Assembly (NCBI RefSeq): GCF_900142845.1
Contig: NZ_FSRU01000003.1
Span: 310,001 to 374,000 of the forward strand
Direction of reading: 5' to 3'
Length of the DNA stretch: 64,000 bases
DNA from: Paraburkholderia phenazinium
GTDB lineage: Bacteria; Pseudomonadota; Gammaproteobacteria; Burkholderiales; Burkholderiaceae
Below are positions 1 through 64,000 of this stretch, in pieces. The position numbers were made by a program, and so were the translations under genes. Within the stretch, counting starts at the first letter, position 1. Each line of letters begins with the position of its first letter. The notes beneath the pieces were generated by a model. The model saw only the letters and a list, made by a program, of their open reading frames with translations, had not been told where the DNA came from and did no database searches.

Positions 1-1
1 G

Positions 2-334
2 ATCGCGCTGGAGCAGGGCTCGCTCACCGCCGAGCTGACCGTGCGCCCCGAGCTGCTGGCGCCCAACGGCTTTCTGCATGCGGCCACGGTCATCGGTCTG
101 GCGGACACGGCGTGCGGCTACGCCTGCATCGCGCATCTGCCGGAGACGGCCCGTAGTTTTACCACCATCGAGCTGAAGAGCAACTTTCTCGGCACGTGCA
201 TCGAGGGTACGGTGCGCGCGGTCGCCAAGGGCGTGCATCTGGGACGGACGACGCAGGTGTGGGACGCGACGGTGGTCGATCCGAACGGCAAGACGATCGC
301 GTTGTTCCGGTGTACGCAGATGGTGTTGGTGTGA
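2..334 (+). CDS. PaaI-like hotdog thioesterase, 3' part
   Basis: The gene is cut by the left window edge: the frame is open from base 2 and ends with TGA at 332-334, so about 110 C-terminal residues are visible. The piece has the hotdog-fold pattern of PaaI/YdiI-type acyl-CoA thioesterases: an NGFLHAATVIGLADTACGYA helix segment (the HxG/D-type catalytic region is here N-G-F-L-H-A), then a TTIELKSNFLG strand and a TTQVWDATVVD strand. Members hydrolyse acyl- or aryl-CoA thioesters in the cytoplasm; the substrate cannot be read from this fragment. It converges on the DoxX gene, with a shared terminator between them. An internal ATG at 41 is not the start, because homology-like sequence continues upstream of it. 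Confidence 0.75.
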   Translation: MALEQGSLTAELTVRPELLAPNGFLHAATVIGLADTACGYACIAHLPETARSFTTIELKSNFLGTCIEGTVRAVAKGVHLGRTTQVWDATVVDPNGKTIALFRCTQMVLV

Positions 335-379
335 GGCGCGCCGGCGCCGTACATTGCACGGCGCCGTGCTGAAACCACA

Positions 380-412
380 AAACCCCTTCGGACTGCTGGT
401 CCGAAGGGGTTT
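380..412. terminator. Bidirectional rho-independent terminator
   Basis: A 13-bp perfect stem (380-392 with 400-412) encloses a 7-nt loop. It lies between two convergent genes. The stem ends in AAA/TTT, so either strand reads a short T-run after the hairpin. Confidence 0.8.
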
Positions 413-451
413 CCAGGACCCACTCCTTTAGTCCTGCCGCTTCAAGTCATC

Positions 452-868
452 TCAAGCCGGCACCGCCCGCGGCGCCTTCGCCCCGCCCAGCGCCACCACA
501 CCGCTGCCGAGCAGCGACTGCACCACCAGCGTCACCGCCCAGAAAGCCGGATATTCCCAGCCGCCGTTCGGCGAAGCGAAGCCCCAACCGTTGTGCAAGT
601 GAGCCGACATGGCGCCCAGCATGAACGGCAGCAGCACCAGCGCCACCCAGCGCACCTGCACGCCGAGCAGCAACGCGATCCCGCCCGCCAGTTCGACAAA
701 AGCCGTCACATAGCCGAGCCAACCCGGCAAACCGAGCGATTCGAAGAAATGCGCCGTGCCCGGCAGCGTGAAAACGAAAATCTTCTGCAGGCTGTGCGCG
801 AGGTACAGGACGCCCAGCGCGAGACGCAGGAGCGTGGCGGCCAGATCGGCCGAACGGTTCGAGTTCAT
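452..868 (-). CDS. DoxX family membrane protein
   Basis: A 138-residue protein of four predicted membrane segments: about residues 10-30 (LLRLALGVLYLAHSLQK), 50-70 (YVTAFVELAGGIALLLG), 75-95 (VALVLLPFMLGAMSAH) and 110-130. The N-terminal layout, including the hydrophobic helix followed by HSLQKI, fits the DoxX/SURF4-like family. These are small inner-membrane proteins; some are linked to thiosulfate:quinone oxidoreductase or redox stress, but the role here is not shown. The ATG at 868 is preferred over a TTG at 871 because an AAGGA sits about 8 nt upstream. It stands alone, convergent with the thioesterase. Confidence 0.8.
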   Translation of the reverse strand: MNSNRSADLAATLLRLALGVLYLAHSLQKIFVFTLPGTAHFFESLGLPGWLGYVTAFVELAGGIALLLGVQVRWVALVLLPFMLGAMSAHLHNGWGFASPNGGWEYPAFWAVTLVVQSLLGSGVVALGGAKAPRAVPA

Positions 869-1028
869 CAAGAGTCCTTGTCAGTTGAGTGGGACGACGC
901 CTACGCGCGCGCCGTCGATAGACCGGACTGTATTCGAACCATGGAAAGGGAAAAACCGCCGCTCAGGCTTAGATTATTTCCTCACAGGCGTTAATCCACT
1001 CCAAGCAGAAAGACCGGGACAGGACAGA

Positions 1029-2552
1029 TCAGCGAATGGCCCCAAACAGGCGCGCCAGGTCGAGATGCCCGGCCAGCGTATCGGCCAGCCGGTCGAGCGA
1101 GGCCTCGCGCAGCGCCGGATAATCGACCGCCTCGGCGTCGCTCAGGCCGGCCCATTGCAGCAGCGAGGCGCACGCGGCCGGCGTGTCGAACAGGCTATGC
1201 ACGTAAGTGGCGAGAATCTGCCCATCCGCCGAGCGCGCGCCGTCCGGACGCTCGCCCCCTTCCGGCGTCGCCAACCGCAACGCCGGCACAGCCAGCGCCG
1301 GACCCGCGGTCTCGCCCATGTGAATCTCGTAGCCGGCCACATCGGCCGCGCCCGGCAGCGCGAGGCAACCCGTCACGTTCTTCAGCGTCTTCTCGCGCGT
1401 CAAGGTGGTCGAGTAATCGAGCCAGCCGAGACCCGCGACGCTCCCCGGCGTCCCTTCGACGCCATGCGGATCGGCCACTTCGCGCCCAAGCATCTGCATG
1501 CCGCCGCAAATGCCGATGACCTTGCCGCCATAGCGCAAATGGCGTTGCAGCACCAGGTCCCAGCCCTGCGCGCGCAGAAACGCGAGGTCGCCCTGCACGT
1601 TCTTCGAGCCGGGCAGGATGATCAGATCGGCGGCGGGCGGTGGCGTCCCGCTGCGCACGTAGTGAAAATCGACCTGCGGATGCGCACGCAATGCGTCGAA
1701 ATCCGTGTGGTTGCTGATATGCGGCAGCACCGGCACGACCACGCGCAGCGTCGTGCGTGCTGCGGCGCCCGCCACCTGCGCGGCACGCAATTCGCGCGGC
1801 AGCATGTCTTCGGCGTCGAGCGTGAGGCCATGCAGGTACGGCACCACGCCGAGCACCGGCTTGCCGGTCCGCGCTTCGAGCCAGTCCAGACCCGGCTTGA
1901 GCAGACTGATGTCGCCGCGAAAGCGGTTGATGATGAAGCCGCACACACGCGCCTGCTCGCTCTCCGACAGGCACGCGAGCGTCCCGGTCAGATGGGCGAA
2001 CACCCCGCCGCGATCGATATCCGCGACCAGCACGACCGGACAATCGACCGCCTCCGCAAAACCCATGTTGGCGATATCCCGATCGCGCAGATTGATTTCC
2101 GCGGGACTCCCCGCCCCTTCGACGAAGATCGTGTCGTAGCCCGCCTGCAGACGCGCATACGACTCCAGCACCGCTTCGAAGGCCACGGGCTTGTAGTCGT
2201 GATACGCGCGCGCATCCAGATTCATGCGCGCCTTGCCGTGGATGATCACCTGCGCGCCGCGATCGCTGGTGGGCTTGAGCAGCACGGGGTTCAGGTCGGT
2301 GTGCGCGGCGATGCCCGCCGCCACCGCCTGCAATGCCTGGGCGCGGCCGATCTCGCCGCCGTCGACCGTCACCGCGCTGTTGAGCGCCATGTTCTGCGGC
2401 TTGAACGGCGCCACCCGCACGCCGGCGCGAAGCGCGAGGCGGCACAGGCCCGCGACGAGCGTACTCTTGCCCGCGTCGGAGGTCGTCCCCTGGATCATCA
2501 GCGCGCCACGCGGGATACGCACTGCGTCAGGCAAGTTCGAAGTCTCTGGCAT
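1029..2552 (-). CDS. cobQ: Cobyric acid synthase
   Basis: About 507 residues, the usual family length. CobQ (CbiP) amidates the four remaining side chains (b, d, e, g) of adenosylcobyrinic acid a,c-diamide using glutamine and ATP. The N-terminal dethiobiotin-synthetase-like ATPase domain shows the P-loop [15 protein letters not shown] near residue 25 and [11 protein letters not shown] near 150. The C-terminal class I glutamine amidotransferase domain has the nucleophile in [10 protein letters not shown] (about residue 350) and histidines in YEIHMGET and TYVHSLFD. The ATG at 2552 is chosen; an in-frame GTG at 2558 is possible and no strong ribosome site separates them. It is divergent from cobU and transcribed alone. 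Confidence 0.95.
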
Positions 2553-2633
2553 CGTCACGAAACAGAAGGTCCCGCTGGTTATCCGAAGCGGGCATTATCC
2601 CATCGCGCCAGGACGCCCCGGTACAATCACGCC

Positions 2634-3182
2634 ATGATTCCTCGCGACCTCACCTTCGTTCTCGGCGGCGCCCGCTCGGGCAAAAGCCTGCATGCCGAAC
2701 AGCTCGCGAGCGACAGCGCGCGGCCCGTCACCTATATCGCCACCGCGCGTCGCGCCGACGACGCGGAATTCGCCGCCCGCATCGCCCATCATCGCGCGCG
2801 GCGTCCGGCTCACTGGCAACTGATCGAGGCGTCCGTGGATCTCGCCGGCGCGGTTGCACAAGCCGACGCGCCGGGGCACTGCATCCTGATCGACTGCCTG
2901 ACCTTGTGGCTCGCCAATCTCCTTTGCCCACCCGACGGCGCCGCCCCGAGCGACGACTACCTCGCGCGCTTTGCGGCCTTCGAGGCGGCGCTTGGCGCGG
3001 CCGCCGGCAAGATCATCGTGGTCAGCAATGAGATCGGTCTCGGTGTGGTGCCGCTGGGTGCCGCCACGCGTCTCTACGTCGACGAACTCGGGCGGCTCAA
3101 TCAACGCATCGCGGCCTTGAGCACCCAGGTCACGATGATGGTCGCGGGCCTGCCGCTCGCACTCAAGACGGCGGTCCGCTAA
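2634..3182 (+). CDS. cobU: Adenosylcobinamide kinase / guanylyltransferase
   Basis: A 182-residue protein (CobU/CobP). It phosphorylates adenosylcobinamide and then transfers GMP to give adenosylcobinamide-GDP in the nucleotide-loop assembly pathway. The P-loop GGARSGKSLHAEQ is at about residues 11-23, DCLTLWLANL near 87, and the guanylate-binding SNEIGLGVVPL near 127. The ATG at 2634 starts the conserved N-terminus. A TACAAT -10-like hexamer at 2622-2627 lies so close that the transcript could be nearly leaderless, which is inference. It is the first gene of cobU-cbiB-cobD-btuF; the stop at 3182 is 2 nt from the cbiB ATG, implying coupled translation. Confidence 0.95.
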   Translation: MIPRDLTFVLGGARSGKSLHAEQLASDSARPVTYIATARRADDAEFAARIAHHRARRPAHWQLIEASVDLAGAVAQADAPGHCILIDCLTLWLANLLCPPDGAAPSDDYLARFAAFEAALGAAAGKIIVVSNEIGLGVVPLGAATRLYVDELGRLNQRIAALSTQVTMMVAGLPLALKTAVR

Positions 3183-3184
3183 CC

Positions 3185-4120
3185 ATGCTGTCGCTGCCCC
3201 TGATCGCCGCGCTGGCGACCGCCGGCGTCGCCGTGGACCGCTGGTTCGGCGAACCGCGCACGGCGCATCCACTCGTCGGCTTCGGCAAGCTCGCCATGCG
3301 CATCGAAGCGCGGCTGAACACCGGGCGGCGCGGACGATTGCTCGGCATCGTCGCGTGGGGATGCGCCGTGTTGCCGCCGGTCCTCGTCGCCACGTGGCTC
3401 GTCGCGGTCCTGCCGTTCGCCTTGGCCTGCGCCGTACATGTCGTGTTGCTTTGGTTCGCGCTCGGCGCGCGCAGTCTCAACGACCACATTGCACCCATCG
3501 CCCGCGCGCTCGCCCAGCGCAATCTTGCCGAGGCCCGTACGCTGACCGCGCGCATCGTGTCGCGCGAGACCGGCAGCGCAGACGAAGCCGCACTCTCGCG
3601 CGCCGCCGTCGAATCGGCGCTCGAAAACGGCAACGATGCGATCTTCGGCGCGCTCTTCTGGTTCGCGGTGGCGGGTGGTCCGGGCGCGCTCGCGTTTCGC
3701 CTTGCCAACACGCTCGACGCCATGTGGGGCTATCGCACGCCGCGTTATCTGCGCTTTGGTTGGGCCGCCGCACGCATCGACGATGGCCTCAACTGGTTTC
3801 CCGCGCGCCTGACCGCCGCGAGCTATGCGCTGCTCGGCGACACGCGAACGGCCTGGCGCTGCTGGCGCGAGCAGGCGCCGCGCTGGGACAGTCCCAACGC
3901 AGGGCCCGTGATGGCGTCCGGCGCCGGCAGTCTCAACGTGCTGCTGGGCGGTGCCGCGGTGTATCACGGCGCGATCGAACAACGCCCTACGCTCGGCGCG
4001 GGGCAGCCCGCCAACGCCGGGCATATCGTCGCGGCGCTGCAACTGGTTGAGCGCGCGGTGATACTGTGGCTCGCAGTCCTGATCGTGCTTGCGTTGCTGA
4101 GCGTCCCGTTTCATGGCTGA
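3185..4120 (+). CDS. cbiB: Adenosylcobinamide-phosphate synthase
   Basis: A 311-residue integral membrane protein. CbiB (CobD in Pseudomonas naming) attaches (R)-1-amino-2-propanol phosphate to adenosylcobyric acid. Family signatures are VDRWFGEPRTAHPLVGFGK at the N-terminus, an S-x-E-N-G-x-D region (VESALENGNDAIFGALFW, about residue 140-160) and RYLRFGWAAARIDDGLNWFPAR near 190. Hydrophobic helices occur near residues 1-20, 45-85, 155-175 and 285-310. It overlaps cobD by 8 nt, so it belongs to the same operon as cobU and cobD; CobD makes its aminopropanol-phosphate substrate. Confidence 0.95.
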   Translation: MLSLPLIAALATAGVAVDRWFGEPRTAHPLVGFGKLAMRIEARLNTGRRGRLLGIVAWGCAVLPPVLVATWLVAVLPFALACAVHVVLLWFALGARSLNDHIAPIARALAQRNLAEARTLTARIVSRETGSADEAALSRAAVESALENGNDAIFGALFWFAVAGGPGALAFRLANTLDAMWGYRTPRYLRFGWAAARIDDGLNWFPARLTAASYALLGDTRTAWRCWREQAPRWDSPNAGPVMASGAGSLNVLLGGAAVYHGAIEQRPTLGAGQPANAGHIVAALQLVERAVILWLAVLIVLALLSVPFHG

Positions 4121-5144
4121 TTTTATGGCTGATCCCATCGTCCACGGCGGCAATCTGCACGAAGCCTCGCAGCGCTACGGCATTCCATACGCGCAATGGC
4201 TCGATCTTTCGACCGGCATCAATCCGCAAGGTTATCCGGTGCCGCCGCTGCCCGCCGACGCATGGCGCCGCCTGCCCGACGAAGGCGACGGTCTGGCGGC
4301 ATGTGCCGCCCACTACTACGGTGCTCCCGATGCGCGGCAGGTGCTGCCGGTGGCAGGCAGCCAGGCGGCCATTCGCGCGTTGCCTGGACTCATACCGCGT
4401 GCGACGGTGGCAATTGCGCCGCTGACCTATAGCGAATATGCCCCGGCGTTCGAGCGGGCGGGTCATCGGATCGTACCGCTCGATATCGCATGCGACGCGT
4501 TGCCTGACGATGTCACGCACGCCGTGATCGTCAATCCGAACAACCCGACGGCCGATCATCTGAGCGCCGCAAAACTGCTGCAGTGGCACGCGCAACTGAC
4601 GGCACGCGGCGGCACGCTGGTGGTCGACGAGGCATTCGCGGATGCGATGCCTGGGGCCTCGCTTGCCGCCTGTACGAACCGCGCCGGCCTTGTCGTGTTG
4701 CGCTCGCCCGGCAAGTTCTTCGGCCTCGCCGGCGTGCGAGCCGGGTTCGTGTTGAGCGATCCGGTGCTGCTAGGAAGGTTGCGCGAGATACTCGGCGCAT
4801 GGACCGTCAGCGGTCCCGCACGACATGCGGTGAGCGCCGCCTTCACAGACCTCACATGGCAAAACCAGATGCGCGCGCAACTCGCGGCGCAAAGCGCGCG
4901 CCTCACCGGTTTGTTGCAGGCACAACGTTTCTCGCCACACAGCACGCCGCTTTTCGCGTGGACCGACGACCCGCGTGCCGCCGCGTTGCATCACGAGCTC
5001 GCCTTGCGCGGTATCTGGACACGGTTGTTTCCCGCGTCGGCCAGCGTGCGGTTTGGCTTGCCAGGCTCCAGGGACGAGTGGCTGCGGTTCGAGCAAGCGC
5101 TAAGCGAAAGCGTTCATGTAATCGAAGCGGCGCGCGCAGGTTGA
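4113..5144 (+). CDS. cobD: Threonine-phosphate decarboxylase
   Basis: A 343-residue fold-type I PLP enzyme related to histidinol-phosphate aminotransferase. It decarboxylates L-threonine O-3-phosphate to aminopropanol phosphate, the linker used by CbiB (named CobC in Pseudomonas). Visible are the N-terminal HGGNL, an NPNNPT cofactor-binding motif near residue 135, VVDEAFAD near 170 and the PLP lysine in SPGKFFGLAG near 195. Two starts are possible: ATG 4113 (overlapping cbiB by 8 nt) and ATG 4125 (MADPIVHGG); the first is kept because it gives translational coupling. The next gene, btuF, starts 57 nt downstream on the same strand. Confidence 0.9.
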   Translation: MADFMADPIVHGGNLHEASQRYGIPYAQWLDLSTGINPQGYPVPPLPADAWRRLPDEGDGLAACAAHYYGAPDARQVLPVAGSQAAIRALPGLIPRATVAIAPLTYSEYAPAFERAGHRIVPLDIACDALPDDVTHAVIVNPNNPTADHLSAAKLLQWHAQLTARGGTLVVDEAFADAMPGASLAACTNRAGLVVLRSPGKFFGLAGVRAGFVLSDPVLLGRLREILGAWTVSGPARHAVSAAFTDLTWQNQMRAQLAAQSARLTGLLQAQRFSPHSTPLFAWTDDPRAAALHHELALRGIWTRLFPASASVRFGLPGSRDEWLRFEQALSESVHVIEAARAG

Positions 5145-5201
5145 CCTGCCCGGCGCGCACCTATCGAAAGCGCACCCATCAAAAAACTCACGTCTCGCCA
5201 C

Positions 5202-6125
5202 ATGATCCGACTGCCCCGCCTCGTCTCACTTGCCGGCGCCATGCTGCTTGCCTGCGCTTACGCGTCGTCGGCACACGCCACCGTCACCGCGACTGACGAC
5301 ACGGGCGCGACCGTCGCGCTCGCAGCACCGGCGCAACGCGTGATCAGCCTCGCGCCGCACGTGACCGAGCTGATCTATGCAGCGGGCGGCGGCGCGAAAC
5401 TCGTCGGCGCGGTTTCGTACAGCGACTATCCGTCCGAAGCGAAGCAGGTACCGCGCGTCGGCGACAACAAGGCGCTCGACCTCGAACGCATCGTCGCGCT
5501 CAAGCCGGACCTGATCGTCGTCTGGCGGCACGGCAATGCGCAGGCCCAACTTGAACGCCTGCGCGAACTGCACATTCCGCTCTTCTTCAGCGAACCGCAT
5601 CAACTTGACGACGTTGCCGTGACGCTGACCCGGCTCGGCACCTTGCTCGGCACATCGGGCACCGCAGACGCGGCGGCCAGCGCTTACCGGCAGGACATCG
5701 CGCAGTTGCGCAGCCGCTATGCGAGCCGGCCGCCCGTCAGCGTGTTCTATCAGGTCTGGGATCAGCCGCTGATGACGCTCAACGGCACGCACATGATCAG
5801 CGATGTGATCACGTTATGTGGTGGACGCAACGTGTTTGCGAAACTCGCGCCGCTGGTGCCGACCGTTTCCACTGAAGCCGTACTGGCGGCCAACCCGGAA
5901 GCGATCGTGACCGCATCGGCGGGTGCGACCAAGCCTGACGCGCCGCTACCGCAACTGGAGAAATGGCGCGCGTGGCCGAGCCTCAAGGCCGTGGCGCGCA
6001 ACAACCTGTTTGCGATCGACGGCGATCTGATCGACCGGCCCGCGCCGCGAATCGCACAGGGCGCCAGGCAGTTGTGCGAGGACCTGGAGGTGGCGCGCTC
6101 GCGCAGGCCCGCGAGTGAGGAGTGA
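5202..6125 (+). CDS. btuF: Cobalamin-binding periplasmic protein
   Basis: A 307-residue protein with a Sec signal peptide (positive MIRLPRL, hydrophobic core, cleavage likely after SSAHA near residue 26). The mature part is a class III periplasmic binding protein: QRVISLAPHVTELIYAAGGG near residue 45, a long linking helix, and a second lobe beginning around SVFYQVWDQPLMTLNG. BtuF delivers vitamin B12 or corrinoids to the BtuCD permease. Its partners btuC and btuD lie in the opposite-strand operon at 8.7-10.6 kb, which supports corrinoid rather than siderophore binding. It is the last gene of the cobU operon; 57 nt separate it from cobD. Confidence 0.88.
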   Translation: MIRLPRLVSLAGAMLLACAYASSAHATVTATDDTGATVALAAPAQRVISLAPHVTELIYAAGGGAKLVGAVSYSDYPSEAKQVPRVGDNKALDLERIVALKPDLIVVWRHGNAQAQLERLRELHIPLFFSEPHQLDDVAVTLTRLGTLLGTSGTADAAASAYRQDIAQLRSRYASRPPVSVFYQVWDQPLMTLNGTHMISDVITLCGGRNVFAKLAPLVPTVSTEAVLAANPEAIVTASAGATKPDAPLPQLEKWRAWPSLKAVARNNLFAIDGDLIDRPAPRIAQGARQLCEDLEVARSRRPASEE

Positions 6126-6197
6126 GATTCGCGTGATGGCGTGTCACGCTATTGGTTGAAGATTGAGACGACGCAGCCAACCCGACACGCGACACGC

Positions 6198-6788
6198 TCA
6201 CGCATTCCACCGCACGAGCGACCAGACCTGCCGCTCATCGTCACGCCGCAGCCACACCACGCCGGACATATCGAGCGACCATTGCGTCGAACGTGCCACC
6301 GGCACGCCCAGCACCAGCGACGCAAGCACCCGTATCACGCCGGCATGCGTCACGACGTAAGCCGGCGAGCATTCGCGCGTCAGCCCAAAGCCATCGAGCC
6401 ACGACTGCACCCGCTCGACGAACTGCGCGACACTCTCGCCGCCATGGGCGCGTGCGTGGTCGAAATCGGCTGCCCATTCATCCAGCAAGCTGCGACCGAT
6501 CGCATCCCAGCGCTGTAGCTCCCACGCGCCGAAATTCATTTCCTTCAGACGTTCGTCGACGCTATGCGCGCAGCCGAAATTACCGGCCATCGCGCCTGCG
6601 ACCGACGCACAACGCAGCAGCGGACTGGAGAGCAATACGCGCGGCGGCGGCACCTGCAAGGTGGCGAGGCGCATCGCCAGCGCCGCGGCCGACGCGGACG
6701 GATCGTCGGCGAGCGCTACGTCGCTTTGGCCGTAACACACGCCTTGCTCCACGGCGACGGCCGGATGTCGCATCAGAACGAGATCCAC
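6198..6788 (-). CDS. cobC: Alpha-ribazole phosphatase (histidine phosphatase)
   Basis: A 196-residue histidine-phosphatase family protein. It removes the 5' phosphate of alpha-ribazole phosphate or adenosylcobalamin phosphate in nucleotide-loop assembly. The N-terminus VDLVLMRHPAVAVEQG carries the catalytic R-H (RHP instead of the usual RHG, common in this subgroup), followed by CYGQSDVAL. The second catalytic histidine is in VVTHAGVIRVL near residue 150. The GTG at 6788 is chosen because it gives the conserved start V-D-L-V-L; it overlaps the end of cobS by 16 nt. An ATG inside (TGATG with the cobS stop) would remove the first strand. Last gene of the btuC operon. Confidence 0.88.
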   Translation of the reverse strand: MDLVLMRHPAVAVEQGVCYGQSDVALADDPSASAAALAMRLATLQVPPPRVLLSSPLLRCASVAGAMAGNFGCAHSVDERLKEMNFGAWELQRWDAIGRSLLDEWAADFDHARAHGGESVAQFVERVQSWLDGFGLTRECSPAYVVTHAGVIRVLASLVLGVPVARSTQWSLDMSGVVWLRRDDERQVWSLVRWNA

Positions 6789-7531
6789 GCGAGCCCCAAC
6801 AGATAGATAGCCAGTTCGAAAATCTGCTGCGCGAAACCAAGGCAATCGCCGGTATAACCGCCAATGCGTCTGACGAAATAGCGGCCCAGCACAAAGCGCA
6901 GTACTGCCAACATCATAAGCGTCGCACACGCGAAGCGCCAATCCGGCCAGAACAGCGCCGGCAATCCGAACAGCGCCGCCCACGCGAACGCGGCGCCGCT
7001 CAGGCGCTGCGCCACGGGCTTCGCCTTGCCTTCCGCGCGCACATAGTCGAGCGTCGCCAGATAACTGATCGCGCAGGTGCGGCTCGCGGCATGTGCCGCA
7101 ATTATCAGACCTGCCGCCCGCAGCGGCGGCAACGTCGACAACGTCTGCCACTTCAGCGCCAACGCGATCACGAGAGCAATGGCGCCGAACGCGCCGATGC
7201 GCGAATCGTGCATGATGCGCAGCACGTCCTCACGCGTATAGGCGCCGCCGAACGCATCGCAGCAATCCGCCAGACCGTCCTCGTGGAAGGCGCCCGTCAC
7301 CAGCAGGGTCGCGGCCATCGACAGCAGCACGGCCACGCCCGGCGGGAACACGCGCAACGCGGCCAGATAGACGAGCGCACCCAGTCCGCCTACCAGCACA
7401 CCGACCAGCGGAAAATAACGCGCGGCCGCGTTCAGATAGTGCGGCTCATAGCCGACCCAGCGCGGCACCGGCACGCGCGTGAAATACCCCAGCGCCGTGA
7501 AGAAATAGCGCAACTCCATGAGCGGGTTCAT
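6773..7531 (-). CDS. cobS: Adenosylcobinamide-GDP ribazoletransferase
   Basis: A 252-residue polytopic inner-membrane protein. CobS joins adenosylcobinamide-GDP and alpha-ribazole (phosphate), the last step of cobalamin synthesis. The family hallmark GAFHEDGLADCCDAFGG (D-G-x-A-D-x-x-D-A) is at about residues 80-96, followed by MHDSRIGAFGA. FTALGYFTRVPVP opens the protein. Several membrane segments follow (about 35-60, 65-80, 115-130, 185-230). It lies between cobT (25-nt gap) and cobC (16-nt overlap), all on the minus strand, so the three loop-assembly enzymes are co-transcribed. Confidence 0.94.
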   Translation of the reverse strand: MNPLMELRYFFTALGYFTRVPVPRWVGYEPHYLNAAARYFPLVGVLVGGLGALVYLAALRVFPPGVAVLLSMAATLLVTGAFHEDGLADCCDAFGGAYTREDVLRIMHDSRIGAFGAIALVIALALKWQTLSTLPPLRAAGLIIAAHAASRTCAISYLATLDYVRAEGKAKPVAQRLSGAAFAWAALFGLPALFWPDWRFACATLMMLAVLRFVLGRYFVRRIGGYTGDCLGFAQQIFELAIYLLGLAWISF

Positions 7532-7555
7532 CAGCGTGCGACGCCTGTGAGCCGC

Positions 7556-8638
7556 TCACGCATCGCGGTCCGCGACACCGGCCGATTCGAAGCTCGCCAT
7601 CTCGTTCAGGAACGCCACCGCCGCGCGCAGCAGCGGCACCGCGAGCGCCGCACCGGTGCCTTCGCCAAGCCGCATGTCCAGCGCGAGCAACGGGATGCCG
7701 CCGAAATGATCGAGCATGCGGCGATGCCCTGCTTCGTTCGAGGCATGCGCAAATACGCAATACTCGCGCACACTGGGCGCAAACGCATCGGCCACCAGCA
7801 GCGCGGAGGTGGCGATGAAACCGTCCACCAGAATCGTCATGCGCGCTTCGGCGGCGGCGAGATACGCACCGGCCATCATCGCGATTTCGAAGCCGCCGAA
7901 GGTTGCGAGCACATCCAATGCGGTGGCGCTCGACACAATGGCGCCGCGCGCCTCGGCACCCTGCGGATGACGCGCAAGCGCCGAGGCAAGCACGTTGCGT
8001 TTCTTCGCGAGCCCGGCATTGTCGAGCCCTGTGCCGCGACCGACGCATTCGTCGATCGGCACGCCGCACAGGCGGCTCATCAGACAGGCCGCCGCCGACG
8101 TGTTGGCAATCCCCATCTCGCCGAAACCGATTACGTTGGTCCCGAGCGCCGCGTGATGGCGCACGCGTTCTGCGCCGGCACGCATCGCGGCGAGCGCCTG
8201 GTCGCGCGTCATGGCGGGTTCATGGGCGAAGTTGCGCGTACCGGCCGCAATGGGAATATCGACGAGCCCCTCGGTGCCCGGCAACGGCGTTGCAATCCCC
8301 GCATTGACCACTTCAAGCGTGATGTCGGCCACGCGGCTCAACGCGTTGATGGCCGCGCCGCCGGCCAGAAAGTTCGCCACCATCTGCGCGGTCACGGCCT
8401 GCGGATACGGACTCACCCCTTCCTGCGCGATGCCATGGTCGCCGGCGAACACGATCATGGCCGGGCGCTGCACCGTCGGATGCGTGGTGCGCTGGATAAG
8501 GCCCATCTGCCGCGCCAGCGTTTCGAGCCGCCCGAGGCTGCCGGGCGGCTTGGTCTTCGTATCGATGAGGTGTTGCAGCGTGCTGCGCAGCGTCTGATCG
8601 AGCGGTTCGACAACGGGTAAAACGAGGGACGAAATCAT
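7556..8638 (-). CDS. cobT: Nicotinate-nucleotide:dimethylbenzimidazole phosphoribosyltransferase
   Basis: A 360-residue cytoplasmic enzyme that activates the lower ligand base to alpha-ribazole phosphate. Conserved blocks are KTKPPGSLGRLE near residue 28, FAGDHGIAQEGVSPYP near 65, GEMGIANTSAA near 175, GRGTGLDNAG near 200 and the catalytic-glutamate region RLGEGTGAALA near 325. Length matches typical CobT (about 350). The ATG at 8638 starts the family N-terminus. It is the third gene of btuC-btuD-cobT-cobS-cobC, 36 nt after btuD, so it is probably under the upstream cobalamin riboswitch. Confidence 0.95.
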   Translation of the reverse strand: MISSLVLPVVEPLDQTLRSTLQHLIDTKTKPPGSLGRLETLARQMGLIQRTTHPTVQRPAMIVFAGDHGIAQEGVSPYPQAVTAQMVANFLAGGAAINALSRVADITLEVVNAGIATPLPGTEGLVDIPIAAGTRNFAHEPAMTRDQALAAMRAGAERVRHHAALGTNVIGFGEMGIANTSAAACLMSRLCGVPIDECVGRGTGLDNAGLAKKRNVLASALARHPQGAEARGAIVSSATALDVLATFGGFEIAMMAGAYLAAAEARMTILVDGFIATSALLVADAFAPSVREYCVFAHASNEAGHRRMLDHFGGIPLLALDMRLGEGTGAALAVPLLRAAVAFLNEMASFESAGVADRDA

Positions 8639-8674
8639 AGGGCTTCGAGTAAAAGATCAGTTCTTGTTCGTTCT

Positions 8675-9517
8675 TCAGGGTGCCGGTCCGGCCGACCCAC
8701 GCTGCGCATCGGGCAGCCGCGGTGCCGGAATCAGCGCCTCGTGGCCGCCGTCCTGCAGCAGGATCAGCGGATAGCCGAAGGCGCGGCTCGCGAGCGTGGG
8801 CGTCAGCACTTCGCGCACCGGGCCGGCGCAGGCCACGCCCGTGCCGTCGAGCAGCAGCGCATGCGTCGCGAAACGGCGCGCCAGGTTCAGGTCGTGACAC
8901 GAAAACACTACTGTACGCTTCGGCGCACTCGCCCAGGCAGTCAACGCCTCGAGGCAATCGATCTGGTGATGCAGGTCCAGATGCGACAGCGGTTCGTCGA
9001 GCAGCAACAGCGGCGCATCCTGGCACAACACGGCGGCCAGTGCGACACGCTGCCGCTCGCCGCCTGAGAGCGACAGCACGTCGCGCCTCGCGAAACTGGC
9101 GAGGCCCAGCAAGTCGAGCGCGGCATGAGCGGCCGCGCGATCGGCTGCGCCCTCCCAGCCCCACCCTGCCAGATGCGGAAAGCGGTTCAGCATCACGATA
9201 TCGAGCACGCTGGCGCTGAATGCATCGTGCGCGCTTTGCGGCATCAACGCGCGGCGCCGCGCGAGCGGCACCGGCGGCCAGTCGGCCACGCGCACGCCAT
9301 CGAGTTCCACCTGGCCCGCGGCAGGCTGCTGCAAACCCGCCAGCGCCGAAATCAGCGTGGTCTTGCCGGCGCCGTTCGGCCCGGCGATGCACCAGACTTC
9401 GCCGGGATAAAACGTATGAGTGAAGCGCTCGAGCAGCGTGCGCTCGCCCGCGCGCAACGTGATCTGTTGCGCGCTGAGTGTGGCCACGGTGGATGGGGAT
9501 GTCGTGCGTGTCGTCAT
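8675..9517 (-). CDS. btuD: Cobalamin ABC transporter ATPase
   Basis: A 280-residue ABC ATPase of the FecE/BtuD/FhuC group. Walker A IAGPNGAGKTTLISALAG is near residue 44-60, the Q-loop region RRALMPQSAHD near 90, the signature LSLSGGERQRVALAAVL near 150, Walker B LLLLDEPLSHLD near 170 and the H-loop VVFSCHDLNLA near 205. Its ATG overlaps the btuC stop as ATGA (9514-9517), so the two are translationally coupled. Cobalamin neighbours point to corrinoid import with BtuF; a siderophore transporter would look similar in sequence alone. Confidence 0.88.
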   Translation of the reverse strand: MTTRTTSPSTVATLSAQQITLRAGERTLLERFTHTFYPGEVWCIAGPNGAGKTTLISALAGLQQPAAGQVELDGVRVADWPPVPLARRRALMPQSAHDAFSASVLDIVMLNRFPHLAGWGWEGAADRAAAHAALDLLGLASFARRDVLSLSGGERQRVALAAVLCQDAPLLLLDEPLSHLDLHHQIDCLEALTAWASAPKRTVVFSCHDLNLARRFATHALLLDGTGVACAGPVREVLTPTLASRAFGYPLILLQDGGHEALIPAPRLPDAQRGSAGPAP

Positions 9518-10557
9518 CGCGGCCTGCGTAGCAGCATCCACAGAAACACCGGCACGCCGATCAGCGCCGTGATCACGCCCACCGGCAATTGCGCCGGCGC
9601 GATCACCGTGCGGGCGACAAGGTCCGCGCCCATCACCGCCATGCCGCCGCCGAGCGCGGCAGCCGGCAACAACATGCGCTGATCGTTGCCGAACGCAAGC
9701 CGCAACGTATGCGGCACCACCAGACCGACGAAGCCGATCGTCCCACCGGTCGTCACCGCAGCGGCGGCCGCGAGTGAAGCCACGAGATAGACACGCAAGC
9801 GCAGGCGCATCACGGATACGCCCAAAGCCTGCGCGGCCGCATCGCCGCGCAACAGCACATTGAGTTGCGGCGCCGCGGGCAGCATCGCCACCAGCACGAC
9901 GACGAGCGCAGCGAGTGCGAGCCAGGGCATACCGCCGCCGTTCAGGTCGCCGGTCAGCCAGAACAACATCCCGCGCAAACGGTCGTCCGGCGCGAGCGTC
10001 AACAGCAAGGTGATCAGCGCGCCCCAGCCTGCTGCAATTACCGCGCCGGTCAACAGCAAACGCGGCGAGGTGTCCTGCGGCTCGCCACGCCACAACTCGC
10101 GGCGCGCGAGGCCGAGCACCAGCAGGATCGACACGAAAGCGCCGGCAAAGGCACTTGCATCGACGAGCCACCACGCGCAACCGGCCATCATCGCAAACAG
10201 CGCGAAACTGGCCGCGCCGCCGGACACGCCCAGGACATACGGTTCGGCTAACGGATTGCGCAGCAACACCTGCAGCAACGCGCCGGCCACCGCGAGCAAC
10301 GCGCCGCATGCGAAGCCGGCCAACGCGCGCGGCAAACGCAGCGAGCGGACGATCTCGCCCGCGAGGTCGGCGGGGACGCCGCTGTGGGAGGACTGCGGCA
10401 GGAGCGCAGCCAACACGCGCGCGGGCGTGAGCGGCACGCTGCCGAGCGCGAGCGAGGCGATCAGCACGGCCAACGCCAGCACGGCCAGCACGCACCAGAT
10501 CGCCGCCGCGCGGCGCGCGTGCATGACCGGCATGCGGCGCACGGACAGTCGATTCAT
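9514..10557 (-). CDS. btuC: Cobalamin ABC transporter permease
   Basis: A 347-residue FecCD-family permease with about ten predicted membrane helices. Signatures are LRLPRALAGFACGALLAVAGALLQVLLRNPLAEPYVLG near residues 75-115 and the C-terminal GFVGLVVPHTLRL near 275, which contacts the ATPase. The ATG at 10557 (MNRLSVRRM) is chosen; the reading frame stays open a further 280 nt upstream, but that stretch is the riboswitch leader. A GAGG lies about 10 nt before the ATG. First gene of the btuC-btuD-cobT-cobS-cobC operon. Confidence 0.88.
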   Translation of the reverse strand: MNRLSVRRMPVMHARRAAAIWCVLAVLALAVLIASLALGSVPLTPARVLAALLPQSSHSGVPADLAGEIVRSLRLPRALAGFACGALLAVAGALLQVLLRNPLAEPYVLGVSGGAASFALFAMMAGCAWWLVDASAFAGAFVSILLVLGLARRELWRGEPQDTSPRLLLTGAVIAAGWGALITLLLTLAPDDRLRGMLFWLTGDLNGGGMPWLALAALVVVLVAMLPAAPQLNVLLRGDAAAQALGVSVMRLRLRVYLVASLAAAAAVTTGGTIGFVGLVVPHTLRLAFGNDQRMLLPAAALGGGMAVMGADLVARTVIAPAQLPVGVITALIGVPVFLWMLLRRPR

Positions 10558-11161
10558 CCGCGCAGCCTCAGCGCCGGCGGCATGACGCGATTGCCGTTGC
10601 CGGCCCGGCGCGAGGCAGTCGCTGTCACGCAGGTGAGTGCAGAGGTAGGCCTGCTCATAGTCCTTGTTCGAAAGATCCTGCTGGAATTTTTGTGGCGACG
10701 TAGCACGTCTTCGTGACGTTGTGGTGTTGTAGCGCGCTGCACGACCCACCTTCACACGCCTCTCGCGCAGTGGCACACTCGCGGGTTTGCGTTTGAAACC
10801 CACGTCCTGGTCGGCCTGCGTGAGCACGCGGACGCTCACTGTTGCGGGGCAACACAGGTGGGGGTCGCGTTGGCGGACTCGTTCCCTGTCTGCCGTTTAG
10901 CAGCACACGATAGTCGGAAAATCGCATACGGACATCAGGGCGCCGCAAGTTTATGAGCGCCGGAAAAACCCGTCAAGAAAGGTCAAAGCGTACCGGTTCT
11001 GTGCGGTTGCAAACGGATAAATGTGAAATTCAGGAGGACCTACAGGCCGATTCGGCCACCGAAGTCTGCACAAAGCGATGCTGTTACGTCTCGAAACGAG
11101 ACAATTGTCGGAACCTGCGACATTCCGCGCTAAAATGTCACGTCTTTAGAGGACGCAGCAC
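10558..11161. other. Intergenic region between btuC and the zapB-like gene
   Basis: The left two thirds hold the btuC leader and cobalamin riboswitch. The remainder (about 10911-11161) contains promoters of both divergent transcripts. A -10-like TAAAAT at 11131-11136 precedes the zapB-like gene, but I see no well-spaced -35. An 84-codon open frame at 10953-11207 overlaps the zapB-like start and has no support as a gene. Confidence 0.5.
10639..10910 (-). promoter_or_regulatory. Cobalamin riboswitch upstream of btuC
   Basis: Read on the minus strand, the leader carries the ordered conserved blocks of the cobalamin aptamer: AGGGAAC (complement of 10881-10887), TGCCCCGCAACAGTGAGC (core CCCCGCAAC at 10841-10849), GTGCCACTG (10768-10774), a GTGAAGGTG resembling the GGGAAGGC block, and finally a B12-box-like GAGCAGGCCTACCTCTGC (10639-10656). 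The 3' edge is about 80 nt from the btuC ATG, leaving room for a structure that masks the ribosome site when adenosylcobalamin binds. The B12 box departs from the consensus, so the 3' boundary is approximate. No rho-independent terminator is apparent. Confidence 0.82.
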
Positions 11162-11536
11162 ATGCTCACCGAACTCGAAACACTTTCACAGAATATCGGC
11201 AGGCTGATTTCGATCAGCCAGCGTCATAACGAAGCGCGTCAAGCGCTCGAAACCCAGCTCGCCCAGGTGCGCGCCGAGGCCGATGCAACACGCGCAGAAC
11301 TTGCGCAGATGCGCGAAGAACGCGATGCGCTGCAAGCGGAGCGCGACGCGCTGTCGGCGAAGATCGACGACGCCCAGGTGCGCCTGAATGCGATCCTCGA
11401 AAAGTTGCCGCGTGCACGCGCTCACAATGAGCCGGACAACCAGCTCGACCTGCTCTCACCCGCGCACGAGTCGCATGACGCGCATCAGGAAGAAGAGGCC
11501 GGCAGCGCCGTCACCCGTCACGGAGAAAACGCATGA
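11162..11536 (+). CDS. ZapB/TIGR02449-like coiled-coil protein
   Basis: A 124-residue protein, almost entirely alpha-helical. A continuous coiled coil with E/Q/R/A heptads runs from about residue 1 to 80 (LETLSQNIGRLISISQ, then repeated E-R-D-A-L-Q-A blocks), followed by a polar tail rich in H, E and D. Small coiled-coil proteins of this type precede zapA in beta- and gammaproteobacteria and are thought to act with ZapA at the division septum; that role is inferred from position. A GAGG lies about 10 nt before the ATG. The gene overlaps zapA by 4 nt (ATGA). Confidence 0.7.
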   Translation: MLTELETLSQNIGRLISISQRHNEARQALETQLAQVRAEADATRAELAQMREERDALQAERDALSAKIDDAQVRLNAILEKLPRARAHNEPDNQLDLLSPAHESHDAHQEEEAGSAVTRHGENA

Positions 11537-11847
11537 CCACCAAGCAGATCGAAGTATCGATTCTCGGCCAGCCGTATCGTCTCGCCTGTTCGCCGGAAAC
11601 CGAAGCTGCGCTGCTTGAGGCGGTGGCACGCGTCGACGCGGAGATGTCGAAGATCCGCGCGCACAGCAATGTACGTGGCGTCGATCGCATTGCTGTGATG
11701 GCTGCGCTGTCGCTGGCATCGGAACTGCTTAAGCTGCAAGCGAGCGTGCGGCACGGAGAAGCATTTCCTGCTGAGGAAATCCGGCGTACAATGCATCAAA
11801 TGAACGAACAGCTAGGTACTGTGATTCAACAGTACAGCATGCAGTAA
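11533..11847 (+). CDS. zapA: Cell division protein ZapA
   Basis: A 104-residue protein of normal ZapA length. The N-terminal domain shows KQIEVSILGQPYRLACSPE, typical of ZapA, followed by the DRIAVMAALSLASELL helix and a C-terminal coiled coil (EEIRRTMHQMNEQLGTVIQQ). ZapA forms a tetramer that crosslinks FtsZ filaments at midcell. It is translationally coupled to the preceding coiled-coil gene and followed directly by 6S RNA, an arrangement conserved in proteobacteria. Confidence 0.92.
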   Translation: MTTKQIEVSILGQPYRLACSPETEAALLEAVARVDAEMSKIRAHSNVRGVDRIAVMAALSLASELLKLQASVRHGEAFPAEEIRRTMHQMNEQLGTVIQQYSMQ

Positions 11848-11949
11848 AAAGGTTTAAAGTAGCTGCACGGCCAAGTTCTGACTCAAGTGTGGAATTCAAG
11901 CGAAGTGCGCGATCAAGCATCAGCAAGCACTTGAGGTCAATCAGTTTAG

Positions 11950-12128
11950 CTTCCCTGCCTGGTTCGCCAAGGTCATATATTCCTTGAACCAATGCCATGT
12001 GCACGGTTGTGGAAATTTGCAGCACGGGTGTGCGCGTCACTCTGTCTGATGTACCCGAAGTGCTGCTAACTGCGACCAATTCTGAACTCCCGGTTCAGGA
12101 TGCCGGCCTAGCGGCTAAGGCGGGGACC
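11950..12128 (+). ncRNA. ssrS: 6S RNA
   Basis: This is the expected place for 6S RNA, immediately after zapA. The ends pair: TCCCTGCCT at 11952-11960 forms a 9-bp closing stem (one G-U pair) with AGGCGGGGA at 12118-12126. The length of about 180 nt and a long, mostly paired rod with a central open region fit 6S RNA, which binds sigma-70 RNA polymerase and mimics an open promoter in stationary phase. An intrinsic terminator follows at once. The exact ends are estimated from the closing stem. Confidence 0.82.
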
Positions 12129-12135
12129 TTATCAA

Positions 12136-12170
12136 ACGGCATCGGACATGGGTCCGGTGCCGTTTTTCTT
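12136..12170 (+). terminator. Rho-independent terminator after 6S RNA
   Basis: A 12-bp stem (12136-12147 with 12152-12163, one G-U pair) with a 4-nt loop is followed by a T-rich run to 12170. It ends the zapA/6S transcription unit. Confidence 0.9.
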
Positions 12171-12264
12171 TTGGGTCCTGTCTTTGCGTCGCCGCTGTGT
12201 GCGTTTCGCTTTTAGGCCTTGATTTGCGGCGTTTTCTCTTTCTTTTCAACGTTCAATTCGATTC

Positions 12265-12723
12265 ATGCGCTATTGGCTAATGAAGTCCGAACCGGACGAA
12301 GCGAGCATCGACCACCTCGCCCACGCCCCGCACCACACCTTGCCGTGGACCGGCGTACGCAACTATCAGGCGCGTAATTTCATGCGCGACATGATGCAGA
12401 TCGGCGACGGCGTGCTCTTCTATCATTCGAGCTGCCCCGAGCCGGGCATTGCCGGCCTCGCCGAGGTCGTGTCGACACCCTACCCCGACCCCACGCAGTT
12501 CGACGCGAAAAGCCCCTACTACGATCCGAAGTCGACACCTGAGACACCACGCTGGGTACTCGTCGACGTTGTCTTCAAGAAGAAAATCCCGTTGATTCCG
12601 CTTGCCGCGTTGCGCGAGCATGCGGAACTCGCGGACATGCGCGTGCTCGCCAAGGGTAACCGGCTGTCGATCACGCCCGTCACCGAAGCCGAGTGGCGCT
12701 TCATCACGAAGCGGCTAGCGTAG
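12265..12723 (+). CDS. EVE domain-containing protein
   Basis: A 152-residue single-domain protein. It opens with YWLMKSEPDEASIDHL and has the G-V-R-N-Y-Q-A-R-N-F segment near residue 31-40, typical of EVE domains (PUA-like fold; human THYN1 relatives). EVE domains bind modified bases in DNA or RNA. In bacteria most are stand-alone housekeeping proteins of unclear role, while others are fused to restriction enzymes; this one is stand-alone with no defence genes nearby. It follows the 6S RNA terminator and probably has its own promoter. Confidence 0.9.
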   Translation: MRYWLMKSEPDEASIDHLAHAPHHTLPWTGVRNYQARNFMRDMMQIGDGVLFYHSSCPEPGIAGLAEVVSTPYPDPTQFDAKSPYYDPKSTPETPRWVLVDVVFKKKIPLIPLAALREHAELADMRVLAKGNRLSITPVTEAEWRFITKRLA

Positions 12724-13050
12724 CGTGCATAGCCAGGCAGTGCGCCGCGCGGCGCACTCGCTTCGCGCCGCGGCTTCGCGCCGCGACAAGCCAATTGTCA
12801 AGTCAGGGAACCAAGGCGGGGTGCGCGACGACTAATTGGGTCGCAAGCGCGGCTCATCCGCATCGACCGCACAAGCAGGTCGCAAGCGGCAGCCGCGCGC
12901 CTGGCCGGCAAGCGTCGTGCCATCGGGTAGAACGATCAATCCCAATGTCGAGCACGCGGCGCACGCAGCGGATCGCCTCATGAAAGGCCTTCGCACGCAG
13001 CCAGCCCATATAGTCATCGCGCATAACCTGCTCAAGCAAGGAGTCTAACA
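12724..13050. other. Intergenic region without a supported gene
   Basis: About 330 bases after the EVE gene. It contains a 20-bp perfect palindrome at 12739-12758 (GC-rich, no T-run, so at best a weak terminator) and a repeated CTTCGCGCCGCG. Overlapping 67-70 codon frames exist on both strands (12832-13048), but neither has a recognisable domain or ribosome site. The promoter of the SIMPL gene must lie at the right end; I cannot place it. Confidence 0.4.
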
Positions 13051-13776
13051 ATGACGCAAAAAACCGCACGTGCCATCGCATTCGCCATGGCCCTCGCCAC
13101 TCCGCTCGCACTTGCATCGGCCGCTGCCCACGCGCAGGGCGTCACGCAAGCCGAACCGTCCGGCGTGCTGTCGCTGAACGCGCAAGCCAGCGCCGAGGTT
13201 CCACAGGATGTCGTGGATATCACCCTGTTCTACGAACAGGAAGCGAGCGACCCGTCCGCGCTCACCAGCACGCTCAACCAGCGCGCCGATGCTGCCCTGC
13301 GCCAGGCCAAGGGCGTGAGCGGCGTCACCGCGCGCACCGGTTCGTTCTCCATCTATCCGTCCACCGATCGCGATGGGCGCATCTCGGCGTGGCGCGGCCG
13401 CACGGAAGTGGTACTGGAGTCGCATGATTTCGCCGCGGCCTCGAAGCTGGCCGGTCAGATGGCCTCGAACATGCAGGTTGGCAACGTGCAGTTCTCGCTG
13501 TCGCCGGAGGCGCAGCGCGCGGCAGAGCAGAAGCTCACCAGCGAAGCCATCGCTTCGTTTCGCCAGCAGGCGAGCGCCGGCGCGCAGGCGTTCGGCTATA
13601 GCGGTTATTCGATTCGTGAAGTCAACGTCGGGCACAACGGTGTGATGCCGCGTCCCATGATGATGATGAGCGCGCGTGCGATGGGCGCCGATGCAAAAGC
13701 GGCCGCACCGCTGCCGCTCGAAGGCGGTACCTCGACGGTGACCGTGAACGTGTCGGGCTCCGTGCAGATGAAGTAA
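13051..13776 (+). CDS. Periplasmic SIMPL (DUF541) domain protein
   Basis: A 241-residue exported protein. A Sec signal peptide is clear (MTQKTARAIAFAMALATPLA, cleavage near AAAHA-QG, residues 29-30). The SIMPL/DUF541 domain (YggE/BP26-like) fills the rest: GVLSLNAQASAEVPQDVVDITL at the start, GVSGVTARTGSFSIYP near 90, and the C-terminal STVTVNVSGSVQM strand. Relatives are oligomeric periplasmic or outer-membrane proteins, some linked to oxidative-stress resistance; the function is not settled. A GGAG at about 13040 supports the ATG at 13051. It is convergent with lgt. Confidence 0.88.
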   Translation: MTQKTARAIAFAMALATPLALASAAAHAQGVTQAEPSGVLSLNAQASAEVPQDVVDITLFYEQEASDPSALTSTLNQRADAALRQAKGVSGVTARTGSFSIYPSTDRDGRISAWRGRTEVVLESHDFAAASKLAGQMASNMQVGNVQFSLSPEAQRAAEQKLTSEAIASFRQQASAGAQAFGYSGYSIREVNVGHNGVMPRPMMMMSARAMGADAKAAAPLPLEGGTSTVTVNVSGSVQMK

Positions 13777-13834
13777 CGCGAAGTAACGCGCGGATACGCG
13801 AGCGGGACGCGCAGTACAACCCGTTGCACGAAGA

Positions 13835-13862
13835 GAAACGCCACGGCATGCCGTGGCGTTTC
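13835..13862. terminator. Bidirectional terminator between SIMPL gene and lgt
   Basis: A perfect 28-bp palindrome (GAAACGCCACGGC stem, 13835-13847, with 13850-13862) lies between convergent genes, with A and T runs on its edges. Confidence 0.85.
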
Positions 13863-13884
13863 TTCATTCAGCGCGGCATGACGC

Positions 13885-14790
13885 TCAGTTCGCGCCGACG
13901 GCCTTGGCCGCTTCGCGGCCCTTGCGTCGATACGCCCACACCAGCAGGCCCACGCCGGCGACGATCATCGGCATCGACAGCCACTGCCCCATCGACAGTC
14001 CCATCGCCAGCAAGCCCAGGAAATCGTCGGGCTCACGGGCGAATTCCACCGTGAAGCGCGCGAGACCGTAGCCGATCAGAAACACCGCGGAGATCGCTCC
14101 GAGCGGGCGCGGCTTGCGCGAGAAGAACCACAACACGAAGAACAAGGTGATGCCTTCGAGCGCGATCTCATACAGCTCCGACGGATGACGCGGCAGCATG
14201 TGGTATTGCGCGAAGATATCGTTCAGATGCCACTTCGCCGCCAGTTCCGGGTGCTTCGTCAGCCAGACGGCGTCGTCGTTCGAGGCGCCCGGGAACATCA
14301 TCGCCCACGGTGCGTTCGGATCGGTCACGCGGCCCCACAACTCGCCGTTGATAAAGTTGCCGAGCCGGCCCGCCGCGAGCCCGGTGGGCACCATCGGCGC
14401 AACGAAATCGGTCACCTGCAGCCACGAGCGCTTGCGCTGATACGCGAACAGCACCATCGCGAGCGTGACGCCGAGGAAGCCGCCGTGAAACGACATGCCG
14501 CCTTCCCAGACCTTGAAGATGTCGAGCGGATGCGCGAAGTAGTAGTCGGCCTTGTAGAACAGCACATAGCCGAGCCGGCCGCCGAAGATCGTGCCGAGCA
14601 CACCGTAGAACAGCATGTCGTCGATATCTTTGGCGGTCCAGCCTTGCGCGGCGACGTACGGCAGACGCAGGCGCAGCCGGCCGACGACGATCGCCATGAT
14701 GAAGGCCACCAGGTACATCAGGCCGTACCAGCGCACGGCGAGCGGCCCTAGATGGATTGCGATCGGGTCGAAGTTGGGATGAATGTGCAT
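13885..14790 (-). CDS. lgt: Prolipoprotein diacylglyceryl transferase
   Basis: A 301-residue inner-membrane enzyme with about seven membrane helices. Lgt transfers a diacylglyceryl group to the lipobox cysteine, the first step of lipoprotein maturation. Family signatures are [23 protein letters not shown] at the N-terminus, the [10 protein letters not shown] region, [14 protein letters not shown] near residue 95, and the essential [17 protein letters not shown] near 143-160, with [13 protein letters not shown] near 210. It probably processes, among others, the two DUF3443 lipoproteins in this window. Confidence 0.96.
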
Positions 14791-14947
14791 CGTATTGTTA
14801 TGGGCAGTTCAGGTTCAAAAGCGGATTCGATAAGGCCAGGCAGATTGGCGTTGTTGGCATTGGACGGGCCACGACGCGATGGGTTCGCCGCAAGTGGGTC
14901 ACGCCAGGCAAAAAGGCGCAGTGTAAGCCCCGTAGCTTTCACTCCCC

Positions 14948-15949
14948 TCACCCGGCGGGCAAGCCGGCCTGCGCTTCGACGGTGGCCGCATGCGCGCGCA
15001 CGATGTCGATAAACCCGGCCAACACCGGGCTCACCTGCGCGGTGCGCCACACCAGCCCCGTCTCGATGGCCGGCACCGATTCGCGCAGCGGCCGGTACAC
15101 CACACCGGTGCGGCGCAGGTTACGCAGCGATTGCGGCACCAGTGCGACACCCATGCCCGCCGACACCAGGCTCACGATCGTCTGCATCTGGATCGCTTCC
15201 TGGCCGATGCGTGGCGTGAGGCCGGCCACGCCGTAGCAATCCATAATGATGTCATAAAAGCCTGGCGCGAGACGCCTCGGGAAGATCACAAGCGGGGCAT
15301 CGGCGACATCGCGCAGGCTGATCGGCGCGTCGAGCCACTCGGCGCCGGCCGGCGTGTCGGCGTCGCAACCCGGCCCCTTGATCCGCCCTTCGACCCGCGC
15401 GGCCATCTCCGAAGACATGGCAATCACCAACGGCTCGCGGGCAATCGGCAACCACGACAGGTGCGCGGCATGACGCGGCGGCAGCGGCGCGATCACGAGA
15501 CCGGCGTCGATGCGGCCGGCCACCAGTTCGTCGATCTGCACGTCGCTCGTGGCTTCGGTCAGTTGCAGGCGCACGCGCGGATGGCGCCCGCCGAAGTCGC
15601 GCAGCAGCGAGGGCAAAAGGCCGTAATCCGCAGTCGAAACGAAGGCCAGCGACAACACCCCCGCCTCGCCGCGCGCAAGGCTCTGCGCGAGCGGCCGCAG
15701 GCTTTCCGCGCTGGCCAGCAGTCGCCGCACCTCGGGTAGCAGGTCGGCGCCCACCTGGGTCAGCTCCACCGAACGCTTGGTGCGCGCGAAGAGTTCGACG
15801 CCCAGCGTCTCCTCCAGCGCGCGAATGGCCTGCGACAACGGCGGCTGCGTCATGGAGAGGCGCGTGGCCGCGCGGCCGAAGTGTTTCTCTTCGGCGACGG
15901 CAATGAAATAGCGCAACTGGCGCAGATCGGGCGTGACAGGGAGTGTCAT
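14948..15949 (-). CDS. LysR-family regulator divergent from ilvD
   Basis: A 333-residue LysR-type transcription factor. The winged HTH is at residues about 10-70 (LRQLRYFIAVAEEKHFGRAA, then MTQPPLSQAIRALEETLG). The periplasmic-binding-like effector domain follows from about 95. The start is taken at the ATG at 15949; the preceding codon is TTG. It is transcribed away from ilvD, with about 180 bp between the starts, so regulation of ilvD and of itself is plausible, though this arrangement alone does not prove it. The inducer is unknown. Confidence 0.88.
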   Translation of the reverse strand: MTLPVTPDLRQLRYFIAVAEEKHFGRAATRLSMTQPPLSQAIRALEETLGVELFARTKRSVELTQVGADLLPEVRRLLASAESLRPLAQSLARGEAGVLSLAFVSTADYGLLPSLLRDFGGRHPRVRLQLTEATSDVQIDELVAGRIDAGLVIAPLPPRHAAHLSWLPIAREPLVIAMSSEMAARVEGRIKGPGCDADTPAGAEWLDAPISLRDVADAPLVIFPRRLAPGFYDIIMDCYGVAGLTPRIGQEAIQMQTIVSLVSAGMGVALVPQSLRNLRRTGVVYRPLRESVPAIETGLVWRTAQVSPVLAGFIDIVRAHAATVEAQAGLPAG

Positions 15950-16074
15950 CAATATATTTTACGACCTAATAGGCCGCTAATAATACATTGAACACACCCA
16001 GCGAAAAACGGCGTTCTTGCCGGCGGCGCCACCACCTAAACTGGACATGAACCGAGTTGAGCTTGCCTCGATGG

Positions 16075-16099
16075 TCCGGTCCCAACCTGTGGGACCGGA
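16075..16099 (+). promoter_or_regulatory. Hairpin in the ilvD leader
   Basis: A 10-bp perfect stem (TCCGGTCCCA at 16075-16084 with 16090-16099) and 5-nt loop end 31 nt before the ilvD ATG. No T-run follows, so it is not a terminator. It could affect mRNA stability or translation, or be an operator for a dimeric protein. Confidence 0.5.
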
Positions 16100-16130
16100 G
16101 CCGCGGATCAAAAACACACTGGAGCTCCCC

Positions 16131-17804
16131 ATGCCGCACAATCGTCGCTCGAAGAACATCACGCAAGGCGTCGCACGCTCGCCGAACCGTTCGATGTTTT
16201 ACGCCATCGGCTATCAAAAGGAAGACTTCGACAAGCCGATGATCGGCATCGCCAACGGCCATTCGACGATCACGCCTTGCAACGCCGGCCTGCAGCGCCT
16301 CGCCGACGCGGCGGTCGTCGCAGTCAAAGGCGCCGACGCCAACCCGCAGATCTTCGGCACGCCGACGATCTCCGACGGCATGTCGATGGGCACCGAAGGC
16401 ATGAAGTACTCGCTCGTCTCGCGCGAGGTGATCGCCGACTGCATCGAGACCTGCGTGCAGGGTCAGTGGATGGACGGCGTGGTGGTGATCGGCGGCTGCG
16501 ACAAGAACATGCCGGGCGGCATGATCGGCCTCGCGCGCATGAACGTGCCGGGCATCTACGTGTACGGCGGCACGATCCGGCCGGGCAACTGGAAGGGCGT
16601 CGACCTGACCATCGTGTCGTCGTTCGAAGCGGTGGGCGAGTTCACGGCGGGCCGGATGTCGCAGGAAGATTTTGACGGGATCGAACAGAACGCCTGCCCG
16701 TCGACGGGTTCGTGCGGCGGCATGTACACCGCCAACACCATGAGCTCGTCGTTCGAAGCGCTCGGCATGTCGCTGCTGTACTCGTCGACGATGGCCAATC
16801 CCGATCAGGAGAAAGTGGATTCGGCGGCCGAATCGGCACGCGTGCTGGTCGAAGCGGTCAGGCAAGACCTGAAGCCGCGCGACATCATCACGAAGCAGTC
16901 GATCGAAAACGCCGTGGCCGTGATCATGGCCACGGGCGGCTCGACCAACGCTGTGCTGCACTACCTCGCCATCGCGCATGCGGCGGAGGTGGAATGGAGC
17001 ATCGAAGACTTCGAGCGCATGCGCAAGAAGGTGCCGGTGATCTGCAACCTGAAGCCGTCGGGCCAGTACGTGGCGACCGATCTGCACAAGGCCGGCGGCA
17101 TTCCGCAAGTCATGAAGATCCTGCTCGACGCGGGCATGCTGCACGGCGATTGCATCACCATCACCGGCAAGACGCTTGCCGAAGAACTGAAGGACGTGCC
17201 GGCCAAACCGCGTGCGGATCAGCAGGTGATCTTCCCGATCGAGAAAGCACTGTACAAGGAAGGCCACCTCGCGATCCTCAAGGGCAATCTTGCGGTCGAC
17301 GGCGCCGTCGCCAAGATCACCGGCCTGAAGAACCCGGTCATCACCGGACCGGCCCGCGTGTTCGACGACGAGCAAAGCGCGCTGGAAGCGATTCTCGCCG
17401 ACAAGATCAAGGCCGGCGACGTGGTCGTGCTGCGCTACCTCGGCCCGAAAGGCGGCCCCGGCATGCCCGAAATGCTCGCGCCGACTTCGGCGATCATCGG
17501 CAAGGGGTTGGGCGAAAGCGTGGGCCTGATCACCGACGGCCGCTTCTCCGGCGGCACATGGGGCATGGTGGTGGGGCACGTCGCGCCGGAAGCGTTTGTG
17601 GGTGGCACGATTGCGTTCGTTCAGGAAGGCGATTCGATCACCATCGACGCCCACACGCTGCTCCTGCAACTGAATATCGACGACGCCGAACTCGCGCGCC
17701 GCCGTGCTGCATGGCAACAGCCAAAGCCGCGTTACACGCGCGGCGTGCTGGCGAAGTATTCGGCGTTGGCGCTGCCGGCCAACAAGGGGGCGGTGACGGG
17801 GTGA
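16131..17804 (+). CDS. ilvD: Dihydroxy-acid dehydratase
   Basis: A 557-residue cytoplasmic Fe-S dehydratase that converts dihydroxyisovalerate and dihydroxymethylvalerate to the 2-keto acid precursors of valine, leucine and isoleucine. Cluster and active-site motifs are visible: [13 protein letters not shown] (about residue 122), [17 protein letters not shown] (about 190) and the C-terminal [15 protein letters not shown] near 470. The start is the ATG at 16131 ([13 protein letters not shown]), with GGAG 7 nt upstream. The frame is open further upstream to 16017, but that stretch includes the leader hairpin. Length matches the family. A terminator follows directly. Confidence 0.96.
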
Positions 17805-17841
17805 GCTTGAGCGGCCACGTCCGCACCGCCACAAAAAGCCG

Positions 17842-17879
17842 AAAGGGGCGCACGAAAAACCGTGCGCCCCTTTCCTTTT
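17842..17879 (+). terminator. Rho-independent terminator after ilvD
   Basis: A 12-bp GC-rich stem (17842-17853 with 17862-17873), 8-nt A-rich loop, then TTTCCTTTT. Confidence 0.88.
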
Positions 17880-17926
17880 ATAATGCCTGCACCACAAGTC
17901 GGGCACCTGCACCGACGGAGACCAGA

Positions 17927-18253
17927 ATGAAATCAATGTCGTATGCAGCAATAGCGTTGGCGGGCACGCTCGCAATCAGCGCTTCGGCGCAGGCGGAATC
18001 GGCTCCCGGCCTCGCGCTCGCGCAGCAGCAGAACTGCATGAGCTGTCACTCGGTGAACCGTCCGTTCATGGGACCGGCGCTGCATGACGTCGCCGCGAAA
18101 TACGCGTCGCGCGCCGACGCGGAAACTTACCTCGCCCATAAGATCATCGACGGCAGCACGGGGGTCTGGGGTCAGGTGCCGATGCCCGCGAACACCCAGC
18201 TCACGCCCGATCAGGCCGCCGTGCTGGCCGGCTGGATCCTGACGCTGAAATAA
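17927..18253 (+). CDS. Small periplasmic cytochrome c (c551/c552 type)
   Basis: A 108-residue protein with a signal peptide (MKSMSYAAIALAGTLAISASAQA, cleavage near residue 23). One heme-binding CMSCH is at about residues 37-41, followed by the axial methionine in VPMPAN near residue 87 and a C-terminal helix QAAVLAGWILTLK. These are class I cytochrome c features of the c551/c552/c5 type, which carry electrons in the periplasm. GGAG precedes the ATG by 6 nt, and a TATAAT hexamer at 17879-17884 is a likely -10. Partner enzyme unknown; it is monocistronic between a terminator and a convergent gene. Confidence 0.9.
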   Translation: MKSMSYAAIALAGTLAISASAQAESAPGLALAQQQNCMSCHSVNRPFMGPALHDVAAKYASRADAETYLAHKIIDGSTGVWGQVPMPANTQLTPDQAAVLAGWILTLK

Positions 18254-18283
18254 GCCGCGCGCCTCCTTCACCACCCCGCGCGT

Positions 18284-18904
18284 TCAATGCTCGGTCGAAC
18301 GCCGCGCCATTTCTTCGTTGACCGCTTCACGCACCCAGCCGGTCATTTCCGTTTCGAGCGCCAGCGCGACTTCGCGTGTGATCTGGTTGACGAGCCACGT
18401 GGTGTGATCTTGCAGTGCATCACGGCAGCGCGCTTCGATCACTGCGCGCCCTTCGCCCGTCAGATAACTGGCAAAACGTCCGCGCAGACGATCGGCCAGC
18501 ACGTCGGCATCGAGGTTGTGAACCGGCGCGACCGGAACGGGAGCGCGTCCAAAGTGGAAAGCTGAGCTGGGTTCGAACGCCTCGGCGGGCTCAACGGGCT
18601 CAACGGGTTCAGGCGGAGCCGCGAGTTCGAACGGTTGCGGCGCCGAGGCCAGTTCGAACGGCGCCGGCGGCTCGGGCAGCTCGAAAGCCTGCACCTGGGC
18701 CGGCGTGACCGAGTGCACGGTGACGCCATCGGCCGGCTCCGCAGCGACAGCGGCCGGCGCTTCTTCTGCACCCGCTGGCTCAGCCGCAGCCAGCGCCTCA
18801 TCCGCGCCATGGCCCGGCCGCGCGTGCGCGGGCTTGCCTGGCACGAGGATCTCGTTCAGAACCGGTATTGAAGTATCGAAGGATGTATCGGACGAATCGG
18901 GCAC
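18284..18904 (-). CDS. DUF2486 family protein
   Basis: A 206-residue protein of low-complexity type. The N-terminus PDSSDTSFDTSIPVLNEILV is followed by an Ala/Pro/Glu-rich middle (about residues 30-125) with repeated F-E-L-A and P-V-E-P units. A helical C-terminus of about 75 residues (LADRLRGRFASYLTGEGRA, ending in EMARRSTEH) is the conserved part of this Burkholderiaceae family. No enzyme motif is seen. The GTG at 18904 is preferred because GGAG lies 9 nt upstream and the conserved N-terminus begins there. It is downstream of holC and pepA on the same strand. Confidence 0.65.
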   Translation of the reverse strand: MPDSSDTSFDTSIPVLNEILVPGKPAHARPGHGADEALAAAEPAGAEEAPAAVAAEPADGVTVHSVTPAQVQAFELPEPPAPFELASAPQPFELAAPPEPVEPVEPAEAFEPSSAFHFGRAPVPVAPVHNLDADVLADRLRGRFASYLTGEGRAVIEARCRDALQDHTTWLVNQITREVALALETEMTGWVREAVNEEMARRSTEH

Positions 18905-19006
18905 GAATAGACTCCGTCGATGAATCGGGCGATGAGGCAACGCCGCCTCGCCAACCGGCGCGAACCGCGCCGGTTGGCGGCGTCCTCGCACGGCGGCACG
19001 GCGACG

Positions 19007-19423
19007 CTAGCCGCCCTGCTTGTAGTTGTTGAGAGCATAGCCGCGATCACGGTAGAAGCGATAGCGTTCGCGGCCCGCACTCAGTTCGTCTGGTGCGTTA
19101 CCGACCACTTCCAGCAATCTCTCGAAACGCGCGAACTGCGCCGGCACCTCGGCGCCGAGATTCAACAGCACCTGGTAGTGCGGCACGTTGTCGAGATTCG
19201 CGGCCAGCACGATCGGCGTTTGCGCGGCGAGCGCGCTGTCCGCCATGCAGTGCGGCACGAACTCGAGCGGCGCGAAGGTCCACAACTGCTCATCGAAAAC
19301 ACGCAGGCGCGCCGGCTCGGCCAGCACAATGGTGGGCTGGCCGGCCTGGTACGCCTTGCGGACCAGGCGGCACGCGTACAACAGCGAATCGCCGACGTTC
19401 GAGTGAAAATCGATTCTCGTCAT
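19007..19423 (-). CDS. holC: DNA polymerase III chi subunit
   Basis: A 138-residue protein matching the HolC family: MTRIDFHSNVGDSLLYACRLVRKAY at the N-terminus, the DEQLWTF segment near residue 44, FVPHCMADS near 55 and LNLGAEVPAQFARFERLLEVV near 87. Chi binds psi and single-stranded DNA-binding protein, linking the clamp loader to SSB. It lies 49 nt downstream of pepA on the same strand; pepA-holC is a conserved proteobacterial pair. Confidence 0.93.
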   Translation of the reverse strand: MTRIDFHSNVGDSLLYACRLVRKAYQAGQPTIVLAEPARLRVFDEQLWTFAPLEFVPHCMADSALAAQTPIVLAANLDNVPHYQVLLNLGAEVPAQFARFERLLEVVGNAPDELSAGRERYRFYRDRGYALNNYKQGG

Positions 19424-19472
19424 CGGCGGCTCCGCCTCGGCGCAACGATCCGCGCGTCGGTCCTGCGATGGA

Positions 19473-20984
19473 TCATTGTGCAGCGCGATCGATCAAGAAC
19501 TGCGACAGCAGCGGCACCGGACGGCCGGTTGCGCCCTTCGCTGCACCGCTCTTCCATGCCGTGCCGGCGATGTCGAGGTGGGCCCACGGATAGGCCTCGG
19601 TGAAGCGCGACAGGAAGCACGCCGCCGTGATGCTGCCACCCGGACGGCCGCCGATGTTGGCGAGGTCCGCGAAGTTCGACTTCAACTGGTCGTGGTATTC
19701 CTCGTCGAGCGGCATGCGCCATGCCGGATCGGACGCTTCGCGCGAAGCGTCGAGCAGTTCGCCCGCCAGCGCGTCGTCTTTCGAGTACAGGCCGCTGTTG
19801 TGGTGGCCCAGCGCAATCACAACCGCGCCGGTCAGGGTTGCCACATCGATCACCGCAGCCGGCTTGAAACGCTCGGCATAGGTCAGCGCGTCGCACAGGA
19901 TCAGACGGCCTTCGGCGTCGGTGTTCAGCACTTCGATCGTCAGGCCCTTCATGCTGGTGACGATGTCGCCCGGCTTGGTGGCGTTGCCGGCCGGCATGTT
20001 TTCGCAGGTCGGGACGATGACCACCAGGTTGATCTTCAGGCCCATTTCCGCGACCGCACGCAGCGTGCCGAGCACCGAACCGGCGCCGAGCATGTCGTAC
20101 TTCATCTCGTCCATGCCCTCGCCCGGCTTCAGCGAAATGCCGCCGGTGTCGAAGGTGATGCCCTTGCCGACCAGCACCACGGGAGCGGCCTTGGCGGCGG
20201 CGCCCTGGTACTGCAGCACGATGAACTGGGGCGGTTCGACCGAGCCGCGCGTGACGGACAGGAACGAACCCATGCGCAGCGCTTCGAGCTGCTTCTGGCC
20301 CAGCACTTCGACCTTCAGCTTCCAGTCTTTGGCGAGCTTCCTGGCCGTATTGGCGAGGTAAGTCGGGGTGCAGACGTTGCCCGGCAGATTGCCGAGGTCG
20401 CGCGTCAGGTCCATGCCGTTGGCGAGCGCCGCGCCTTGCTTGGCGGCGACCTTGGCGGTTTTCTCGTCGCCGGTGTCGACGCTGAACACGACGCGCTTGA
20501 GGGCGCGCGGGGTCGTGTCCGGCTTGCTCTTCATCTGGGTAAACTTGTACGACAGTTCGCGCAGCGCGAGGATGGCCGTGCGCACGCCCCAGTCGGCCGA
20601 GCGCTCGAGCACCGGCAACTGGGCGAGCGTGAACGTGACCTGAACGATCTTGGTGGCGAGAATGGCGCGCCAGGCGGCCCGCACGGCGTCGCCGTAGGCT
20701 TTCTGGTTGAAGGCGTCCTGCTTGCCGAGGCCAACCAGCAGCACGCGCGAAGCGCCGATACCGGACACTTCGTGCAGGAACAGGGTGGTACCGCTCTTGC
20801 CGTCCATGTCACCGGCTTTGATGATGCGGGTCAACAGACCTTTGGTGGCCGCATCGATCTCCAGTGCGGCACCCGACAGCGTTTGCGACTCGAAAATGCC
20901 GATCACGATGCAATCGGACTTTCCAGTCAGGAACCCGTTTGACGAGCCTTTGCTCCAATCACAGGCTTTTATGCTAAAGTCCAT
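19473..20984 (-). CDS. pepA: Leucyl aminopeptidase
   Basis: A 503-residue M17 aminopeptidase. The N-terminal regulatory/DNA-binding domain covers about residues 1-170. The catalytic domain has [19 protein letters not shown] (metal-binding Lys and Asp, about residue 265), [13 protein letters not shown], and the diagnostic [14 protein letters not shown] near 345. It releases N-terminal residues from peptides using two metal ions in a hexamer; E. coli PepA also helps Xer recombination. The ATG at 20984 ([10 protein letters not shown]) gives the family start; the frame is open upstream without coding character. Divergent from lptF. Confidence 0.96.
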
Positions 20985-21193
20985 CGCGCTTGTCCTCGGA
21001 TAAAATCTGGGCTTAGGATGAAAGCCGCAATTATCCGCTATTTTTCCCGCGGCGGCTGCACGGTAAGCTGGCGGGACCAACCCGGCGCCTAATAAAAGGC
21101 CGGGCCGCCCCAAGTATTTCGCCCTCTCGAGGGGCCTGGCGCGAAGCGGCAGGTTGGGCGGCACTCTCAAGGCACGCACTCTCTTCATCAACA

Positions 21194-22294
21194 ATGATCT
21201 TTGAACGCTCCCTCCAGCGCGAACTCGCGTACACGGCTGGTGCCGTGTTCATGGTTCTCCTCACGCTCGTGCTGACGACGATGATGATCCGGATCGTCGG
21301 CTTCGCGGCCTCCGGGGAAATCGATCCACGCGACGTGCTGGTCCTGATCGGCCTGACGGTGATCGGCTATCTGGCCATCATGCTGGTCGCGACCCTGTTC
21401 GTGTCGATCCTGTTCGTTCTGACGCGCTGGTACAAAGACTCGGAAATGGTCGTCTGGCTAGCCTCGGGCGTGAGTCTCACGCGCTTCATCCGGCCGATCG
21501 GCGTGTTTGCGACGCCTATCATCATCCTCATCATGTTCTTCGTGTTCGTCGGCTGGCCGTGGTCGAACCAGCAGAGCAAGCTGATCCGCGCGCGCTTCCA
21601 GCAGCGCGACGAGGTCTCGCTGCTCGCGCCGGGCCAGTTCCGCGAATCGGCCGTGAGCCACCGGGTGTTCTTCATCGAGAAGATGTCGCCTGACCAGTCG
21701 CGCGTCGAGAACGTGTTCGTGACCAGCACGGAAAACGGCAAGGTCAACGTGGTGGTGTCGAAGACGGGCCATACCGAGACGCACAAGAACGGCGACCGCT
21801 TCGTCGTGCTTGAAAACGGCCGCCGTTACGACGGCGAGCCGGGCAAGCCGGATTTCCGCATCATGGAATTCGAACGGTACGGCGTGAAGATCCAGAGCCA
21901 GCCGGTGGTCAACGTCCCGACCACTACCGGCACGCCGACGCTGGAACTGCTGCGCAACCCGACCAAGGACAACCTCGCCGAATTCGCGTGGCGCGCGGGC
22001 TTGCCGCTGATTGCGATCAACCTGATGCTGCTGGCCATCCCCCTCGCCCACCAGAACCCGCGGCGCGGCCGCACCCTCAATCTGGTGATGGCGGTGCTGA
22101 TTTATCTGACGTATTCGAATCTTCTGAACGTGGTGCAGTCGTGGGTCGAGCAAGGCAAGATGTCGTTCCCGGTGGGGCTGATTGGGCTGCACGTCATCGT
22201 GGCGGGGATTGTGGCGTTTATTTTCTGGCTGCGCGTGCGCAATCGGCCGCTGTTTTCGCGGGCGATGTTCCACCGTTCGTCGCAGGGAGCCTGA
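21194..22294 (+). CDS. lptF: LPS export permease LptF
   Basis: A 366-residue inner-membrane protein of the YjgP/YjgQ family. Three helices precede a large periplasmic beta-jellyroll (about residues 125-265, containing [18 protein letters not shown]), then three more helices (about 275-345). With LptG it forms the transmembrane part of the LptB2FG transporter that extracts LPS and passes it to LptC/LptA. The start [19 protein letters not shown] is typical. The gene ends 3 nt before lptG; the two are one unit, divergent from pepA. Confidence 0.95.
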
Positions 22295-22297
22295 CCG

Positions 22298-23446
22298 ATG
22301 CGGATCTATGAAAAGTACTTCGCGAGTCAGGTCTACCTTACGTTTCTCTTCGTCCTGTTTGCGTTTTCGGGTCTGTTCTTCTTTTTCGACCTGATCAACG
22401 AACTGAACTCGGTGGGTCACGGCAACTACAAGTTCCAGTATGCGGTGCTGCGGGTGGCGCTGCAGACGCCGTCGCGCTTCTACGAAATCATTCCGGTGGC
22501 CGCGCTGATCAGCTCGATCTACGTGTTTGCGCAGATGGCGGCGAACTCGGAGTACACGATTTTCCGGGTATCGGGTCTCGCGACGAATCAGGCGCTGCGT
22601 TCGCTGCTGAAGATCGGCATTCCGTTGGTGTTCCTCACTTACGTGATCGGCGAAGTGGTCGGGCCTTATACGGATCAGTTGTCCGAACGGGTGCGGCTGG
22701 AAGCGCTAGGTTCGGCGGTGTCGACCAACTTCGAGTCGGGCGTGTGGGTGAAGGACACGTTGACGGCGCGTGCGGACGGCGAGCAGGTGACGCGTTTTGT
22801 GAACGTGGGCAAGCTGCAACCGGACGCGTCGATCACCAATGTGCGCATCTACGAATTCGATTCGAAGTTCCGCCTGTCGAACGTACGGATTGCGGAGAGC
22901 GGCAAGTATCAGCCGCCGGGCCACTGGTTGCTGAAGGACGTGACGGATACGCAATTGCTCGACGTGCCGCCGCTGGCGGGCACGCCGAAGGATGCGCTCA
23001 ATCCGGTCTACCGGGCGAGCCAGACGACCGTGCCGGAGTACTCGTTGCGTTCGGAGCTGACGCCGCAGATTCTGTCGGTGCTGCTGGTGTCGCCGGACAA
23101 TATGTCGATGTTCAACCTGTTCCGCTACATCCAGCATTTGCAGCAGAACCATCAGGACACGCAGCGGTATGAAATTGCGTTGTGGCGCAAGCTGCTGTAT
23201 CCGTTTGCGGTGCTGGTGATGCTGGTGCTGTCGTTGCCGTTTGCGTATCTGCATACGCGCGCGGGCGTGGTGGGGGTGAAGGTGTTTGGCGGGATCATGT
23301 TGGGGATGAGCTTCCAGCTCTTTAATACCTTGTTCTCGCACATGGGGATGTTGAATACCTGGCCTGCGCCTTTGACTGCGGCTACGCCTGGGTTAGTGTA
23401 TCTGGTGCTTGGGTTGGTTGGGTTGAAGTGGGTGGATCGGCATTAG
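22298..23446 (+). CDS. lptG: LPS export permease LptG
   Basis: A 382-residue partner of LptF with the same six-helix plus periplasmic jellyroll layout. The N-terminus MRIYEKYFASQVYLTFLFVLFAF is typical LptG; YEIIPVAALISSIYVFAQMA lies near residue 63, and the last helices follow about 300. Base composition shifts towards G and T along the gene: in rows starting 22681 and 23041 G+T is 36 of 60, and at 23281 it is 39 of 60. This is part of the skew described around repeat element A. Confidence 0.95.
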   Translation: MRIYEKYFASQVYLTFLFVLFAFSGLFFFFDLINELNSVGHGNYKFQYAVLRVALQTPSRFYEIIPVAALISSIYVFAQMAANSEYTIFRVSGLATNQALRSLLKIGIPLVFLTYVIGEVVGPYTDQLSERVRLEALGSAVSTNFESGVWVKDTLTARADGEQVTRFVNVGKLQPDASITNVRIYEFDSKFRLSNVRIAESGKYQPPGHWLLKDVTDTQLLDVPPLAGTPKDALNPVYRASQTTVPEYSLRSELTPQILSVLLVSPDNMSMFNLFRYIQHLQQNHQDTQRYEIALWRKLLYPFAVLVMLVLSLPFAYLHTRAGVVGVKVFGGIMLGMSFQLFNTLFSHMGMLNTWPAPLTAATPGLVYLVLGLVGLKWVDRH

Positions 23447-23456
23447 GGGTTGTGCC

Positions 23457-23834
23457 ATGGCGTTGCACGGGATCGTGCTGTTTGGACATGGGGCTCGGGA
23501 CGCTCGGTGGAGTGAGCCTTTTTTTCGGCTTGCTGAGAAGGTGCGGGCGTCTCATGGCTCCGCCGGGCCTGTTTCGCTGGCGTTTCTCGAGTTGATGGAG
23601 CCGGATTTGCCTACGGCCGTTGCCGAGCAAGTTGATCAAGGGTGTGATGCTGTTACCGTTGTGCCTGTTTTTTTTGGGCAAGGTGGGCATGTCAGGCGGG
23701 ATTTACCTGCGGTGCTTGATGTTTGTCGCTGTGCGCATCCTGGGGTGGATATTCATTGTGCTATCGCTGTTGGGGAGGATGAGTCTGTGATTGATGCTGT
23801 TGCTCTGTATTGCCTTCGGCAAGTGCAGGGTTAG
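23457..23834 (+). CDS. cbiX: Short CbiX-type sirohydrochlorin chelatase
   Basis: A 125-residue protein of the CbiXS/SirB half-size class. It starts GIVLFGHGARDARWSEPF, with the catalytic-type histidine in FGHGARD, and has VVPVFFGQGGHVRRDLP near residue 68-84 with the second metal-binding histidine. Such enzymes insert cobalt or iron into sirohydrochlorin. Cobalt (cobalamin) and iron (siroheme for CysI) are both plausible here, with cobA 3.2 kb away and convergent. The coding strand is unusually G/T-rich (rows at 23641 and 23701: 45 and 42 of 60 bases), unlike lptF. The ATG is 10 nt after the lptG stop. Confidence 0.85.
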   Translation: MALHGIVLFGHGARDARWSEPFFRLAEKVRASHGSAGPVSLAFLELMEPDLPTAVAEQVDQGCDAVTVVPVFFGQGGHVRRDLPAVLDVCRCAHPGVDIHCAIAVGEDESVIDAVALYCLRQVQG

Positions 23835-23867
23835 CTTAGCTTAGCGATTCTTTGCCCTTCTCTTGCT

Positions 23868-23969
23868 GATTTTGCCTGCGGCGCCTTGGTTTTGGCGTTG
23901 CTCCTGCGGTGTTGGCCTCTCCTTGTTTTCTTATCGGTCTATTAGCTTCGCCCCTGTGCGGGGCAGCAC
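23868..23969. repeat. Repeat element A, outer left arm
   Basis: Starts with TTTGCCTGCGGCG soon after the cbiX stop and runs through a conserved GGTCTATTAG and the small hairpin GCCCC-TGTGC-GGGGC. The same order occurs at 55925-56029, and in reverse complement at 26975-27079, 57836-57940 and 60018-60080. It is interrupted by IS copy 1 after the CAC at 23967-23969. Confidence 0.85.
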
Positions 23970-24030
23970 TGTAGTGGTCCAATGACTCTGGACACCTCTA
24001 AAGGGGATAATTCTCCAACCGAGGTGAGAA

Positions 24031-24333
24031 ATGAGCAGACGGAACATAACTGACGAATTCAAGGCAGAAGCGGTGCAGCTGGTGGTTGCGCAGGGCTACT
24101 CGTTCGCGAAGGCCAGCGAAGCGCTAGGTGTTGGCGATACGGCGTTGCGGCGGTGGGTGGCGCAGTGGCGCGCCGAGCAGGTCCAGCCGCCGCGCACGCA
24201 GGTGCAGGTCAAAGCTGACCAGCGGCGTATCCGGGAGCTTGAGGCGCGGGTGGTCGAGCTTGAACGTGAGCGCGACATACTAAAAAAGTCCACGGCCTTC
24301 TTCGTCAAGGAACTGGATCGCTCCTCGAAGTGA
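24031..24333 (+). CDS. IS3-family transposase OrfA (copy 1)
   Basis: A 100-residue protein with an N-terminal helix-turn-helix (EFKAEAVQLVVAQGYSFAKA, then DTALRRWVAQW) that binds the IS ends. A leucine-zipper helix follows (about residues 60-85, RIRELEARVVELERERDIL). The A AAA AAG heptamer at 24282-24288, in frame CTA-AAA-AAG, is the usual site for -1 frameshifting to make the OrfAB transposase. GAGGTGAG precedes the ATG. The stop overlaps the orfB GTG. Confidence 0.95.
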   Translation: MSRRNITDEFKAEAVQLVVAQGYSFAKASEALGVGDTALRRWVAQWRAEQVQPPRTQVQVKADQRRIRELEARVVELERERDILKKSTAFFVKELDRSSK

Positions 24334-25166
24334 TCCGTTCGCTGAAGAAGGCCTGGCCGGTGAGTCTGATGTGCAGGTTGCTGAAGGTGCCGCGAAGCAG
24401 CTACTACGCGTTCGCGGGACGGGTTTGCAAGCCGGCAGCTTCACCCGCGCTACTCAGAACTGTGCGCCAGATCCACAGCGAGAGCCGCAGCAGTTACGGC
24501 AGTCGCAGGATGGCGCGGGCGCTGCAGCAGCAAGGTCACGCGATCGGACGCTACCGGGCCCGTTCGCTGATGCGCGAGGCGCAACTGGCGGTGGCGCGAC
24601 GGCGAACGCACCGCTATCGCAAGGCCGAAGGTGAAGCACTGGTGGCGCCCAACCTGCTGGAGCGCAAGTTCGAGCCGGGTGCGATCAACCGGGTATGGGC
24701 CGGTGACATTACGTATGTGAGAACGCGGCAGGGCTGGTCCTATCTGGCGATCGTGATGGATCTGCATTCGCGTCGCATCGTGGGCTGGGCGTTTGCCTTG
24801 CAGGCGGATACCGAGCTGGTGATCCAGGCGCTACAGCAGGCCCGCAGCAGCCGGCGCCCAGCCCCCGGACTGATGTTCCACTCCGACCAGGGCTGCCAGT
24901 ACACCAGCGAACGCTTCGTGAGTGATCTGAAGGCAAACGGGATGGTGCAGAGCATGAGCCGAAAGGGAAACTGCTGGGACAACGCGGTGGTCGAGCGCTT
25001 CTTCAGAAGCCTGAAGAGTGAATGGATCGGAGAACAGGAGTACTGCAGTCACGAACAGGCCCAGCGCGATATCGCGGGTTACGTGGCTGACTTTTACAAC
25101 TACCGGCGCATCCATTCGGCGGCCAATGATTCGCCACCGGCGCGTTATGAGGCTTCTATTTACTGA
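24330..25166 (+). CDS. IS3-family transposase OrfB, DDE catalytic part (copy 1)
   Basis: A 278-residue catalytic domain of the rve (retroviral integrase) fold. After the N-terminal HTH_21 segment (SRSSYGSRRMARALQQQG) come the catalytic DDE residues: D in VWAGDITYVRT (about 125), D in MFHSDQGCQYTS (about 186) and E in WDNAVVERFFRSLKSEW (about 222). It is made as the OrfAB fusion by -1 frameshift; the annotated GTG overlaps the orfA stop as GTGA. It cuts and joins the IS ends. Intact, so potentially active. Confidence 0.95.
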   Translation: MIRSLKKAWPVSLMCRLLKVPRSSYYAFAGRVCKPAASPALLRTVRQIHSESRSSYGSRRMARALQQQGHAIGRYRARSLMREAQLAVARRRTHRYRKAEGEALVAPNLLERKFEPGAINRVWAGDITYVRTRQGWSYLAIVMDLHSRRIVGWAFALQADTELVIQALQQARSSRRPAPGLMFHSDQGCQYTSERFVSDLKANGMVQSMSRKGNCWDNAVVERFFRSLKSEWIGEQEYCSHEQAQRDIAGYVADFYNYRRIHSAANDSPPARYEASIY

Positions 25167-25206
25167 AAACCCCTTTGTGGGTGTCCAAAGGGGCTTGACC
25201 ACTACA

Positions 25207-25737
25207 CACTTACTTTCTTTGCCGCCGCAAAGAAAGTAAGCAAAGAAAGCGGGCTGCAACCGCTAGCCCGTAGTGAGCCATCCCGGTTTGCTCCGGGAAA
25301 CGGCCCAACACGAGACCCTCTCTCGCATTTTCCACCGTCAGTGACACAGCGCTCATCCATCCCGCCTTCGCACTCCGTGCGCAGCGGATGGGTCCGCCCA
25401 TGGTGGCACGCAAGTGTGAACTGGCAACGCTCACGTTGAAATGTTTGGATGCCTAAATAGCACACGGCACGGCACGGCACGGCACGGCACGGCACGGCAC
25501 GGCACGGCACGGCACGGCACGTGCAGGATGAGTGTATCGAAGAAGTGTTATGCCCGACGGCGGGGCGCGCAGCGCGACGCTGGAGCGGACGAGTGCTGTG
25601 TCACTAACGTGGATGGTGCGAGAGCGGGTCTCGTCTTGGGCCGTTCCCCGCAGCAGACCGGGATGGCTCACTACCGGCTAGCGGTGGCAGCCCGCTTTCT
25701 TTGCTTACTTTCTTTGCGGCGGCAAAGAAAGTAAGTG
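25207..25737. repeat. Repeat element A, core between two IS copies
   Basis: These 531 bases hold the two inner arms of element A, which are inverted relative to each other. Hairpins lie at 25209-25240 and 25704-25735 (stem CTTACTTTCTTTGC, 14 bp perfect). The left inner arm continues CAAAGAAAGCGGGCTGCAA to about 25440, and the right inner arm mirrors it from about 25545. In the middle is the GGCAC pentanucleotide array. Short open frames crossing it share a degenerate peptide but are closed by stops in other copies, so no gene is called. Confidence 0.88.
25466..25520. repeat. Pentanucleotide tandem array (GGCAC)11
   Basis: Eleven perfect copies of GGCAC without interruption, at the centre of element A. 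Perfect copies suggest recent slippage; the unit is not a multiple of three and it is non-coding. Confidence 0.98.
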
Positions 25738-25798
25738 TGTAGTGGTCCAATGACTCTGGACACCTCTAAAGGGGATAATTCTCCAACCGAGGTGAGAA

Positions 25799-26101
25799 AT
25801 GAGCAGACGGAACATAACTGACGAATTCAAGGCAGAAGCGGTGCAGCTGGTGGTTGCGCAGGGCTACTCGTTCGCGAAGGCCAGCGAAGCGCTAGGTGTT
25901 GGCGATACGGCGTTGCGGCGGTGGGTGGCGCAGTGGCGCGCCGAGCAGGTCCAGCCGCCGCGCACGCAGGTGCAGGTCAAAGCTGACCAGCGGCGTATCC
26001 GGGAGCTTGAGGCGCGGGTGGTCGAGCTTGAACGTGAGCGCGACATACTAAAAAAGTCCACGGCCTTCTTCGTCAAGGAACTGGATCGCTCCTCGAAGTG
26101 A
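25799..26101 (+). CDS. IS3-family transposase OrfA (copy 2)
   Basis: 100 residues, identical to copy 1 OrfA: helix-turn-helix plus leucine zipper, with the A6G frameshift site at 26050-26056. Confidence 0.95.
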   Translation: MSRRNITDEFKAEAVQLVVAQGYSFAKASEALGVGDTALRRWVAQWRAEQVQPPRTQVQVKADQRRIRELEARVVELERERDILKKSTAFFVKELDRSSK

Positions 26102-26934
26102 TCCGTTCGCTGAAGAAGGCCTGGCCGGTGAGTCTGATGTGCAGGTTGCTGAAGGTGCCGCGAAGCAGCTACTACGCGTTCGCGGGACGGGTTTGCAAGC
26201 CGGCAGCTTCACCCGCGCTACTCAGAACTGTGCGCCAGATCCACAGCGAGAGCCGCAGCAGTTACGGCAGTCGCAGGATGGCGCGGGCGCTGCAGCAGCA
26301 AGGTCACGCGATCGGACGCTACCGGGCCCGTTCGCTGATGCGCGAGGCGCAACTGGCGGTGGCGCGACGGCGAACGCACCGCTATCGCAAGGCCGAAGGT
26401 GAAGCACTGGTGGCGCCCAACCTGCTGGAGCGCAAGTTCGAGCCGGGTGCGATCAACCGGGTATGGGCCGGTGACATTACGTATGTGAGAACGCGGCAGG
26501 GCTGGTCCTATCTGGCGATCGTGATGGATCTGCATTCGCGTCGCATCGTGGGCTGGGCGTTTGCCTTGCAGGCGGATACCGAGCTGGTGATCCAGGCGCT
26601 ACAGCAGGCCCGCAGCAGCCGGCGCCCAGCCCCCGGACTGATGTTCCACTCCGACCAGGGCTGCCAGTACACCAGCGAACGCTTCGTGAGTGATCTGAAG
26701 GCAAACGGGATGGTGCAGAGCATGAGCCGAAAGGGAAACTGCTGGGACAACGCGGTGGTCGAGCGCTTCTTCAGAAGCCTGAAGAGTGAATGGATCGGAG
26801 AACAGGAGTACTGCAGTCACGAACAGGCCCAGCGCGATATCGCGGGTTACGTGGCTGACTTTTACAACTACCGGCGCATCCATTCGGCGGCCAATGATTC
26901 GCCACCGGCGCGTTATGAGGCTTCTATTTACTGA
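26098..26934 (+). CDS. IS3-family transposase OrfB (copy 2)
   Basis: 278 residues, identical to copy 1 OrfB, with an intact DDE triad (GDITYV, HSDQG, NAVVERFF). GTG start overlapping the orfA stop. Confidence 0.95.
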   Translation: MIRSLKKAWPVSLMCRLLKVPRSSYYAFAGRVCKPAASPALLRTVRQIHSESRSSYGSRRMARALQQQGHAIGRYRARSLMREAQLAVARRRTHRYRKAEGEALVAPNLLERKFEPGAINRVWAGDITYVRTRQGWSYLAIVMDLHSRRIVGWAFALQADTELVIQALQQARSSRRPAPGLMFHSDQGCQYTSERFVSDLKANGMVQSMSRKGNCWDNAVVERFFRSLKSEWIGEQEYCSHEQAQRDIAGYVADFYNYRRIHSAANDSPPARYEASIY

Positions 26935-26974
26935 AAACCCCTTTGTGGGTGTCCAAAGGGGCTTGACCACTACA

Positions 26975-27079
26975 GTGCCGCCCCGCACAGGGGCATCGCT
27001 AATAGACCACTAAGAAAGCAAGGAAAGGCCAACAAGATAGGAACAACAACAAAAACCAAGCCACCGCAGGCAAAAACCC
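26975..27079. repeat. Repeat element A, outer right arm
   Basis: Reverse complement of the outer left arm: GCCCC/GGGGC hairpin, CTAATAGACCACTAAGAAAG, AAGGAAAGGCCAA, and the terminal CCGCAGGCAAAAA that abuts the cobA stop. It matches 57836-57940 closely. Confidence 0.85.
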
Positions 27080-27081
27080 TA

Positions 27082-27837
27082 TCAAGCCGCACTAAGCAAC
27101 GCGTCCAAGGAAGCCCCCACCTGCTCCCCATTCCGCACAGCAAAAGCCTCCCCAATCATAAGAAGACTAGGCTGGGAAGCATCGAGCCACTGCTGAGCCT
27201 CGCCGCAGGCAAGCGCCGAAAGCGTGAGTGTGAGCATCCGCTCACGAGCCGTGCTGCAGGCTTCGACGATGGCCACAGGCGTATGCCCATCACGCCCAGC
27301 ATCAATCAACTGCTGAGCAATCTCGGGCCCACTATCCCGTCCCATATAGAACACGAGCGAATCCGCATTCACCTGCTCACGAATCGCCTGAGTATCAGCC
27401 GCCCGGCTATGGGTCGCCAACGCAACGCTACGAGACACGCCGCGCAGCGTCAAAGACCGCTTCAAAGAAGCCGCACTAGCCAGCGCAGCCGTAATCCCAG
27501 GCACAACCTCATACTCAATCCCAGCCGCCTCTAGCGCCCGCATCTCTTCATCAGCACGCCCAAACAACATAGGATCGCCGCCCTTGAGGCGAACAACAAC
27601 TGCATGCTCCCGCGCCGCATCCACAATCTGCTTGTTGATGAACTGCTGCGCGGTGGAAAGCTGTCCACACCGCTTGCCAACCGCAATCTTGCGCGCATGC
27701 GCCGCATACTCCAGCATCTCCGGCTCGACAAGCGCGTCGTGCAACACCACATCCGCCGCGCCAAGCAACCGAGCGCCCCGAACCGTGATGAGATCCGCAG
27801 CCCCTGGCCCTGCGCCGATCAGATACACCTTACCCAT
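27082..27837 (-). CDS. cobA: Uroporphyrinogen-III C-methyltransferase
   Basis: A 251-residue SUMT. It methylates uroporphyrinogen III at C2 and C7 to precorrin-2, the branch point to siroheme (for CysI) and cobalamin. Family motifs: VYLIGAGPGAADLITVRGARLL at the N-terminus, VVRLKGGDPMLFGR near residue 85, EVVPGITAALA near 112 and VFYMGRD near 165. The start is placed at ATG 27837 (MGKVYLIGAG); ATG 27852 (MGLRQMGKV) is an alternative. It follows cysN by about 70 nt on the same strand, as the last gene of the cys operon. Its coding strand is G/T-rich at the 3' end, i.e. A/C-rich on the plus strand. Confidence 0.93.
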   Translation of the reverse strand: MGKVYLIGAGPGAADLITVRGARLLGAADVVLHDALVEPEMLEYAAHARKIAVGKRCGQLSTAQQFINKQIVDAAREHAVVVRLKGGDPMLFGRADEEMRALEAAGIEYEVVPGITAALASAASLKRSLTLRGVSRSVALATHSRAADTQAIREQVNADSLVFYMGRDSGPEIAQQLIDAGRDGHTPVAIVEACSTARERMLTLTLSALACGEAQQWLDASQPSLLMIGEAFAVRNGEQVGASLDALLSAA

Positions 27838-27908
27838 TTGCCTCAACCCCATTCGTCCGGTTCGTGCAAACCGCAGCCGCGTACACCCATCAAGCCGTGG
27901 CGGATCCG

Positions 27909-29222
27909 TCAGGCCGAAAACGCCCGGATCATCCCAGCCGCCACCGTATGGTGCGTCGCCTCGTCGATCAGCACGAATGCCCCCGTGCCCTGATGCGAGT
28001 CGTACACGTCGCACACCAGCGGCTTTTGCAGCGTCAACGCCACCCGACCAATGTCGTTCATCGTCAGATCGAGACGGTCCGTCGCATGCGACAGCGTATG
28101 CACATCCAGCACCTGCCTGATCGCGCCAATGCGCGCAAACACGGTATTCGTGGTCTGCTTCAGCAAATACTTGCGTTGCGTCGACAACGGCGTGTCGTCA
28201 AACCAGCACAGGTCGGCTTCGAGCTTCTTCGCCGGTTCCGGCGCCGCTGCACGCAGCACGAACGTATCGCCGCGCGACACGTCCACGTCTTCCGTCAGGC
28301 GAATCGTCACCGTCTGGCCCGCAAAAGCGCGGTCCACCTGCGCCGTGCCGCCCGGCACCGGAGCAATGATCTCCGCCACCGTCGCTTCGCGGTTCGCCGG
28401 CAGCACCACGATCGTGTCGCCCACCTTCACTTCGCCCGCTTCGATCCGGCCCATGTAGCCGCGGAAATCGTCCGCCTGGCTGCCGTCCTGGCGCGCCACC
28501 CACTGCACCGGGAAACGCAGCGCCTGGCCCGTCGGAATCTCCACCGGCAACGCTTCGAGCAGGTCCAGCAGCGGCTCGCCCGCGTACCACGGCATGCGTT
28601 CGCTCGCCGTCACGATGTTGTCGCCCTTCAGCGCCGACACCGGCACGAAGCGCACATCGCTCAGACCCAGTTGACGCGCAAGCTCGACATACGCATCGCG
28701 GATTTCGTTGAAGCGCGTTTCGCTGTAGTCGACCAGGTCCATCTTGTTGATCGCCACAATCGCATGCTGCAAACCGAGCAGCTTGACGATCGCGCTATGG
28801 CGCTTGGTCTGCGGCAGCAGTTGCGCCACGCCGTTTTCAAACGTGACGCGCGTGGCGTCGACCAGAATGATCGCGGCATGCGCCGTCGACGCGCCCGTCA
28901 CCATGTTGCGCGTGTACTGCTCGTGACCCGGCGTGTCCGCAATGATGAACTTGCGCTTCGCCGTGGCGAAGTAACGGTAGGCAACGTCGATGGTGATGCC
29001 CTGCTCGCGTTCGGCTTCGAGGCCGTCCGTCAGCAGCGACAGATCGATTTCGTCGCCCACGGTGCGCTTGTTCTTGGCGCGCGACAGTGCCGACAGTTGA
29101 TCGCTCAAAACAGCCTTGCTGTCGTACAGCAGACGTCCGATCAGCGTGCTCTTGCCGTCGTCGACGCTACCCGCCGTAATGAAGCGCAGCACGCCGAGGT
29201 CTTCCGGTTGATGAATGCTCAT
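27909..29222 (-). CDS. cysN: Sulfate adenylyltransferase subunit 1 (GTPase)
   Basis: A 437-residue elongation-factor-like GTPase that couples GTP hydrolysis to APS formation by CysD. G1 ITAGSVDDGKSTLIGRLLYD is near residue 16, G2 EREQGITIDVAYRYF near 72, G3 DTPGHEQYTRNM near 95 and G4 NKMD near 157, followed by beta-barrel domains. No APS kinase (CysC) is fused at the C-terminus. It starts 21 nt after the cysD stop. Confidence 0.96.
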   Translation of the reverse strand: MSIHQPEDLGVLRFITAGSVDDGKSTLIGRLLYDSKAVLSDQLSALSRAKNKRTVGDEIDLSLLTDGLEAEREQGITIDVAYRYFATAKRKFIIADTPGHEQYTRNMVTGASTAHAAIILVDATRVTFENGVAQLLPQTKRHSAIVKLLGLQHAIVAINKMDLVDYSETRFNEIRDAYVELARQLGLSDVRFVPVSALKGDNIVTASERMPWYAGEPLLDLLEALPVEIPTGQALRFPVQWVARQDGSQADDFRGYMGRIEAGEVKVGDTIVVLPANREATVAEIIAPVPGGTAQVDRAFAGQTVTIRLTEDVDVSRGDTFVLRAAAPEPAKKLEADLCWFDDTPLSTQRKYLLKQTTNTVFARIGAIRQVLDVHTLSHATDRLDLTMNDIGRVALTLQKPLVCDVYDSHQGTGAFVLIDEATHHTVAAGMIRAFSA

Positions 29223-29243
29223 GATTTTACTACCCTCGTGTGC

Positions 29244-30206
29244 TTAGAAATAACCCTGCTTCTTGCGCTGTTCCATCGCGGCTTCGGACACCTGATCGTC
29301 CATCCGCGTCGCGCCGCGTTCCGTGATCTCGGTCACGGCCGTTTCGGCGATGATCTTCTCGAGATCGTCGGCGTCGCTTTCCACCGGGCAGGTGCAGCTA
29401 ATGTCGCCCACCGTGCGGAAGCGCACCTGGGCAACTTCGCTCGTCTCGCCTTCACGCATCGGCGTGAGCGGCGTGACCGGCACCAGCAGGCCGTTGCGGC
29501 GCACGATTTCGCGTTGATGCGCGTAATAGATCGACGGCAGTTCGAGCTGCTCGCGGGCAATGTATTGCCACACGTCCAGTTCAGTCCAGTTCGAGATCGG
29601 GAACACGCGCAGGTGTTCGCCGTTGTGCAGACGCGCGTTATACAGGCTCCACAGTTCCGGGCGCTGCGCCTTCGGATCCCATTGGCCGAATTCGTCGCGG
29701 AACGAGAAGATCCGCTCTTTGGCACGGGCCTTTTCTTCGTCGCGGCGCGCGCCGCCAATCAACGCGGTGAATTCATGTTCGGCGATCGTTTCGAGCAGCG
29801 TCACCGCTTGCGCGGCGTTGCGCGAATCCGTCTCGCGGCGCAGGCGCACGGTGCCGCGCTTGATCGAATCTTCGACGTGGCCCACCACCAGCTCCGCGCC
29901 GATTTCCTCAGCACGGCGATCGCGGAAGTCGATCACTTCCTGATAGTTATGGCCGGTGTCGATGTGCACGAGCGGGAACGGCAGCACGGTCTTGCGGTTC
30001 GCGCCGAGGCCGAATGCCTTCAACGCCAGATGCAGCACAACGACCGAGTCCTTGCCGCCCGAGAACAACAACGCGGGCTTGCTGCATTCGGCGACCAGTT
30101 CGCGCAGGATGTGAATCGATTCAGCTTCGAGCCAGTCGAGGTGATCCATCCGGTTCGCCGTGTTGGTGAGCGGTGCGTTGACAGTGGAATCGAGCGTGGT
30201 GCTCAT
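29244..30206 (-). CDS. cysD: Sulfate adenylyltransferase subunit 2
   Basis: A 320-residue adenylyltransferase of the PP-loop superfamily. LLFSGGKDSVVVLHLALKAF near residue 48 is the PP-loop; HIDTGHNYQEVIDFRD near 80 and GGARRDEEKARAKERIFSFRD near 150 are CysD signatures. With CysN it makes adenosine 5'-phosphosulfate from sulfate and ATP. The ATG at 30206 is chosen (MSTTLDSTVN) because AAGGA lies about 8 nt upstream; the frame stays open upstream only by chance. It sits between cysH and cysN. Confidence 0.95.
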   Translation of the reverse strand: MSTTLDSTVNAPLTNTANRMDHLDWLEAESIHILRELVAECSKPALLFSGGKDSVVVLHLALKAFGLGANRKTVLPFPLVHIDTGHNYQEVIDFRDRRAEEIGAELVVGHVEDSIKRGTVRLRRETDSRNAAQAVTLLETIAEHEFTALIGGARRDEEKARAKERIFSFRDEFGQWDPKAQRPELWSLYNARLHNGEHLRVFPISNWTELDVWQYIAREQLELPSIYYAHQREIVRRNGLLVPVTPLTPMREGETSEVAQVRFRTVGDISCTCPVESDADDLEKIIAETAVTEITERGATRMDDQVSEAAMEQRKKQGYF

Positions 30207-30291
30207 GTTCGGGTCCTTCGTGAGTTCGTGTCGCAGGCGGTTGCCCGCGTCACGCAAATATTCTATCGAGAATCGAAACCGGCTTCGGCGT

Positions 30292-31032
30292 TCAGGCGGA
30301 AGCGTTTTCGCTGACGACGGCAATTGGAATCGTGGTGATGTGCAGGCCGCATTCCTTCGTATCGCGCGATTCCCACCACCAGCGTCCTGCCCGGCTGTCC
30401 TCGCCGGGACGAATCGCCCGCGTACACGGTTCGCAGCCAATGCTCGGATAACCGCGCGCATGCAGCGGATTGACCGGCACGTCGAAAGCCGTCAGGTACG
30501 CCCACACATCGGCTTCGGTCCAGTCCGTCAGCGGATTGAACTTGGCGATATTGCGCGCCGCGTCGTGCTCTTCCTCGTGCAGTTCGGCACGCGTCACCGA
30601 CTGTTCGCGACGCTGGCCCGTGACCCACGCGCTCACGTCGGACAGTGCACGGTTCAGCGGCTCGACCTTGCGGATTTCGCAGCAACGCTTGCGCAGGTCG
30701 ACGCTTTCGTAAAACGCGTTCAGGCCATGCGACGCGACGTACTCGTCGACCGATGCCTGTTGCGGATGAAACTGTTCGATCGCGTAGCCATAGCGCTCTT
30801 TCACTCGGTCGAGCATGCCCAGCGTTTCCGCATGCAGGCGGCCGGTGTTCAGCGAGAAGATGCCGATCTTCACATCGCGCGCGAGAATCGCGTGAGTGAG
30901 CAGCATGTCTTCGGCCGCGAGGCTGCTGGCGAACTTCACGTTCTCGTGGCGCGCCGCGATCGAATCGAGCAACGCATTCAGGCGCTCGATCTTCGCAGCC
31001 AGCTCGGGCTTCACAGACGCAGCGGCAGTCAT
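30292..31032 (-). CDS. cysH: APS reductase (assimilatory)
   Basis: A 246-residue phosphoadenylyl/adenylyl-sulfate reductase. It carries two cysteine pairs, RKRCCEIRKVEPL (about residue 118) and SIGCEPCTRAI (about 203). These bind a 4Fe-4S cluster and mark the plant/Pseudomonas-type enzyme that reduces APS directly, agreeing with the absence of CysC. The catalytic C-terminal cysteine is in DTKECGLH. It reduces APS to sulfite with thioredoxin. The start overlaps the DUF934 stop by 4 nt. Confidence 0.94.
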   Translation of the reverse strand: MTAAASVKPELAAKIERLNALLDSIAARHENVKFASSLAAEDMLLTHAILARDVKIGIFSLNTGRLHAETLGMLDRVKERYGYAIEQFHPQQASVDEYVASHGLNAFYESVDLRKRCCEIRKVEPLNRALSDVSAWVTGQRREQSVTRAELHEEEHDAARNIAKFNPLTDWTEADVWAYLTAFDVPVNPLHARGYPSIGCEPCTRAIRPGEDSRAGRWWWESRDTKECGLHITTIPIAVVSENASA

Positions 31033-31574
31033 ACCGAAGCCTTCTGCGCAGCAGCCGCTGCTTCGCGGCGGCGGAACAGCGGCGACGGGTTGTCCACTGC
31101 GCCCTGATACTGCACGGTGAATTCGTCGAACGCTTTCAGTGCATCGTGCAGGTCTTTGTCGGCACGCAAGGCGTACGCGTCGAAGCCGCAGCGGAACATG
31201 AACGTCAACTGGTCGCGCAGCACGTCGCCGATCGCGCGAACTTCGCCCTTGTAGCCATAACGCTCGCGCAGCAGGCGCGCAATGCTATAGCCGCGGCCGT
31301 CGCGGAACACCGGGAAGTCCACGGCGATCAGCGCAATCTTGTCGAAGTCATTCACGATGTCAGCCGGTTCGCTGTCCGGCGCGAGCCACACGGCGATTTC
31401 AGCGGCGCTGCGCGAGGCCGTCAAGGCCTCCCGCTCAGCCTGCCACAACGCGAGCGGCACGATCAGCTTGCCGGCCGGCAACGCGTCCACTGCGGGCAAG
31501 GCACCGTCTTCCGCGGCACGCACCACCGTCCAGTCGTCGTTGACGATCGTGCGGTTCTTGATGATAGAAGCCAT
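31029..31574 (-). CDS. DUF934 family protein of the cys operon
   Basis: A 181-residue protein lying, as is usual for this family, between the sulfite reductase and APS reductase genes. A conserved block runs IALIAVDFPVFRDGRGYSIARLLRERYGYKGEVRAIGDVLRDQL from about residue 82 to 125, followed by FRCGFDAYALR. No catalytic motif is recognised. Genomic association with cysI/cysH is the only clue: a role in sulfite reduction or electron delivery is proposed for the family but not demonstrated here. It overlaps cysH (ATGA) and is 23 nt from cysI. Confidence 0.88.
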   Translation of the reverse strand: MASIIKNRTIVNDDWTVVRAAEDGALPAVDALPAGKLIVPLALWQAEREALTASRSAAEIAVWLAPDSEPADIVNDFDKIALIAVDFPVFRDGRGYSIARLLRERYGYKGEVRAIGDVLRDQLTFMFRCGFDAYALRADKDLHDALKAFDEFTVQYQGAVDNPSPLFRRREAAAAAQKASV

Positions 31575-31597
31575 CTGTTCAGTATCCTTTGTCTCGG

Positions 31598-33277
31598 TTA
31601 CGCGTGAGCCGGTTGACGCGATGCGTACACGCGTTCCTTGAACGGGGTCATGCCGATGCGGTTGTACGTCTCGATGAAGCGCTCGCCTTCAATGCGATGC
31701 TCCACGAACGTATCGATCACCTTCGACATCACGTCCGGCATCTCTTCCGCCGAAAACGACGGGCCGATCACACGGCCGAGATGCGCACCCGTCGCGCCCG
31801 TCCCCTGCTCGCCCCCGAGCGTCACCTGATACCACTCCGAGCCGTCCTTATCGACGCCCAGAATGCCGATGTTGCCGACGTGGTGGTGACCGCAGGCGTT
31901 GATACAGCCCGAAATGTTCAGCGACACGTCGCCGAGGTCGTACACGTAATCCAGATCGTTGAAGCGTTCCTGGATCGCGAGGGCAATCGGAATCGACTTC
32001 GCGTTCGCCAGCGAGCAGAAATCGCCGCCCGGGCAGGCGATGATGTCGGTCAGCAAACCGATATTCGGCGTCGCAAAACCTTGCGCCTTGGCCTTTTCCC
32101 ACAGGTCGAACAGATCGCGCTTCTTCACGTTCGCCAGAATCAGGTTCTGTTCGTGCGACACGCGAATCTCGCCCAGCGAATACGCGTCGGCCCAGTCGGC
32201 CACGGCTTCCATCTGCGCATCCGTGGCGTCGCCGGGCGCGATCGTGGTCGGCTTCAACGACAACGTCACCGAAGCATACCCGGTCACCTTGTGGGGACGC
32301 ACATTGCGCTCCACCCAGCGGGCGAAGCCGCGGTTTTCCAGCAGATGCTTTTCGAACGAGGCGTCGGTGTCCGGCAGCTTGTCGTACTGCGGCGGCTGGA
32401 AGTATTGCGACACGCGGTCCACTTCGGCTTGCGTCAGCGTCGACGGGCCGTCCTTCAGGTGCTGCCATTCCTCTTCGACTTCGGCCGAGAACTTCTCCGG
32501 GCTCAACGCCTTCACCAGGATCTTGATGCGCGCCTTGTAGATGTTGTCGCGGCGGCCGTAGCGGTTGTATACGCGCAGCACGGCTTCGCAATAGGTCAAC
32601 AGATGCTGCCAGGGCAGATCGCGGCGAATGATCGCGCCGATGATCGGCGTGCGGCCCATGCCGCCACCGGCCAGGATGTCGGCCACCAGTTCGCCCTGCT
32701 CGTTGGTCTTCAGATACACGCCCATGTCGTGGATCTGCACGGCCGCGCGGTCTTCCTTCGAACCGGACACGGCAATCTTGAACTTGCGCGGCAGCCAGGC
32801 GAATTCGGGGTGGAACGTCGACCATTGACGCAGGATTTCAGCCCACGGACGCGGATCGACGAACTCATCGGGCGCGACGCCGGCGAACTGGTCGGCAGTG
32901 ATGTTACGGATACAGTTACCCGAGGTCTGAATGCCGTGCATCTGCACCGCAGCGAGCTTGCGCAGGATTTCCGGCGTTTCTTCGAGCTGGATCCAGTTGT
33001 ACTGGATGTTCGAGCGCGTCGAAAAATGGCCGTAACCGCGGTCGTGTTCGCGTGCGATCTGCGCCAGCACGCGCATCTGGTCGCTGCGCAGGTTGCCGTA
33101 CGGAATCGCGATGCGGTGCATGTACGCATGGCGCTGCATGTACAGGCCGTTCTGCAGGCGCAGCGGACGGAACTCCTCTTCGCTCAATTCGCCCGACAAG
33201 CGGCGGCGAACCTGATCGGCGTATTGCGCGACCCGTTCATCGACGATGGTCTGGTCGTACTGATCGTATTGGTACAT
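31598..33277 (-). CDS. cysI: Sulfite reductase hemoprotein
   Basis: A 559-residue nitrite/sulfite reductase that reduces sulfite to sulfide with six electrons. Two ferredoxin-like half domains and two siroheme-binding repeats are seen. Substrate-site arginines lie in HFSTRSNIQYNWI (about 90) and TSGNCIRNITADQ (about 125). The 4Fe-4S/siroheme cysteines are in CPGGDFC (C-x5-C, about 425) and SGCINACGHHH (C-x3-C, about 465). The ATG at 33277 (MYQYDQYDQTIVD) is the family start. No cysJ flavoprotein is adjacent, so electrons may come from ferredoxin or another donor. First gene of cysI-DUF934-cysH-cysD-cysN-cobA. Confidence 0.95.
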   Translation of the reverse strand: MYQYDQYDQTIVDERVAQYADQVRRRLSGELSEEEFRPLRLQNGLYMQRHAYMHRIAIPYGNLRSDQMRVLAQIAREHDRGYGHFSTRSNIQYNWIQLEETPEILRKLAAVQMHGIQTSGNCIRNITADQFAGVAPDEFVDPRPWAEILRQWSTFHPEFAWLPRKFKIAVSGSKEDRAAVQIHDMGVYLKTNEQGELVADILAGGGMGRTPIIGAIIRRDLPWQHLLTYCEAVLRVYNRYGRRDNIYKARIKILVKALSPEKFSAEVEEEWQHLKDGPSTLTQAEVDRVSQYFQPPQYDKLPDTDASFEKHLLENRGFARWVERNVRPHKVTGYASVTLSLKPTTIAPGDATDAQMEAVADWADAYSLGEIRVSHEQNLILANVKKRDLFDLWEKAKAQGFATPNIGLLTDIIACPGGDFCSLANAKSIPIALAIQERFNDLDYVYDLGDVSLNISGCINACGHHHVGNIGILGVDKDGSEWYQVTLGGEQGTGATGAHLGRVIGPSFSAEEMPDVMSKVIDTFVEHRIEGERFIETYNRIGMTPFKERVYASRQPAHA

Positions 33278-33494
33278 TCGGGGACCCCAGTTTGCGTTAC
33301 ACGCAGCGCTCCGGTTGCGCCACGCAAAGACCTCAGCCTTTGCCAGTGCGGCTGAGCGGGACCTTCGAGCCCCCCCGCTCATTTGCTAATGACAAAAACA
33401 GATATCCATATTGAAAAAGATGGGGAAATAGTAATAAACTCCCCATATACTTCAAACGACTAAAAAATTCTTTTGATATGCTCAGAGGTTATAT
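33278..33494. promoter_or_regulatory. Divergent cysI-cysB control region
   Basis: 217 bases between divergent starts, strikingly AT-rich from about 33380 to 33490 against a GC-rich background. An inverted pair ATGGGGA (33420-33426) and TCCCCAT (33440-33446) is spaced 13 nt apart. CysB, encoded next door, is known to activate cys promoters through long AT-rich sites, so this is its likely binding region; the exact operators and -10/-35 boxes are not resolved. Confidence 0.6.
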
Positions 33495-34436
33495 ATGAAC
33501 CTGCACCAGTTCCGCTTCGTGCGTGAGGCCGTGCGGCAGAACTTCAACCTCACCGAAGCGGCCAAGGCACTGTATACAAGCCAGCCTGGCGTCTCGAAGG
33601 CGATCATCGAGCTCGAAGACGAGCTGGGCGTCGAAATCTTCACCCGGCACGGCAAGCGCGTGCGCTCGCTGACGGAACCGGGGCGCATTATCCTCGCTTC
33701 CGTCGAGAAGATCCTGCAGGAGGTAGAGAGCCTGAAGCGCGTCGGTAAAGATTACGCGGCGCAAGACCAGGGCAACCTCGTGATCGCCGCCACCCACACG
33801 CAGGCCCGCTACTCACTTCCGGCCGCCATCGCCGAATTCAAGAAGCGCTTCCCGAAAGTTCACCTTTCGATTCTGCAAGGCAGCCCCACGCAGGTCGCGG
33901 AGATGGTGATTCACGACCAGGCGGATCTGGCGATCGCCACCGAGGCGATCGCCAACTATAAGGAGCTGGTCTCGCTGCCCTGCTTCCAGTGGCACCACGT
34001 CGCCGTGATGCAGCCGGATCACCCGTTGCTCGACCGCAAGCTGCTGTCGCTCGACGATCTGAGCCAATTCCCGTTGATTACGTATGACAACGCGTTTGCG
34101 GGCCGCACCAAGATCAACGAGGCGTTCCGGCTGCGCGGGCTCGCGCCGGACATCGTGCTGGAGGCGATCGACGCCGACGTGATCAAGACCTACGTCGAAC
34201 TGGGGCTGGGCGTCGGCATCATGGCCGATATCGCCTTCAACGCCGAGCGCGACCGCCACCTGCGGGCCATGCCGGTGGGCCATCTGTTTGGCAGCAACGT
34301 CACGCGTGTGGCGCTGAAACAGGGGGCTTACCTGCGCAGCTATGTGTATACGCTCGTCGAACTGTTGTCGCCGAGCATGAACCGCAAGCTGATCGAACAG
34401 GCGCTCAAGGGCGAACACGAAAGCTACGAGCTTTAG
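33495..34436 (+). CDS. cysB: LysR-family regulator CysB
   Basis: A 313-residue LysR-type regulator. The N-terminal HTH is MNLHQFRFVREAVRQNFNLT, then ALYTSQPGVSKAIIELEDELG. It carries the CysB/Cbl effector-domain signatures ATHTQARYSLPAAIAEFKKRFP near residue 100 and TYDNAFAGRTKINEAF near 197, which form the sulfate/N-acetylserine pocket. It activates the sulfate assimilation genes and normally represses itself. The position, divergent from cysI, supports the assignment. Confidence 0.94.
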   Translation: MNLHQFRFVREAVRQNFNLTEAAKALYTSQPGVSKAIIELEDELGVEIFTRHGKRVRSLTEPGRIILASVEKILQEVESLKRVGKDYAAQDQGNLVIAATHTQARYSLPAAIAEFKKRFPKVHLSILQGSPTQVAEMVIHDQADLAIATEAIANYKELVSLPCFQWHHVAVMQPDHPLLDRKLLSLDDLSQFPLITYDNAFAGRTKINEAFRLRGLAPDIVLEAIDADVIKTYVELGLGVGIMADIAFNAERDRHLRAMPVGHLFGSNVTRVALKQGAYLRSYVYTLVELLSPSMNRKLIEQALKGEHESYEL

Positions 34437-34515
34437 GACCGTCGTTTCGCGCCAAACTCTTGCATTGCGCATTTTGAGCCGCTTCAATTTCCGCTTCCCG
34501 CTACGGAGATTTTCG

Positions 34516-35676
34516 ATGATGTCGTATAAAAAGAGCCTGCGCGGCATCGCCGCGCTCGGGGCCCTGCTGGCCGCAACGGCCGCACATGCCGACCTGAAAG
34601 TCGGCATCGATCTGTCGAGCACCGGCCCTGCAGCCGTGATCGGCATTACCAGCAAGAACGCCATGCTGATGTGGCCGGACACGATTGCTGGACAGAAGGC
34701 CGACTACATCATCCTCGACGACGGCTCGGACCCGGGCGCCGCCGTGCGCAATATCCACAAGCTGATCAACGAGGACCACGTCGACGTGATCGTCGGGCCG
34801 AATATCACGCCGGCCGCGATGGCCGCGCTGGACCCGGTCGCGGACAGCCAGACGCCAATGATCACGCTGATCGGCTCGGCGAGCGTCGTCGAGCCGCAGG
34901 AAGGCAAGCGCGTGTGGGCCTTCAAGATGGCGCAAACCGATAGCGCGATGGCCGACGTGATGACCCGCTACATGTCGAACCACAACGTCAAGACGGTGGG
35001 CTTCGTCGGCTTTGCCGACGGCTACGGCGAAAGCTGGCTCAACGAGTTCTCGAAGTTCGCGGCGCTGCGCCACATCCAGTTAGTTGCCACCGAGCGCTTC
35101 AACCGCACGGATGCGAGCGTCACGGGTCAGGTGCTGAAGGTGATGGCGGCCAAGCCCGATGCGATTCTGATTGCGGGTGCGGGGACGCCGACCGTGTTGC
35201 CGCAGCGCACGCTGATCGAACGCGGCTTCAAGGGCCCGATTTACCAGACGCATGGTATCGCGACGCCGGAATTCATCAAGCTGGGCGGCAAGGATGTCGA
35301 AGGGACGTTGTTCCCCACGCAGCCCGTGGTGGTGGCGCGCACGCTGCCGGCCGATCATCCGGCGAAGAAGGCTGCGCTAGCCTTCGTCAACGCGTATGAG
35401 GCGAAGTACGGTCCCGGCTCGGTCACGCAGTTTGCCGGCGATGCGGCCGGCGTGTATCCGCGCTTGCAGGATGCCGTGGCGCGGGCGCTGAAGACGGCGC
35501 AACCAGGGACTCCGGCGTTTCGTGTCGCGCTGCGCGATGAGTTGGAACACGCGCATGAACTGGTGGTGCCGAACGGGGTGGTCAATACCAGCGCGAAGGA
35601 TCACGTCGGGCTGGATCAGCGGGCGAGCGTGATGGGGATTATCAAGGACGGGAAGTTTACGTATTTGAGTCAGTGA
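34516..35676 (+). CDS. Orphan branched-chain-type ABC substrate-binding protein
   Basis: A 386-residue LivJ/LivK-type (class I) periplasmic binding protein. A signal peptide (KKSLRGIAALGALLAATAAHA) ends near residue 26. The mature protein starts DLKVGIDLSSTGPAAVIG, with IVGPNITPAAMAALDPVA near 95 and VGFVGFADGYGESWLNEF near 155. The ligand is unknown; relatives bind amino acids, urea, amides or aromatic acids. No permease or ATPase genes are adjacent. The ATG at 34516 is chosen because CGGAGAT lies about 9 nt upstream. It starts 79 nt after cysB, so possible co-regulation is an inference. Confidence 0.85.
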   Translation: MMSYKKSLRGIAALGALLAATAAHADLKVGIDLSSTGPAAVIGITSKNAMLMWPDTIAGQKADYIILDDGSDPGAAVRNIHKLINEDHVDVIVGPNITPAAMAALDPVADSQTPMITLIGSASVVEPQEGKRVWAFKMAQTDSAMADVMTRYMSNHNVKTVGFVGFADGYGESWLNEFSKFAALRHIQLVATERFNRTDASVTGQVLKVMAAKPDAILIAGAGTPTVLPQRTLIERGFKGPIYQTHGIATPEFIKLGGKDVEGTLFPTQPVVVARTLPADHPAKKAALAFVNAYEAKYGPGSVTQFAGDAAGVYPRLQDAVARALKTAQPGTPAFRVALRDELEHAHELVVPNGVVNTSAKDHVGLDQRASVMGIIKDGKFTYLSQ

Positions 35677-35783
35677 GCGGACAATGATCTGGGTGGGCCG
35701 CGGCCGGAAGGCTCGCGGAACCACGCAGCGGCGACGCGTTGTTGTTACAGTAGTCGTCTTTCTCCCCTCCAGCAGTCCCCACC

Positions 35784-36041
35784 ATGCGCACCACCCGAGC
35801 CATCCACGCCGTCGAGCGGCTGAAAACCCGCAGCGGCAATCCGCAGTTTGCGGCGATCAGCCTGTCCGGCGGGCTGTTTTATCTCGTCGACAAATCGAGC
35901 GGCACCGACAAGAAAGTCTCCGACCCGCTAACACTCGACGACTTCGTCAAATTCGTCGACGCGTTCGGTCCGCCGAAACCGCGCAAGGCGAGCAAGCTCG
36001 ACCTCGCGTTCGAAGAGCAGATCAGGAAGAGCAAGAGCTGA
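35784..36041 (+). CDS. Small protein of unknown function
   Basis: An 85-residue, basic, soluble protein. The N-terminal two thirds (AIHAVERLKTRSGNPQFAAI, then SGGLFYLVDKSSGTDKKVSD) look like a small beta-rich fold. A short helix follows (TLDDFVKFVDAFG) and then a Lys-rich tail (KPRKASKLDLAFEEQIRKSKS). No signal peptide, membrane helix or known motif. A pyrimidine-rich stretch, not a clear ribosome site, precedes the ATG. It is the only plausible frame here; I do not recognise a function. Confidence 0.6.
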   Translation: MRTTRAIHAVERLKTRSGNPQFAAISLSGGLFYLVDKSSGTDKKVSDPLTLDDFVKFVDAFGPPKPRKASKLDLAFEEQIRKSKS

Positions 36042-36093
36042 AACCTGCCCGAGTGGGCCACGTCGGGCGCCTGGCGCGAGCCGAACCCGGCCG

Positions 36094-36801
36094 CTAACGG
36101 CACAACGGCGGCGCGCGATGCAGTGCATCGTTCTCGATGATATTGACGCCACGTGTATCGTCGCTGAGCACCTCGGTCACCAGCGCCCGCGCCACCCGCT
36201 CAACGGAAACGGAGCGCCACTTCAGCGGCAAATACACACCAAGGTGCCGCGCGACGCTCTCCAGCGGCCGGCTCTCGGTGCGCTCGCCCATCAGGAACGA
36301 AGGCCGTACGATGGTCAGCACCGGATAGTCGAGTTTCTTGAGCCCGTCCTCCACATTCCCTTTCACACGGCTATAAAAAGTCCGCGCGTGCGCATCGGCG
36401 CCGATCGCGCTGACAATCGCAAAGTGGGACGCACCATGGCGGCGCGCAATGCCGGCAATCCGCAGCGGATACTCGTAGTCCACTTTACGGAACGCGTTCT
36501 GCGATCCGGCCGTGCGGATGGTCGTGCCCAGTGCGCAGATCACCGAATCGACCTTGAAGATGTCCGAATCCGCGTCGGGCCAGTCGTAGTCGATCACATG
36601 CTCGACGACCCGGTTGGTCGCAGCCGACCCCGTCACCGCCGCACCCGACGCCCGCCGCACTAGCATGCGCACCTCGCCGACCCGGTCGTCGCGGGCGAGC
36701 AGGCGCAGGCACGCACTCCCGACGAGGCCCGTGCCGCCAAGCAGCAACACGGTCTGTTTGCGGACGACATTGGCCTGACTGGACGCGAAGGAGGTCGACA
36801 T
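36094..36801 (-). CDS. NAD(P)-binding Rossmann protein, atypical SDR
   Basis: A 235-residue protein of the NAD(P)H-binding/TIP30-like atypical short-chain dehydrogenase group. The nucleotide-binding motif LLLGGTGLVGSACLRLL is near residue 20-36. ICALGTTIRTAGSQNAFRKVDYEYPLRIA is near 90-118, and SAIGADAHARTFYSRVKG (Y-x3-K) near 135-150. These proteins are often linked to quinone or electron-carrier chemistry, but the substrate is not known. The ATG at 36801 is preferred over one at 36825 because a better family N-terminus starts there. Confidence 0.8.
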   Translation of the reverse strand: MSTSFASSQANVVRKQTVLLLGGTGLVGSACLRLLARDDRVGEVRMLVRRASGAAVTGSAATNRVVEHVIDYDWPDADSDIFKVDSVICALGTTIRTAGSQNAFRKVDYEYPLRIAGIARRHGASHFAIVSAIGADAHARTFYSRVKGNVEDGLKKLDYPVLTIVRPSFLMGERTESRPLESVARHLGVYLPLKWRSVSVERVARALVTEVLSDDTRGVNIIENDALHRAPPLCR

Positions 36802-36854
36802 GCGTGAGTCCGTAAAAAGGGGCACCGCCGCATCTTACCGCGTCGACAAAACCC

Positions 36855-38006
36855 TTACCCGGCTCGCACTTCCTGAAGCTGTCCTTGCGCCGCGCTGCTC
36901 GCGAGTACCGCCTCGATGAAATGCAGACCCGCAACACCGTCGTCGACGGTCGTGAGAAGCCGGCTTTCGGGCGGAGGCGCTTTGCCCGCATCCAGCGCCT
37001 CGATCTGCAAGGCAGCGTCCTGATAGAGCTGCGCGAACGCCTCCAGATAGCCCTCAGGATGCCCCGCCGGCACACGCGTGGCATGCGCCGCGATCGCGCT
37101 CGTCACCCGCCCGCGCGTGAGACGCTGCGCTGCGCCGCCCAGCGGCGTGAACCACAGTTCGTTGGGGTTCTCCTGATCGAAGGCGAGACCCGCCTTCGTG
37201 CCGTAGACGCGCAACCGTAACGCGTTCTCCGCGCCGCTCGCCACCTGGCTCGCCCACAGCATGCCGCGCGCGCCGTTCTCGTAGCGCAGCATCGCCTGCA
37301 CGTGATCGTCGACGCGGCGGCCAGGCACGAAGGTGTGCAATTCGGCCGAGAGCCATTTAGGCTTCATCCCGGTCACGAACGACGCAAGGTGATATGCATG
37401 CGTGCCGATATCGCCGAGGCACCCTGCCGGGCCGGCCTGCTGCGGATCGGTGCGCCAGCCGGCCTGTTTGTTGGTGCCGGATTGTTCGATCGGCTCCGCC
37501 AGCCAGTCCTGCGCGTATTCGACCTGCACGACGCGCAGCGCGCCGAGTTCGCCGGCCTCAACCAGTTCCCGTGCGTGACGGACCATCGGATAGCCGGAAT
37601 ACGTATGCGTCAGCGCGAACAGCCGCTTCTTCTCGTGCGCGAGCCTGGCCAGCGCCTGTCCTTCGGCGAGCGACACGGCGAGCGGCTTGTCGCAGATCAC
37701 GTGGATGCCCGCTTCGAGAAACGCAGTCGCCACCGGCGCATGCAGATGATTCGGCGTGACGATCGCCACCGCGTCGATGCCGTCGTCCTGGCGCGCGGCT
37801 TCCGTCTGCGCCATCTCGCGCCAGTCCGCGTAGCTGCGAGCGATACCGGCTTCCGCCGCGCTCGCGTGAGCGCGCTGCGGATCGGACGACAACGCGCCCG
37901 CCACCAGTTCGAAGCGGTCGTCGAGGCGCGCGGCGATCCGGTGCACCGCGCCGATGAACGCGCCCTGCCCACCGCCGACCATGCCCAGCCGTAACTTTCG
38001 TGTCAT
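36855..38006 (-). CDS. Gfo/Idh/MocA-family oxidoreductase
   Basis: A 383-residue NAD(P)-dependent sugar or polyol dehydrogenase. The Rossmann motif [18 protein letters not shown] is at residues 6-23, the E/D-K-P motif [11 protein letters not shown] near 105-115, and the catalytic [13 protein letters not shown] near 198 (D and H). Members oxidise a ring hydroxyl of inositols, sugars or glycosides to a ketone. It is the last gene of the LacI operon, 121 nt after the TIM-barrel isomerase gene; the spacer has a short repeat of TCGCTCA units. The operon suggests oxidation of the sugar imported by the ABC transporter. Confidence 0.88.
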
Positions 38007-38127
38007 GGAAGAAACTCCTTTGATGATGCGCCCAAGTCGCTCAAGTCGCTCAGGCCGCGCAAGTCGCTCAGGCCCGCGTCGCCGCGCGCAGGTGACGCTC
38101 GCGTTCGCCGCAACGACGCTCCGACGC

Positions 38128-39186
38128 TCAGATGCCCAGCACGCGCTTCAATTGCGCCGTATCGACGCCGCTGCCCGCGAAGTCGTCGAACGCATGTTCG
38201 GCGACGCGAATGATGTGGCGGCGAATAAACTCGGCGCCCTCGCGCGCGCCATCTTCCGGATGCTTCAGCGCGCATTCCCATTCGAGGACGGCCCAGCCCG
38301 GATAATCGTATTGCGCCATCTTCGAGAAGATCGCGCCGAAATCGATCTGGCCATCGCCGAGCGAGCGGAACCGCCCTGGGCGTTCGGTCCAGTTGCTGTA
38401 ACTGCCGTAGACACCCGCCTTGCCGGTCGGACGAAACTCCGCATCCTTCACATGGAAGGCCTTGATGCGCTCGTGATAGATGTCGATGAACGCGAGGTAA
38501 TCGAGTTGCTGCAGCACGTAGTGGCTCGGATCGAACAGGATGTTCGCGCGGCGCTGGCCGCGCGTTCCGCTCAAACGCTCCAGAAAACGCTCGAAGGTCA
38601 CGCCGTCGTGCAGATCCTCGCCCGGGTGCAATTCGTAGGCGACATCCACACCCACCTCGTCGAACGCGTCGAGAATCGGCGTCCAGCGGCGCGCCAGCTC
38701 ATCGAACGCGGCATCGACGAGACCCGCGGGCCGTTGCGGCCACGGGTACACATACGGCCAGGCGAGCGCGCCCGAAAACGACACATGCGTGTCGAGCCCG
38801 AGCCGTCGCGACGCCTGCGCCGCCAGCTTCAGTTGCGCGATCGCCCATTCGGTACGCGCTTGCGGATTGCCGCGCACGTGCGGCGCGGCGAAGCCGTCGA
38901 ACAGCAGGTCGTAGGCAGGATGCACCGCCACCAGCTGGCCCTGCAGATGCGTCGCCAGTTCGGTGATCTCGACACCGGCGTCGGCCACGACGCCCAGCAG
39001 CTCGTCGCAATACGTCTGGCTCGCCGCGGCCTGTTCGAGGTCGATCAGGCGCGCGTCGACGGGAACCTGAATGCCCTCGTAGCCGAGACTCGCAGCCCAC
39101 GTGGCCATGTTTTCCAGCGTGTCGAAGGGCGCCTTGTCGCCCAGGAACTGGGCCAGGTAAATCGCCGGTCCCTTGATGGTCTTCAT
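38128..39186 (-). CDS. TIM-barrel sugar isomerase/epimerase
   Basis: A 352-residue protein of the xylose-isomerase-like AP_endonuc_2 family (IolE/IolI relatives). Expected strand-end metal ligands are seen: ELHPGED near residue 172, FDPSHYVLQ near 215, HVKDAEF near 247 and VLEWECALKHPEDG near 302. IolE-type dehydratases and 3-keto-sugar epimerases share this fold and often sit next to Gfo/Idh/MocA dehydrogenases, as here. It probably acts on the keto product of the neighbouring dehydrogenase; the exact reaction is not shown by sequence. Confidence 0.85.
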   Translation of the reverse strand: MKTIKGPAIYLAQFLGDKAPFDTLENMATWAASLGYEGIQVPVDARLIDLEQAAASQTYCDELLGVVADAGVEITELATHLQGQLVAVHPAYDLLFDGFAAPHVRGNPQARTEWAIAQLKLAAQASRRLGLDTHVSFSGALAWPYVYPWPQRPAGLVDAAFDELARRWTPILDAFDEVGVDVAYELHPGEDLHDGVTFERFLERLSGTRGQRRANILFDPSHYVLQQLDYLAFIDIYHERIKAFHVKDAEFRPTGKAGVYGSYSNWTERPGRFRSLGDGQIDFGAIFSKMAQYDYPGWAVLEWECALKHPEDGAREGAEFIRRHIIRVAEHAFDDFAGSGVDTAQLKRVLGI

Positions 39187-39244
39187 CGTGTCGCTCCTCG
39201 GTCAAAGGCTGGGCCGCACGCCGCCGGGCGCGCGGCCCAGCGCG

Positions 39245-40207
39245 TTAAAACGGCGAATCCGGGAAGTAGTAGTCCTTCGCGTTGTCTTTCGTGACGAGCA
39301 CCGACGGCACAATCGTCTTCGCCGGCAGCGTCTGGCCCTTCAGACGGGCTTCGGCGGTCAGCTTGATGGCGTCGTAGATGAACTTCGGCGAATACGTGAC
39401 GTCCGCGTTGATCAGCTTGTCGCCGTCCAGCACGCGCTTGATCATCTCTTTCGAGCCGGCGCCGCCCAGCACTTCCTTGATGTCGGTGCGCTTCGCCTGA
39501 TCGATGGCCTTGAGCACGCCCACCGACATGTCGTCATCGGCGGACCAGACCGCGTCGATATGCTTGAAGCGCGTCAGGTAGTCCTGCATGACCTTGAACG
39601 CATCGTCGCGATTCCAGTTGGCGTATTTGGCGTCGAGCACCTTCACGCCGGGGCAGGCCTTCAACGCTTCGGTGAACGCGCTATAGCGTTCGTTATCGAG
39701 CGTGGTCGGAATGCCGCGCAACGCGACGATGTCGCCCTGGCCGTTCAGGCTCTTGCAAAAGTACTCGCCGGCCAGCCTGCCGAATGCCGTGTTGTCGCCG
39801 GCCACGTACGCATCCTGCGCGCTGGTGTCGGTCAGGCCGCGATCCACCACCGTCACGTAGATGCCCTTCTTCTTCACCTGCGCCACCGGCTGCGTCAGCG
39901 AAGCCGATTCATGCGGGAAGATCACGAGTGCGTTGATCTTGTTGACGGTGACCATGTCCTGCAACTGGTTGGCCTGCTCCGGCGCGCTCGCCGACGTTTT
40001 GAGGATCACCTTCAGGTCCGGATGCGCCTTCTCCATGTCCTCCTTGGCCTTGTTCGCCCACCAGTCGATGCCGCCCGTAAAGCCGTGATCGGCCGTCGGG
40101 ATCGCCACGCCCAAGATAACCTTGTCGTCGGCACGCGCTGCGCCGGCGGCCCCTAGTATCCCCAACGCCAGCACGCCGGCGCCGATCGCTCGAATGACCT
40201 GCTTCAT
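39245..40207 (-). CDS. Sugar ABC transporter substrate-binding protein
   Basis: A 320-residue RbsB-type (class I, Peripla_BP_4) periplasmic protein. A signal peptide covers [20 protein letters not shown] with cleavage after GAARA (about residue 26). The mature start [20 protein letters not shown] aligns with the ribose/inositol-binding group, and [11 protein letters not shown] and [16 protein letters not shown] lie near 120-145. It gathers the operon's sugar or polyol ligand. ATG 40207 is chosen over upstream codons because the signal peptide begins there. It follows the permease by about 90 nt. Confidence 0.88.
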
Positions 40208-40297
40208 GGTGTGTCTCCAGTGTTTATGAGGCGCTTTCGTGCGCCAAGGATTCTTGAACTGCTTGCCGCCATGCCTGCATGTGCCCACTGCTCCTCT

Positions 40298-41311
40298 TTA
40301 CCGCCGCCCGCGCTGCAAAAACGCCACAACGATAATCACCGCCCCCTGCACCGCCGCGTTCAGATACACGCTGATGATGCTGGTGAGATTCAGAATGTTC
40401 GCGATCACCGACAGCAGGATCGCGCCGATCACCGTGCCGATCACGCGCCCCTCGCCGCCCTTGAGCGCGGTACCGCCGACCACCACCGCCGCGATCGCCT
40501 CCAGCTCCCACAGGATGCCGGTGGTGGGCGTGGCCGAACCGAGGCGCGGCACGTAGAGCACCGTCGCCACGCCAACACATATACCAAGGAGTACGTAAGT
40601 CACGATCTTCACCGTATCGACGCGGATCGCGGCATAGCGCGCAACCTGTTCGTTCGAGCCGATCGCCTGCACGTGCCGGCCGAACGCGGTGCGGTTCAGG
40701 ATCAGCGTGCCGCCTGCCGCCACCACCAGAAACACCCAGATCGGCACCGGCACGCCGAGCAGGCTCGCGTAATACACGGGACTATAGAGATCGGTCAGCG
40801 AGTTGTTAAGCGTGAGCGCGCCGCCGTCGGCCAGCCACGTGAGCACCGCGCGAAAGATGCCGAGCGTGCCCAGCGTGACGATGAACGGCTCGATACGCCC
40901 CTTGGTGATCAGCAGGCCGTGCGCCCAGCCGAACAGTCCGCCGAGGACAAACGCCAGCGCAATGCCGATGGCGATGATCGCAAGCGGCGCGAAGGTGTGT
41001 CCGCCGACACCCGCCGACAAGCCGTTCATCAGCCAGATCATGCTGCCGGCGATCAAGGCGGCCATCGAACCGACCGACAGATCGATGCCGCCGGAAATGA
41101 TCACAAAGGTCTCGCCGACCGCGATGATGCCAATGAACGACGTACGCGTAAGCACGTTCATCAGGTTGTCGACGGTGGCGAAATCGTGATTGAGCAAGGT
41201 ACCGACAATGCACAGCACGACGAGGCCCACCAGCGGCCCCAGCCCGTACAGATGATGCGCGAGACGCATCGCGCGGCCGGCTTGAGCGGCTTCAGTGGGT
41301 GCCGGTCGCAT
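40298..41311 (-). CDS. Sugar ABC transporter permease (RbsC-type)
   Basis: A 337-residue BPD_transp_2 permease with eight to ten hydrophobic helices. Typical RbsC-like blocks are [21 protein letters not shown] near residue 65-85 and the ATPase-contact loop [21 protein letters not shown] near 210, followed by [15 protein letters not shown] near 275. It works with the upstream ATPase and downstream binding protein. Its start overlaps the ATPase gene by 20 nt, implying coupled translation. Confidence 0.9.
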
Positions 41312-42779
41312 GGGCGATCAACTCCTCTTCGGTCAGGTGGTCGAGGTCGAGCGTGGCCTGCAGGCGACCCGCACGCATCACGGCAACGCGATGGCACAGG
41401 CCGATCAGCTCGATCAGTTCGGATGAAATGACGATCACCGCGCGCCCTTGCGCGGCGAGCCGGTGAATCAGGAAATAGATGTCGCGCTTCGAGCCGACAT
41501 CGACGCCGCGCGTCGGCTCGTCGAGCACGATCACATTCGGCCTCGGCTGCAGAAACTTGGCGAGCGCGAGCTTCTGCTGGTTGCCGCCAGAGAGCATGCG
41601 GGCGCGGCTCGACAGATCGCCGGTGCGAATGCCGAAGTCCGCGACGGCCTGCTTGAGCGCCACGCGCCCCGCTTTCAGATCGAGCAACGGATGCGCGTAC
41701 TGCTCGAGCGTCATCAGCGTGAGGTTGTCCTGCAGGTTCAGATTGACGTGCAGCGCCTTGCCTTTGCGGTCCTCGCTGAGATACGTGAGGCCGTGGCGCA
41801 TCGCATCGAGCGGCCGTTTCACTTCCACGGCATGGCCGCCAATCTCGATGCGCCCCGCGCTGCGGCGACGCAGGCCAAGGATGGCCTCGAAGGCTTCGGT
41901 GCGGCCGGCGCCCACGAGACCCGCGAAGCCGAGCACTTCTCCCGCGCGCACCTCGAAACTCAACTGCTCGACCCAATCCGGCACGACCAGGCCTTCGACC
42001 TTCAAGGCGACTAAAGCGTCAGCCGCCACCGCGGCCTTGTCCGGGAACATATCGGACACGTCGCGCCCGACCATCAGGTTCGCCATCTGCTGACGCGCGA
42101 GCCCCGCGGTCGCGCCGCGCGCGACGAAGCGGCCATCGCGCATCACGATCACCTCGTCGGTGATGTGCTCGACTTCATCGAGCTTGTGCGAGATGTAGAT
42201 TATCGTCACGCCCTCGGCCTTGAGTTTCGTCATCAGCGCAAACAGGCGCTCGGTCTCGGATGGGGTGAGCGTGGCCGTGGGCTCGTCCATGATCAGCAGA
42301 CGCGCGTTACGCGACAGCGCCTTGGCAATTTCCACCATCTGCTTTTCCGCGACGATCAGCTCGCGCACTTTCGTATCCGGCGGTTTCTTCAAGCCCACCT
42401 GCGCGAGATAGCGCGTTGCCTCCGCGCGCATCGCCGCATCGTCGAGCAGCCAGCCACGGCGTTTTTCGTGCCCCAGGTACATGTTCTGCGCAATCGACAG
42501 ATGCTCCGCCAGGTTGAACTCCTGGTGGATCAGCACGATGCCCGCCGCTTCGGCCTCGCGCGAACTGGCGAACTGCTGCGCCTGACCGTCGATCAGCAGC
42601 GTGCCGGTGGTCGCCGCCTCATAGCCGGCGAGGATTTTCATGAGCGTCGATTTGCCCGCGCCGTTCTCGCCCAGCAATCCGTAGATGCGGCCCGGCGTCA
42701 GTTCGAAACTCACGCCATGCAGCACGCGCACCGGGCCGAAGTCTTTGCGGATGTCGTCGAAGCGCACGGCGAGGCTCAT
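41292..42779 (-). CDS. Sugar ABC transporter ATPase (RbsA-type, double domain)
   Basis: A 495-residue tandem ABC ATPase. Domain 1 has Walker [20 protein letters not shown] (about residue 35-52) and Walker [13 protein letters not shown] (about 160). Domain 2 has the degenerate Walker [18 protein letters not shown] (about 285) typical of RbsA/MglA second domains, the signature [15 protein letters not shown] (about 400) and [13 protein letters not shown] (about 425). It powers import of a monosaccharide or polyol. It starts 3 nt after the lacI-type gene stop. Confidence 0.92.
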
Positions 42780-42782
42780 GGC

Positions 42783-43832
42783 TTACGCACTCCCGCGAAT
42801 CACGAGCCGGTGCGGCAACAGCACGCCGGGCACGTTGGCCAGCGGATTGGCCAGGCGCTGCAGCAGCAGGCGCGCGGCGGTTTCGCCGAGCTCGCGCATG
42901 GGCTGCGCGATGGTCGTAAGCGGCGGGTCGATCTGCGCGGCGAGCGAGATATCGTCGAAGCCGACCACCGCGACGTCGTCCGGCACGCGCTTGCCGACGC
43001 TGCGCAGGCCGTGGATCACGCCGATCGCCAGTGTGTCCGACACCGCGAAGATGGCGCTCGGCGCGTCGCGTTGCGACATCAGCAGCGCGGCGGCCGAGGC
43101 CCCCGCTTCGTAGTCGAGACTGTTCAGGTTCATGCGCCAGCGCTCGTCGGGCGTGATGCCGGCTTCGCGCAGGGCGTCGAGGTAGCCTTGCTGGCGTTGC
43201 CGCGCGTAGAGGTAGGCGACGTCGGAATTGATCAGGCCGATGCGCCGATGCCCTTGCGCCAGCAAATGACGCACGGCGTCGCCGGCCGCGCGGTAGTTGT
43301 CGATCCCCACGTACGGCACGCCGACCGCCGGATCGAACTCGCAGCACGCCACCCACGGCAGCGCGCCCGATTCCTCGGCGAGCGCCTGCTGCACGGTGGC
43401 CGGGTCCAGACAGATGGCGCCGTCCGCGCGACGCCGTCGCAGCAGGTCGAAGTAGCTGCGCTCGCGGCCGGGATCGGCGCCCGTGTCGCACAGCAGCATG
43501 AAATAGCCGTGTTGGCGCGCCACGCGGTCGATGCCGCGCACGATCTCCGCGTAGAACGGGTTGCCGACGTCCGGCACCATCGTCAGCAGCAGGCGGCTCT
43601 CAGCCGTGCGCAGGTTGCGGGCGAGTTCGTTGACGCGGTAGCCGCTCGCGTCCACCGCCGCCAGCACCTTGTCGCGCGTGGCGGGACGCACGTTCGAGTG
43701 GCCGTTCAGGACCCGCGACACGGTCGCCACGGACACGCCGGCCTGCTCGGCGACGCCCGCAATGGAATTGCCGTCGGACGGCGGGTTTCCGGTTCGGGGT
43801 TCGTCAGTTTCAGATTGAGGCAGTCGGGCCAC
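42783..43832 (-). CDS. LacI-family regulator of the sugar operon
   Basis: A 349-residue LacI/GalR repressor. The HTH and hinge are SIAGVAEQAGVSVATVSRVLNGHSNVRPATRDKVLAAV at about residues 23-60. The effector domain resembles a periplasmic sugar-binding protein (LLTMVPDVGNPFYAEIVRGI near 90). A 22-bp perfect palindrome lies 15 nt upstream of its start, and the transport and catabolic genes follow on the same strand, so it should repress the whole operon including itself until the sugar binds. Confidence 0.92.
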   Translation of the reverse strand: MARLPQSETDEPRTGNPPSDGNSIAGVAEQAGVSVATVSRVLNGHSNVRPATRDKVLAAVDASGYRVNELARNLRTAESRLLLTMVPDVGNPFYAEIVRGIDRVARQHGYFMLLCDTGADPGRERSYFDLLRRRRADGAICLDPATVQQALAEESGALPWVACCEFDPAVGVPYVGIDNYRAAGDAVRHLLAQGHRRIGLINSDVAYLYARQRQQGYLDALREAGITPDERWRMNLNSLDYEAGASAAALLMSQRDAPSAIFAVSDTLAIGVIHGLRSVGKRVPDDVAVVGFDDISLAAQIDPPLTTIAQPMRELGETAARLLLQRLANPLANVPGVLLPHRLVIRGSA

Positions 43833-43846
43833 GTTTTTTTGCCGCG

Positions 43847-43868
43847 AAAATGTAATCGATTACATTTT
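43847..43868. promoter_or_regulatory. LacI-family operator palindrome
   Basis: AAAATGTAATCGATTACATTTT is a perfect 22-bp palindrome with a central CG, the shape of LacI/GalR operators (TGTAATCGATTACA core). It lies directly before the regulator gene, the first of its operon. Confidence 0.85.
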
Positions 43869-44057
43869 TGAGCGATGGTCCGGCGAATCGCAAGGACCGT
43901 CTTGTAGGGATTAACACGGGCCGGGTTGGCACCAGGTTGGCCCCGGATTGCGGCCCTGTTGCCCGTCAGGAGACGGGTTTCGCCCCCGGTTTGGTACAAT
44001 TCCGAAGTTGTCCCGAACCCCCACGAGTCGCACCTAAACCGAACCGCCGAATCCACC

Positions 44058-44711
44058 ATGAATATCGAACAAGCGCGTTTCAACATGATCGAACAGCAGA
44101 TCCGTCCCTGGGAAGTGCTCGACCAGGACGTGCTGAACCTGCTGTCGATCGTCAAGCGTGAAAATTTCGTCCCCACGGTCTACCGCGAACTGGCTTTCGT
44201 CGACTTCGAAGTGCCGCTGCCGGCCGGCCAGCACATGCTGGCGCCGCGCGTCGAAGCGCGCGTGCTGCAGGAACTGGCGGTGAAGAAGCATGAAAGCGTG
44301 CTGGAAATCGGCGCGGGGTCGGGTTACATGGCGGCGCTGCTCGCAAACCGCGCGCAGCACGTGCTGAGCGTGGATATCGAGCCGGAACTCGCCGAACTGG
44401 CGAAGGCCAATCTGGCCGCCAACGGCGTGCTGAATGCGGAAGTCGTCACCGGCGACGCCTCGCGCGGCTGGCCGGCGGCTGCGCCCTACGACGTGATCTG
44501 CGTCTCGGGCGGCCTGCCTGTCCTGCCGCAAGAAATCCTCGAGCATCTGAAGATTGGCGGCCGTCTGGCGGCGTTCGTGGGCACCGCACCGGTGATGAAG
44601 GCGCAGATCATTACGCGCATCGACGAGAAGCAGTACCGCATTGCCGATGTGTTCGAGACTTACGTCGAACCGCTGATCAACGCTCTGCAGCCGCCGCGCT
44701 TCAAGTTCTGA
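44058..44711 (+). CDS. Protein-L-isoaspartate O-methyltransferase family protein
   Basis: A 217-residue SAM-dependent methyltransferase of the PCMT family. The N-terminus ARFNMIEQQIRPWEVLDQDVL is typical of the short proteobacterial group. Motif I is VLEIGAGSGYMAALLA near residue 80-95, with SVDIEPELAELAKANL following, and GGRLAAFVGT near 170. The family repairs isoaspartyl residues by methylation, though some short members lack the usual acceptor-site motifs, so activity is uncertain. A TACAAT -10-like sequence lies at 43995-44000. It is followed 8 nt later by the rhodanese gene. Confidence 0.85.
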   Translation: MNIEQARFNMIEQQIRPWEVLDQDVLNLLSIVKRENFVPTVYRELAFVDFEVPLPAGQHMLAPRVEARVLQELAVKKHESVLEIGAGSGYMAALLANRAQHVLSVDIEPELAELAKANLAANGVLNAEVVTGDASRGWPAAAPYDVICVSGGLPVLPQEILEHLKIGGRLAAFVGTAPVMKAQIITRIDEKQYRIADVFETYVEPLINALQPPRFKF

Positions 44712-44719
44712 GACCACTG

Positions 44720-45043
44720 ATGCAAAACCTGACCGCTCCCGCTCTGGCCGAATGGCTTGCCGATCAATCGCGTCCCGCGCCCGTGCTGCTCGACGTGCGC
44801 GAACCGTGGGAAATCCAGACGGCGTCAATCGCCGGCGCCGTGTCGATTCCCATGCGCGAAATCCCGGCCCGCAGCGAAGAACTCGACGACGACGCGCAGA
44901 TCGTGTGTGTTTGCCATCACGGCGCGCGCAGTGCGCAAGTGGCGATGTTCCTCGAATCGCGCGGACATAAGAACGTGTTCAATCTGCAGGGTGGGATTGA
45001 TGCGTGGTCGCGCCAGGTTGATCCGGCTGTACCGACGTATTGA
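44720..45043 (+). CDS. Rhodanese-like sulfurtransferase
   Basis: A 107-residue single rhodanese domain (GlpE-like). It has LLDVREPWEIQTASIAGAVSIPM near residues 22-44 and the active-site loop VCVCHHGARSAQVA with the catalytic Cys near residue 65, then FNLQGGIDAWSRQVD. It moves sulfane sulfur to thiophilic acceptors such as cyanide or protein thiols. It is co-transcribed with the methyltransferase gene (8-nt gap). Confidence 0.9.
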   Translation: MQNLTAPALAEWLADQSRPAPVLLDVREPWEIQTASIAGAVSIPMREIPARSEELDDDAQIVCVCHHGARSAQVAMFLESRGHKNVFNLQGGIDAWSRQVDPAVPTY

Positions 45044-45423
45044 TTTGAGTCGGGTTGTGCACGGGCCGCGGTCGTTTTAGCTGCGGCTTGTGCAGTCCGA
45101 TTGATGTTTTCCTGGTTGCACCTGGTTGTGGGGCAGGCCTCTCCATGAGGCACCCTCCAGCGCGTTGAGAAACCCGCCGCCATCGCAACAGCAGCGCTAC
45201 AGGCGCCGCAACGGCGCGTACGCTCCCGTCCTGTACTCCCCTCTGCTTCACGATCTTCCGCGCCTCCGCCTTTACCCGCGTTTCGGCTAATCGCTGAACG
45301 CGGCGATGTTTCGCTTGATCGCTCCAGAAATTTCCCAAGGTATCCTCAGCAACGTCTCTGGCACCATGCTGCGACCTGTTCGATCCGCAGTGACGCGCGT
45401 CGATTCCCGTAGAGCAAGAGACC
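45044..45423. other. Intergenic region before the DUF3443 cluster
   Basis: About 380 bases with no gene I can support. It should hold the promoter of the downstream secreted-protein cluster, but no clear -35/-10 pair is seen. A minus-strand frame crosses it into the DUF3443 gene and looks like a shadow. No strong terminator follows the rhodanese gene. Confidence 0.4.
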
Positions 45424-46800
45424 ATGAAAACATCCCGTTCGACGCTCGGCGTTGCGATGCTTGCCTTCAGTATGGCGCTTTCAGCCTGTGGCGGAGGCGG
45501 CAGCGCAGGCAACGGTAACGCCTCGGGCAACTCGGCCATCGACTGGCCGGCCACGCCTAACTCGCCTGCCGCCCCCAGTTGGCCGGCCAATTCGGGGAGC
45601 GGCTCGTCCACCAGCAACAGCACGCCGGGCGGCACCATACCGGCCAATCCGACCAATGCCCCAGCCAACGGGCCGGCCACCATTACGCCGGTCAGTGGGT
45701 CGAATACCGCAGCGATCACCGTCGACGGCAAGACCATGATCAACCAGCCGTATGTGACGATCACGCTGTGTGCGTCTAACGCACAGGGCAGCAGTCAATG
45801 CGCGACGGTCGACCGCATGATCCTCGACACCGGTTCGAGCGGCGTGCGAGTGGTAGCCAGCGCGCTCAGCAGCGCCTTCGCCGCGCAGATGCCGGCGCAA
45901 ACCGGCGCAACCGACGACCCAGGCGGCAACGCGCCGATCGCGCAATGCGCGACGTTCGGCTCCGGCTTCACGTGGGGCTCGGTGAAGCGGGCCGCGGTGA
46001 CGATCGGCGGTGAAACCTCGAGCGTGATACCCGTCCAGCTGATAGGCGACGCAAAGTTTGCCGTGCCCACCGATTGCAGCGCGCGCGGCGGCAAGGACCT
46101 CAGCACGGTGAGCGCCTTGGGCGGCAACGGCATCGTCGGCATCAGCAATCTGGTGTATGACCACGCGGCTTCGGCGAACACGATCTACCCCGCGGGGTTC
46201 TACTATTGCTCGAGCGCCACCTCATGCACCAATACCCGCGTGGCCGTGAGCAAACAGCCGATGAACCCGGTTGCCGCGTTCCCCAGCGACAACAACGGCA
46301 CGATCATCCGCTTGCCGGGTTTATCGTCCGCGGGGGCGGGCAGCGCCACGGGGCAAGTGATATTCGGCATCGGCACGCAGCAGAACAACACGATGCCATC
46401 GGGCGTGAATATCCTGCCGCTGAATCAATACGGCTATTTCACCAGCGTCTATAAGGGCCGCTTGCTCACTGTGAGCGCGGTGGACAGCGGCACCAACATG
46501 TTCGTCTTCCCGGACAGCGCAATCCCAATCTCGAACGGCTTCTACGTGCCTGCGGCGCCGCTTGCGCTTGCCGCGATCTTCCAGGCTGCGAGCGGAGCCG
46601 GTACGCCGATCAACGTCCCGTTCGAGATCGCTAACGCCAATAATCTGTACGCGAGCGGCAATGCGGCCTTCAATAACTTTGGTATGAACGCGTCGGGGAT
46701 GGTTCTCTGGGGGCTGCCGTTCTTCTATGGCCGCACTGTGTACACCGTACTCGAGAACGCGAAGGTCGGCGCGCAGGCCGGGCCGTTCGTGGCCTTCTAA
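45424..46800 (+). CDS. DUF3443 lipoprotein, putative pepsin-like aspartic protease
   Basis: A 458-residue exported lipoprotein: signal MKTSRSTLGVAMLAFSMALS with lipobox LSAC (acylated Cys22) and a Gly-, Pro- and Ser-rich tether to about residue 90. The globular part carries MILDTGSSGVRV (Asp135) and SAVDSGTNMFVFPDS (Asp354). These resemble the two catalytic motifs of pepsin-type proteases (DTGS and D[ST]GT) in the right order. Near the end [20 protein letters not shown] matches the pepsin C-terminal pattern (hydrophobic-Gly, then Y-T-V-F-D-x-A-x-x-x-V-G). Family membership in DUF3443 is my recognition; the protease role is inference. It is 172 nt upstream of the DUF2844 gene. Confidence 0.82.
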   Translation: MKTSRSTLGVAMLAFSMALSACGGGGSAGNGNASGNSAIDWPATPNSPAAPSWPANSGSGSSTSNSTPGGTIPANPTNAPANGPATITPVSGSNTAAITVDGKTMINQPYVTITLCASNAQGSSQCATVDRMILDTGSSGVRVVASALSSAFAAQMPAQTGATDDPGGNAPIAQCATFGSGFTWGSVKRAAVTIGGETSSVIPVQLIGDAKFAVPTDCSARGGKDLSTVSALGGNGIVGISNLVYDHAASANTIYPAGFYYCSSATSCTNTRVAVSKQPMNPVAAFPSDNNGTIIRLPGLSSAGAGSATGQVIFGIGTQQNNTMPSGVNILPLNQYGYFTSVYKGRLLTVSAVDSGTNMFVFPDSAIPISNGFYVPAAPLALAAIFQAASGAGTPINVPFEIANANNLYASGNAAFNNFGMNASGMVLWGLPFFYGRTVYTVLENAKVGAQAGPFVAF

Positions 46801-46972
46801 CGCGCGGCTACCGTGCTACGTGCCGGCGGGCAGCCGTCGTGCGGCCTCCGCCGGTCAGCTTTATCCAGGCACCGTCAATGAAGCGCTTTCCGGCTTCGCT
46901 TTAAGACGTTTCCGACCGTTTGGCTCGCTGCTCGCTGGCAACATGCTCCGACCTATTTTTCGGAGCAATGTG

Positions 46973-47410
46973 ATGAAATTTGTAAAGATCGCGCTGGCGA
47001 TTGCAACGTTATTGCCGCTCGCGTCTTACGCGACGCTGGGTGGCGCGCCGGGCGCGGCCTCGTCTGCTCCGAAGGGACTTCGTTCGATGCTCCAGACCAC
47101 GGCGGCCTACTCCGTGCATGCATCCGTCGATGCCGACGGCGTCACCGTGCGCGAGTACACGCTGCCGGACAACGTCGTCTTCGCCGTCACGTGGCAGGGT
47201 CCGGTGCGGCCCGATATGAGCGCGCTGCTCGGCAGCTATTTTCAGCGCTTTGTCTCCGCAGGCGAAGGACGTGCCCACGGCACCGGTCCGATGATCGAGC
47301 GCAGCGGCGATCTCGTGATTCAGTCCGCCGGCCGGCCCGGCAATTTCTTCGGTAAGGCGTATGTCCCGCGCCTCGTGCCCGCCGGCGTCAATGCAGACGA
47401 TCTGCAGTAA
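46973..47410 (+). CDS. DUF2844 family exported protein
   Basis: A 145-residue protein with a short signal peptide ([20 protein letters not shown], cleavage near residue 20). The mature part has [46 protein letters not shown], a beta-rich segment, then [11 protein letters not shown] near the C-terminus. DUF2844 genes typically accompany DUF3443 genes in Burkholderiaceae, as here between two of them; it could be a partner, inhibitor or substrate. CGGAG at 46961 precedes the ATG by about 8 nt. No catalytic motif is seen. Confidence 0.78.
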
Positions 47411-47442
47411 GACGAACTGTAGATTCTCTGGAAAACGCGATT

Positions 47443-48969
47443 ATGAAGAAGTTGAACAAGACACTGTGCTTCGCACTGCTGAGCGCTAGCGTGGCGGTTT
47501 CCGCGTGTGGCGGCGGTGGTGCTGGCGATAAGGGCGATGGTAATGCGGCGCAGGATAAGGGTGACACGGTGGTGCCGGTTACGCCTACGCCGAGTCCGAG
47601 TCCTTCGCCGAGTCCGGCACCGAGTCCCACGCCGAACCCACGCCCGACGCCGACGCCCACGCCGGTCCCTACGCCTACGCCTACACCTACGCCTACACCT
47701 ACACCTACACCTACACCTACACCTACACCTACACCTACACCTACACCTACACCTACACCTACACCTACACCAACACCTACACCTACACCTACACCTACAC
47801 CAACACCTACACCAACACCTACACCAACACCAACACCGACTCCAACACCCGTCGTCAATAACACTGCACCGATCGTCGTTGACCGGACGATGAACGGCAT
47901 CAACAGCCTCTACGTGACCGCGACGATCTGCTATCCCGGCACGCAAGGTAGCAACCAATGCGCGACCGTCGATCACATGCTGCTCGACACCGGCTCCGTC
48001 GGCGTTCGCGTACTAGCAAGCGCGCTCGGCTCGGCACTCCCTTCGCAATTGCCCGCACAAACCGGCGCCACCAACGACCCGACCGGCAACGCGCCGATTG
48101 CCCAATGCGCGATCTTCGGTTCCGGCTATACATGGGGGTCTGTCAAGCGAGCGGACGTGTCGATCGGCGGCGAATCCGCCGGGAATCTGCCCATCCAGGT
48201 CATCGGCGACGGCGCCTTTGCTACGCCGTCGGATTGCGTTTCACGCGGCGGGACCAACATCGGCACCATCGCGAAGCTCGGTGCGAACGGTGTTATCGGT
48301 ATCGGGTCGGGTATACGCGATTTCCCAGCCGCTGCGCAAACCGTGTTGCCGGCGACCTATTACTACTGCGCGTCGTCGGGTTCTTGCACTGGCGCACGCG
48401 TGCCGCTCGATACGCAAGTGATGAACCCTGTCGCCGACTTCACGTCGGACAACAACGGGACGATCATCAGCCTGCCCCCGCTGCAGGCAGGAGGTCAAGC
48501 TACCGCGATGGGCCAACTGATATTCGGCATCGGCACCCAGCAGAACAATGCGTTACCCTCGAGCGCGAACATTCTGAAGTTGGATCAGAACGGCCTCTTC
48601 ACAACGGTCTATAAAGGCAGCGCGCTGACCAGTGCGATCGATAGCGGCACGAACGTGTACTACTTCCCCGACACTACGATCCCGACCGCGTTCGTATGGC
48701 CGGACACGTGGTACGCCCCGTCGACGCCGCTCAGCTTGTCAGCAGGCCTGAAGGCAAGCAATGGCAGCGGCTCGTCCGCAACGGTACCGTTTTCATTGAG
48801 CAACGCGGCCAATCTGCTGGCGAATCCTTATGCCGCCTACGATAGTCTCGGCGCACCGTTGTCCGGGGGATTCATCTGGGGCTTGCCGTTCTTCTACGGC
48901 CGCAACGTCTACACCGTGCTCAACAACGCCAAGGTCGGTTCGCAAACCGGACCGTTCGTCGCCTTCTAA
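47443..48969 (+). CDS. DUF3443 lipoprotein with long Pro-Thr tether
   Basis: A 508-residue paralogue of the gene two positions upstream. The signal peptide ends in lipobox VSAC (Cys22), followed by Gly/Asp-rich sequence and a Pro-Thr repeat tract (about residues 47-136) that must hold the globular domain away from the membrane. The catalytic-type motifs are [12 protein letters not shown] (Asp182) and [15 protein letters not shown] (Asp400), with [20 protein letters not shown] near the C-terminus. It starts 32 nt after the DUF2844 stop, so the three genes are likely one operon. The tether is encoded by a hexanucleotide repeat. Confidence 0.82.
47662..47838. repeat. Hexanucleotide tandem repeat coding for Pro-Thr
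   Basis: Runs of CCTACA/CCAACA units (about 29) inside the second DUF3443 gene. Each unit codes for Pro-Thr, so gain or loss keeps the frame and only changes tether length. The flanking DNA encodes similar Pro-Thr or Pro-Ser with varied codons, so the array looks like a recent expansion of an older linker. Confidence 0.93.
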
Positions 48970-48995
48970 ATGACGAGCGTCACGCGCGACTAAAA

Positions 48996-49032
48996 ACGAG
49001 AGGCTGGCGCCGCAAGGCTGCCAGCCTCTCGT
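48996..49032 (-). terminator. Rho-independent terminator of the transaminase gene
   Basis: A 13-bp perfect stem (48996-49008 with 49020-49032) lies between convergent genes. On the minus strand it is followed by TTTTT-A, so it mainly serves the transaminase gene; it may also act on the DUF3443 side. Confidence 0.8.
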
Positions 49033-49078
49033 CATTGCAGGGCGCACGCTCACCCCTCAGCCACGCCGACCGCGCTTC

Positions 49079-50416
<1,338 letters not shown>

Positions 50417-50778
50417 TTCGTGTCTCCTCGCAAGGTGGGTCTTTCAGTGTAGGCAGTCGCACGCTCATGCACAAAGGCGCGGCGGAGATGCACCGTGGCC
50501 GCTCCTTGGCGGCGAAGGACGCTTCGTTGCAGCGCGGCACGCACCGCAAGGAGGCGGGTCGCCGCGAAATGCACCAGTTTTGCGCTCAGCGCGCATAACG
50601 CCACAGAATTAACCCGCACAGCACGACCGCATCGCAGCGTGCATCCCGCCCCTTGACGGTCAGTTTTACCACTTGGCATGTGCCTTGCAGTAGTGGTCGG
50701 GCAAACCATGCAGGACAGCCTTTCATGGCTGGAATCGACGCCCATAAAACACTCTTCACTAATGGCAAGGGGTAGCAA
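50417..50778. other. Divergent intergenic region, transaminase and urtA
   Basis: 362 bases holding both promoters. On the urtA side is the sigma-54 box at 50673-50690. I see no clear NtrC-type dyad by eye. The frames crossing it are not supported as genes. Confidence 0.5.
50673..50690 (+). promoter_or_regulatory. Sigma-54 promoter of urtA
   Basis: TTGGCATG-TGCC-TTGCAG matches the -24/-12 consensus (TGGCAYG-N4-TTGCW), with GG and GC exactly 10 nt apart. It lies about 90 nt before the urtA ATG. It predicts nitrogen control (RpoN with an NtrC-like activator) of urea uptake. Confidence 0.85.
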
Positions 50779-52077
50779 ATGAAACGTCGCAGTCTGTTGA
50801 AGCTCGGGTCAATGTCTGGCGCCTTGGCGCTCGCCGGCCAGAGTCCGTTTGCTAATGCGCAATCCGCCACGGGGCCGATCAAGGTCGGCATCCTGCATTC
50901 GCTATCGGGCACGATGGCAATTTCGGAGACCTCACTGAAAGACACCGCCTTGATGACCATTTCGGAAATCAACAAGAGCGGTGGCGTGATGGGCCGGCAG
51001 ATCGAGCCGGTCGTGGTGGACCCGGCCTCGAACTGGCCGCTGTTCGCCGAGAAGGCACGCCAGCTCATCACCCAGGACAAGTGCGCGGTGGTGTTCGGCT
51101 GCTGGACCTCGGTGTCGCGCAAGTCGGTACTGCCGGTGTTCGAAGAACTGAACGGCCTGCTCTTCTATCCGGTGCAGTACGAAGGCGAAGAAATGTCGCG
51201 CAACGTGTTCTACACGGGCGCAGCGCCGAACCAGCAGGCGATTCCGGCCACCGAATACCTGATGAGCGCCGAAGGCGGCGGCGCCAAGCGTTTCTTCCTG
51301 CTCGGCACGGACTATGTCTATCCGCGTACGACCAACAAGATCCTGCGCGCGTTCCTGCAGTCGAAAGGCGTCCAGGACGCCGATATTCAGGAGGTCTACA
51401 CACCGTTCGGCCACAGCGACTATCAGACCATCGTCGCGAACATCAAGACCTTCTCGCAAGGCGGCAAGACTGCGGTGATCTCGACGGTCAACGGCGACTC
51501 GAACGTGCCGTTCTACAAGGAACTCGGCAACCAGGGCCTGAAAGCAACGGACGTGCCGGTGGTAGCGTTCTCGGTCGGCGAAGAAGAACTGCGCGGCATC
51601 GACACCAAGCCGCTGGTGGGCAACCTCGCGGCATGGAACTACTTCATGTCGCTGCGCAATCCGGAGAACACCAAGTTCAAGGCGATGTTCGCCAAGTGGG
51701 TCAAGGACAACAACCTGCCCGGCGGCGACAAGCGCGTGACGAACGATCCGATGGAAGCCACCTTCGTGGGCATCCATATGTGGAAGCAGGCGGTTGAAAA
51801 AGCCAAGAGCACGGATGTGGACAAGGTGCGCGTGGCGATGATCGGCCAAAGCTTCAACGCACCGTCAGGCTTCGTGCTGACGATGGACGGCAATCACCAT
51901 CTGCACAAGCCGGTGATGATCGGCGAAGTGCGTGCCGACGGCCAGTTCAACGTGGTGTGGCGCACCAAGACGGCCATTCGTGCGCAGCCGTGGAGCCCGT
52001 TCATTGCAGGCAACCAGGGCAAGCCGGATGTGGTCAGTTCGATTCCGGCGTTCCTGCGCCGTTCGCGGGTGGCCTGA
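50779..52077 (+). CDS. urtA: Urea ABC transporter substrate-binding protein
   Basis: A 432-residue class I periplasmic binding protein of the UrtA/FmdD group. An N-terminal export signal starts KRRSLLKLGSMSGALALAG, with an RR pair that could be Tat-like. The mature protein has IKVGILHSLSGTMAISETSL near residue 33, CWTSVSRKSVLPVFEELNGLLFYPVQYEG near 105 (urea-binding region) and TDPMEATFVGIHMWKQAV-type sequence near 330. It captures urea for UrtBCDE. The transporter genes and urease follow on the same strand, and a sigma-54 promoter precedes it. Confidence 0.95.
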   Translation: MKRRSLLKLGSMSGALALAGQSPFANAQSATGPIKVGILHSLSGTMAISETSLKDTALMTISEINKSGGVMGRQIEPVVVDPASNWPLFAEKARQLITQDKCAVVFGCWTSVSRKSVLPVFEELNGLLFYPVQYEGEEMSRNVFYTGAAPNQQAIPATEYLMSAEGGGAKRFFLLGTDYVYPRTTNKILRAFLQSKGVQDADIQEVYTPFGHSDYQTIVANIKTFSQGGKTAVISTVNGDSNVPFYKELGNQGLKATDVPVVAFSVGEEELRGIDTKPLVGNLAAWNYFMSLRNPENTKFKAMFAKWVKDNNLPGGDKRVTNDPMEATFVGIHMWKQAVEKAKSTDVDKVRVAMIGQSFNAPSGFVLTMDGNHHLHKPVMIGEVRADGQFNVVWRTKTAIRAQPWSPFIAGNQGKPDVVSSIPAFLRRSRVA

Positions 52078-52236
52078 CGTAACGGAGGGCGTGCAGCGCA
52101 CGCCCGCACAGGTCCAGTTGCGCCGGAGGATTCAGGCCGACTGGACGACGCACCCGCCTCACTAGCGACCCGACGGCGCGGCATCTCTGGCGGATTCGAT
52201 GCCGCGCCGCCTGCCGGTCAATCTTCAAAGGGCATC

Positions 52237-53862
52237 ATGGCGTTTTCCATTTTGAGGCTCACACGGCGCAGTATCGGTGCGCTGGGTATCGCGCTCATCA
52301 CCGTCGCACCGCTGGCGGCGTTTGCGCTGACCCCAGCCGACGTCGCGCCGCTCGCCGCCGACGACTTCGACGCGAAATCCGCGGCGATCGACAAACTGAT
52401 CGCCAATCACGACGCGCCGTCGCAAGCGCTGCTCAAGGCATTGTCCGAGGACAATGCGCTCACGACCGACTCCGGCGAAGTGCTGATCCAGGACGGCGAC
52501 ACGACCAAAGACGTCATCACCGGCAAGACGGTCAGCGCACCCGATGCGCAACCAGTCACGCTGAACAATCTGCTGCGCTCGAAGGTGTCGGGCGCGCTGT
52601 CGGGTTCGCAACTCGACTCTCCGGATCTGGAAACGCGCCGCGCGGCGATTAACGCGCTGCTGCAGAATCCCGATCCTTCGATGAAACCGTTGATCGACGC
52701 GCAGCGCGCGAAGGAAACCGATCCGGGTCTCAAGAAGAAACTCGACACGCTATGGGCCATGACGGCGCTGCACAACAGCGACCCGGCAACGCGCCTTGAA
52801 GCCGTGCAGCTCGTGGCCGCGCGCCACGACCTCGACATGAACGAACTGCTGCGGCCGCTCGTCGCGAAGAAGCCCGACGGTACGTTCGTGGAAAGCGACG
52901 ACCGGGTGCGTGCCGCTGCGCAGGCCGGCATCGACGAGCTCGACGCGATCCAGCGCCGCAGCCAGATTGCGGGCACGCTGTTCGCGGGCCTGTCGCTCGG
53001 CAGCGTGCTGCTGCTGGCCGCGCTGGGACTCGCCATCACGTATGGGCTGATCGGCGTCATCAATATGGCGCATGGCGAGTTCCTGATGATCGGTGCGTAC
53101 GCAACGTATGTGGTTCAGAACCTGTTCCAGCGCTTCGCGCCTGGCGCTTTCGACTGGTATCCGCTGCTGGCGGTGCCGGCCTCGTTCGTGGCGGCGGCGC
53201 TGGTGGGCATGGTGCTGGAGCGGCTCGTGCTCAAACATCTGTATGGCCGTCCGCTCGAGACCTTGCTCACCACCTTCGGCATCAGCCTGATCCTGATCCA
53301 GGCGACCCGGATGATCTTCGGCGCGCAGAACGTGCAGGTCAGCAATCCGGCGTGGATGAGCGGCGGCGTCACCGTGATGCCCAGCCTGATCCTGCCGTAT
53401 AACCGGCTGGCGATTCTGGCGTTCTCGCTGATCGTGGTCGGCATTGCCTGGGCGGTGCTGACGAAAACGCGCCTCGGCCTGTTCGTGCGCGCCGTGACGC
53501 AAAACCGCCGCATGGCTGCGTGCGTCGGTGTGCGGACGGCGCGAGTCGATTCGTACGCCTTTGCATTTGGTGCGGGCATTGCGGGCCTGGGCGGCTGTGC
53601 GCTTTCGCAGATCGGTAACGTCGGTCCGGATCTGGGTCAGAGCTACATCATCGATTCTTTCATGGCGGTGGTGCTGGGCGGCGTCGGTCAACTGGCCGGC
53701 ACGGTGATCGGCGGCTTCGGACTCGGGCTGATCAGCAAGGCGATCGAACCGTTCTGGGGCGCTGTGCTCGCGAAGATCGCTGTGCTTGTCCTGATCGTGC
53801 TGTTCATCCAGAAGCGGCCGCAGGGGATGTTCGCCCTGAAGGGCCGCAGCGCGGAGGCATGA
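52237..53862 (+). CDS. urtB: Urea ABC transporter permease UrtB
   Basis: A 541-residue permease of the LivH type. UrtB has an extra N-terminal exported region of about 230 residues before the membrane domain: signal peptide to about 30 (VAPLAAFA), then a helical, HEAT-like segment. The eight or so helices begin near residue 245 (ASGTLFAGLSLGSVLLLAALGLA-type, GLIGVINMAHGEFLMIGAYATY). GGVGQLAGTVIGGFGLGLI near 480 is the ATPase-contact region. It starts 159 nt after urtA. Confidence 0.95.
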   Translation: MAFSILRLTRRSIGALGIALITVAPLAAFALTPADVAPLAADDFDAKSAAIDKLIANHDAPSQALLKALSEDNALTTDSGEVLIQDGDTTKDVITGKTVSAPDAQPVTLNNLLRSKVSGALSGSQLDSPDLETRRAAINALLQNPDPSMKPLIDAQRAKETDPGLKKKLDTLWAMTALHNSDPATRLEAVQLVAARHDLDMNELLRPLVAKKPDGTFVESDDRVRAAAQAGIDELDAIQRRSQIAGTLFAGLSLGSVLLLAALGLAITYGLIGVINMAHGEFLMIGAYATYVVQNLFQRFAPGAFDWYPLLAVPASFVAAALVGMVLERLVLKHLYGRPLETLLTTFGISLILIQATRMIFGAQNVQVSNPAWMSGGVTVMPSLILPYNRLAILAFSLIVVGIAWAVLTKTRLGLFVRAVTQNRRMAACVGVRTARVDSYAFAFGAGIAGLGGCALSQIGNVGPDLGQSYIIDSFMAVVLGGVGQLAGTVIGGFGLGLISKAIEPFWGAVLAKIAVLVLIVLFIQKRPQGMFALKGRSAEA

Positions 53863-53863
53863 G

Positions 53864-55054
53864 ATGACATCGGCAACCTCCCCCGCTTCCGTCACACCGT
53901 CCGGCACGGGCGCGCCACCAGGCACCGAACGTGCCGCGCAGTCGGGCTTCGCGCTGGGCTTGCCGCCGCGTCCCGCGCTGTTGTCGCGACCGGCATGGAT
54001 CGCGCTGATTGCGCTGATCGTCGCGATCGGCCTGGGCGTGCCGTTCTCGGCGCTGGTACTGCCGGAAACGAGCGCGTTCCACCTGTCCGCGTACATGATG
54101 ACGCTCACCGGCAAGTTCATGTGCTACGCGATCGGCGCACTCGCACTGGATCTCGTATGGGGTTATTGCGGCATCCTAAGCTTGGGACACGCACTGTTCT
54201 TTGCGCTGGGCGGCTACGCGATCGGCATGTACCTGATGCGTGCGATCGGTCACGACGGCGTCTATCAGAGCGATCTGCCCGACTTCATGGTGTTTCTGAA
54301 CTGGCACGCGTTGCCGTGGTACTGGGAAGGCACGCAGCATCTCTGGTACGCGTTGCTGCTGGTGATCCTGGTGCCGGCCGTGATTGCCTGGGTGTTCGGC
54401 TTCTTCACGTTTCGCTCGCGAGTAAAGGGTGTGTACCTGTCGATCATCACGCAGGCCATGACGTTCGCCGCGATGTTGCTGTTCTACCGCAACGAAACCG
54501 GCTTCGGCGGCAACAATGGCTTTACGGACTTCAAGCGGATCGGCGGCTTTCCGATCACGCATCCGGGCACGCGCACGGCGCTCTTTCTGATCACGTTTGC
54601 GGTGCTGGTGCTGGCGTTTCTGGGTGCGCGGGCCATCGTGACCTCAAAGCTTGGACGCGTGGTCACAGCGGTGCGCGATGGCGAAACGCGGCTGATGTTT
54701 CTCGGCTACAGCCCGCTTGGCTACAAGCTGTTTATCTGGACGGTGTCGGCGATTCTGTGCGGGATTGCTGGGGCGCTGTATGTGCCGCAAGTTGGCATTA
54801 TCAATCCGGGCGAGATGTCGCCGGGCAACTCGATTGAAATGGCGATCTGGGTGGCGGTGGGCGGACGCGGCACGCTGATTGGACCGATTATCGGAGCGTT
54901 TGCTGTGAATGGCGCGAAGAGCTTTTTCACGGCGAACTTCCCTGAATACTGGCTGTTCTTTCTCGGCTTGATCTTCGTGCTGGTGCCGTTGCTGCTACCG
55001 AACGGCATCATGGGGTTGCTCGAACTCGCGATGCGCAAGAGGGATCGCTCATGA
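53864..55054 (+). CDS. urtC: Urea ABC transporter permease UrtC
   Basis: A 396-residue LivM-type permease, partner of UrtB. A soluble N-terminal tail of about 40 residues is followed by eight to ten helices from LSRPAWIALIALIVAIGLGV. GYCGILSLGHALFFALGGYA near residue 105 and the cytoplasmic loop VVTAVRDGETRLMFLGYSPLGYKLF near 265 are typical UrtC blocks. The ATG is 1 nt after the urtB stop; urtD overlaps the 3' end (ATGA). Confidence 0.95.
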   Translation: MTSATSPASVTPSGTGAPPGTERAAQSGFALGLPPRPALLSRPAWIALIALIVAIGLGVPFSALVLPETSAFHLSAYMMTLTGKFMCYAIGALALDLVWGYCGILSLGHALFFALGGYAIGMYLMRAIGHDGVYQSDLPDFMVFLNWHALPWYWEGTQHLWYALLLVILVPAVIAWVFGFFTFRSRVKGVYLSIITQAMTFAAMLLFYRNETGFGGNNGFTDFKRIGGFPITHPGTRTALFLITFAVLVLAFLGARAIVTSKLGRVVTAVRDGETRLMFLGYSPLGYKLFIWTVSAILCGIAGALYVPQVGIINPGEMSPGNSIEMAIWVAVGGRGTLIGPIIGAFAVNGAKSFFTANFPEYWLFFLGLIFVLVPLLLPNGIMGLLELAMRKRDRS

Positions 55055-55914
55055 ACGAGAACCCGATGGTGCCTGACCTGGCTTTACCGGAAGACCCTGC
55101 AGAACACTCGCTGAGCGGCGTCGCGGATTTTGGGCGAGTGGTGACACCGGGCGAGATTGACGTGTCGCACGGGACGATTTTGTATCTTGAGGATGTGACG
55201 GTTAGCTTCGACGGGTTCCGGGCGTTGAATGCGTTGACGTTGTCGATCGATGTGGGCGAATTGCGCTGCATCATCGGGCCTAACGGCGCGGGCAAGACGA
55301 CGATGATGGATGTGATTACGGGGAAGACTGAGCCGGATTCCGGCAAGGTGTTTCTTGGACAGACGATCGATCTCACGCGGATGAACGAGCCGTCGATTGC
55401 GCGAGCGGGGATTGGTCGCAAGTTTCAGAAGCCGACGGTGTTTGAGCAGCATCCGGTTTGGGAGAATCTCGAACTGGCGATGAAGGCTGACAAGGGATGG
55501 TGGGCTTCTTTGCGGGCGCGGCTGGATCGGGAGGCGCAGGCTCGGATTGAGGAGACGCTTTCGCTGATTCGTCTTGAGAGTGAGGCGAGGCGGTTGGCTG
55601 GGGAGTTGTCGCATGGGCAGAAGCAGCGGCTCGAGATTGGCATGTTGTTGATGCAGCAGCCGGCGCTTCTTCTGCTTGACGAGCCTGCGGCTGGCATGAC
55701 CGATGATGAAACTATGCAGTTGGCCGAGCTTCTTAATCATCTTCGTGGCACTTGTTCGATGATGGTTGTGGAGCATGATATGGAGTTTGTTGCTGCTCTC
55801 TCTGGCGAGGCCGGGAAAGTCACCGTTATGGCTGAAGGACGTGTTCTCGCTCATGGCACGCTTGATGAAGTTAAGCAGGATGAGACTGTTATTGAGTCTT
55901 ATCTGGGGCGGTGA
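55051..55914 (+). CDS. urtD: Urea ABC transporter ATPase UrtD
   Basis: A 287-residue LivG-type ATPase. Walker A IGPNGAGKTTMMDVITGK is near residue 72, the signature LSHGQKQRLEIGMLL near 185, Walker B LLLLDEPAAGMTDDE near 208 and the H-loop VVEHDMEFV near 245. The 3' half has unusual composition for this window: the rows starting 55561 and 55741 are 42 of 60 G+T, with many codons ending in T or G. Repeat element B begins right after its stop, so it is the last gene of the urtABCD block; urtE is 2.1 kb away. Confidence 0.95.
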   Translation: MNENPMVPDLALPEDPAEHSLSGVADFGRVVTPGEIDVSHGTILYLEDVTVSFDGFRALNALTLSIDVGELRCIIGPNGAGKTTMMDVITGKTEPDSGKVFLGQTIDLTRMNEPSIARAGIGRKFQKPTVFEQHPVWENLELAMKADKGWWASLRARLDREAQARIEETLSLIRLESEARRLAGELSHGQKQRLEIGMLLMQQPALLLLDEPAAGMTDDETMQLAELLNHLRGTCSMMVVEHDMEFVAALSGEAGKVTVMAEGRVLAHGTLDEVKQDETVIESYLGR

Positions 55915-55918
55915 GGGT

Positions 55919-56598
55919 TTTTTTTTGCCTGCGGCGGCTTTGTGGTTGGTGGTTGGTGGTTTGCGTTTGGGGTTGGCCTTTCCTTGCTTTCTTAGTGGTC
56001 TATTAGCGTTGCCCCTGTGCGGGGCAGCACTTACTTTCTTTGCCGCCGCAAAGAAAGTAAGCAAAGAAAGCGGGCTGCAACCGCTAGCTCGTAGTGAGCC
56101 ATCTAGGTCCGCTACCGGAAACGGCCCAAAACGAGACAGTCTCTCGCACCACACTCGCCAGTGACAAAGGACTCATTCATCCCGCGTGCGCACCTCGTGC
56201 GCCCCGGTACGGTTCACCATACGGTTGCCCGCATTTGTCCGTTGCTCACCACAACGCCCCAAATGCTCACTGTAAGTGCCGTAGTTACAGAACAAGCTAG
56301 CTCGTAGTCACACCCCGGGACAGTTCGGCACACTTAGATTTCGCGGTTCGCGGTTGGCGGTTGATAGTGGTTAAAGGCGGTGCTAGCGGATAGCGTTTTG
56401 GTGGGGAGTTATGCCTGACGGCGGGGCGCGAAGCGCGACGCTGGAGCGGATGAGTGCCTTGTCACTAGCGTGGGTGGTGCGAGGGCGGGTCTTGTGTTGG
56501 GCCGTTCCCCGCAGCAAACCGGGATGGCTCACTACGAGCTAGCGGTGTGAGCCCGCTTTCTTTGCTTACTTTCTTTGCGGCGGCAAAGAAAGTAAGTG
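55919..56598. repeat. Repeat element B, left arm and core
   Basis: The left arm is uninterrupted here: TTTTTGCCTGCGGCGGCTTT after the urtD stop, TAGTGGTCTATTAGCG, GCCCC-TGTGC-GGGGC, then the 14-bp hairpin 56030-56061 and the inner arm (GCGGGCTGCAACCGCTAGC to about 56230). It shows the empty IS target (CAC at 56028-56030). The core has no tandem array. The right arm, inverted, is entered at about 56400 (GACGGCGGGGCGCG) and has its hairpin at 56565-56596, next to IS copy 3. No gene is supported in these 680 bases. Confidence 0.88.
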
Positions 56599-56659
56599 TG
56601 TAGTGGTCCAATGACTCTGGACACCTCTAAAGGGGATAATTCTCCAACCGAGGTGAGAA

Positions 56660-56962
56660 ATGAGCAGACGGAACATAACTGACGAATTCAAGGCAGAAGC
56701 GGTGCAGCTGGTGGTTGCGCAGGGCTACTCGTTCGCGAAGGCCAGCGAAGCGCTAGGTGTTGGCGATACGGCGTTGCGGCGGTGGGTGGCGCAGTGGCGC
56801 GCCGAGCAGGTCCAGCCGCCGCGCACGCAGGTGCAGGTCAAAGCTGACCAGCGGCGTATCCGGGAGCTTGAGGCGCGGGTGGTCGAGCTTGAACGTGAGC
56901 GCGACATACTAAAAAAGTCCACGGCCTTCTTCGTCAAGGAACTGGATCGCTCCTCGAAGTGA
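56660..56962 (+). CDS. IS3-family transposase OrfA (copy 3)
   Basis: 100 residues, identical to the other two copies; frameshift heptamer at 56911-56917. Confidence 0.95.
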   Translation: MSRRNITDEFKAEAVQLVVAQGYSFAKASEALGVGDTALRRWVAQWRAEQVQPPRTQVQVKADQRRIRELEARVVELERERDILKKSTAFFVKELDRSSK

Positions 56963-57795
56963 TCCGTTCGCTGAAGAAGGCCTGGCCGGTGAGTCTGATG
57001 TGCAGGTTGCTGAAGGTGCCGCGAAGCAGCTACTACGCGTTCGCGGGACGGGTTTGCAAGCCGGCAGCTTCACCCGCGCTACTCAGAACTGTGCGCCAGA
57101 TCCACAGCGAGAGCCGCAGCAGTTACGGCAGTCGCAGGATGGCGCGGGCGCTGCAGCAGCAAGGTCACGCGATCGGACGCTACCGGGCCCGTTCGCTGAT
57201 GCGCGAGGCGCAACTGGCGGTGGCGCGACGGCGAACGCACCGCTATCGCAAGGCCGAAGGTGAAGCACTGGTGGCGCCCAACCTGCTGGAGCGCAAGTTC
57301 GAGCCGGGTGCGATCAACCGGGTATGGGCCGGTGACATTACGTATGTGAGAACGCGGCAGGGCTGGTCCTATCTGGCGATCGTGATGGATCTGCATTCGC
57401 GTCGCATCGTGGGCTGGGCGTTTGCCTTGCAGGCGGATACCGAGCTGGTGATCCAGGCGCTACAGCAGGCCCGCAGCAGCCGGCGCCCAGCCCCCGGACT
57501 GATGTTCCACTCCGACCAGGGCTGCCAGTACACCAGCGAACGCTTCGTGAGTGATCTGAAGGCAAACGGGATGGTGCAGAGCATGAGCCGAAAGGGAAAC
57601 TGCTGGGACAACGCGGTGGTCGAGCGCTTCTTCAGAAGCCTGAAGAGTGAATGGATCGGAGAACAGGAGTACTGCAGTCACGAACAGGCCCAGCGCGATA
57701 TCGCGGGTTACGTGGCTGACTTTTACAACTACCGGCGCATCCATTCGGCGGCCAATGATTCGCCACCGGCGCGTTATGAGGCTTCTATTTACTGA
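56959..57795 (+). CDS. IS3-family transposase OrfB (copy 3)
   Basis: 278 residues, identical to the other two copies, DDE residues intact; GTG start overlapping the orfA stop. Confidence 0.95.
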   Translation: MIRSLKKAWPVSLMCRLLKVPRSSYYAFAGRVCKPAASPALLRTVRQIHSESRSSYGSRRMARALQQQGHAIGRYRARSLMREAQLAVARRRTHRYRKAEGEALVAPNLLERKFEPGAINRVWAGDITYVRTRQGWSYLAIVMDLHSRRIVGWAFALQADTELVIQALQQARSSRRPAPGLMFHSDQGCQYTSERFVSDLKANGMVQSMSRKGNCWDNAVVERFFRSLKSEWIGEQEYCSHEQAQRDIAGYVADFYNYRRIHSAANDSPPARYEASIY

Positions 57796-57835
57796 AAACC
57801 CCTTTGTGGGTGTCCAAAGGGGCTTGACCACTACA

Positions 57836-57940
57836 GTGCTGCCCCGCACAGGGGCGAAGCTAATAGACCACTAACAAAGCAAGGAAAGGCCAACAAGGTA
57901 GGAACAACGACAAAACCAAGCCACCGCAGGCAAAACCCCC
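57836..57940. repeat. Repeat element B, outer right arm
   Basis: GCCCC/GGGGC hairpin, CTAATAGACCACTAACAAAG, AAGGAAAGGCCAACAAGG and the terminal CCACCGCAGGCAAAAC, the same order as 26975-27079. The row at 57901 is only 12 of 60 G+T. It ends about 40 nt before the urtE ATG. Confidence 0.85.
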
Positions 57941-57981
57941 ATCTGCAAGCAGCAAAAAAAGAACCCAGAGGACAAACAGCA

Positions 57982-58674
57982 ATGCTAGAAGTGGAACACC
58001 TAAACCAGTACTACGGCGGCAGCCACATCCTCCGAGACGTGAAACTAACAGTACCAGACGGTAAGCTAACGGTACTATTAGGCCGCAACGGCGTAGGCAA
58101 GACAACGTTACTGCGTTGCCTGATGGGCGTCGTCCCAACAAAAAGCGGCGCAATCTCCTGGCGCGGCACGCCGCTAACGAAACTGCCAACGTATGCCCGC
58201 GTAGCAAACGGCCTGGCCTACGTCCCCCAGGGCCGCGACATCTTCCCGCGCCTGACGGTAGAAGAAAACCTGCTGGTAGGCGCCGCCAGCAAAAAAGCCC
58301 CATCCAAAATCCCCGACCGCATCTACGAACTCTTCCCAGTCCTAAAAGACATGCGCAGCCGCCGCGGCGGCGACCTGTCCGGTGGACAGCAGCAACAACT
58401 CGCCATCGGACGCGCCCTCATGAGCGAGCCGCAACTGCTCATCCTCGATGAACCCACCGAAGGCATTCAGCCCTCCATCATCCAGGACATCGGCCGCACC
58501 CTGCGTCAACTCGTCGAAGAAATGGGGCTCACCGTCCTCCTCGTCGAGCAGTACTACGACTTCGCCAAAGCCATCGCCGATCGCTACTGGGTCATGAGCC
58601 GCGGTGAAATCGTCGCCGGCGGCGAAGGCGCCAACATGGACGCCGACGGCGTACGCGCCCTGATCGCGGTGTGA
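57982..58674 (+). CDS. urtE: Urea ABC transporter ATPase UrtE
   Basis: A 230-residue LivF-type ATPase. Walker A LLGRNGVGKTTLLRCLMG is near residue 36, LAYVPQGRDIFPRLTVEEN (Q-loop) near 78, the signature LSGGQQQQLAIGRALM near 135, Walker B LLILDEPTEGIQPS near 155 and the H-loop VEQYYDFA near 190. It should complete UrtABCDE but is cut off from urtD by about 2.1 kb of repeat and IS. The first 500 bases are A/C-rich on the coding strand, the reverse of urtD. Transcription must come through the IS or from a new promoter. Confidence 0.94.
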   Translation: MLEVEHLNQYYGGSHILRDVKLTVPDGKLTVLLGRNGVGKTTLLRCLMGVVPTKSGAISWRGTPLTKLPTYARVANGLAYVPQGRDIFPRLTVEENLLVGAASKKAPSKIPDRIYELFPVLKDMRSRRGGDLSGGQQQQLAIGRALMSEPQLLILDEPTEGIQPSIIQDIGRTLRQLVEEMGLTVLLVEQYYDFAKAIADRYWVMSRGEIVAGGEGANMDADGVRALIAV

Positions 58675-58818
58675 TAGCGAGACGTTCACGCGTGCTATCC
58701 TCGCCGCACATCCTCTCGGCACGCTCGTCGCTGCAGATCAGGTCAAGCGCATCCATGACCTCCGGCAACAAGCGTCCGTCAGGCAGTCGTCACGCACCGC
58801 CCTACTACGCCTACCCGC

Positions 58819-59700
58819 ATGTCGCTTCATGAAAACCATGCCACGCTCGCGTCTGCGCATTGCGCCGCGCACGCAGAGTGGCGCGCCCGGCTCGAACTCG
58901 GCTTCGCGAAGCACGGTGAACGCACGACGCTCGCGCATCGTCTGCACGACGGCCCGCTGCGCGTGCAGCGTCCGCTCTACCCCGAAGGCCAGGCCGTCTG
59001 CCACGCGGTGATCGTGCATCCCCCTGGCGGCATCGCCGGGGGCGACCAGCTTCACATTGACGTGGCGCTCGAGGCCGGTACGCACGCGGTGCTCACCACG
59101 CCCGGCGCCACGAAGTGGTACAAGTCGAACGATCGTGCCGCACGCCAGCAGATCGAAGTTCGCGTTGGCGCTCATGCGAAGCTCGACTGGCTGCCGCAAA
59201 ACAACATCGTGTTCGATCACGCCAACGCCACGCTCGACTTCACGCTGACCCTGGCCGAAGGCGCGACCGCGCTCGGCTGGGATGCGACGCAACTGGGCCG
59301 CCAGGCAGCGGGCGAGCGCTGGTCGGCCGGCACGCTGCGCGCTTCCTCGCGGATCGTCGGCCCGGACGGACAATTGCTCTGGCTCGAACGAGCCAACCTT
59401 GCCGCGGCCGATCCACTGCGCGACGTCCCCCAGGGCCTCGCAGGATTCCCCGCATACGGAACGTTATGGGCGGTGGGCTCCGCTTGCGACGACGCACTCG
59501 CCGAAACGCTGACGGCCGGACTTCCGTTTGACGACAGCTTGCGCGCAGCCGCCACCTGCGTCACACCGGGGGTAGTACTGATTCGCGCGGTAGCACGCTC
59601 AATGGAATCGCTGCAACGAGCGCTGACCGAGTGCTGGCTACAATTGCGTCCGATCGTGCATGGCGTGACGGCGGTACCGCTGCGAATCTGGACGACCTGA
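58819..59700 (+). CDS. ureD: Urease accessory protein UreD (UreH)
   Basis: A 293-residue beta-rich accessory protein. With UreF, UreG and UreE it loads nickel into apo-urease. Family signatures are [37 protein letters not shown] near residue 22-58, [18 protein letters not shown] near 65, [10 protein letters not shown] near 95, [14 protein letters not shown] near 122 and [18 protein letters not shown] at the end. The usual next gene in Burkholderia, ureA, comes only after a half repeat element and a binding-protein gene. The ATG is 144 nt after urtE. Confidence 0.94.
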
Positions 59701-59817
59701 AAACGGATGGAAGTCCGCCCGCCGGACCGGCTAAGCCCGGGGCCACGATCTCGATGCCCCCACACCCACCGTTTGCGCATGGCCCATCTTCCGCGGAGCT
59801 TCCGGCGTGGACGAGGA

Positions 59818-60110
59818 GCGGCATAGTGAACCGTACCGTGGCGCACGAAGTGCGCACACGGGATGAATGAGCGCTTTGTCACTGACGGGAGAAATGCGAG
59901 AGCGGATCTCGTCTCGGACCACTCTGGGCGGCCAAACAGAGATGGACACCTACGAGCTAGCGGTGTGAGCCCGCTTTCTTTTGCCTACTTTTCTTTGCGG
60001 CGGCAAAGAAAAGTAGGTGCCGCCCCGCACAGGGGCAACGCTAATAGACCACGAAGAAAACAAGGAAAGGCCAACCAGGCACCAAACAGGAGCAAACAAG
60101 GCCCAGAAGA
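59818..60110. repeat. Repeat half-element C
   Basis: A single arm in right-arm orientation, starting at about 59818 (GTGAACCGTACCGTGGCGCAC, the inverted match of the inner left arm of B). It runs through the hairpin 59984-60017 and the outer arm GCCGCCCCGCACAGGGGC, CTAATAGACCACGAAGAAAACAAGGAAAGGCC. The stem here is CCTACTTTTCTTTGC / GCAAAGAAAAGTAGG (15 bp), differing from the other copies by paired changes. The IS target GTG (60017-60019) is empty. No left arm is present. Covers most of the 544-base gap between ureD and the binding-protein gene; nothing else is supported there. Confidence 0.85.
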
Positions 60111-60244
60111 GGTGCAAGCCCACCGAAAACCCCGAGCATGCGCAGCCCCACCCCTCTGGCATACACCTTGCTCGCAAAAGCACCACGAACACTGCCGCAC
60201 CAGACGGCAACCACCCAGCTCCGCCCACCACCGCTTAGACAGAC

Positions 60245-61048
60245 ATGACCCAACCATCGCACCGCCGTGCGCGCCGCACCTGGCTCGCCACCCTCCTGCT
60301 CGCACCGGCCCTGGCATTAACGACACCAGCGGCCCACGCCGACGCCCTGGACACCATCACCAAAGCCGGCGTACTAAAAGTCGCTGTCCCCGAGGACTAT
60401 CCACCGTTTGGCTCAGTCGGCCCCGACATGCAACCGCAAGGCTACGACATCGACACGGCCGCGCTGCTCGCCAAGTCGATGAACGTCAAACTGCAACTGG
60501 TCCCGGTCAACAGCGCGAACCGCATCCCCTATCTACAGACCAATAAAGTCGACCTGGTGATCTCATCACTCGGCAAGACCCCCGACCGCGAGAAAGTAAT
60601 CGACTTCTCGAACGCCTACGCCCCCTACTATCAGGGCGTGTTCGGCCCCGCCGACATCAAGGTGAGCGGCCCGGCCGATCTCACCGGCAAGACGGTCGGC
60701 GCGACGCGCGGCGCACTCGAAGAAATCGCCCTCACGCAGATGGCGCCGAACGCCACCATCAAGCGTTTCGAAGACAACAACGCCACCATCGCCGCGTTCC
60801 TCTCCGGTCAGGTGCAACTGATCGCCGCCGGCAATATCGTCGCCGCGGCCATCAATGCGAAGAATCCGCCACGTCGCCCAGAACCCAAGTTCGTCATAAA
60901 GGATTCACCATGCTTCGTCGGCATGAATAAAAATGAAAGCCGGCTGCTGGAGAAGGTCAACGCCGCCATCGCCCAAGCCAAGGCCGACGGCACGCTCAAC
61001 ACCATGTCGAAGAAGTGGTTCGGCGCGCCGCTGCCCGCAACGCTGTAA
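60245..61048 (+). CDS. Amino-acid-type ABC substrate-binding protein in the urease cluster
   Basis: A 267-residue class II (SBP_bac_3) periplasmic protein. Signal peptide: RRARRTWLATLLLAPALALT, cleavage after AAHA near residue 31. The mature N-terminus is LDTITKAGVLKVAVPEDYPPFG, with the family motif PQGYDIDTAALLAKSMNVKL near 55 and KTVGATRGALEEIALTQM near 145. It binds an amino acid or related small ligand. No permease or ATPase is next to it. It breaks the normal ureD-ureA order, starting about 130 nt after repeat C, and its first 150 bases are A/C-rich. Ligand unknown. Confidence 0.85.
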   Translation: MTQPSHRRARRTWLATLLLAPALALTTPAAHADALDTITKAGVLKVAVPEDYPPFGSVGPDMQPQGYDIDTAALLAKSMNVKLQLVPVNSANRIPYLQTNKVDLVISSLGKTPDREKVIDFSNAYAPYYQGVFGPADIKVSGPADLTGKTVGATRGALEEIALTQMAPNATIKRFEDNNATIAAFLSGQVQLIAAGNIVAAAINAKNPPRRPEPKFVIKDSPCFVGMNKNESRLLEKVNAAIAQAKADGTLNTMSKKWFGAPLPATL

Positions 61049-61209
61049 GCACATCGTTAGTTTTACTTGATATCTTTGTAAACTGATCTGGCGGTAAGCT
61101 TGTCGCGGTTCGTCCTGTGCCGGTCTCAGGGCGGACACCGCGACGCACGCCTCCGATGGCATCCGACGCCTGGCCCCTCTGGAACGGGCGCAACCCAACC
61201 ACATATCCG

Positions 61210-61512
61210 ATGAAGCTGACACCCCGCGAGAAGGACAAGCTGCTGATTTTCACAGCCGCGCTGCTGGCCGAGCGCCGCCGCGCGCGCGGCCTGAAACTGA
61301 ATTACCCGGAGGCGATTGCGTTCATTTCGGCGGCGCTGATGGAAGCGGCGCGCGACGGCAAGACGGTCGCCGAAGTCATGCACTACGGCACCACGCTACT
61401 CACGCGCGACGACGTGATGGAAGGCGTGCCGGAAATGATTCCGGACATTCAGGTGGAAGCCACCTTCCCTGACGGCACGAAGCTCGTGACCGTCCACCAT
61501 CCGATTCCTTGA
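61210..61512 (+). CDS. ureA: Urease gamma subunit
   Basis: A 100-residue protein, the standard length: [44 protein letters not shown], and a C-terminal [17 protein letters not shown] strand. UreA packs with UreB and UreC into the (ABC)3 urease that hydrolyses urea to ammonia and CO2. The frame opens upstream at 61117, but the ATG at 61210 is the family start. The preceding 160 bases include an AT-rich stretch (61055-61090) that may hold a promoter. UreB starts 19 nt after its stop. Confidence 0.96.
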
Positions 61513-61531
61513 CCCCGCCCCGGAGCCCCTG

Positions 61532-61837
61532 ATGATTCCCGGCGAAATTCTCACCGACGACGGCGAGCACGAACTCAACGCGGGCCGCGCGACGGTCACG
61601 GTCACCGTGTCGAACACCGGCGACCGTCCGGTGCAAATTGGTTCGCACTACCATTTTTATGAAGTGAATCCGGCGCTGTCGTTCGATCGCGAAGCGGCGC
61701 GCGGCTTCCGGCTGAATATCGCGGCAGGTACCGCCGTGCGTTTCGAGCCCGGCCAGGAGCGCACCGTCGAACTGGTCGCGCTGGCAGGCAACCGCGTCGT
61801 CTACGGCTTTAACGGCAAGGTCATGGGACCGCTCTGA
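61532..61837 (+). CDS. ureB: Urease beta subunit
   Basis: A 101-residue protein: [50 protein letters not shown] and a C-terminal [12 protein letters not shown], all conserved UreB segments. It stabilises the active-site flap region of UreC. 19 nt after ureA and 70 nt before ureC in the same operon. Confidence 0.96.
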
Positions 61838-61907
61838 GGCGTGGCATGAGCCCCGTCGTCAGCGCGCGTTGCGCACACCCGTCCTGCCACTTTCCGGATT
61901 TCACACC

Positions 61908-63614
61908 ATGACTTTACGCATTGGCCGCCGCGCATACGCGGAAATGTTCGGCCCCACGACCGGCGATCGCGTGCGACTCGCCGACACCGATTTGCTGATC
62001 GAAATCGAACGCGACTACACGACCTACGGCGAAGAAGTGAAATTCGGCGGCGGCAAGGTGATTCGCGACGGCATGGGCCAGTCGCAACGCGTGCACGCCG
62101 ACGTCGTGGATACGGTCGTGACCAACGCGGTGATCCTCGATCACTGGGGCATCGTCAAGGCCGATATCGGCATCAAGAATGGCCGTATCTTCGCAATCGG
62201 CAAGGCCGGCAATCCGGACATTCAACCCGGCGTGACGATTGCGATCGGCGCGGCCACCGAAGTGATCGCCGGCGAAGGGTTGATCGTGACGGCGGGCGGC
62301 ATCGATACGCACATCCACTTCATCAGCCCGCAGCAGATCGACGAAGCCCTCACGAGCGGCGTGACGACGATGATCGGCGGCGGCACGGGTCCGGCAACCG
62401 GCACCAATGCCACCACCTGCACGCCGGGGCCGTGGCACCTCGAACGCATGCTGCAGGCCGCCGACGGCTATCCGATGAACATCGGCTTTCTCGGCAAGGG
62501 CAACGTGAGCCTGCCCGATCCCGCTACCGAGCAGATCGCCGCGGGCGCGATCGGTCTGAAGCTGCACGAGGACTGGGGGTCGACGCCGGCGGCGATCGAC
62601 AACTGCCTGTCCGTCGCCGACGACACCGACACCCAGGTCGCCATCCATACGGATACGCTCAACGAAGCCGGTTTCGTCGAAGCGACGGTGGCTGCCTTCA
62701 AGGGCCGCACGATCCACACGTACCACACCGAAGGCGCAGGCGGCGGCCACGCACCGGACATCATCAAGGTCTGCGGCGAGGCGAACGTGCTGCCCTCGTC
62801 GACCAATCCGACCCGGCCGTACACCGTCAACACGCTCGAAGAGCACCTCGACATGCTGATGGTGTGCCACCACCTGGACCCGTCGATTGCAGAAGACATC
62901 GCGTTTGCGGAGTCGCGCATTCGCCGCGAGACGATTGCGGCCGAAGACATCCTGCACGACCTCGGCGCGCTGTCGATGCTGTCGTCCGACTCGCAGGCCA
63001 TGGGACGGGTAGGCGAAGTGATCATCCGCACGTGGCAAACCGCGCACAAGATGAAGGTGCAGCGCGGCGCGCTGCCCGAGGACAACGCGCGCGCCGACAA
63101 CTTCCGCGCCAAACGCTACGTCGCCAAGTACACGATCAATCCCGCCATCACGCATGGGATTGCGCACGAAGTCGGCTCGATCGAACCCGGCAAGTGGGCC
63201 GACCTGGTGTTCTGGGAACCGGCGTTTTTCGGCATCAAGCCGTCGTTGATCCTCAAGGGCGGCATGATTGCGATGGCGCAGATGGGCGATCCGAACGCCT
63301 CCATCCCGACGCCGCAACCGGTGCACTACCGCGAGATGTTCGCGACGCGCGGCGGCGCTTTGGCGCGCACCTCGCTGACCTTCGTATCGCAGATGAGCGC
63401 GGATGCGGGCATTGCCGAGCGCTACGGTTTGACCAAGCGCATCGTGCCGGTGAAGAACTGCCGCAACATCAGCAAGGCCGACATGATCCACAACGCGTGG
63501 CGTCCGGCGATCAGCGTCGATCCGGAAACGTATCAGGTGGTCGCGGACGGCCAGTTGCTGACCTGCGAACCGGCCACCGTGCTGCCGATGGCGCAACGCT
63601 ACTTCCTGTTCTGA
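61908..63614 (+). CDS. ureC: Urease alpha subunit (catalytic)
   Basis: A 568-residue amidohydrolase that carries the dinuclear nickel site. Ligands are in view: His135 and His137 ([10 protein letters not shown]), carbamylated Lys218 ([12 protein letters not shown]), His247 (VAIHTDT), His273 ([14 protein letters not shown]), and the mobile-flap VCHHLDP near 320. The start is ATG 61908 ([19 protein letters not shown]), the family N-terminus; the frame extends upstream to 61869 without support. The stop is 2 nt before ureE. Confidence 0.97.
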
Positions 63615-63616
63615 CC

Positions 63617-64000
63617 ATGCGCACTATCGACAAACTGATCGATCCGAAGATCAAGCTCGCCGCCGTACTGGTGAAGCGCGCGCCGACGCTCACGCTCGAT
63701 TTCGACGCGCGCCGCAAGAGCCGTCTGGCGGCGACGCTCGATAACGGTGAAGAGGTGGCGCTAGTGTTGCCGCGCGGCACGGTGCTGCGCGACGGCGACG
63801 TGCTGGTGGCGCAAGACGGCACGCTGGTACGCGTGGTCGCCGCGGCCGAAGCGGTGTTGATGGTCACCGCGCGGGACCGGCTGACGCTCACGCGGGCGGC
63901 TTATCATCTGGGCAACCGGCACACGCCGGTTGAGGTGGGAGCGGAGTATCTGAAGCTCGAATACGATCCGGTGCTCGCCGATATGCTCAAGCGGATCGGC
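63617..64000 (+). CDS. ureE: Urease nickel chaperone UreE, 5' part
   Basis: The window ends inside this gene after 128 codons. The visible N-terminal domain ([25 protein letters not shown] start, [39 protein letters not shown]) and the start of the metal-binding domain ([15 protein letters not shown], with the conserved H-x-x-G-N-R-H) identify UreE. It delivers nickel to the UreDFG-urease complex. The His-rich C-terminus lies outside the window. The ATG is 2 nt after the ureC stop. Confidence 0.94.

What the first reader, a model, noticed from the sequence alone, without database searches (positions are those of the whole stretch)
22900..60500. Strand-asymmetric G+T / A+C skew flanking every repeat arm, through coding genes
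Counting 60-base rows on the plus strand: left of element A, G+T is 36 (row 23041), 39 (23281), 45 (23641), 42 (23701) and 42 (23761); right of A it is 15 (27061), 21 (27121), 19 (27481) and 19 (27541). Left of B it is 42 (55561) and 42 (55741); right of B 12 (57901), 23 (58021) and 20 (58441). Right of C it is 18 (60121), 21 (60241) and 19 (60301). Left of C, where no arm exists, it is 30 (59581), and a control in lptF (21541) is 31. The skew does not follow gene strand: cobA (-) and urtE (+) are both A/C-rich on the plus strand. It fades over roughly 0.5-1 kb. This pattern resembles long-term deamination (C to T, A to G) of one exposed strand pointing into the element, or selection on outward transcripts (C-rich, G-poor RNA suits Rho loading). 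I know of no described element doing this.
Basis: partly seen in the sequence, partly recalled or inferred. Interest (0 to 1): 0.85.

Follow-up and report, generated by a model that had tools for sequence, protein, structure and literature searches.

The report
Repeat arms that mutate their neighbours
A repeated hairpin-rich DNA element in soil bacteria of the genus Paraburkholderia leaves a one-sided, strand-specific trail of changed bases reaching 1-3 kb into the genes next to it, as if the DNA beside each arm were repeatedly laid bare and miscopied.

Summary
All 19 row counts are exact, and the pattern holds across the genome: 49 of 49 arms examined are G/T-rich on the strand whose 3' end points into the element (mean keto skew 0.217; 352 control windows -0.009, sd 0.058), fading with a half-distance of about 0.8 kb. 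It recurs in other Paraburkholderia. urtD/urtE orthologs with the element are strongly skewed, those without are not. Gene strand and fork direction matter little. Fourfold-site divergence is 1.3-fold higher near arms; on the inward strand G>T is raised 7.5x and T>G 5.2x, C>T only weakly. Deamination is thus only partly supported, Rho loading not. The skew belongs to each arm separately: 27 one-armed copies average 0.183 on the arm side and 0.017 on the other, and five orthologous one-armed pairs still show the signature. I favour a strand-specific nick or one-ended break at each arm, outward removal of the 5'-ended strand, and damage plus error-prone filling of the exposed inward strand. No nick, gap or enzyme was observed. 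My limited searches found no description of this element.

The parts
23911..23964 (+). Element A, left arm: GTTGGCC end to GCCCC-TGTGC-GGGGC hairpin
   Evidence: Sequence
23970..25206 (+). Insertion sequence (1237 bp; IS3-like by its domains and two-ORF layout, family name recalled), copy 1, inserted in element A's left arm
   Evidence: rve and HTH_21 domains; boundaries and CAC duplication
25209..25735 (.). Element A interior with left (25209-25240) and right (25704-25735) 32-nt palindromes; inverted-repeat arms of 166 nt, 89% complementary, 273 nt apart
25738..26974 (+). Identical IS copy 2, in element A's right arm (GTG duplication)
26980..27033 (+). Element A, right arm (hairpin to GGCCAAC end)
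22001..23910 (+). G/T-rich left flank of A (end of the LptF_LptG genes, cbiX); inward strand = +
27034..28500 (-). Right flank of A, A/C-rich on + (cobA); inward strand = -
55972..56061 (+). Element B, left arm and left palindrome
56565..56596 (+). Element B, right palindrome
56599..57835 (+). Identical IS copy 3, in element B's right arm
57841..57894 (+). Element B, right arm
53000..55971 (+). G/T-rich left flank of B (permease genes and urtD)
57895..58671 (-). Right flank of B, A/C-rich on + (urtE, read away from the arm)
59812..60075 (+). Element C: right half only (palindrome variant 59989-60012, hairpin 60022-60036)
60076..61000 (-). Right flank of C, A/C-rich on + (SBP_bac_3 gene, read away); ureD on the armless left side is not G/T-rich

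Best explanation
SHOWN: the arms of this Paraburkholderia repeat carry, on the outer side only, an ongoing strand-asymmetric substitution bias that decays over 1-3 kb through genes of either orientation. The affected strand is the one running 5'->3' into the arm; on it G>T and T>G are raised 5-7-fold at fourfold sites, C>T weakly, and overall fourfold divergence about 1.3-fold. INFERRED: each arm (a 32-nt palindrome next to a GCCCC/GGGGC hairpin) is a site of recurrent strand-specific nicking or one-ended breakage on the outward-running strand. The 5' end so made is resected outward (RecJ/RecQ- or RecBCD-like), leaving the inward-running strand single-stranded for one to a few kb. Oxidised G (G>T) and deaminated C (C>T) on that strand, and low-fidelity or 8-oxo-dGTP-accepting gap filling by DinB or Imu-type polymerases (T>G), fix the bias. 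In two-armed copies the two trails face each other and give the mirrored skew. What makes the nick (a transposase acting on element ends, a structure-specific nuclease such as the divergent SbcD/Rad50-like pair near recB, or another enzyme) is unknown.
For: 49 of 49 arms have the right sign. urtD/urtE orthologs with the element are skewed and those without are not (urtD 6 vs 11 genomes, p=0.001; urtE 7 vs 11, p=0.0006). Within-genome control: G022 and G031 have no arm motif at urtE and are not A/C-skewed there, but are strongly skewed at cobA, where an arm or its hairpin is present. Three genomes that appear to have lost the urt element keep skew on both sides (L239, L246; weaker in L248), as a mutational memory would. 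Fourfold divergence rises near arms (809/2800 vs 1880/8620); G>T 58/1358 vs 15/2636 (p=1e-15); T>G 47/478 vs 6/316 (p=4e-6); strand asymmetry near arms G>T vs C>A p=0.0015, C>T vs G>A p=0.003. 27 one-armed copies: arm side 0.183, armless side 0.017. Five one-armed ortholog pairs show 61 G/T against 8 A/C differences at 150-700 bp, and 23 against 30 at 1.7-3.5 kb. No clear dependence on fork direction in 20 of 26 elements (0.207 arriving, 0.240 departing, p=0.10). G000 encodes DNA polymerase IV, ImuA with a second IMS-domain match beside it, RecB and an SbcD-like/Rad50-like gene pair.
Against: No nick, gap, ssDNA or mutation rate was measured. T>G is not a classical ssDNA-damage change, and its asymmetry against A>C cannot be tested (1 of 40; p=0.16). 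C>G was prominent in the urtE comparison (103 of 225 site-by-genome cells against 11 of 281 in controls) but only 1.4x (p=0.2) in the polarised set, so older and recent spectra differ. Polarisation is by parsimony on 20 triplets with sites treated as independent. One-armed copies could be remnants whose other flank was replaced; conserved synteny was checked only for element C. Four of 27 one-armed copies exceed 0.1 in an armless window (L031, L269, L271, L284), and one has no skew on the arm side (L281, -0.024). Several cobA and ureD orthologs are skewed with no detected arm (L213, L223, L225, L227; L241, L242, L244, L246, L248); I read these as scars, contig ends or variants, unverified. No enzyme is linked to the element.
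Confidence: 0.42

Rival explanations
1. Two-ended double-strand breaks at the whole inverted repeat (hairpin or cruciform cleavage), resected to 3' tails on both sides and repaired mutagenically.
For: The polarity is that of 3' tails on both sides. The one complete copy folded is far more stable than shuffled DNA (-256 vs -112 kcal/mol, z -25, 20 shuffles). In yeast, inverted repeats induce breaks and mutagenesis up to 8 kb away (PMC3681665, abstract and passages), and in E. [quoted passage not shown] A divergent SbcD/Rad50-like pair lies near recB.
Against: One-armed copies give one-sided skew of equal strength. Canonical SbcD is over its cut-off in 9 of 68 genomes and not in G000.
Confidence: 0.2
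2. Selection for a G/T-rich inward strand, such as recombination-promoting (Chi- or RecA-preferred) sequence, or for A/C-rich outward RNA that loads Rho.
For: GCTGGTGG occurs 15 times on the inward strand and 0 times reversed within 1.5 kb of arms. Outward strands are A/C-rich and G-poor.
Against: The observed/expected ratio for inward Chi is about 4 both near and far, so composition explains it. Fourfold divergence rises instead of falling, and G>C and T>C losses are not suppressed. Genes read away from the arm are nearly as affected.
Confidence: 0.1
3. Arms terminate inward transcription (hairpin plus T-rich tract), and R-loops behind stalled polymerases expose the inward, non-template strand.
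For: One-sided and fork-independent by nature; in 15 of 55 ortholog groups a called gene read toward the arm ends 95-130 bp from the palindrome; read inward, the arm has a GC hairpin followed by a T-rich stretch.
Against: Genes read away from arms, such as urtE and the SBP gene, where inward transcription would be antisense, are nearly as skewed (keto 0.69-0.71 away vs 0.75-0.78 toward at 100-700 bp).
Confidence: 0.1
4. Arms are replication fork barriers or local termini that expose the lagging-strand template.
For: G/T-rich strands have leading-strand polarity for forks running into the arm.
Against: Skew does not clearly depend on replichore, and if anything is larger on the departing side; a unidirectional fork cannot reach both arms from outside.
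Confidence: 0.04

Closest known systems
Fragile inverted-repeat-induced mutagenesis (yeast; PMC3681665, abstract and passages read)
   Same: A hairpin-forming repeat raises mutation in flanking genes over kilobases, explained by ssDNA and error-prone synthesis.
   Different: That is an engineered, eukaryotic, two-sided, break-dependent system. Here it is a natural dispersed bacterial repeat, a single arm suffices, and the effect is recorded as strand-specific base composition.
Mutagenic break repair in E. coli (PMC6443146 and PMC5542668, passages read)
   Same: Mutations are most frequent in the first kb beside the break; 8-oxo-dG, which gives A>C and G>T changes, is required, and Pol IV makes most of the mutations.
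   Different: There it is stress-induced and mapped at engineered breaks. Here no break is shown, the effect is one-sided, and it is read from base composition.
REP/BIME/REPIN repeats (PMC3116915 seen only as a search listing; the rest recalled)
   Same: Multi-copy intergenic palindromes, often in inverted pairs, and a target for a site-specific IS.
   Different: No RAYT linkage found; far longer arms and element; no flanking mutational footprint is known to me for REPs.
MITEs (recalled)
   Same: Short elements with inverted termini dispersed between genes.
   Different: Target duplication and a mobilising transposase were not established.

Membership tests
REPIN/RAYT system | Inverted pairs of short palindromic units in many copies | tested here: met
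   45 palindromes in 26 places in G000, 19 of them inverted pairs
REPIN/RAYT system | Cognate Y1 (RAYT) transposase | tested here: not met
   G000's only Y1_Tnp match (28.6 bits) is of a kind seen at 24-32 bits throughout the genus, also in genomes without the repeat; strong matches are confined to a few genomes and do not track copy number
SbcCD-cleaved long palindrome | Long inverted repeat able to form a hairpin | tested here: met
   One element (L016) folded: z -25; complementary arms in A and B
SbcCD-cleaved long palindrome | Canonical SbcCD in the host | tested here: not met
   TIGR00619 above cut-off in 9 of 68 genomes, not G000; G000 has a divergent SbcD-like/Rad50-like pair
Mutagenic double-strand-break repair | Mutations raised within about 1 kb on both sides of a break | tested here: inconclusive
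   Raised within about 1 kb, but one-sided skew at one-armed copies; breaks not measured
Mutagenic double-strand-break repair | Dependence on DinB, RecA and RecBCD | not testable with these tools
   DinB and RecB genes are present; dependence needs mutants
MITE | Target site duplication and a transposase with matching ends | not tested
   Element ends are blurred by the skewed flanks
Replication terminus/fork barrier | Effect depends on fork direction | tested here: not met
   20 of 26 elements, direction inferred from local GC skew: arriving 0.207 vs departing 0.240, p=0.10

The most novel reading that the evidence does not exclude
A natural, dispersed bacterial repeat whose single arms each act as a built-in one-sided local hypermutator: recurrent strand-specific nicking at the arm exposes the inward strand of neighbouring genes and writes a G>T/T>G/C>T gradient into them that outlives the element.
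Probability: 0.35. Interest if true: 0.93.

Novelty: new variant of a known kind. Interest (0 to 1): 0.83.

Why it matters
If right, intergenic repeats are not neutral passengers: they set the mutation spectrum and rate of adjacent genes over kilobases and bend codon usage with little regard to gene strand. It offers a sequence-only readout of recurrent single-strand exposure in bacterial chromosomes, with dozens to hundreds of natural replicates in repeat-rich genomes, for testing how ssDNA damage and repair polymerases shape evolution. It also warns that local codon or skew anomalies can be footprints of lost repeats.

Tried and rejected
Chance or cherry-picking: rejected (49 of 49 arms against 352 control windows). 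Pre-existing skew at insertion sites: rejected for urtD/urtE by element-free orthologs; the cobA orthologs point the same way, less cleanly. Simple deamination as sole cause: rejected by the spectrum. Replication fork direction: not supported. Chi enrichment as driver: composition explains it. RAYT link: not found. Rfam: no match at the element in three scanned loci; only SECIS_3 and tRNA-Sec elsewhere in L021. Concerted evolution of arms: only weak (outer-arm identity 0.728 within, n=20, vs 0.659 between elements), so not used. SbcD-like gene and repeat number: of 14 genomes lacking a match of 40 bits or more, 1 has 4 or more palindromes, against 35 of 54 with one (p=1.4e-4); with the stricter ortholog set (hand count) 26 of 35 against 10 of 33. 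Phylogeny is not controlled and several repeat-rich genomes lack it, so it is only a lead. The all-sites triplet analysis mixed codon positions and was replaced by fourfold sites; one search recomputed those counts exactly, and dropping two groups that looked like unfiltered IS copies changed nothing. A viral-contig search with UrtE found no relative.

Rows dropped before counts: 7 of 98 palindromes of mixed orientation; flanks containing the window's IS, too short, or duplicated; pairs with divergence above 0.16 or below 0.005; 6 of 26 elements in the fork test (one-armed or of weak background skew); L239, L246 and L248 left out of both groups in the rank tests, although L239 and L246 were counted as with-element. 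Of 120 loci found, 80 were used. At urt, 21 loci (20 relatives and the window) were examined of 62 genomes with a match.
Full report
THE OBSERVATION. The window lies on the third contig of an 8.5-Mb, three-contig genome (G000). With up to two mismatches it occurs in 46 of 70 genomes of the genus and in 1 of 48 others of the order. G000 has 45 copies in 26 places, 19 of them inverted pairs about 0.4-0.5 kb apart. Around these 26 places the mean keto skew is +0.31 left and -0.30 right in the first 200 bp and is near zero at about 3 kb (half-distance about 0.8 kb). Measured 100-1000 bp beyond the outer edge of each arm, 49 of 49 arms carry the predicted sign (mean 0.217, minimum 0.109), against 352 control windows with mean -0.009 and sd 0.058. 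In 80 loci from other species the same pattern appears, shorter in range. Comparable skew does occur at 47501-48000 in this window with no arm seen, so the claim rests on the ensemble.

ORTHOLOGS WITH AND WITHOUT THE ELEMENT. Twenty relatives and the window were compared at urtD/urtE. Six genomes with the element in the gap (718 bp or more) have third-position keto +0.57 to +0.77 in the last third of urtD; with a seventh whose urtD was not found, -0.40 to -0.51 in the first third of urtE. Eleven without it, with gaps of 22-75 bp, have -0.09 to +0.11 and -0.25 to +0.14 (rank tests; species not independent). Three further genomes have short gaps yet skew on both sides (L239, L246; weaker in L248), which I read as lost elements with a fading memory. 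At cobA the same split appears less cleanly, and G022 and G031, not A/C-skewed at urtE, are strongly skewed at cobA. Some cobA orthologs (L213, L223, L225, L227) and ureD orthologs (L241, L242, L244, L246, L248) are skewed without a detected arm; I read them as scars, contig ends or unrecognised variants, not proven.

MUTATION OR SELECTION. In 55 groups of orthologous flanks (50 with called genes), fourfold sites on the strand pointing into the element go from C .42-.44, G .43-.47, T .05-.06 at 2.7-3.5 kb to C .18-.26, G .47-.52, T .22-.26 at 100-400 bp, for genes read toward and away alike. Fourfold divergence in 38 pairs is higher near arms (809/2800 at 100-700 bp against 1880/8620 at 1.4-3.5 kb). 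Polarised on 20 triplets, G>T is raised 7.5-fold and T>G 5.2-fold on the inward strand, C>T 1.6-fold (p=0.09), C>G 1.4-fold (p=0.2); A>G, G>C and T>C are unchanged and G>A falls (0.6, p=0.05). An earlier comparison of urtE with element-free relatives showed much C>G, so older history differs from the recent spectrum, or two-step changes contribute. A rise in rate with a strand-specific spectrum, and no suppression of changes that lose G/T, favours mutation over selection.

ONE ARM IS ENOUGH. Element C in the window has only a right arm. Its right neighbour (SBP gene) is skewed; its left neighbour ureD, about 0.3 kb away, is not. The two genes are ancestral neighbours: in 12 of 14 relatives with the SBP gene found and no arm between them they lie 194-371 bp apart. 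In G064 and G022 the same gap holds only a left arm, followed by unrelated ORFs (in G022 transposase-like by eye): there ureD is skewed (+0.64, +0.56) and the SBP gene is not. Over the fetched loci scanned, 27 one-armed copies average 0.183 on the arm side and 0.017 on the other; 158 arms with a partner average 0.167. Four of the 27 exceed 0.1 in an armless window and one lacks skew on its arm side. Five pairs of orthologous one-armed loci still show the asymmetric differences at 150-700 bp (G/T 61 against A/C 8; C/T 98 against A/G 30) and much less asymmetry far away (23 against 30; 118 against 91). The process is therefore tied to the single arm and is recent.

HOW IT MAY WORK. The affected strand is the one that stays when a 5' end at the arm is removed outward. 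A symmetric break would expose both sides even at one-armed copies, so a strand-specific nick, or a break with one protected end, fits better. Fork direction has no clear effect in 20 elements, and gene direction little, which weakens replication and transcription models. Oxidised guanine gives G>T and A>C (PMC5542668, passages read), which on this strand read as G>T and T>G. DNA polymerase IV, and ImuA with a neighbouring IMS-domain match, are encoded. From recall, human pol kappa, a DinB relative, makes T>G errors. A divergent SbcD-like and Rad50-like gene pair lies a few kb before recB; its link to the repeat is unproven. No step of the mechanism was observed.

WHAT IS KNOWN. Yeast inverted repeats cause breaks and mutations up to 8 kb away (PMC3681665, abstract and passages). 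E. coli break repair concentrates mutations in the first kb (PMC6443146, passages). Keyword searches of the open library (listings, not all hits shown: 15 of 30, 12 of 14, 9 of 10) listed no paper that by title or start of abstract describes this repeat or such a footprint in bacteria. The repeat resembles REP/BIME elements, but no RAYT link was found.

Noticed in passing
23970-25206, 25738-26974, 56599-57835; also L018, L032, L036: A 1237-bp IS3-like element; the six copies found in the G000 stretches I held are 100% identical and all sit at the same point of an arm (between palindrome and hairpin) with a 3-bp CAC/GTG duplication: a site-specific IS that targets this repeat, perhaps because the arm is structurally distinctive in vivo.
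   Followed up: partly
25463-25521: Array of short CACGG-type repeats inside element A's interior.
   Followed up: no
47501-48000 and 49001-49500: Keto skew of -0.30 and -0.23 with no arm seen nearby, beside a tandem pair of related genes (pieces 72-83% identical at 45784-46800 and 47944-48969); gene composition or an old scar.
   Followed up: no
G000 contig C1:747620-751362 (L340:2121-5863): Divergent SbcD-like (372 aa) and Rad50-like (875 aa) gene pair a few kb before recB; the SbcD-like gene has orthologs in 35 of 68 genomes of the genus.
   Followed up: partly
L237 (G004): urtE has an arm upstream, but urtD was not found on the 17-kb stretch: a possible rearrangement at the element.
   Followed up: no
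L021:13597-13655 and 4243-4334: SECIS_3 element and selenocysteine tRNA on the same 18.5-kb stretch as a repeat copy.
   Followed up: no
G042 in the genus survey: One genome holds 279 palindrome copies, the largest number among the 118 genomes searched.
   Followed up: no
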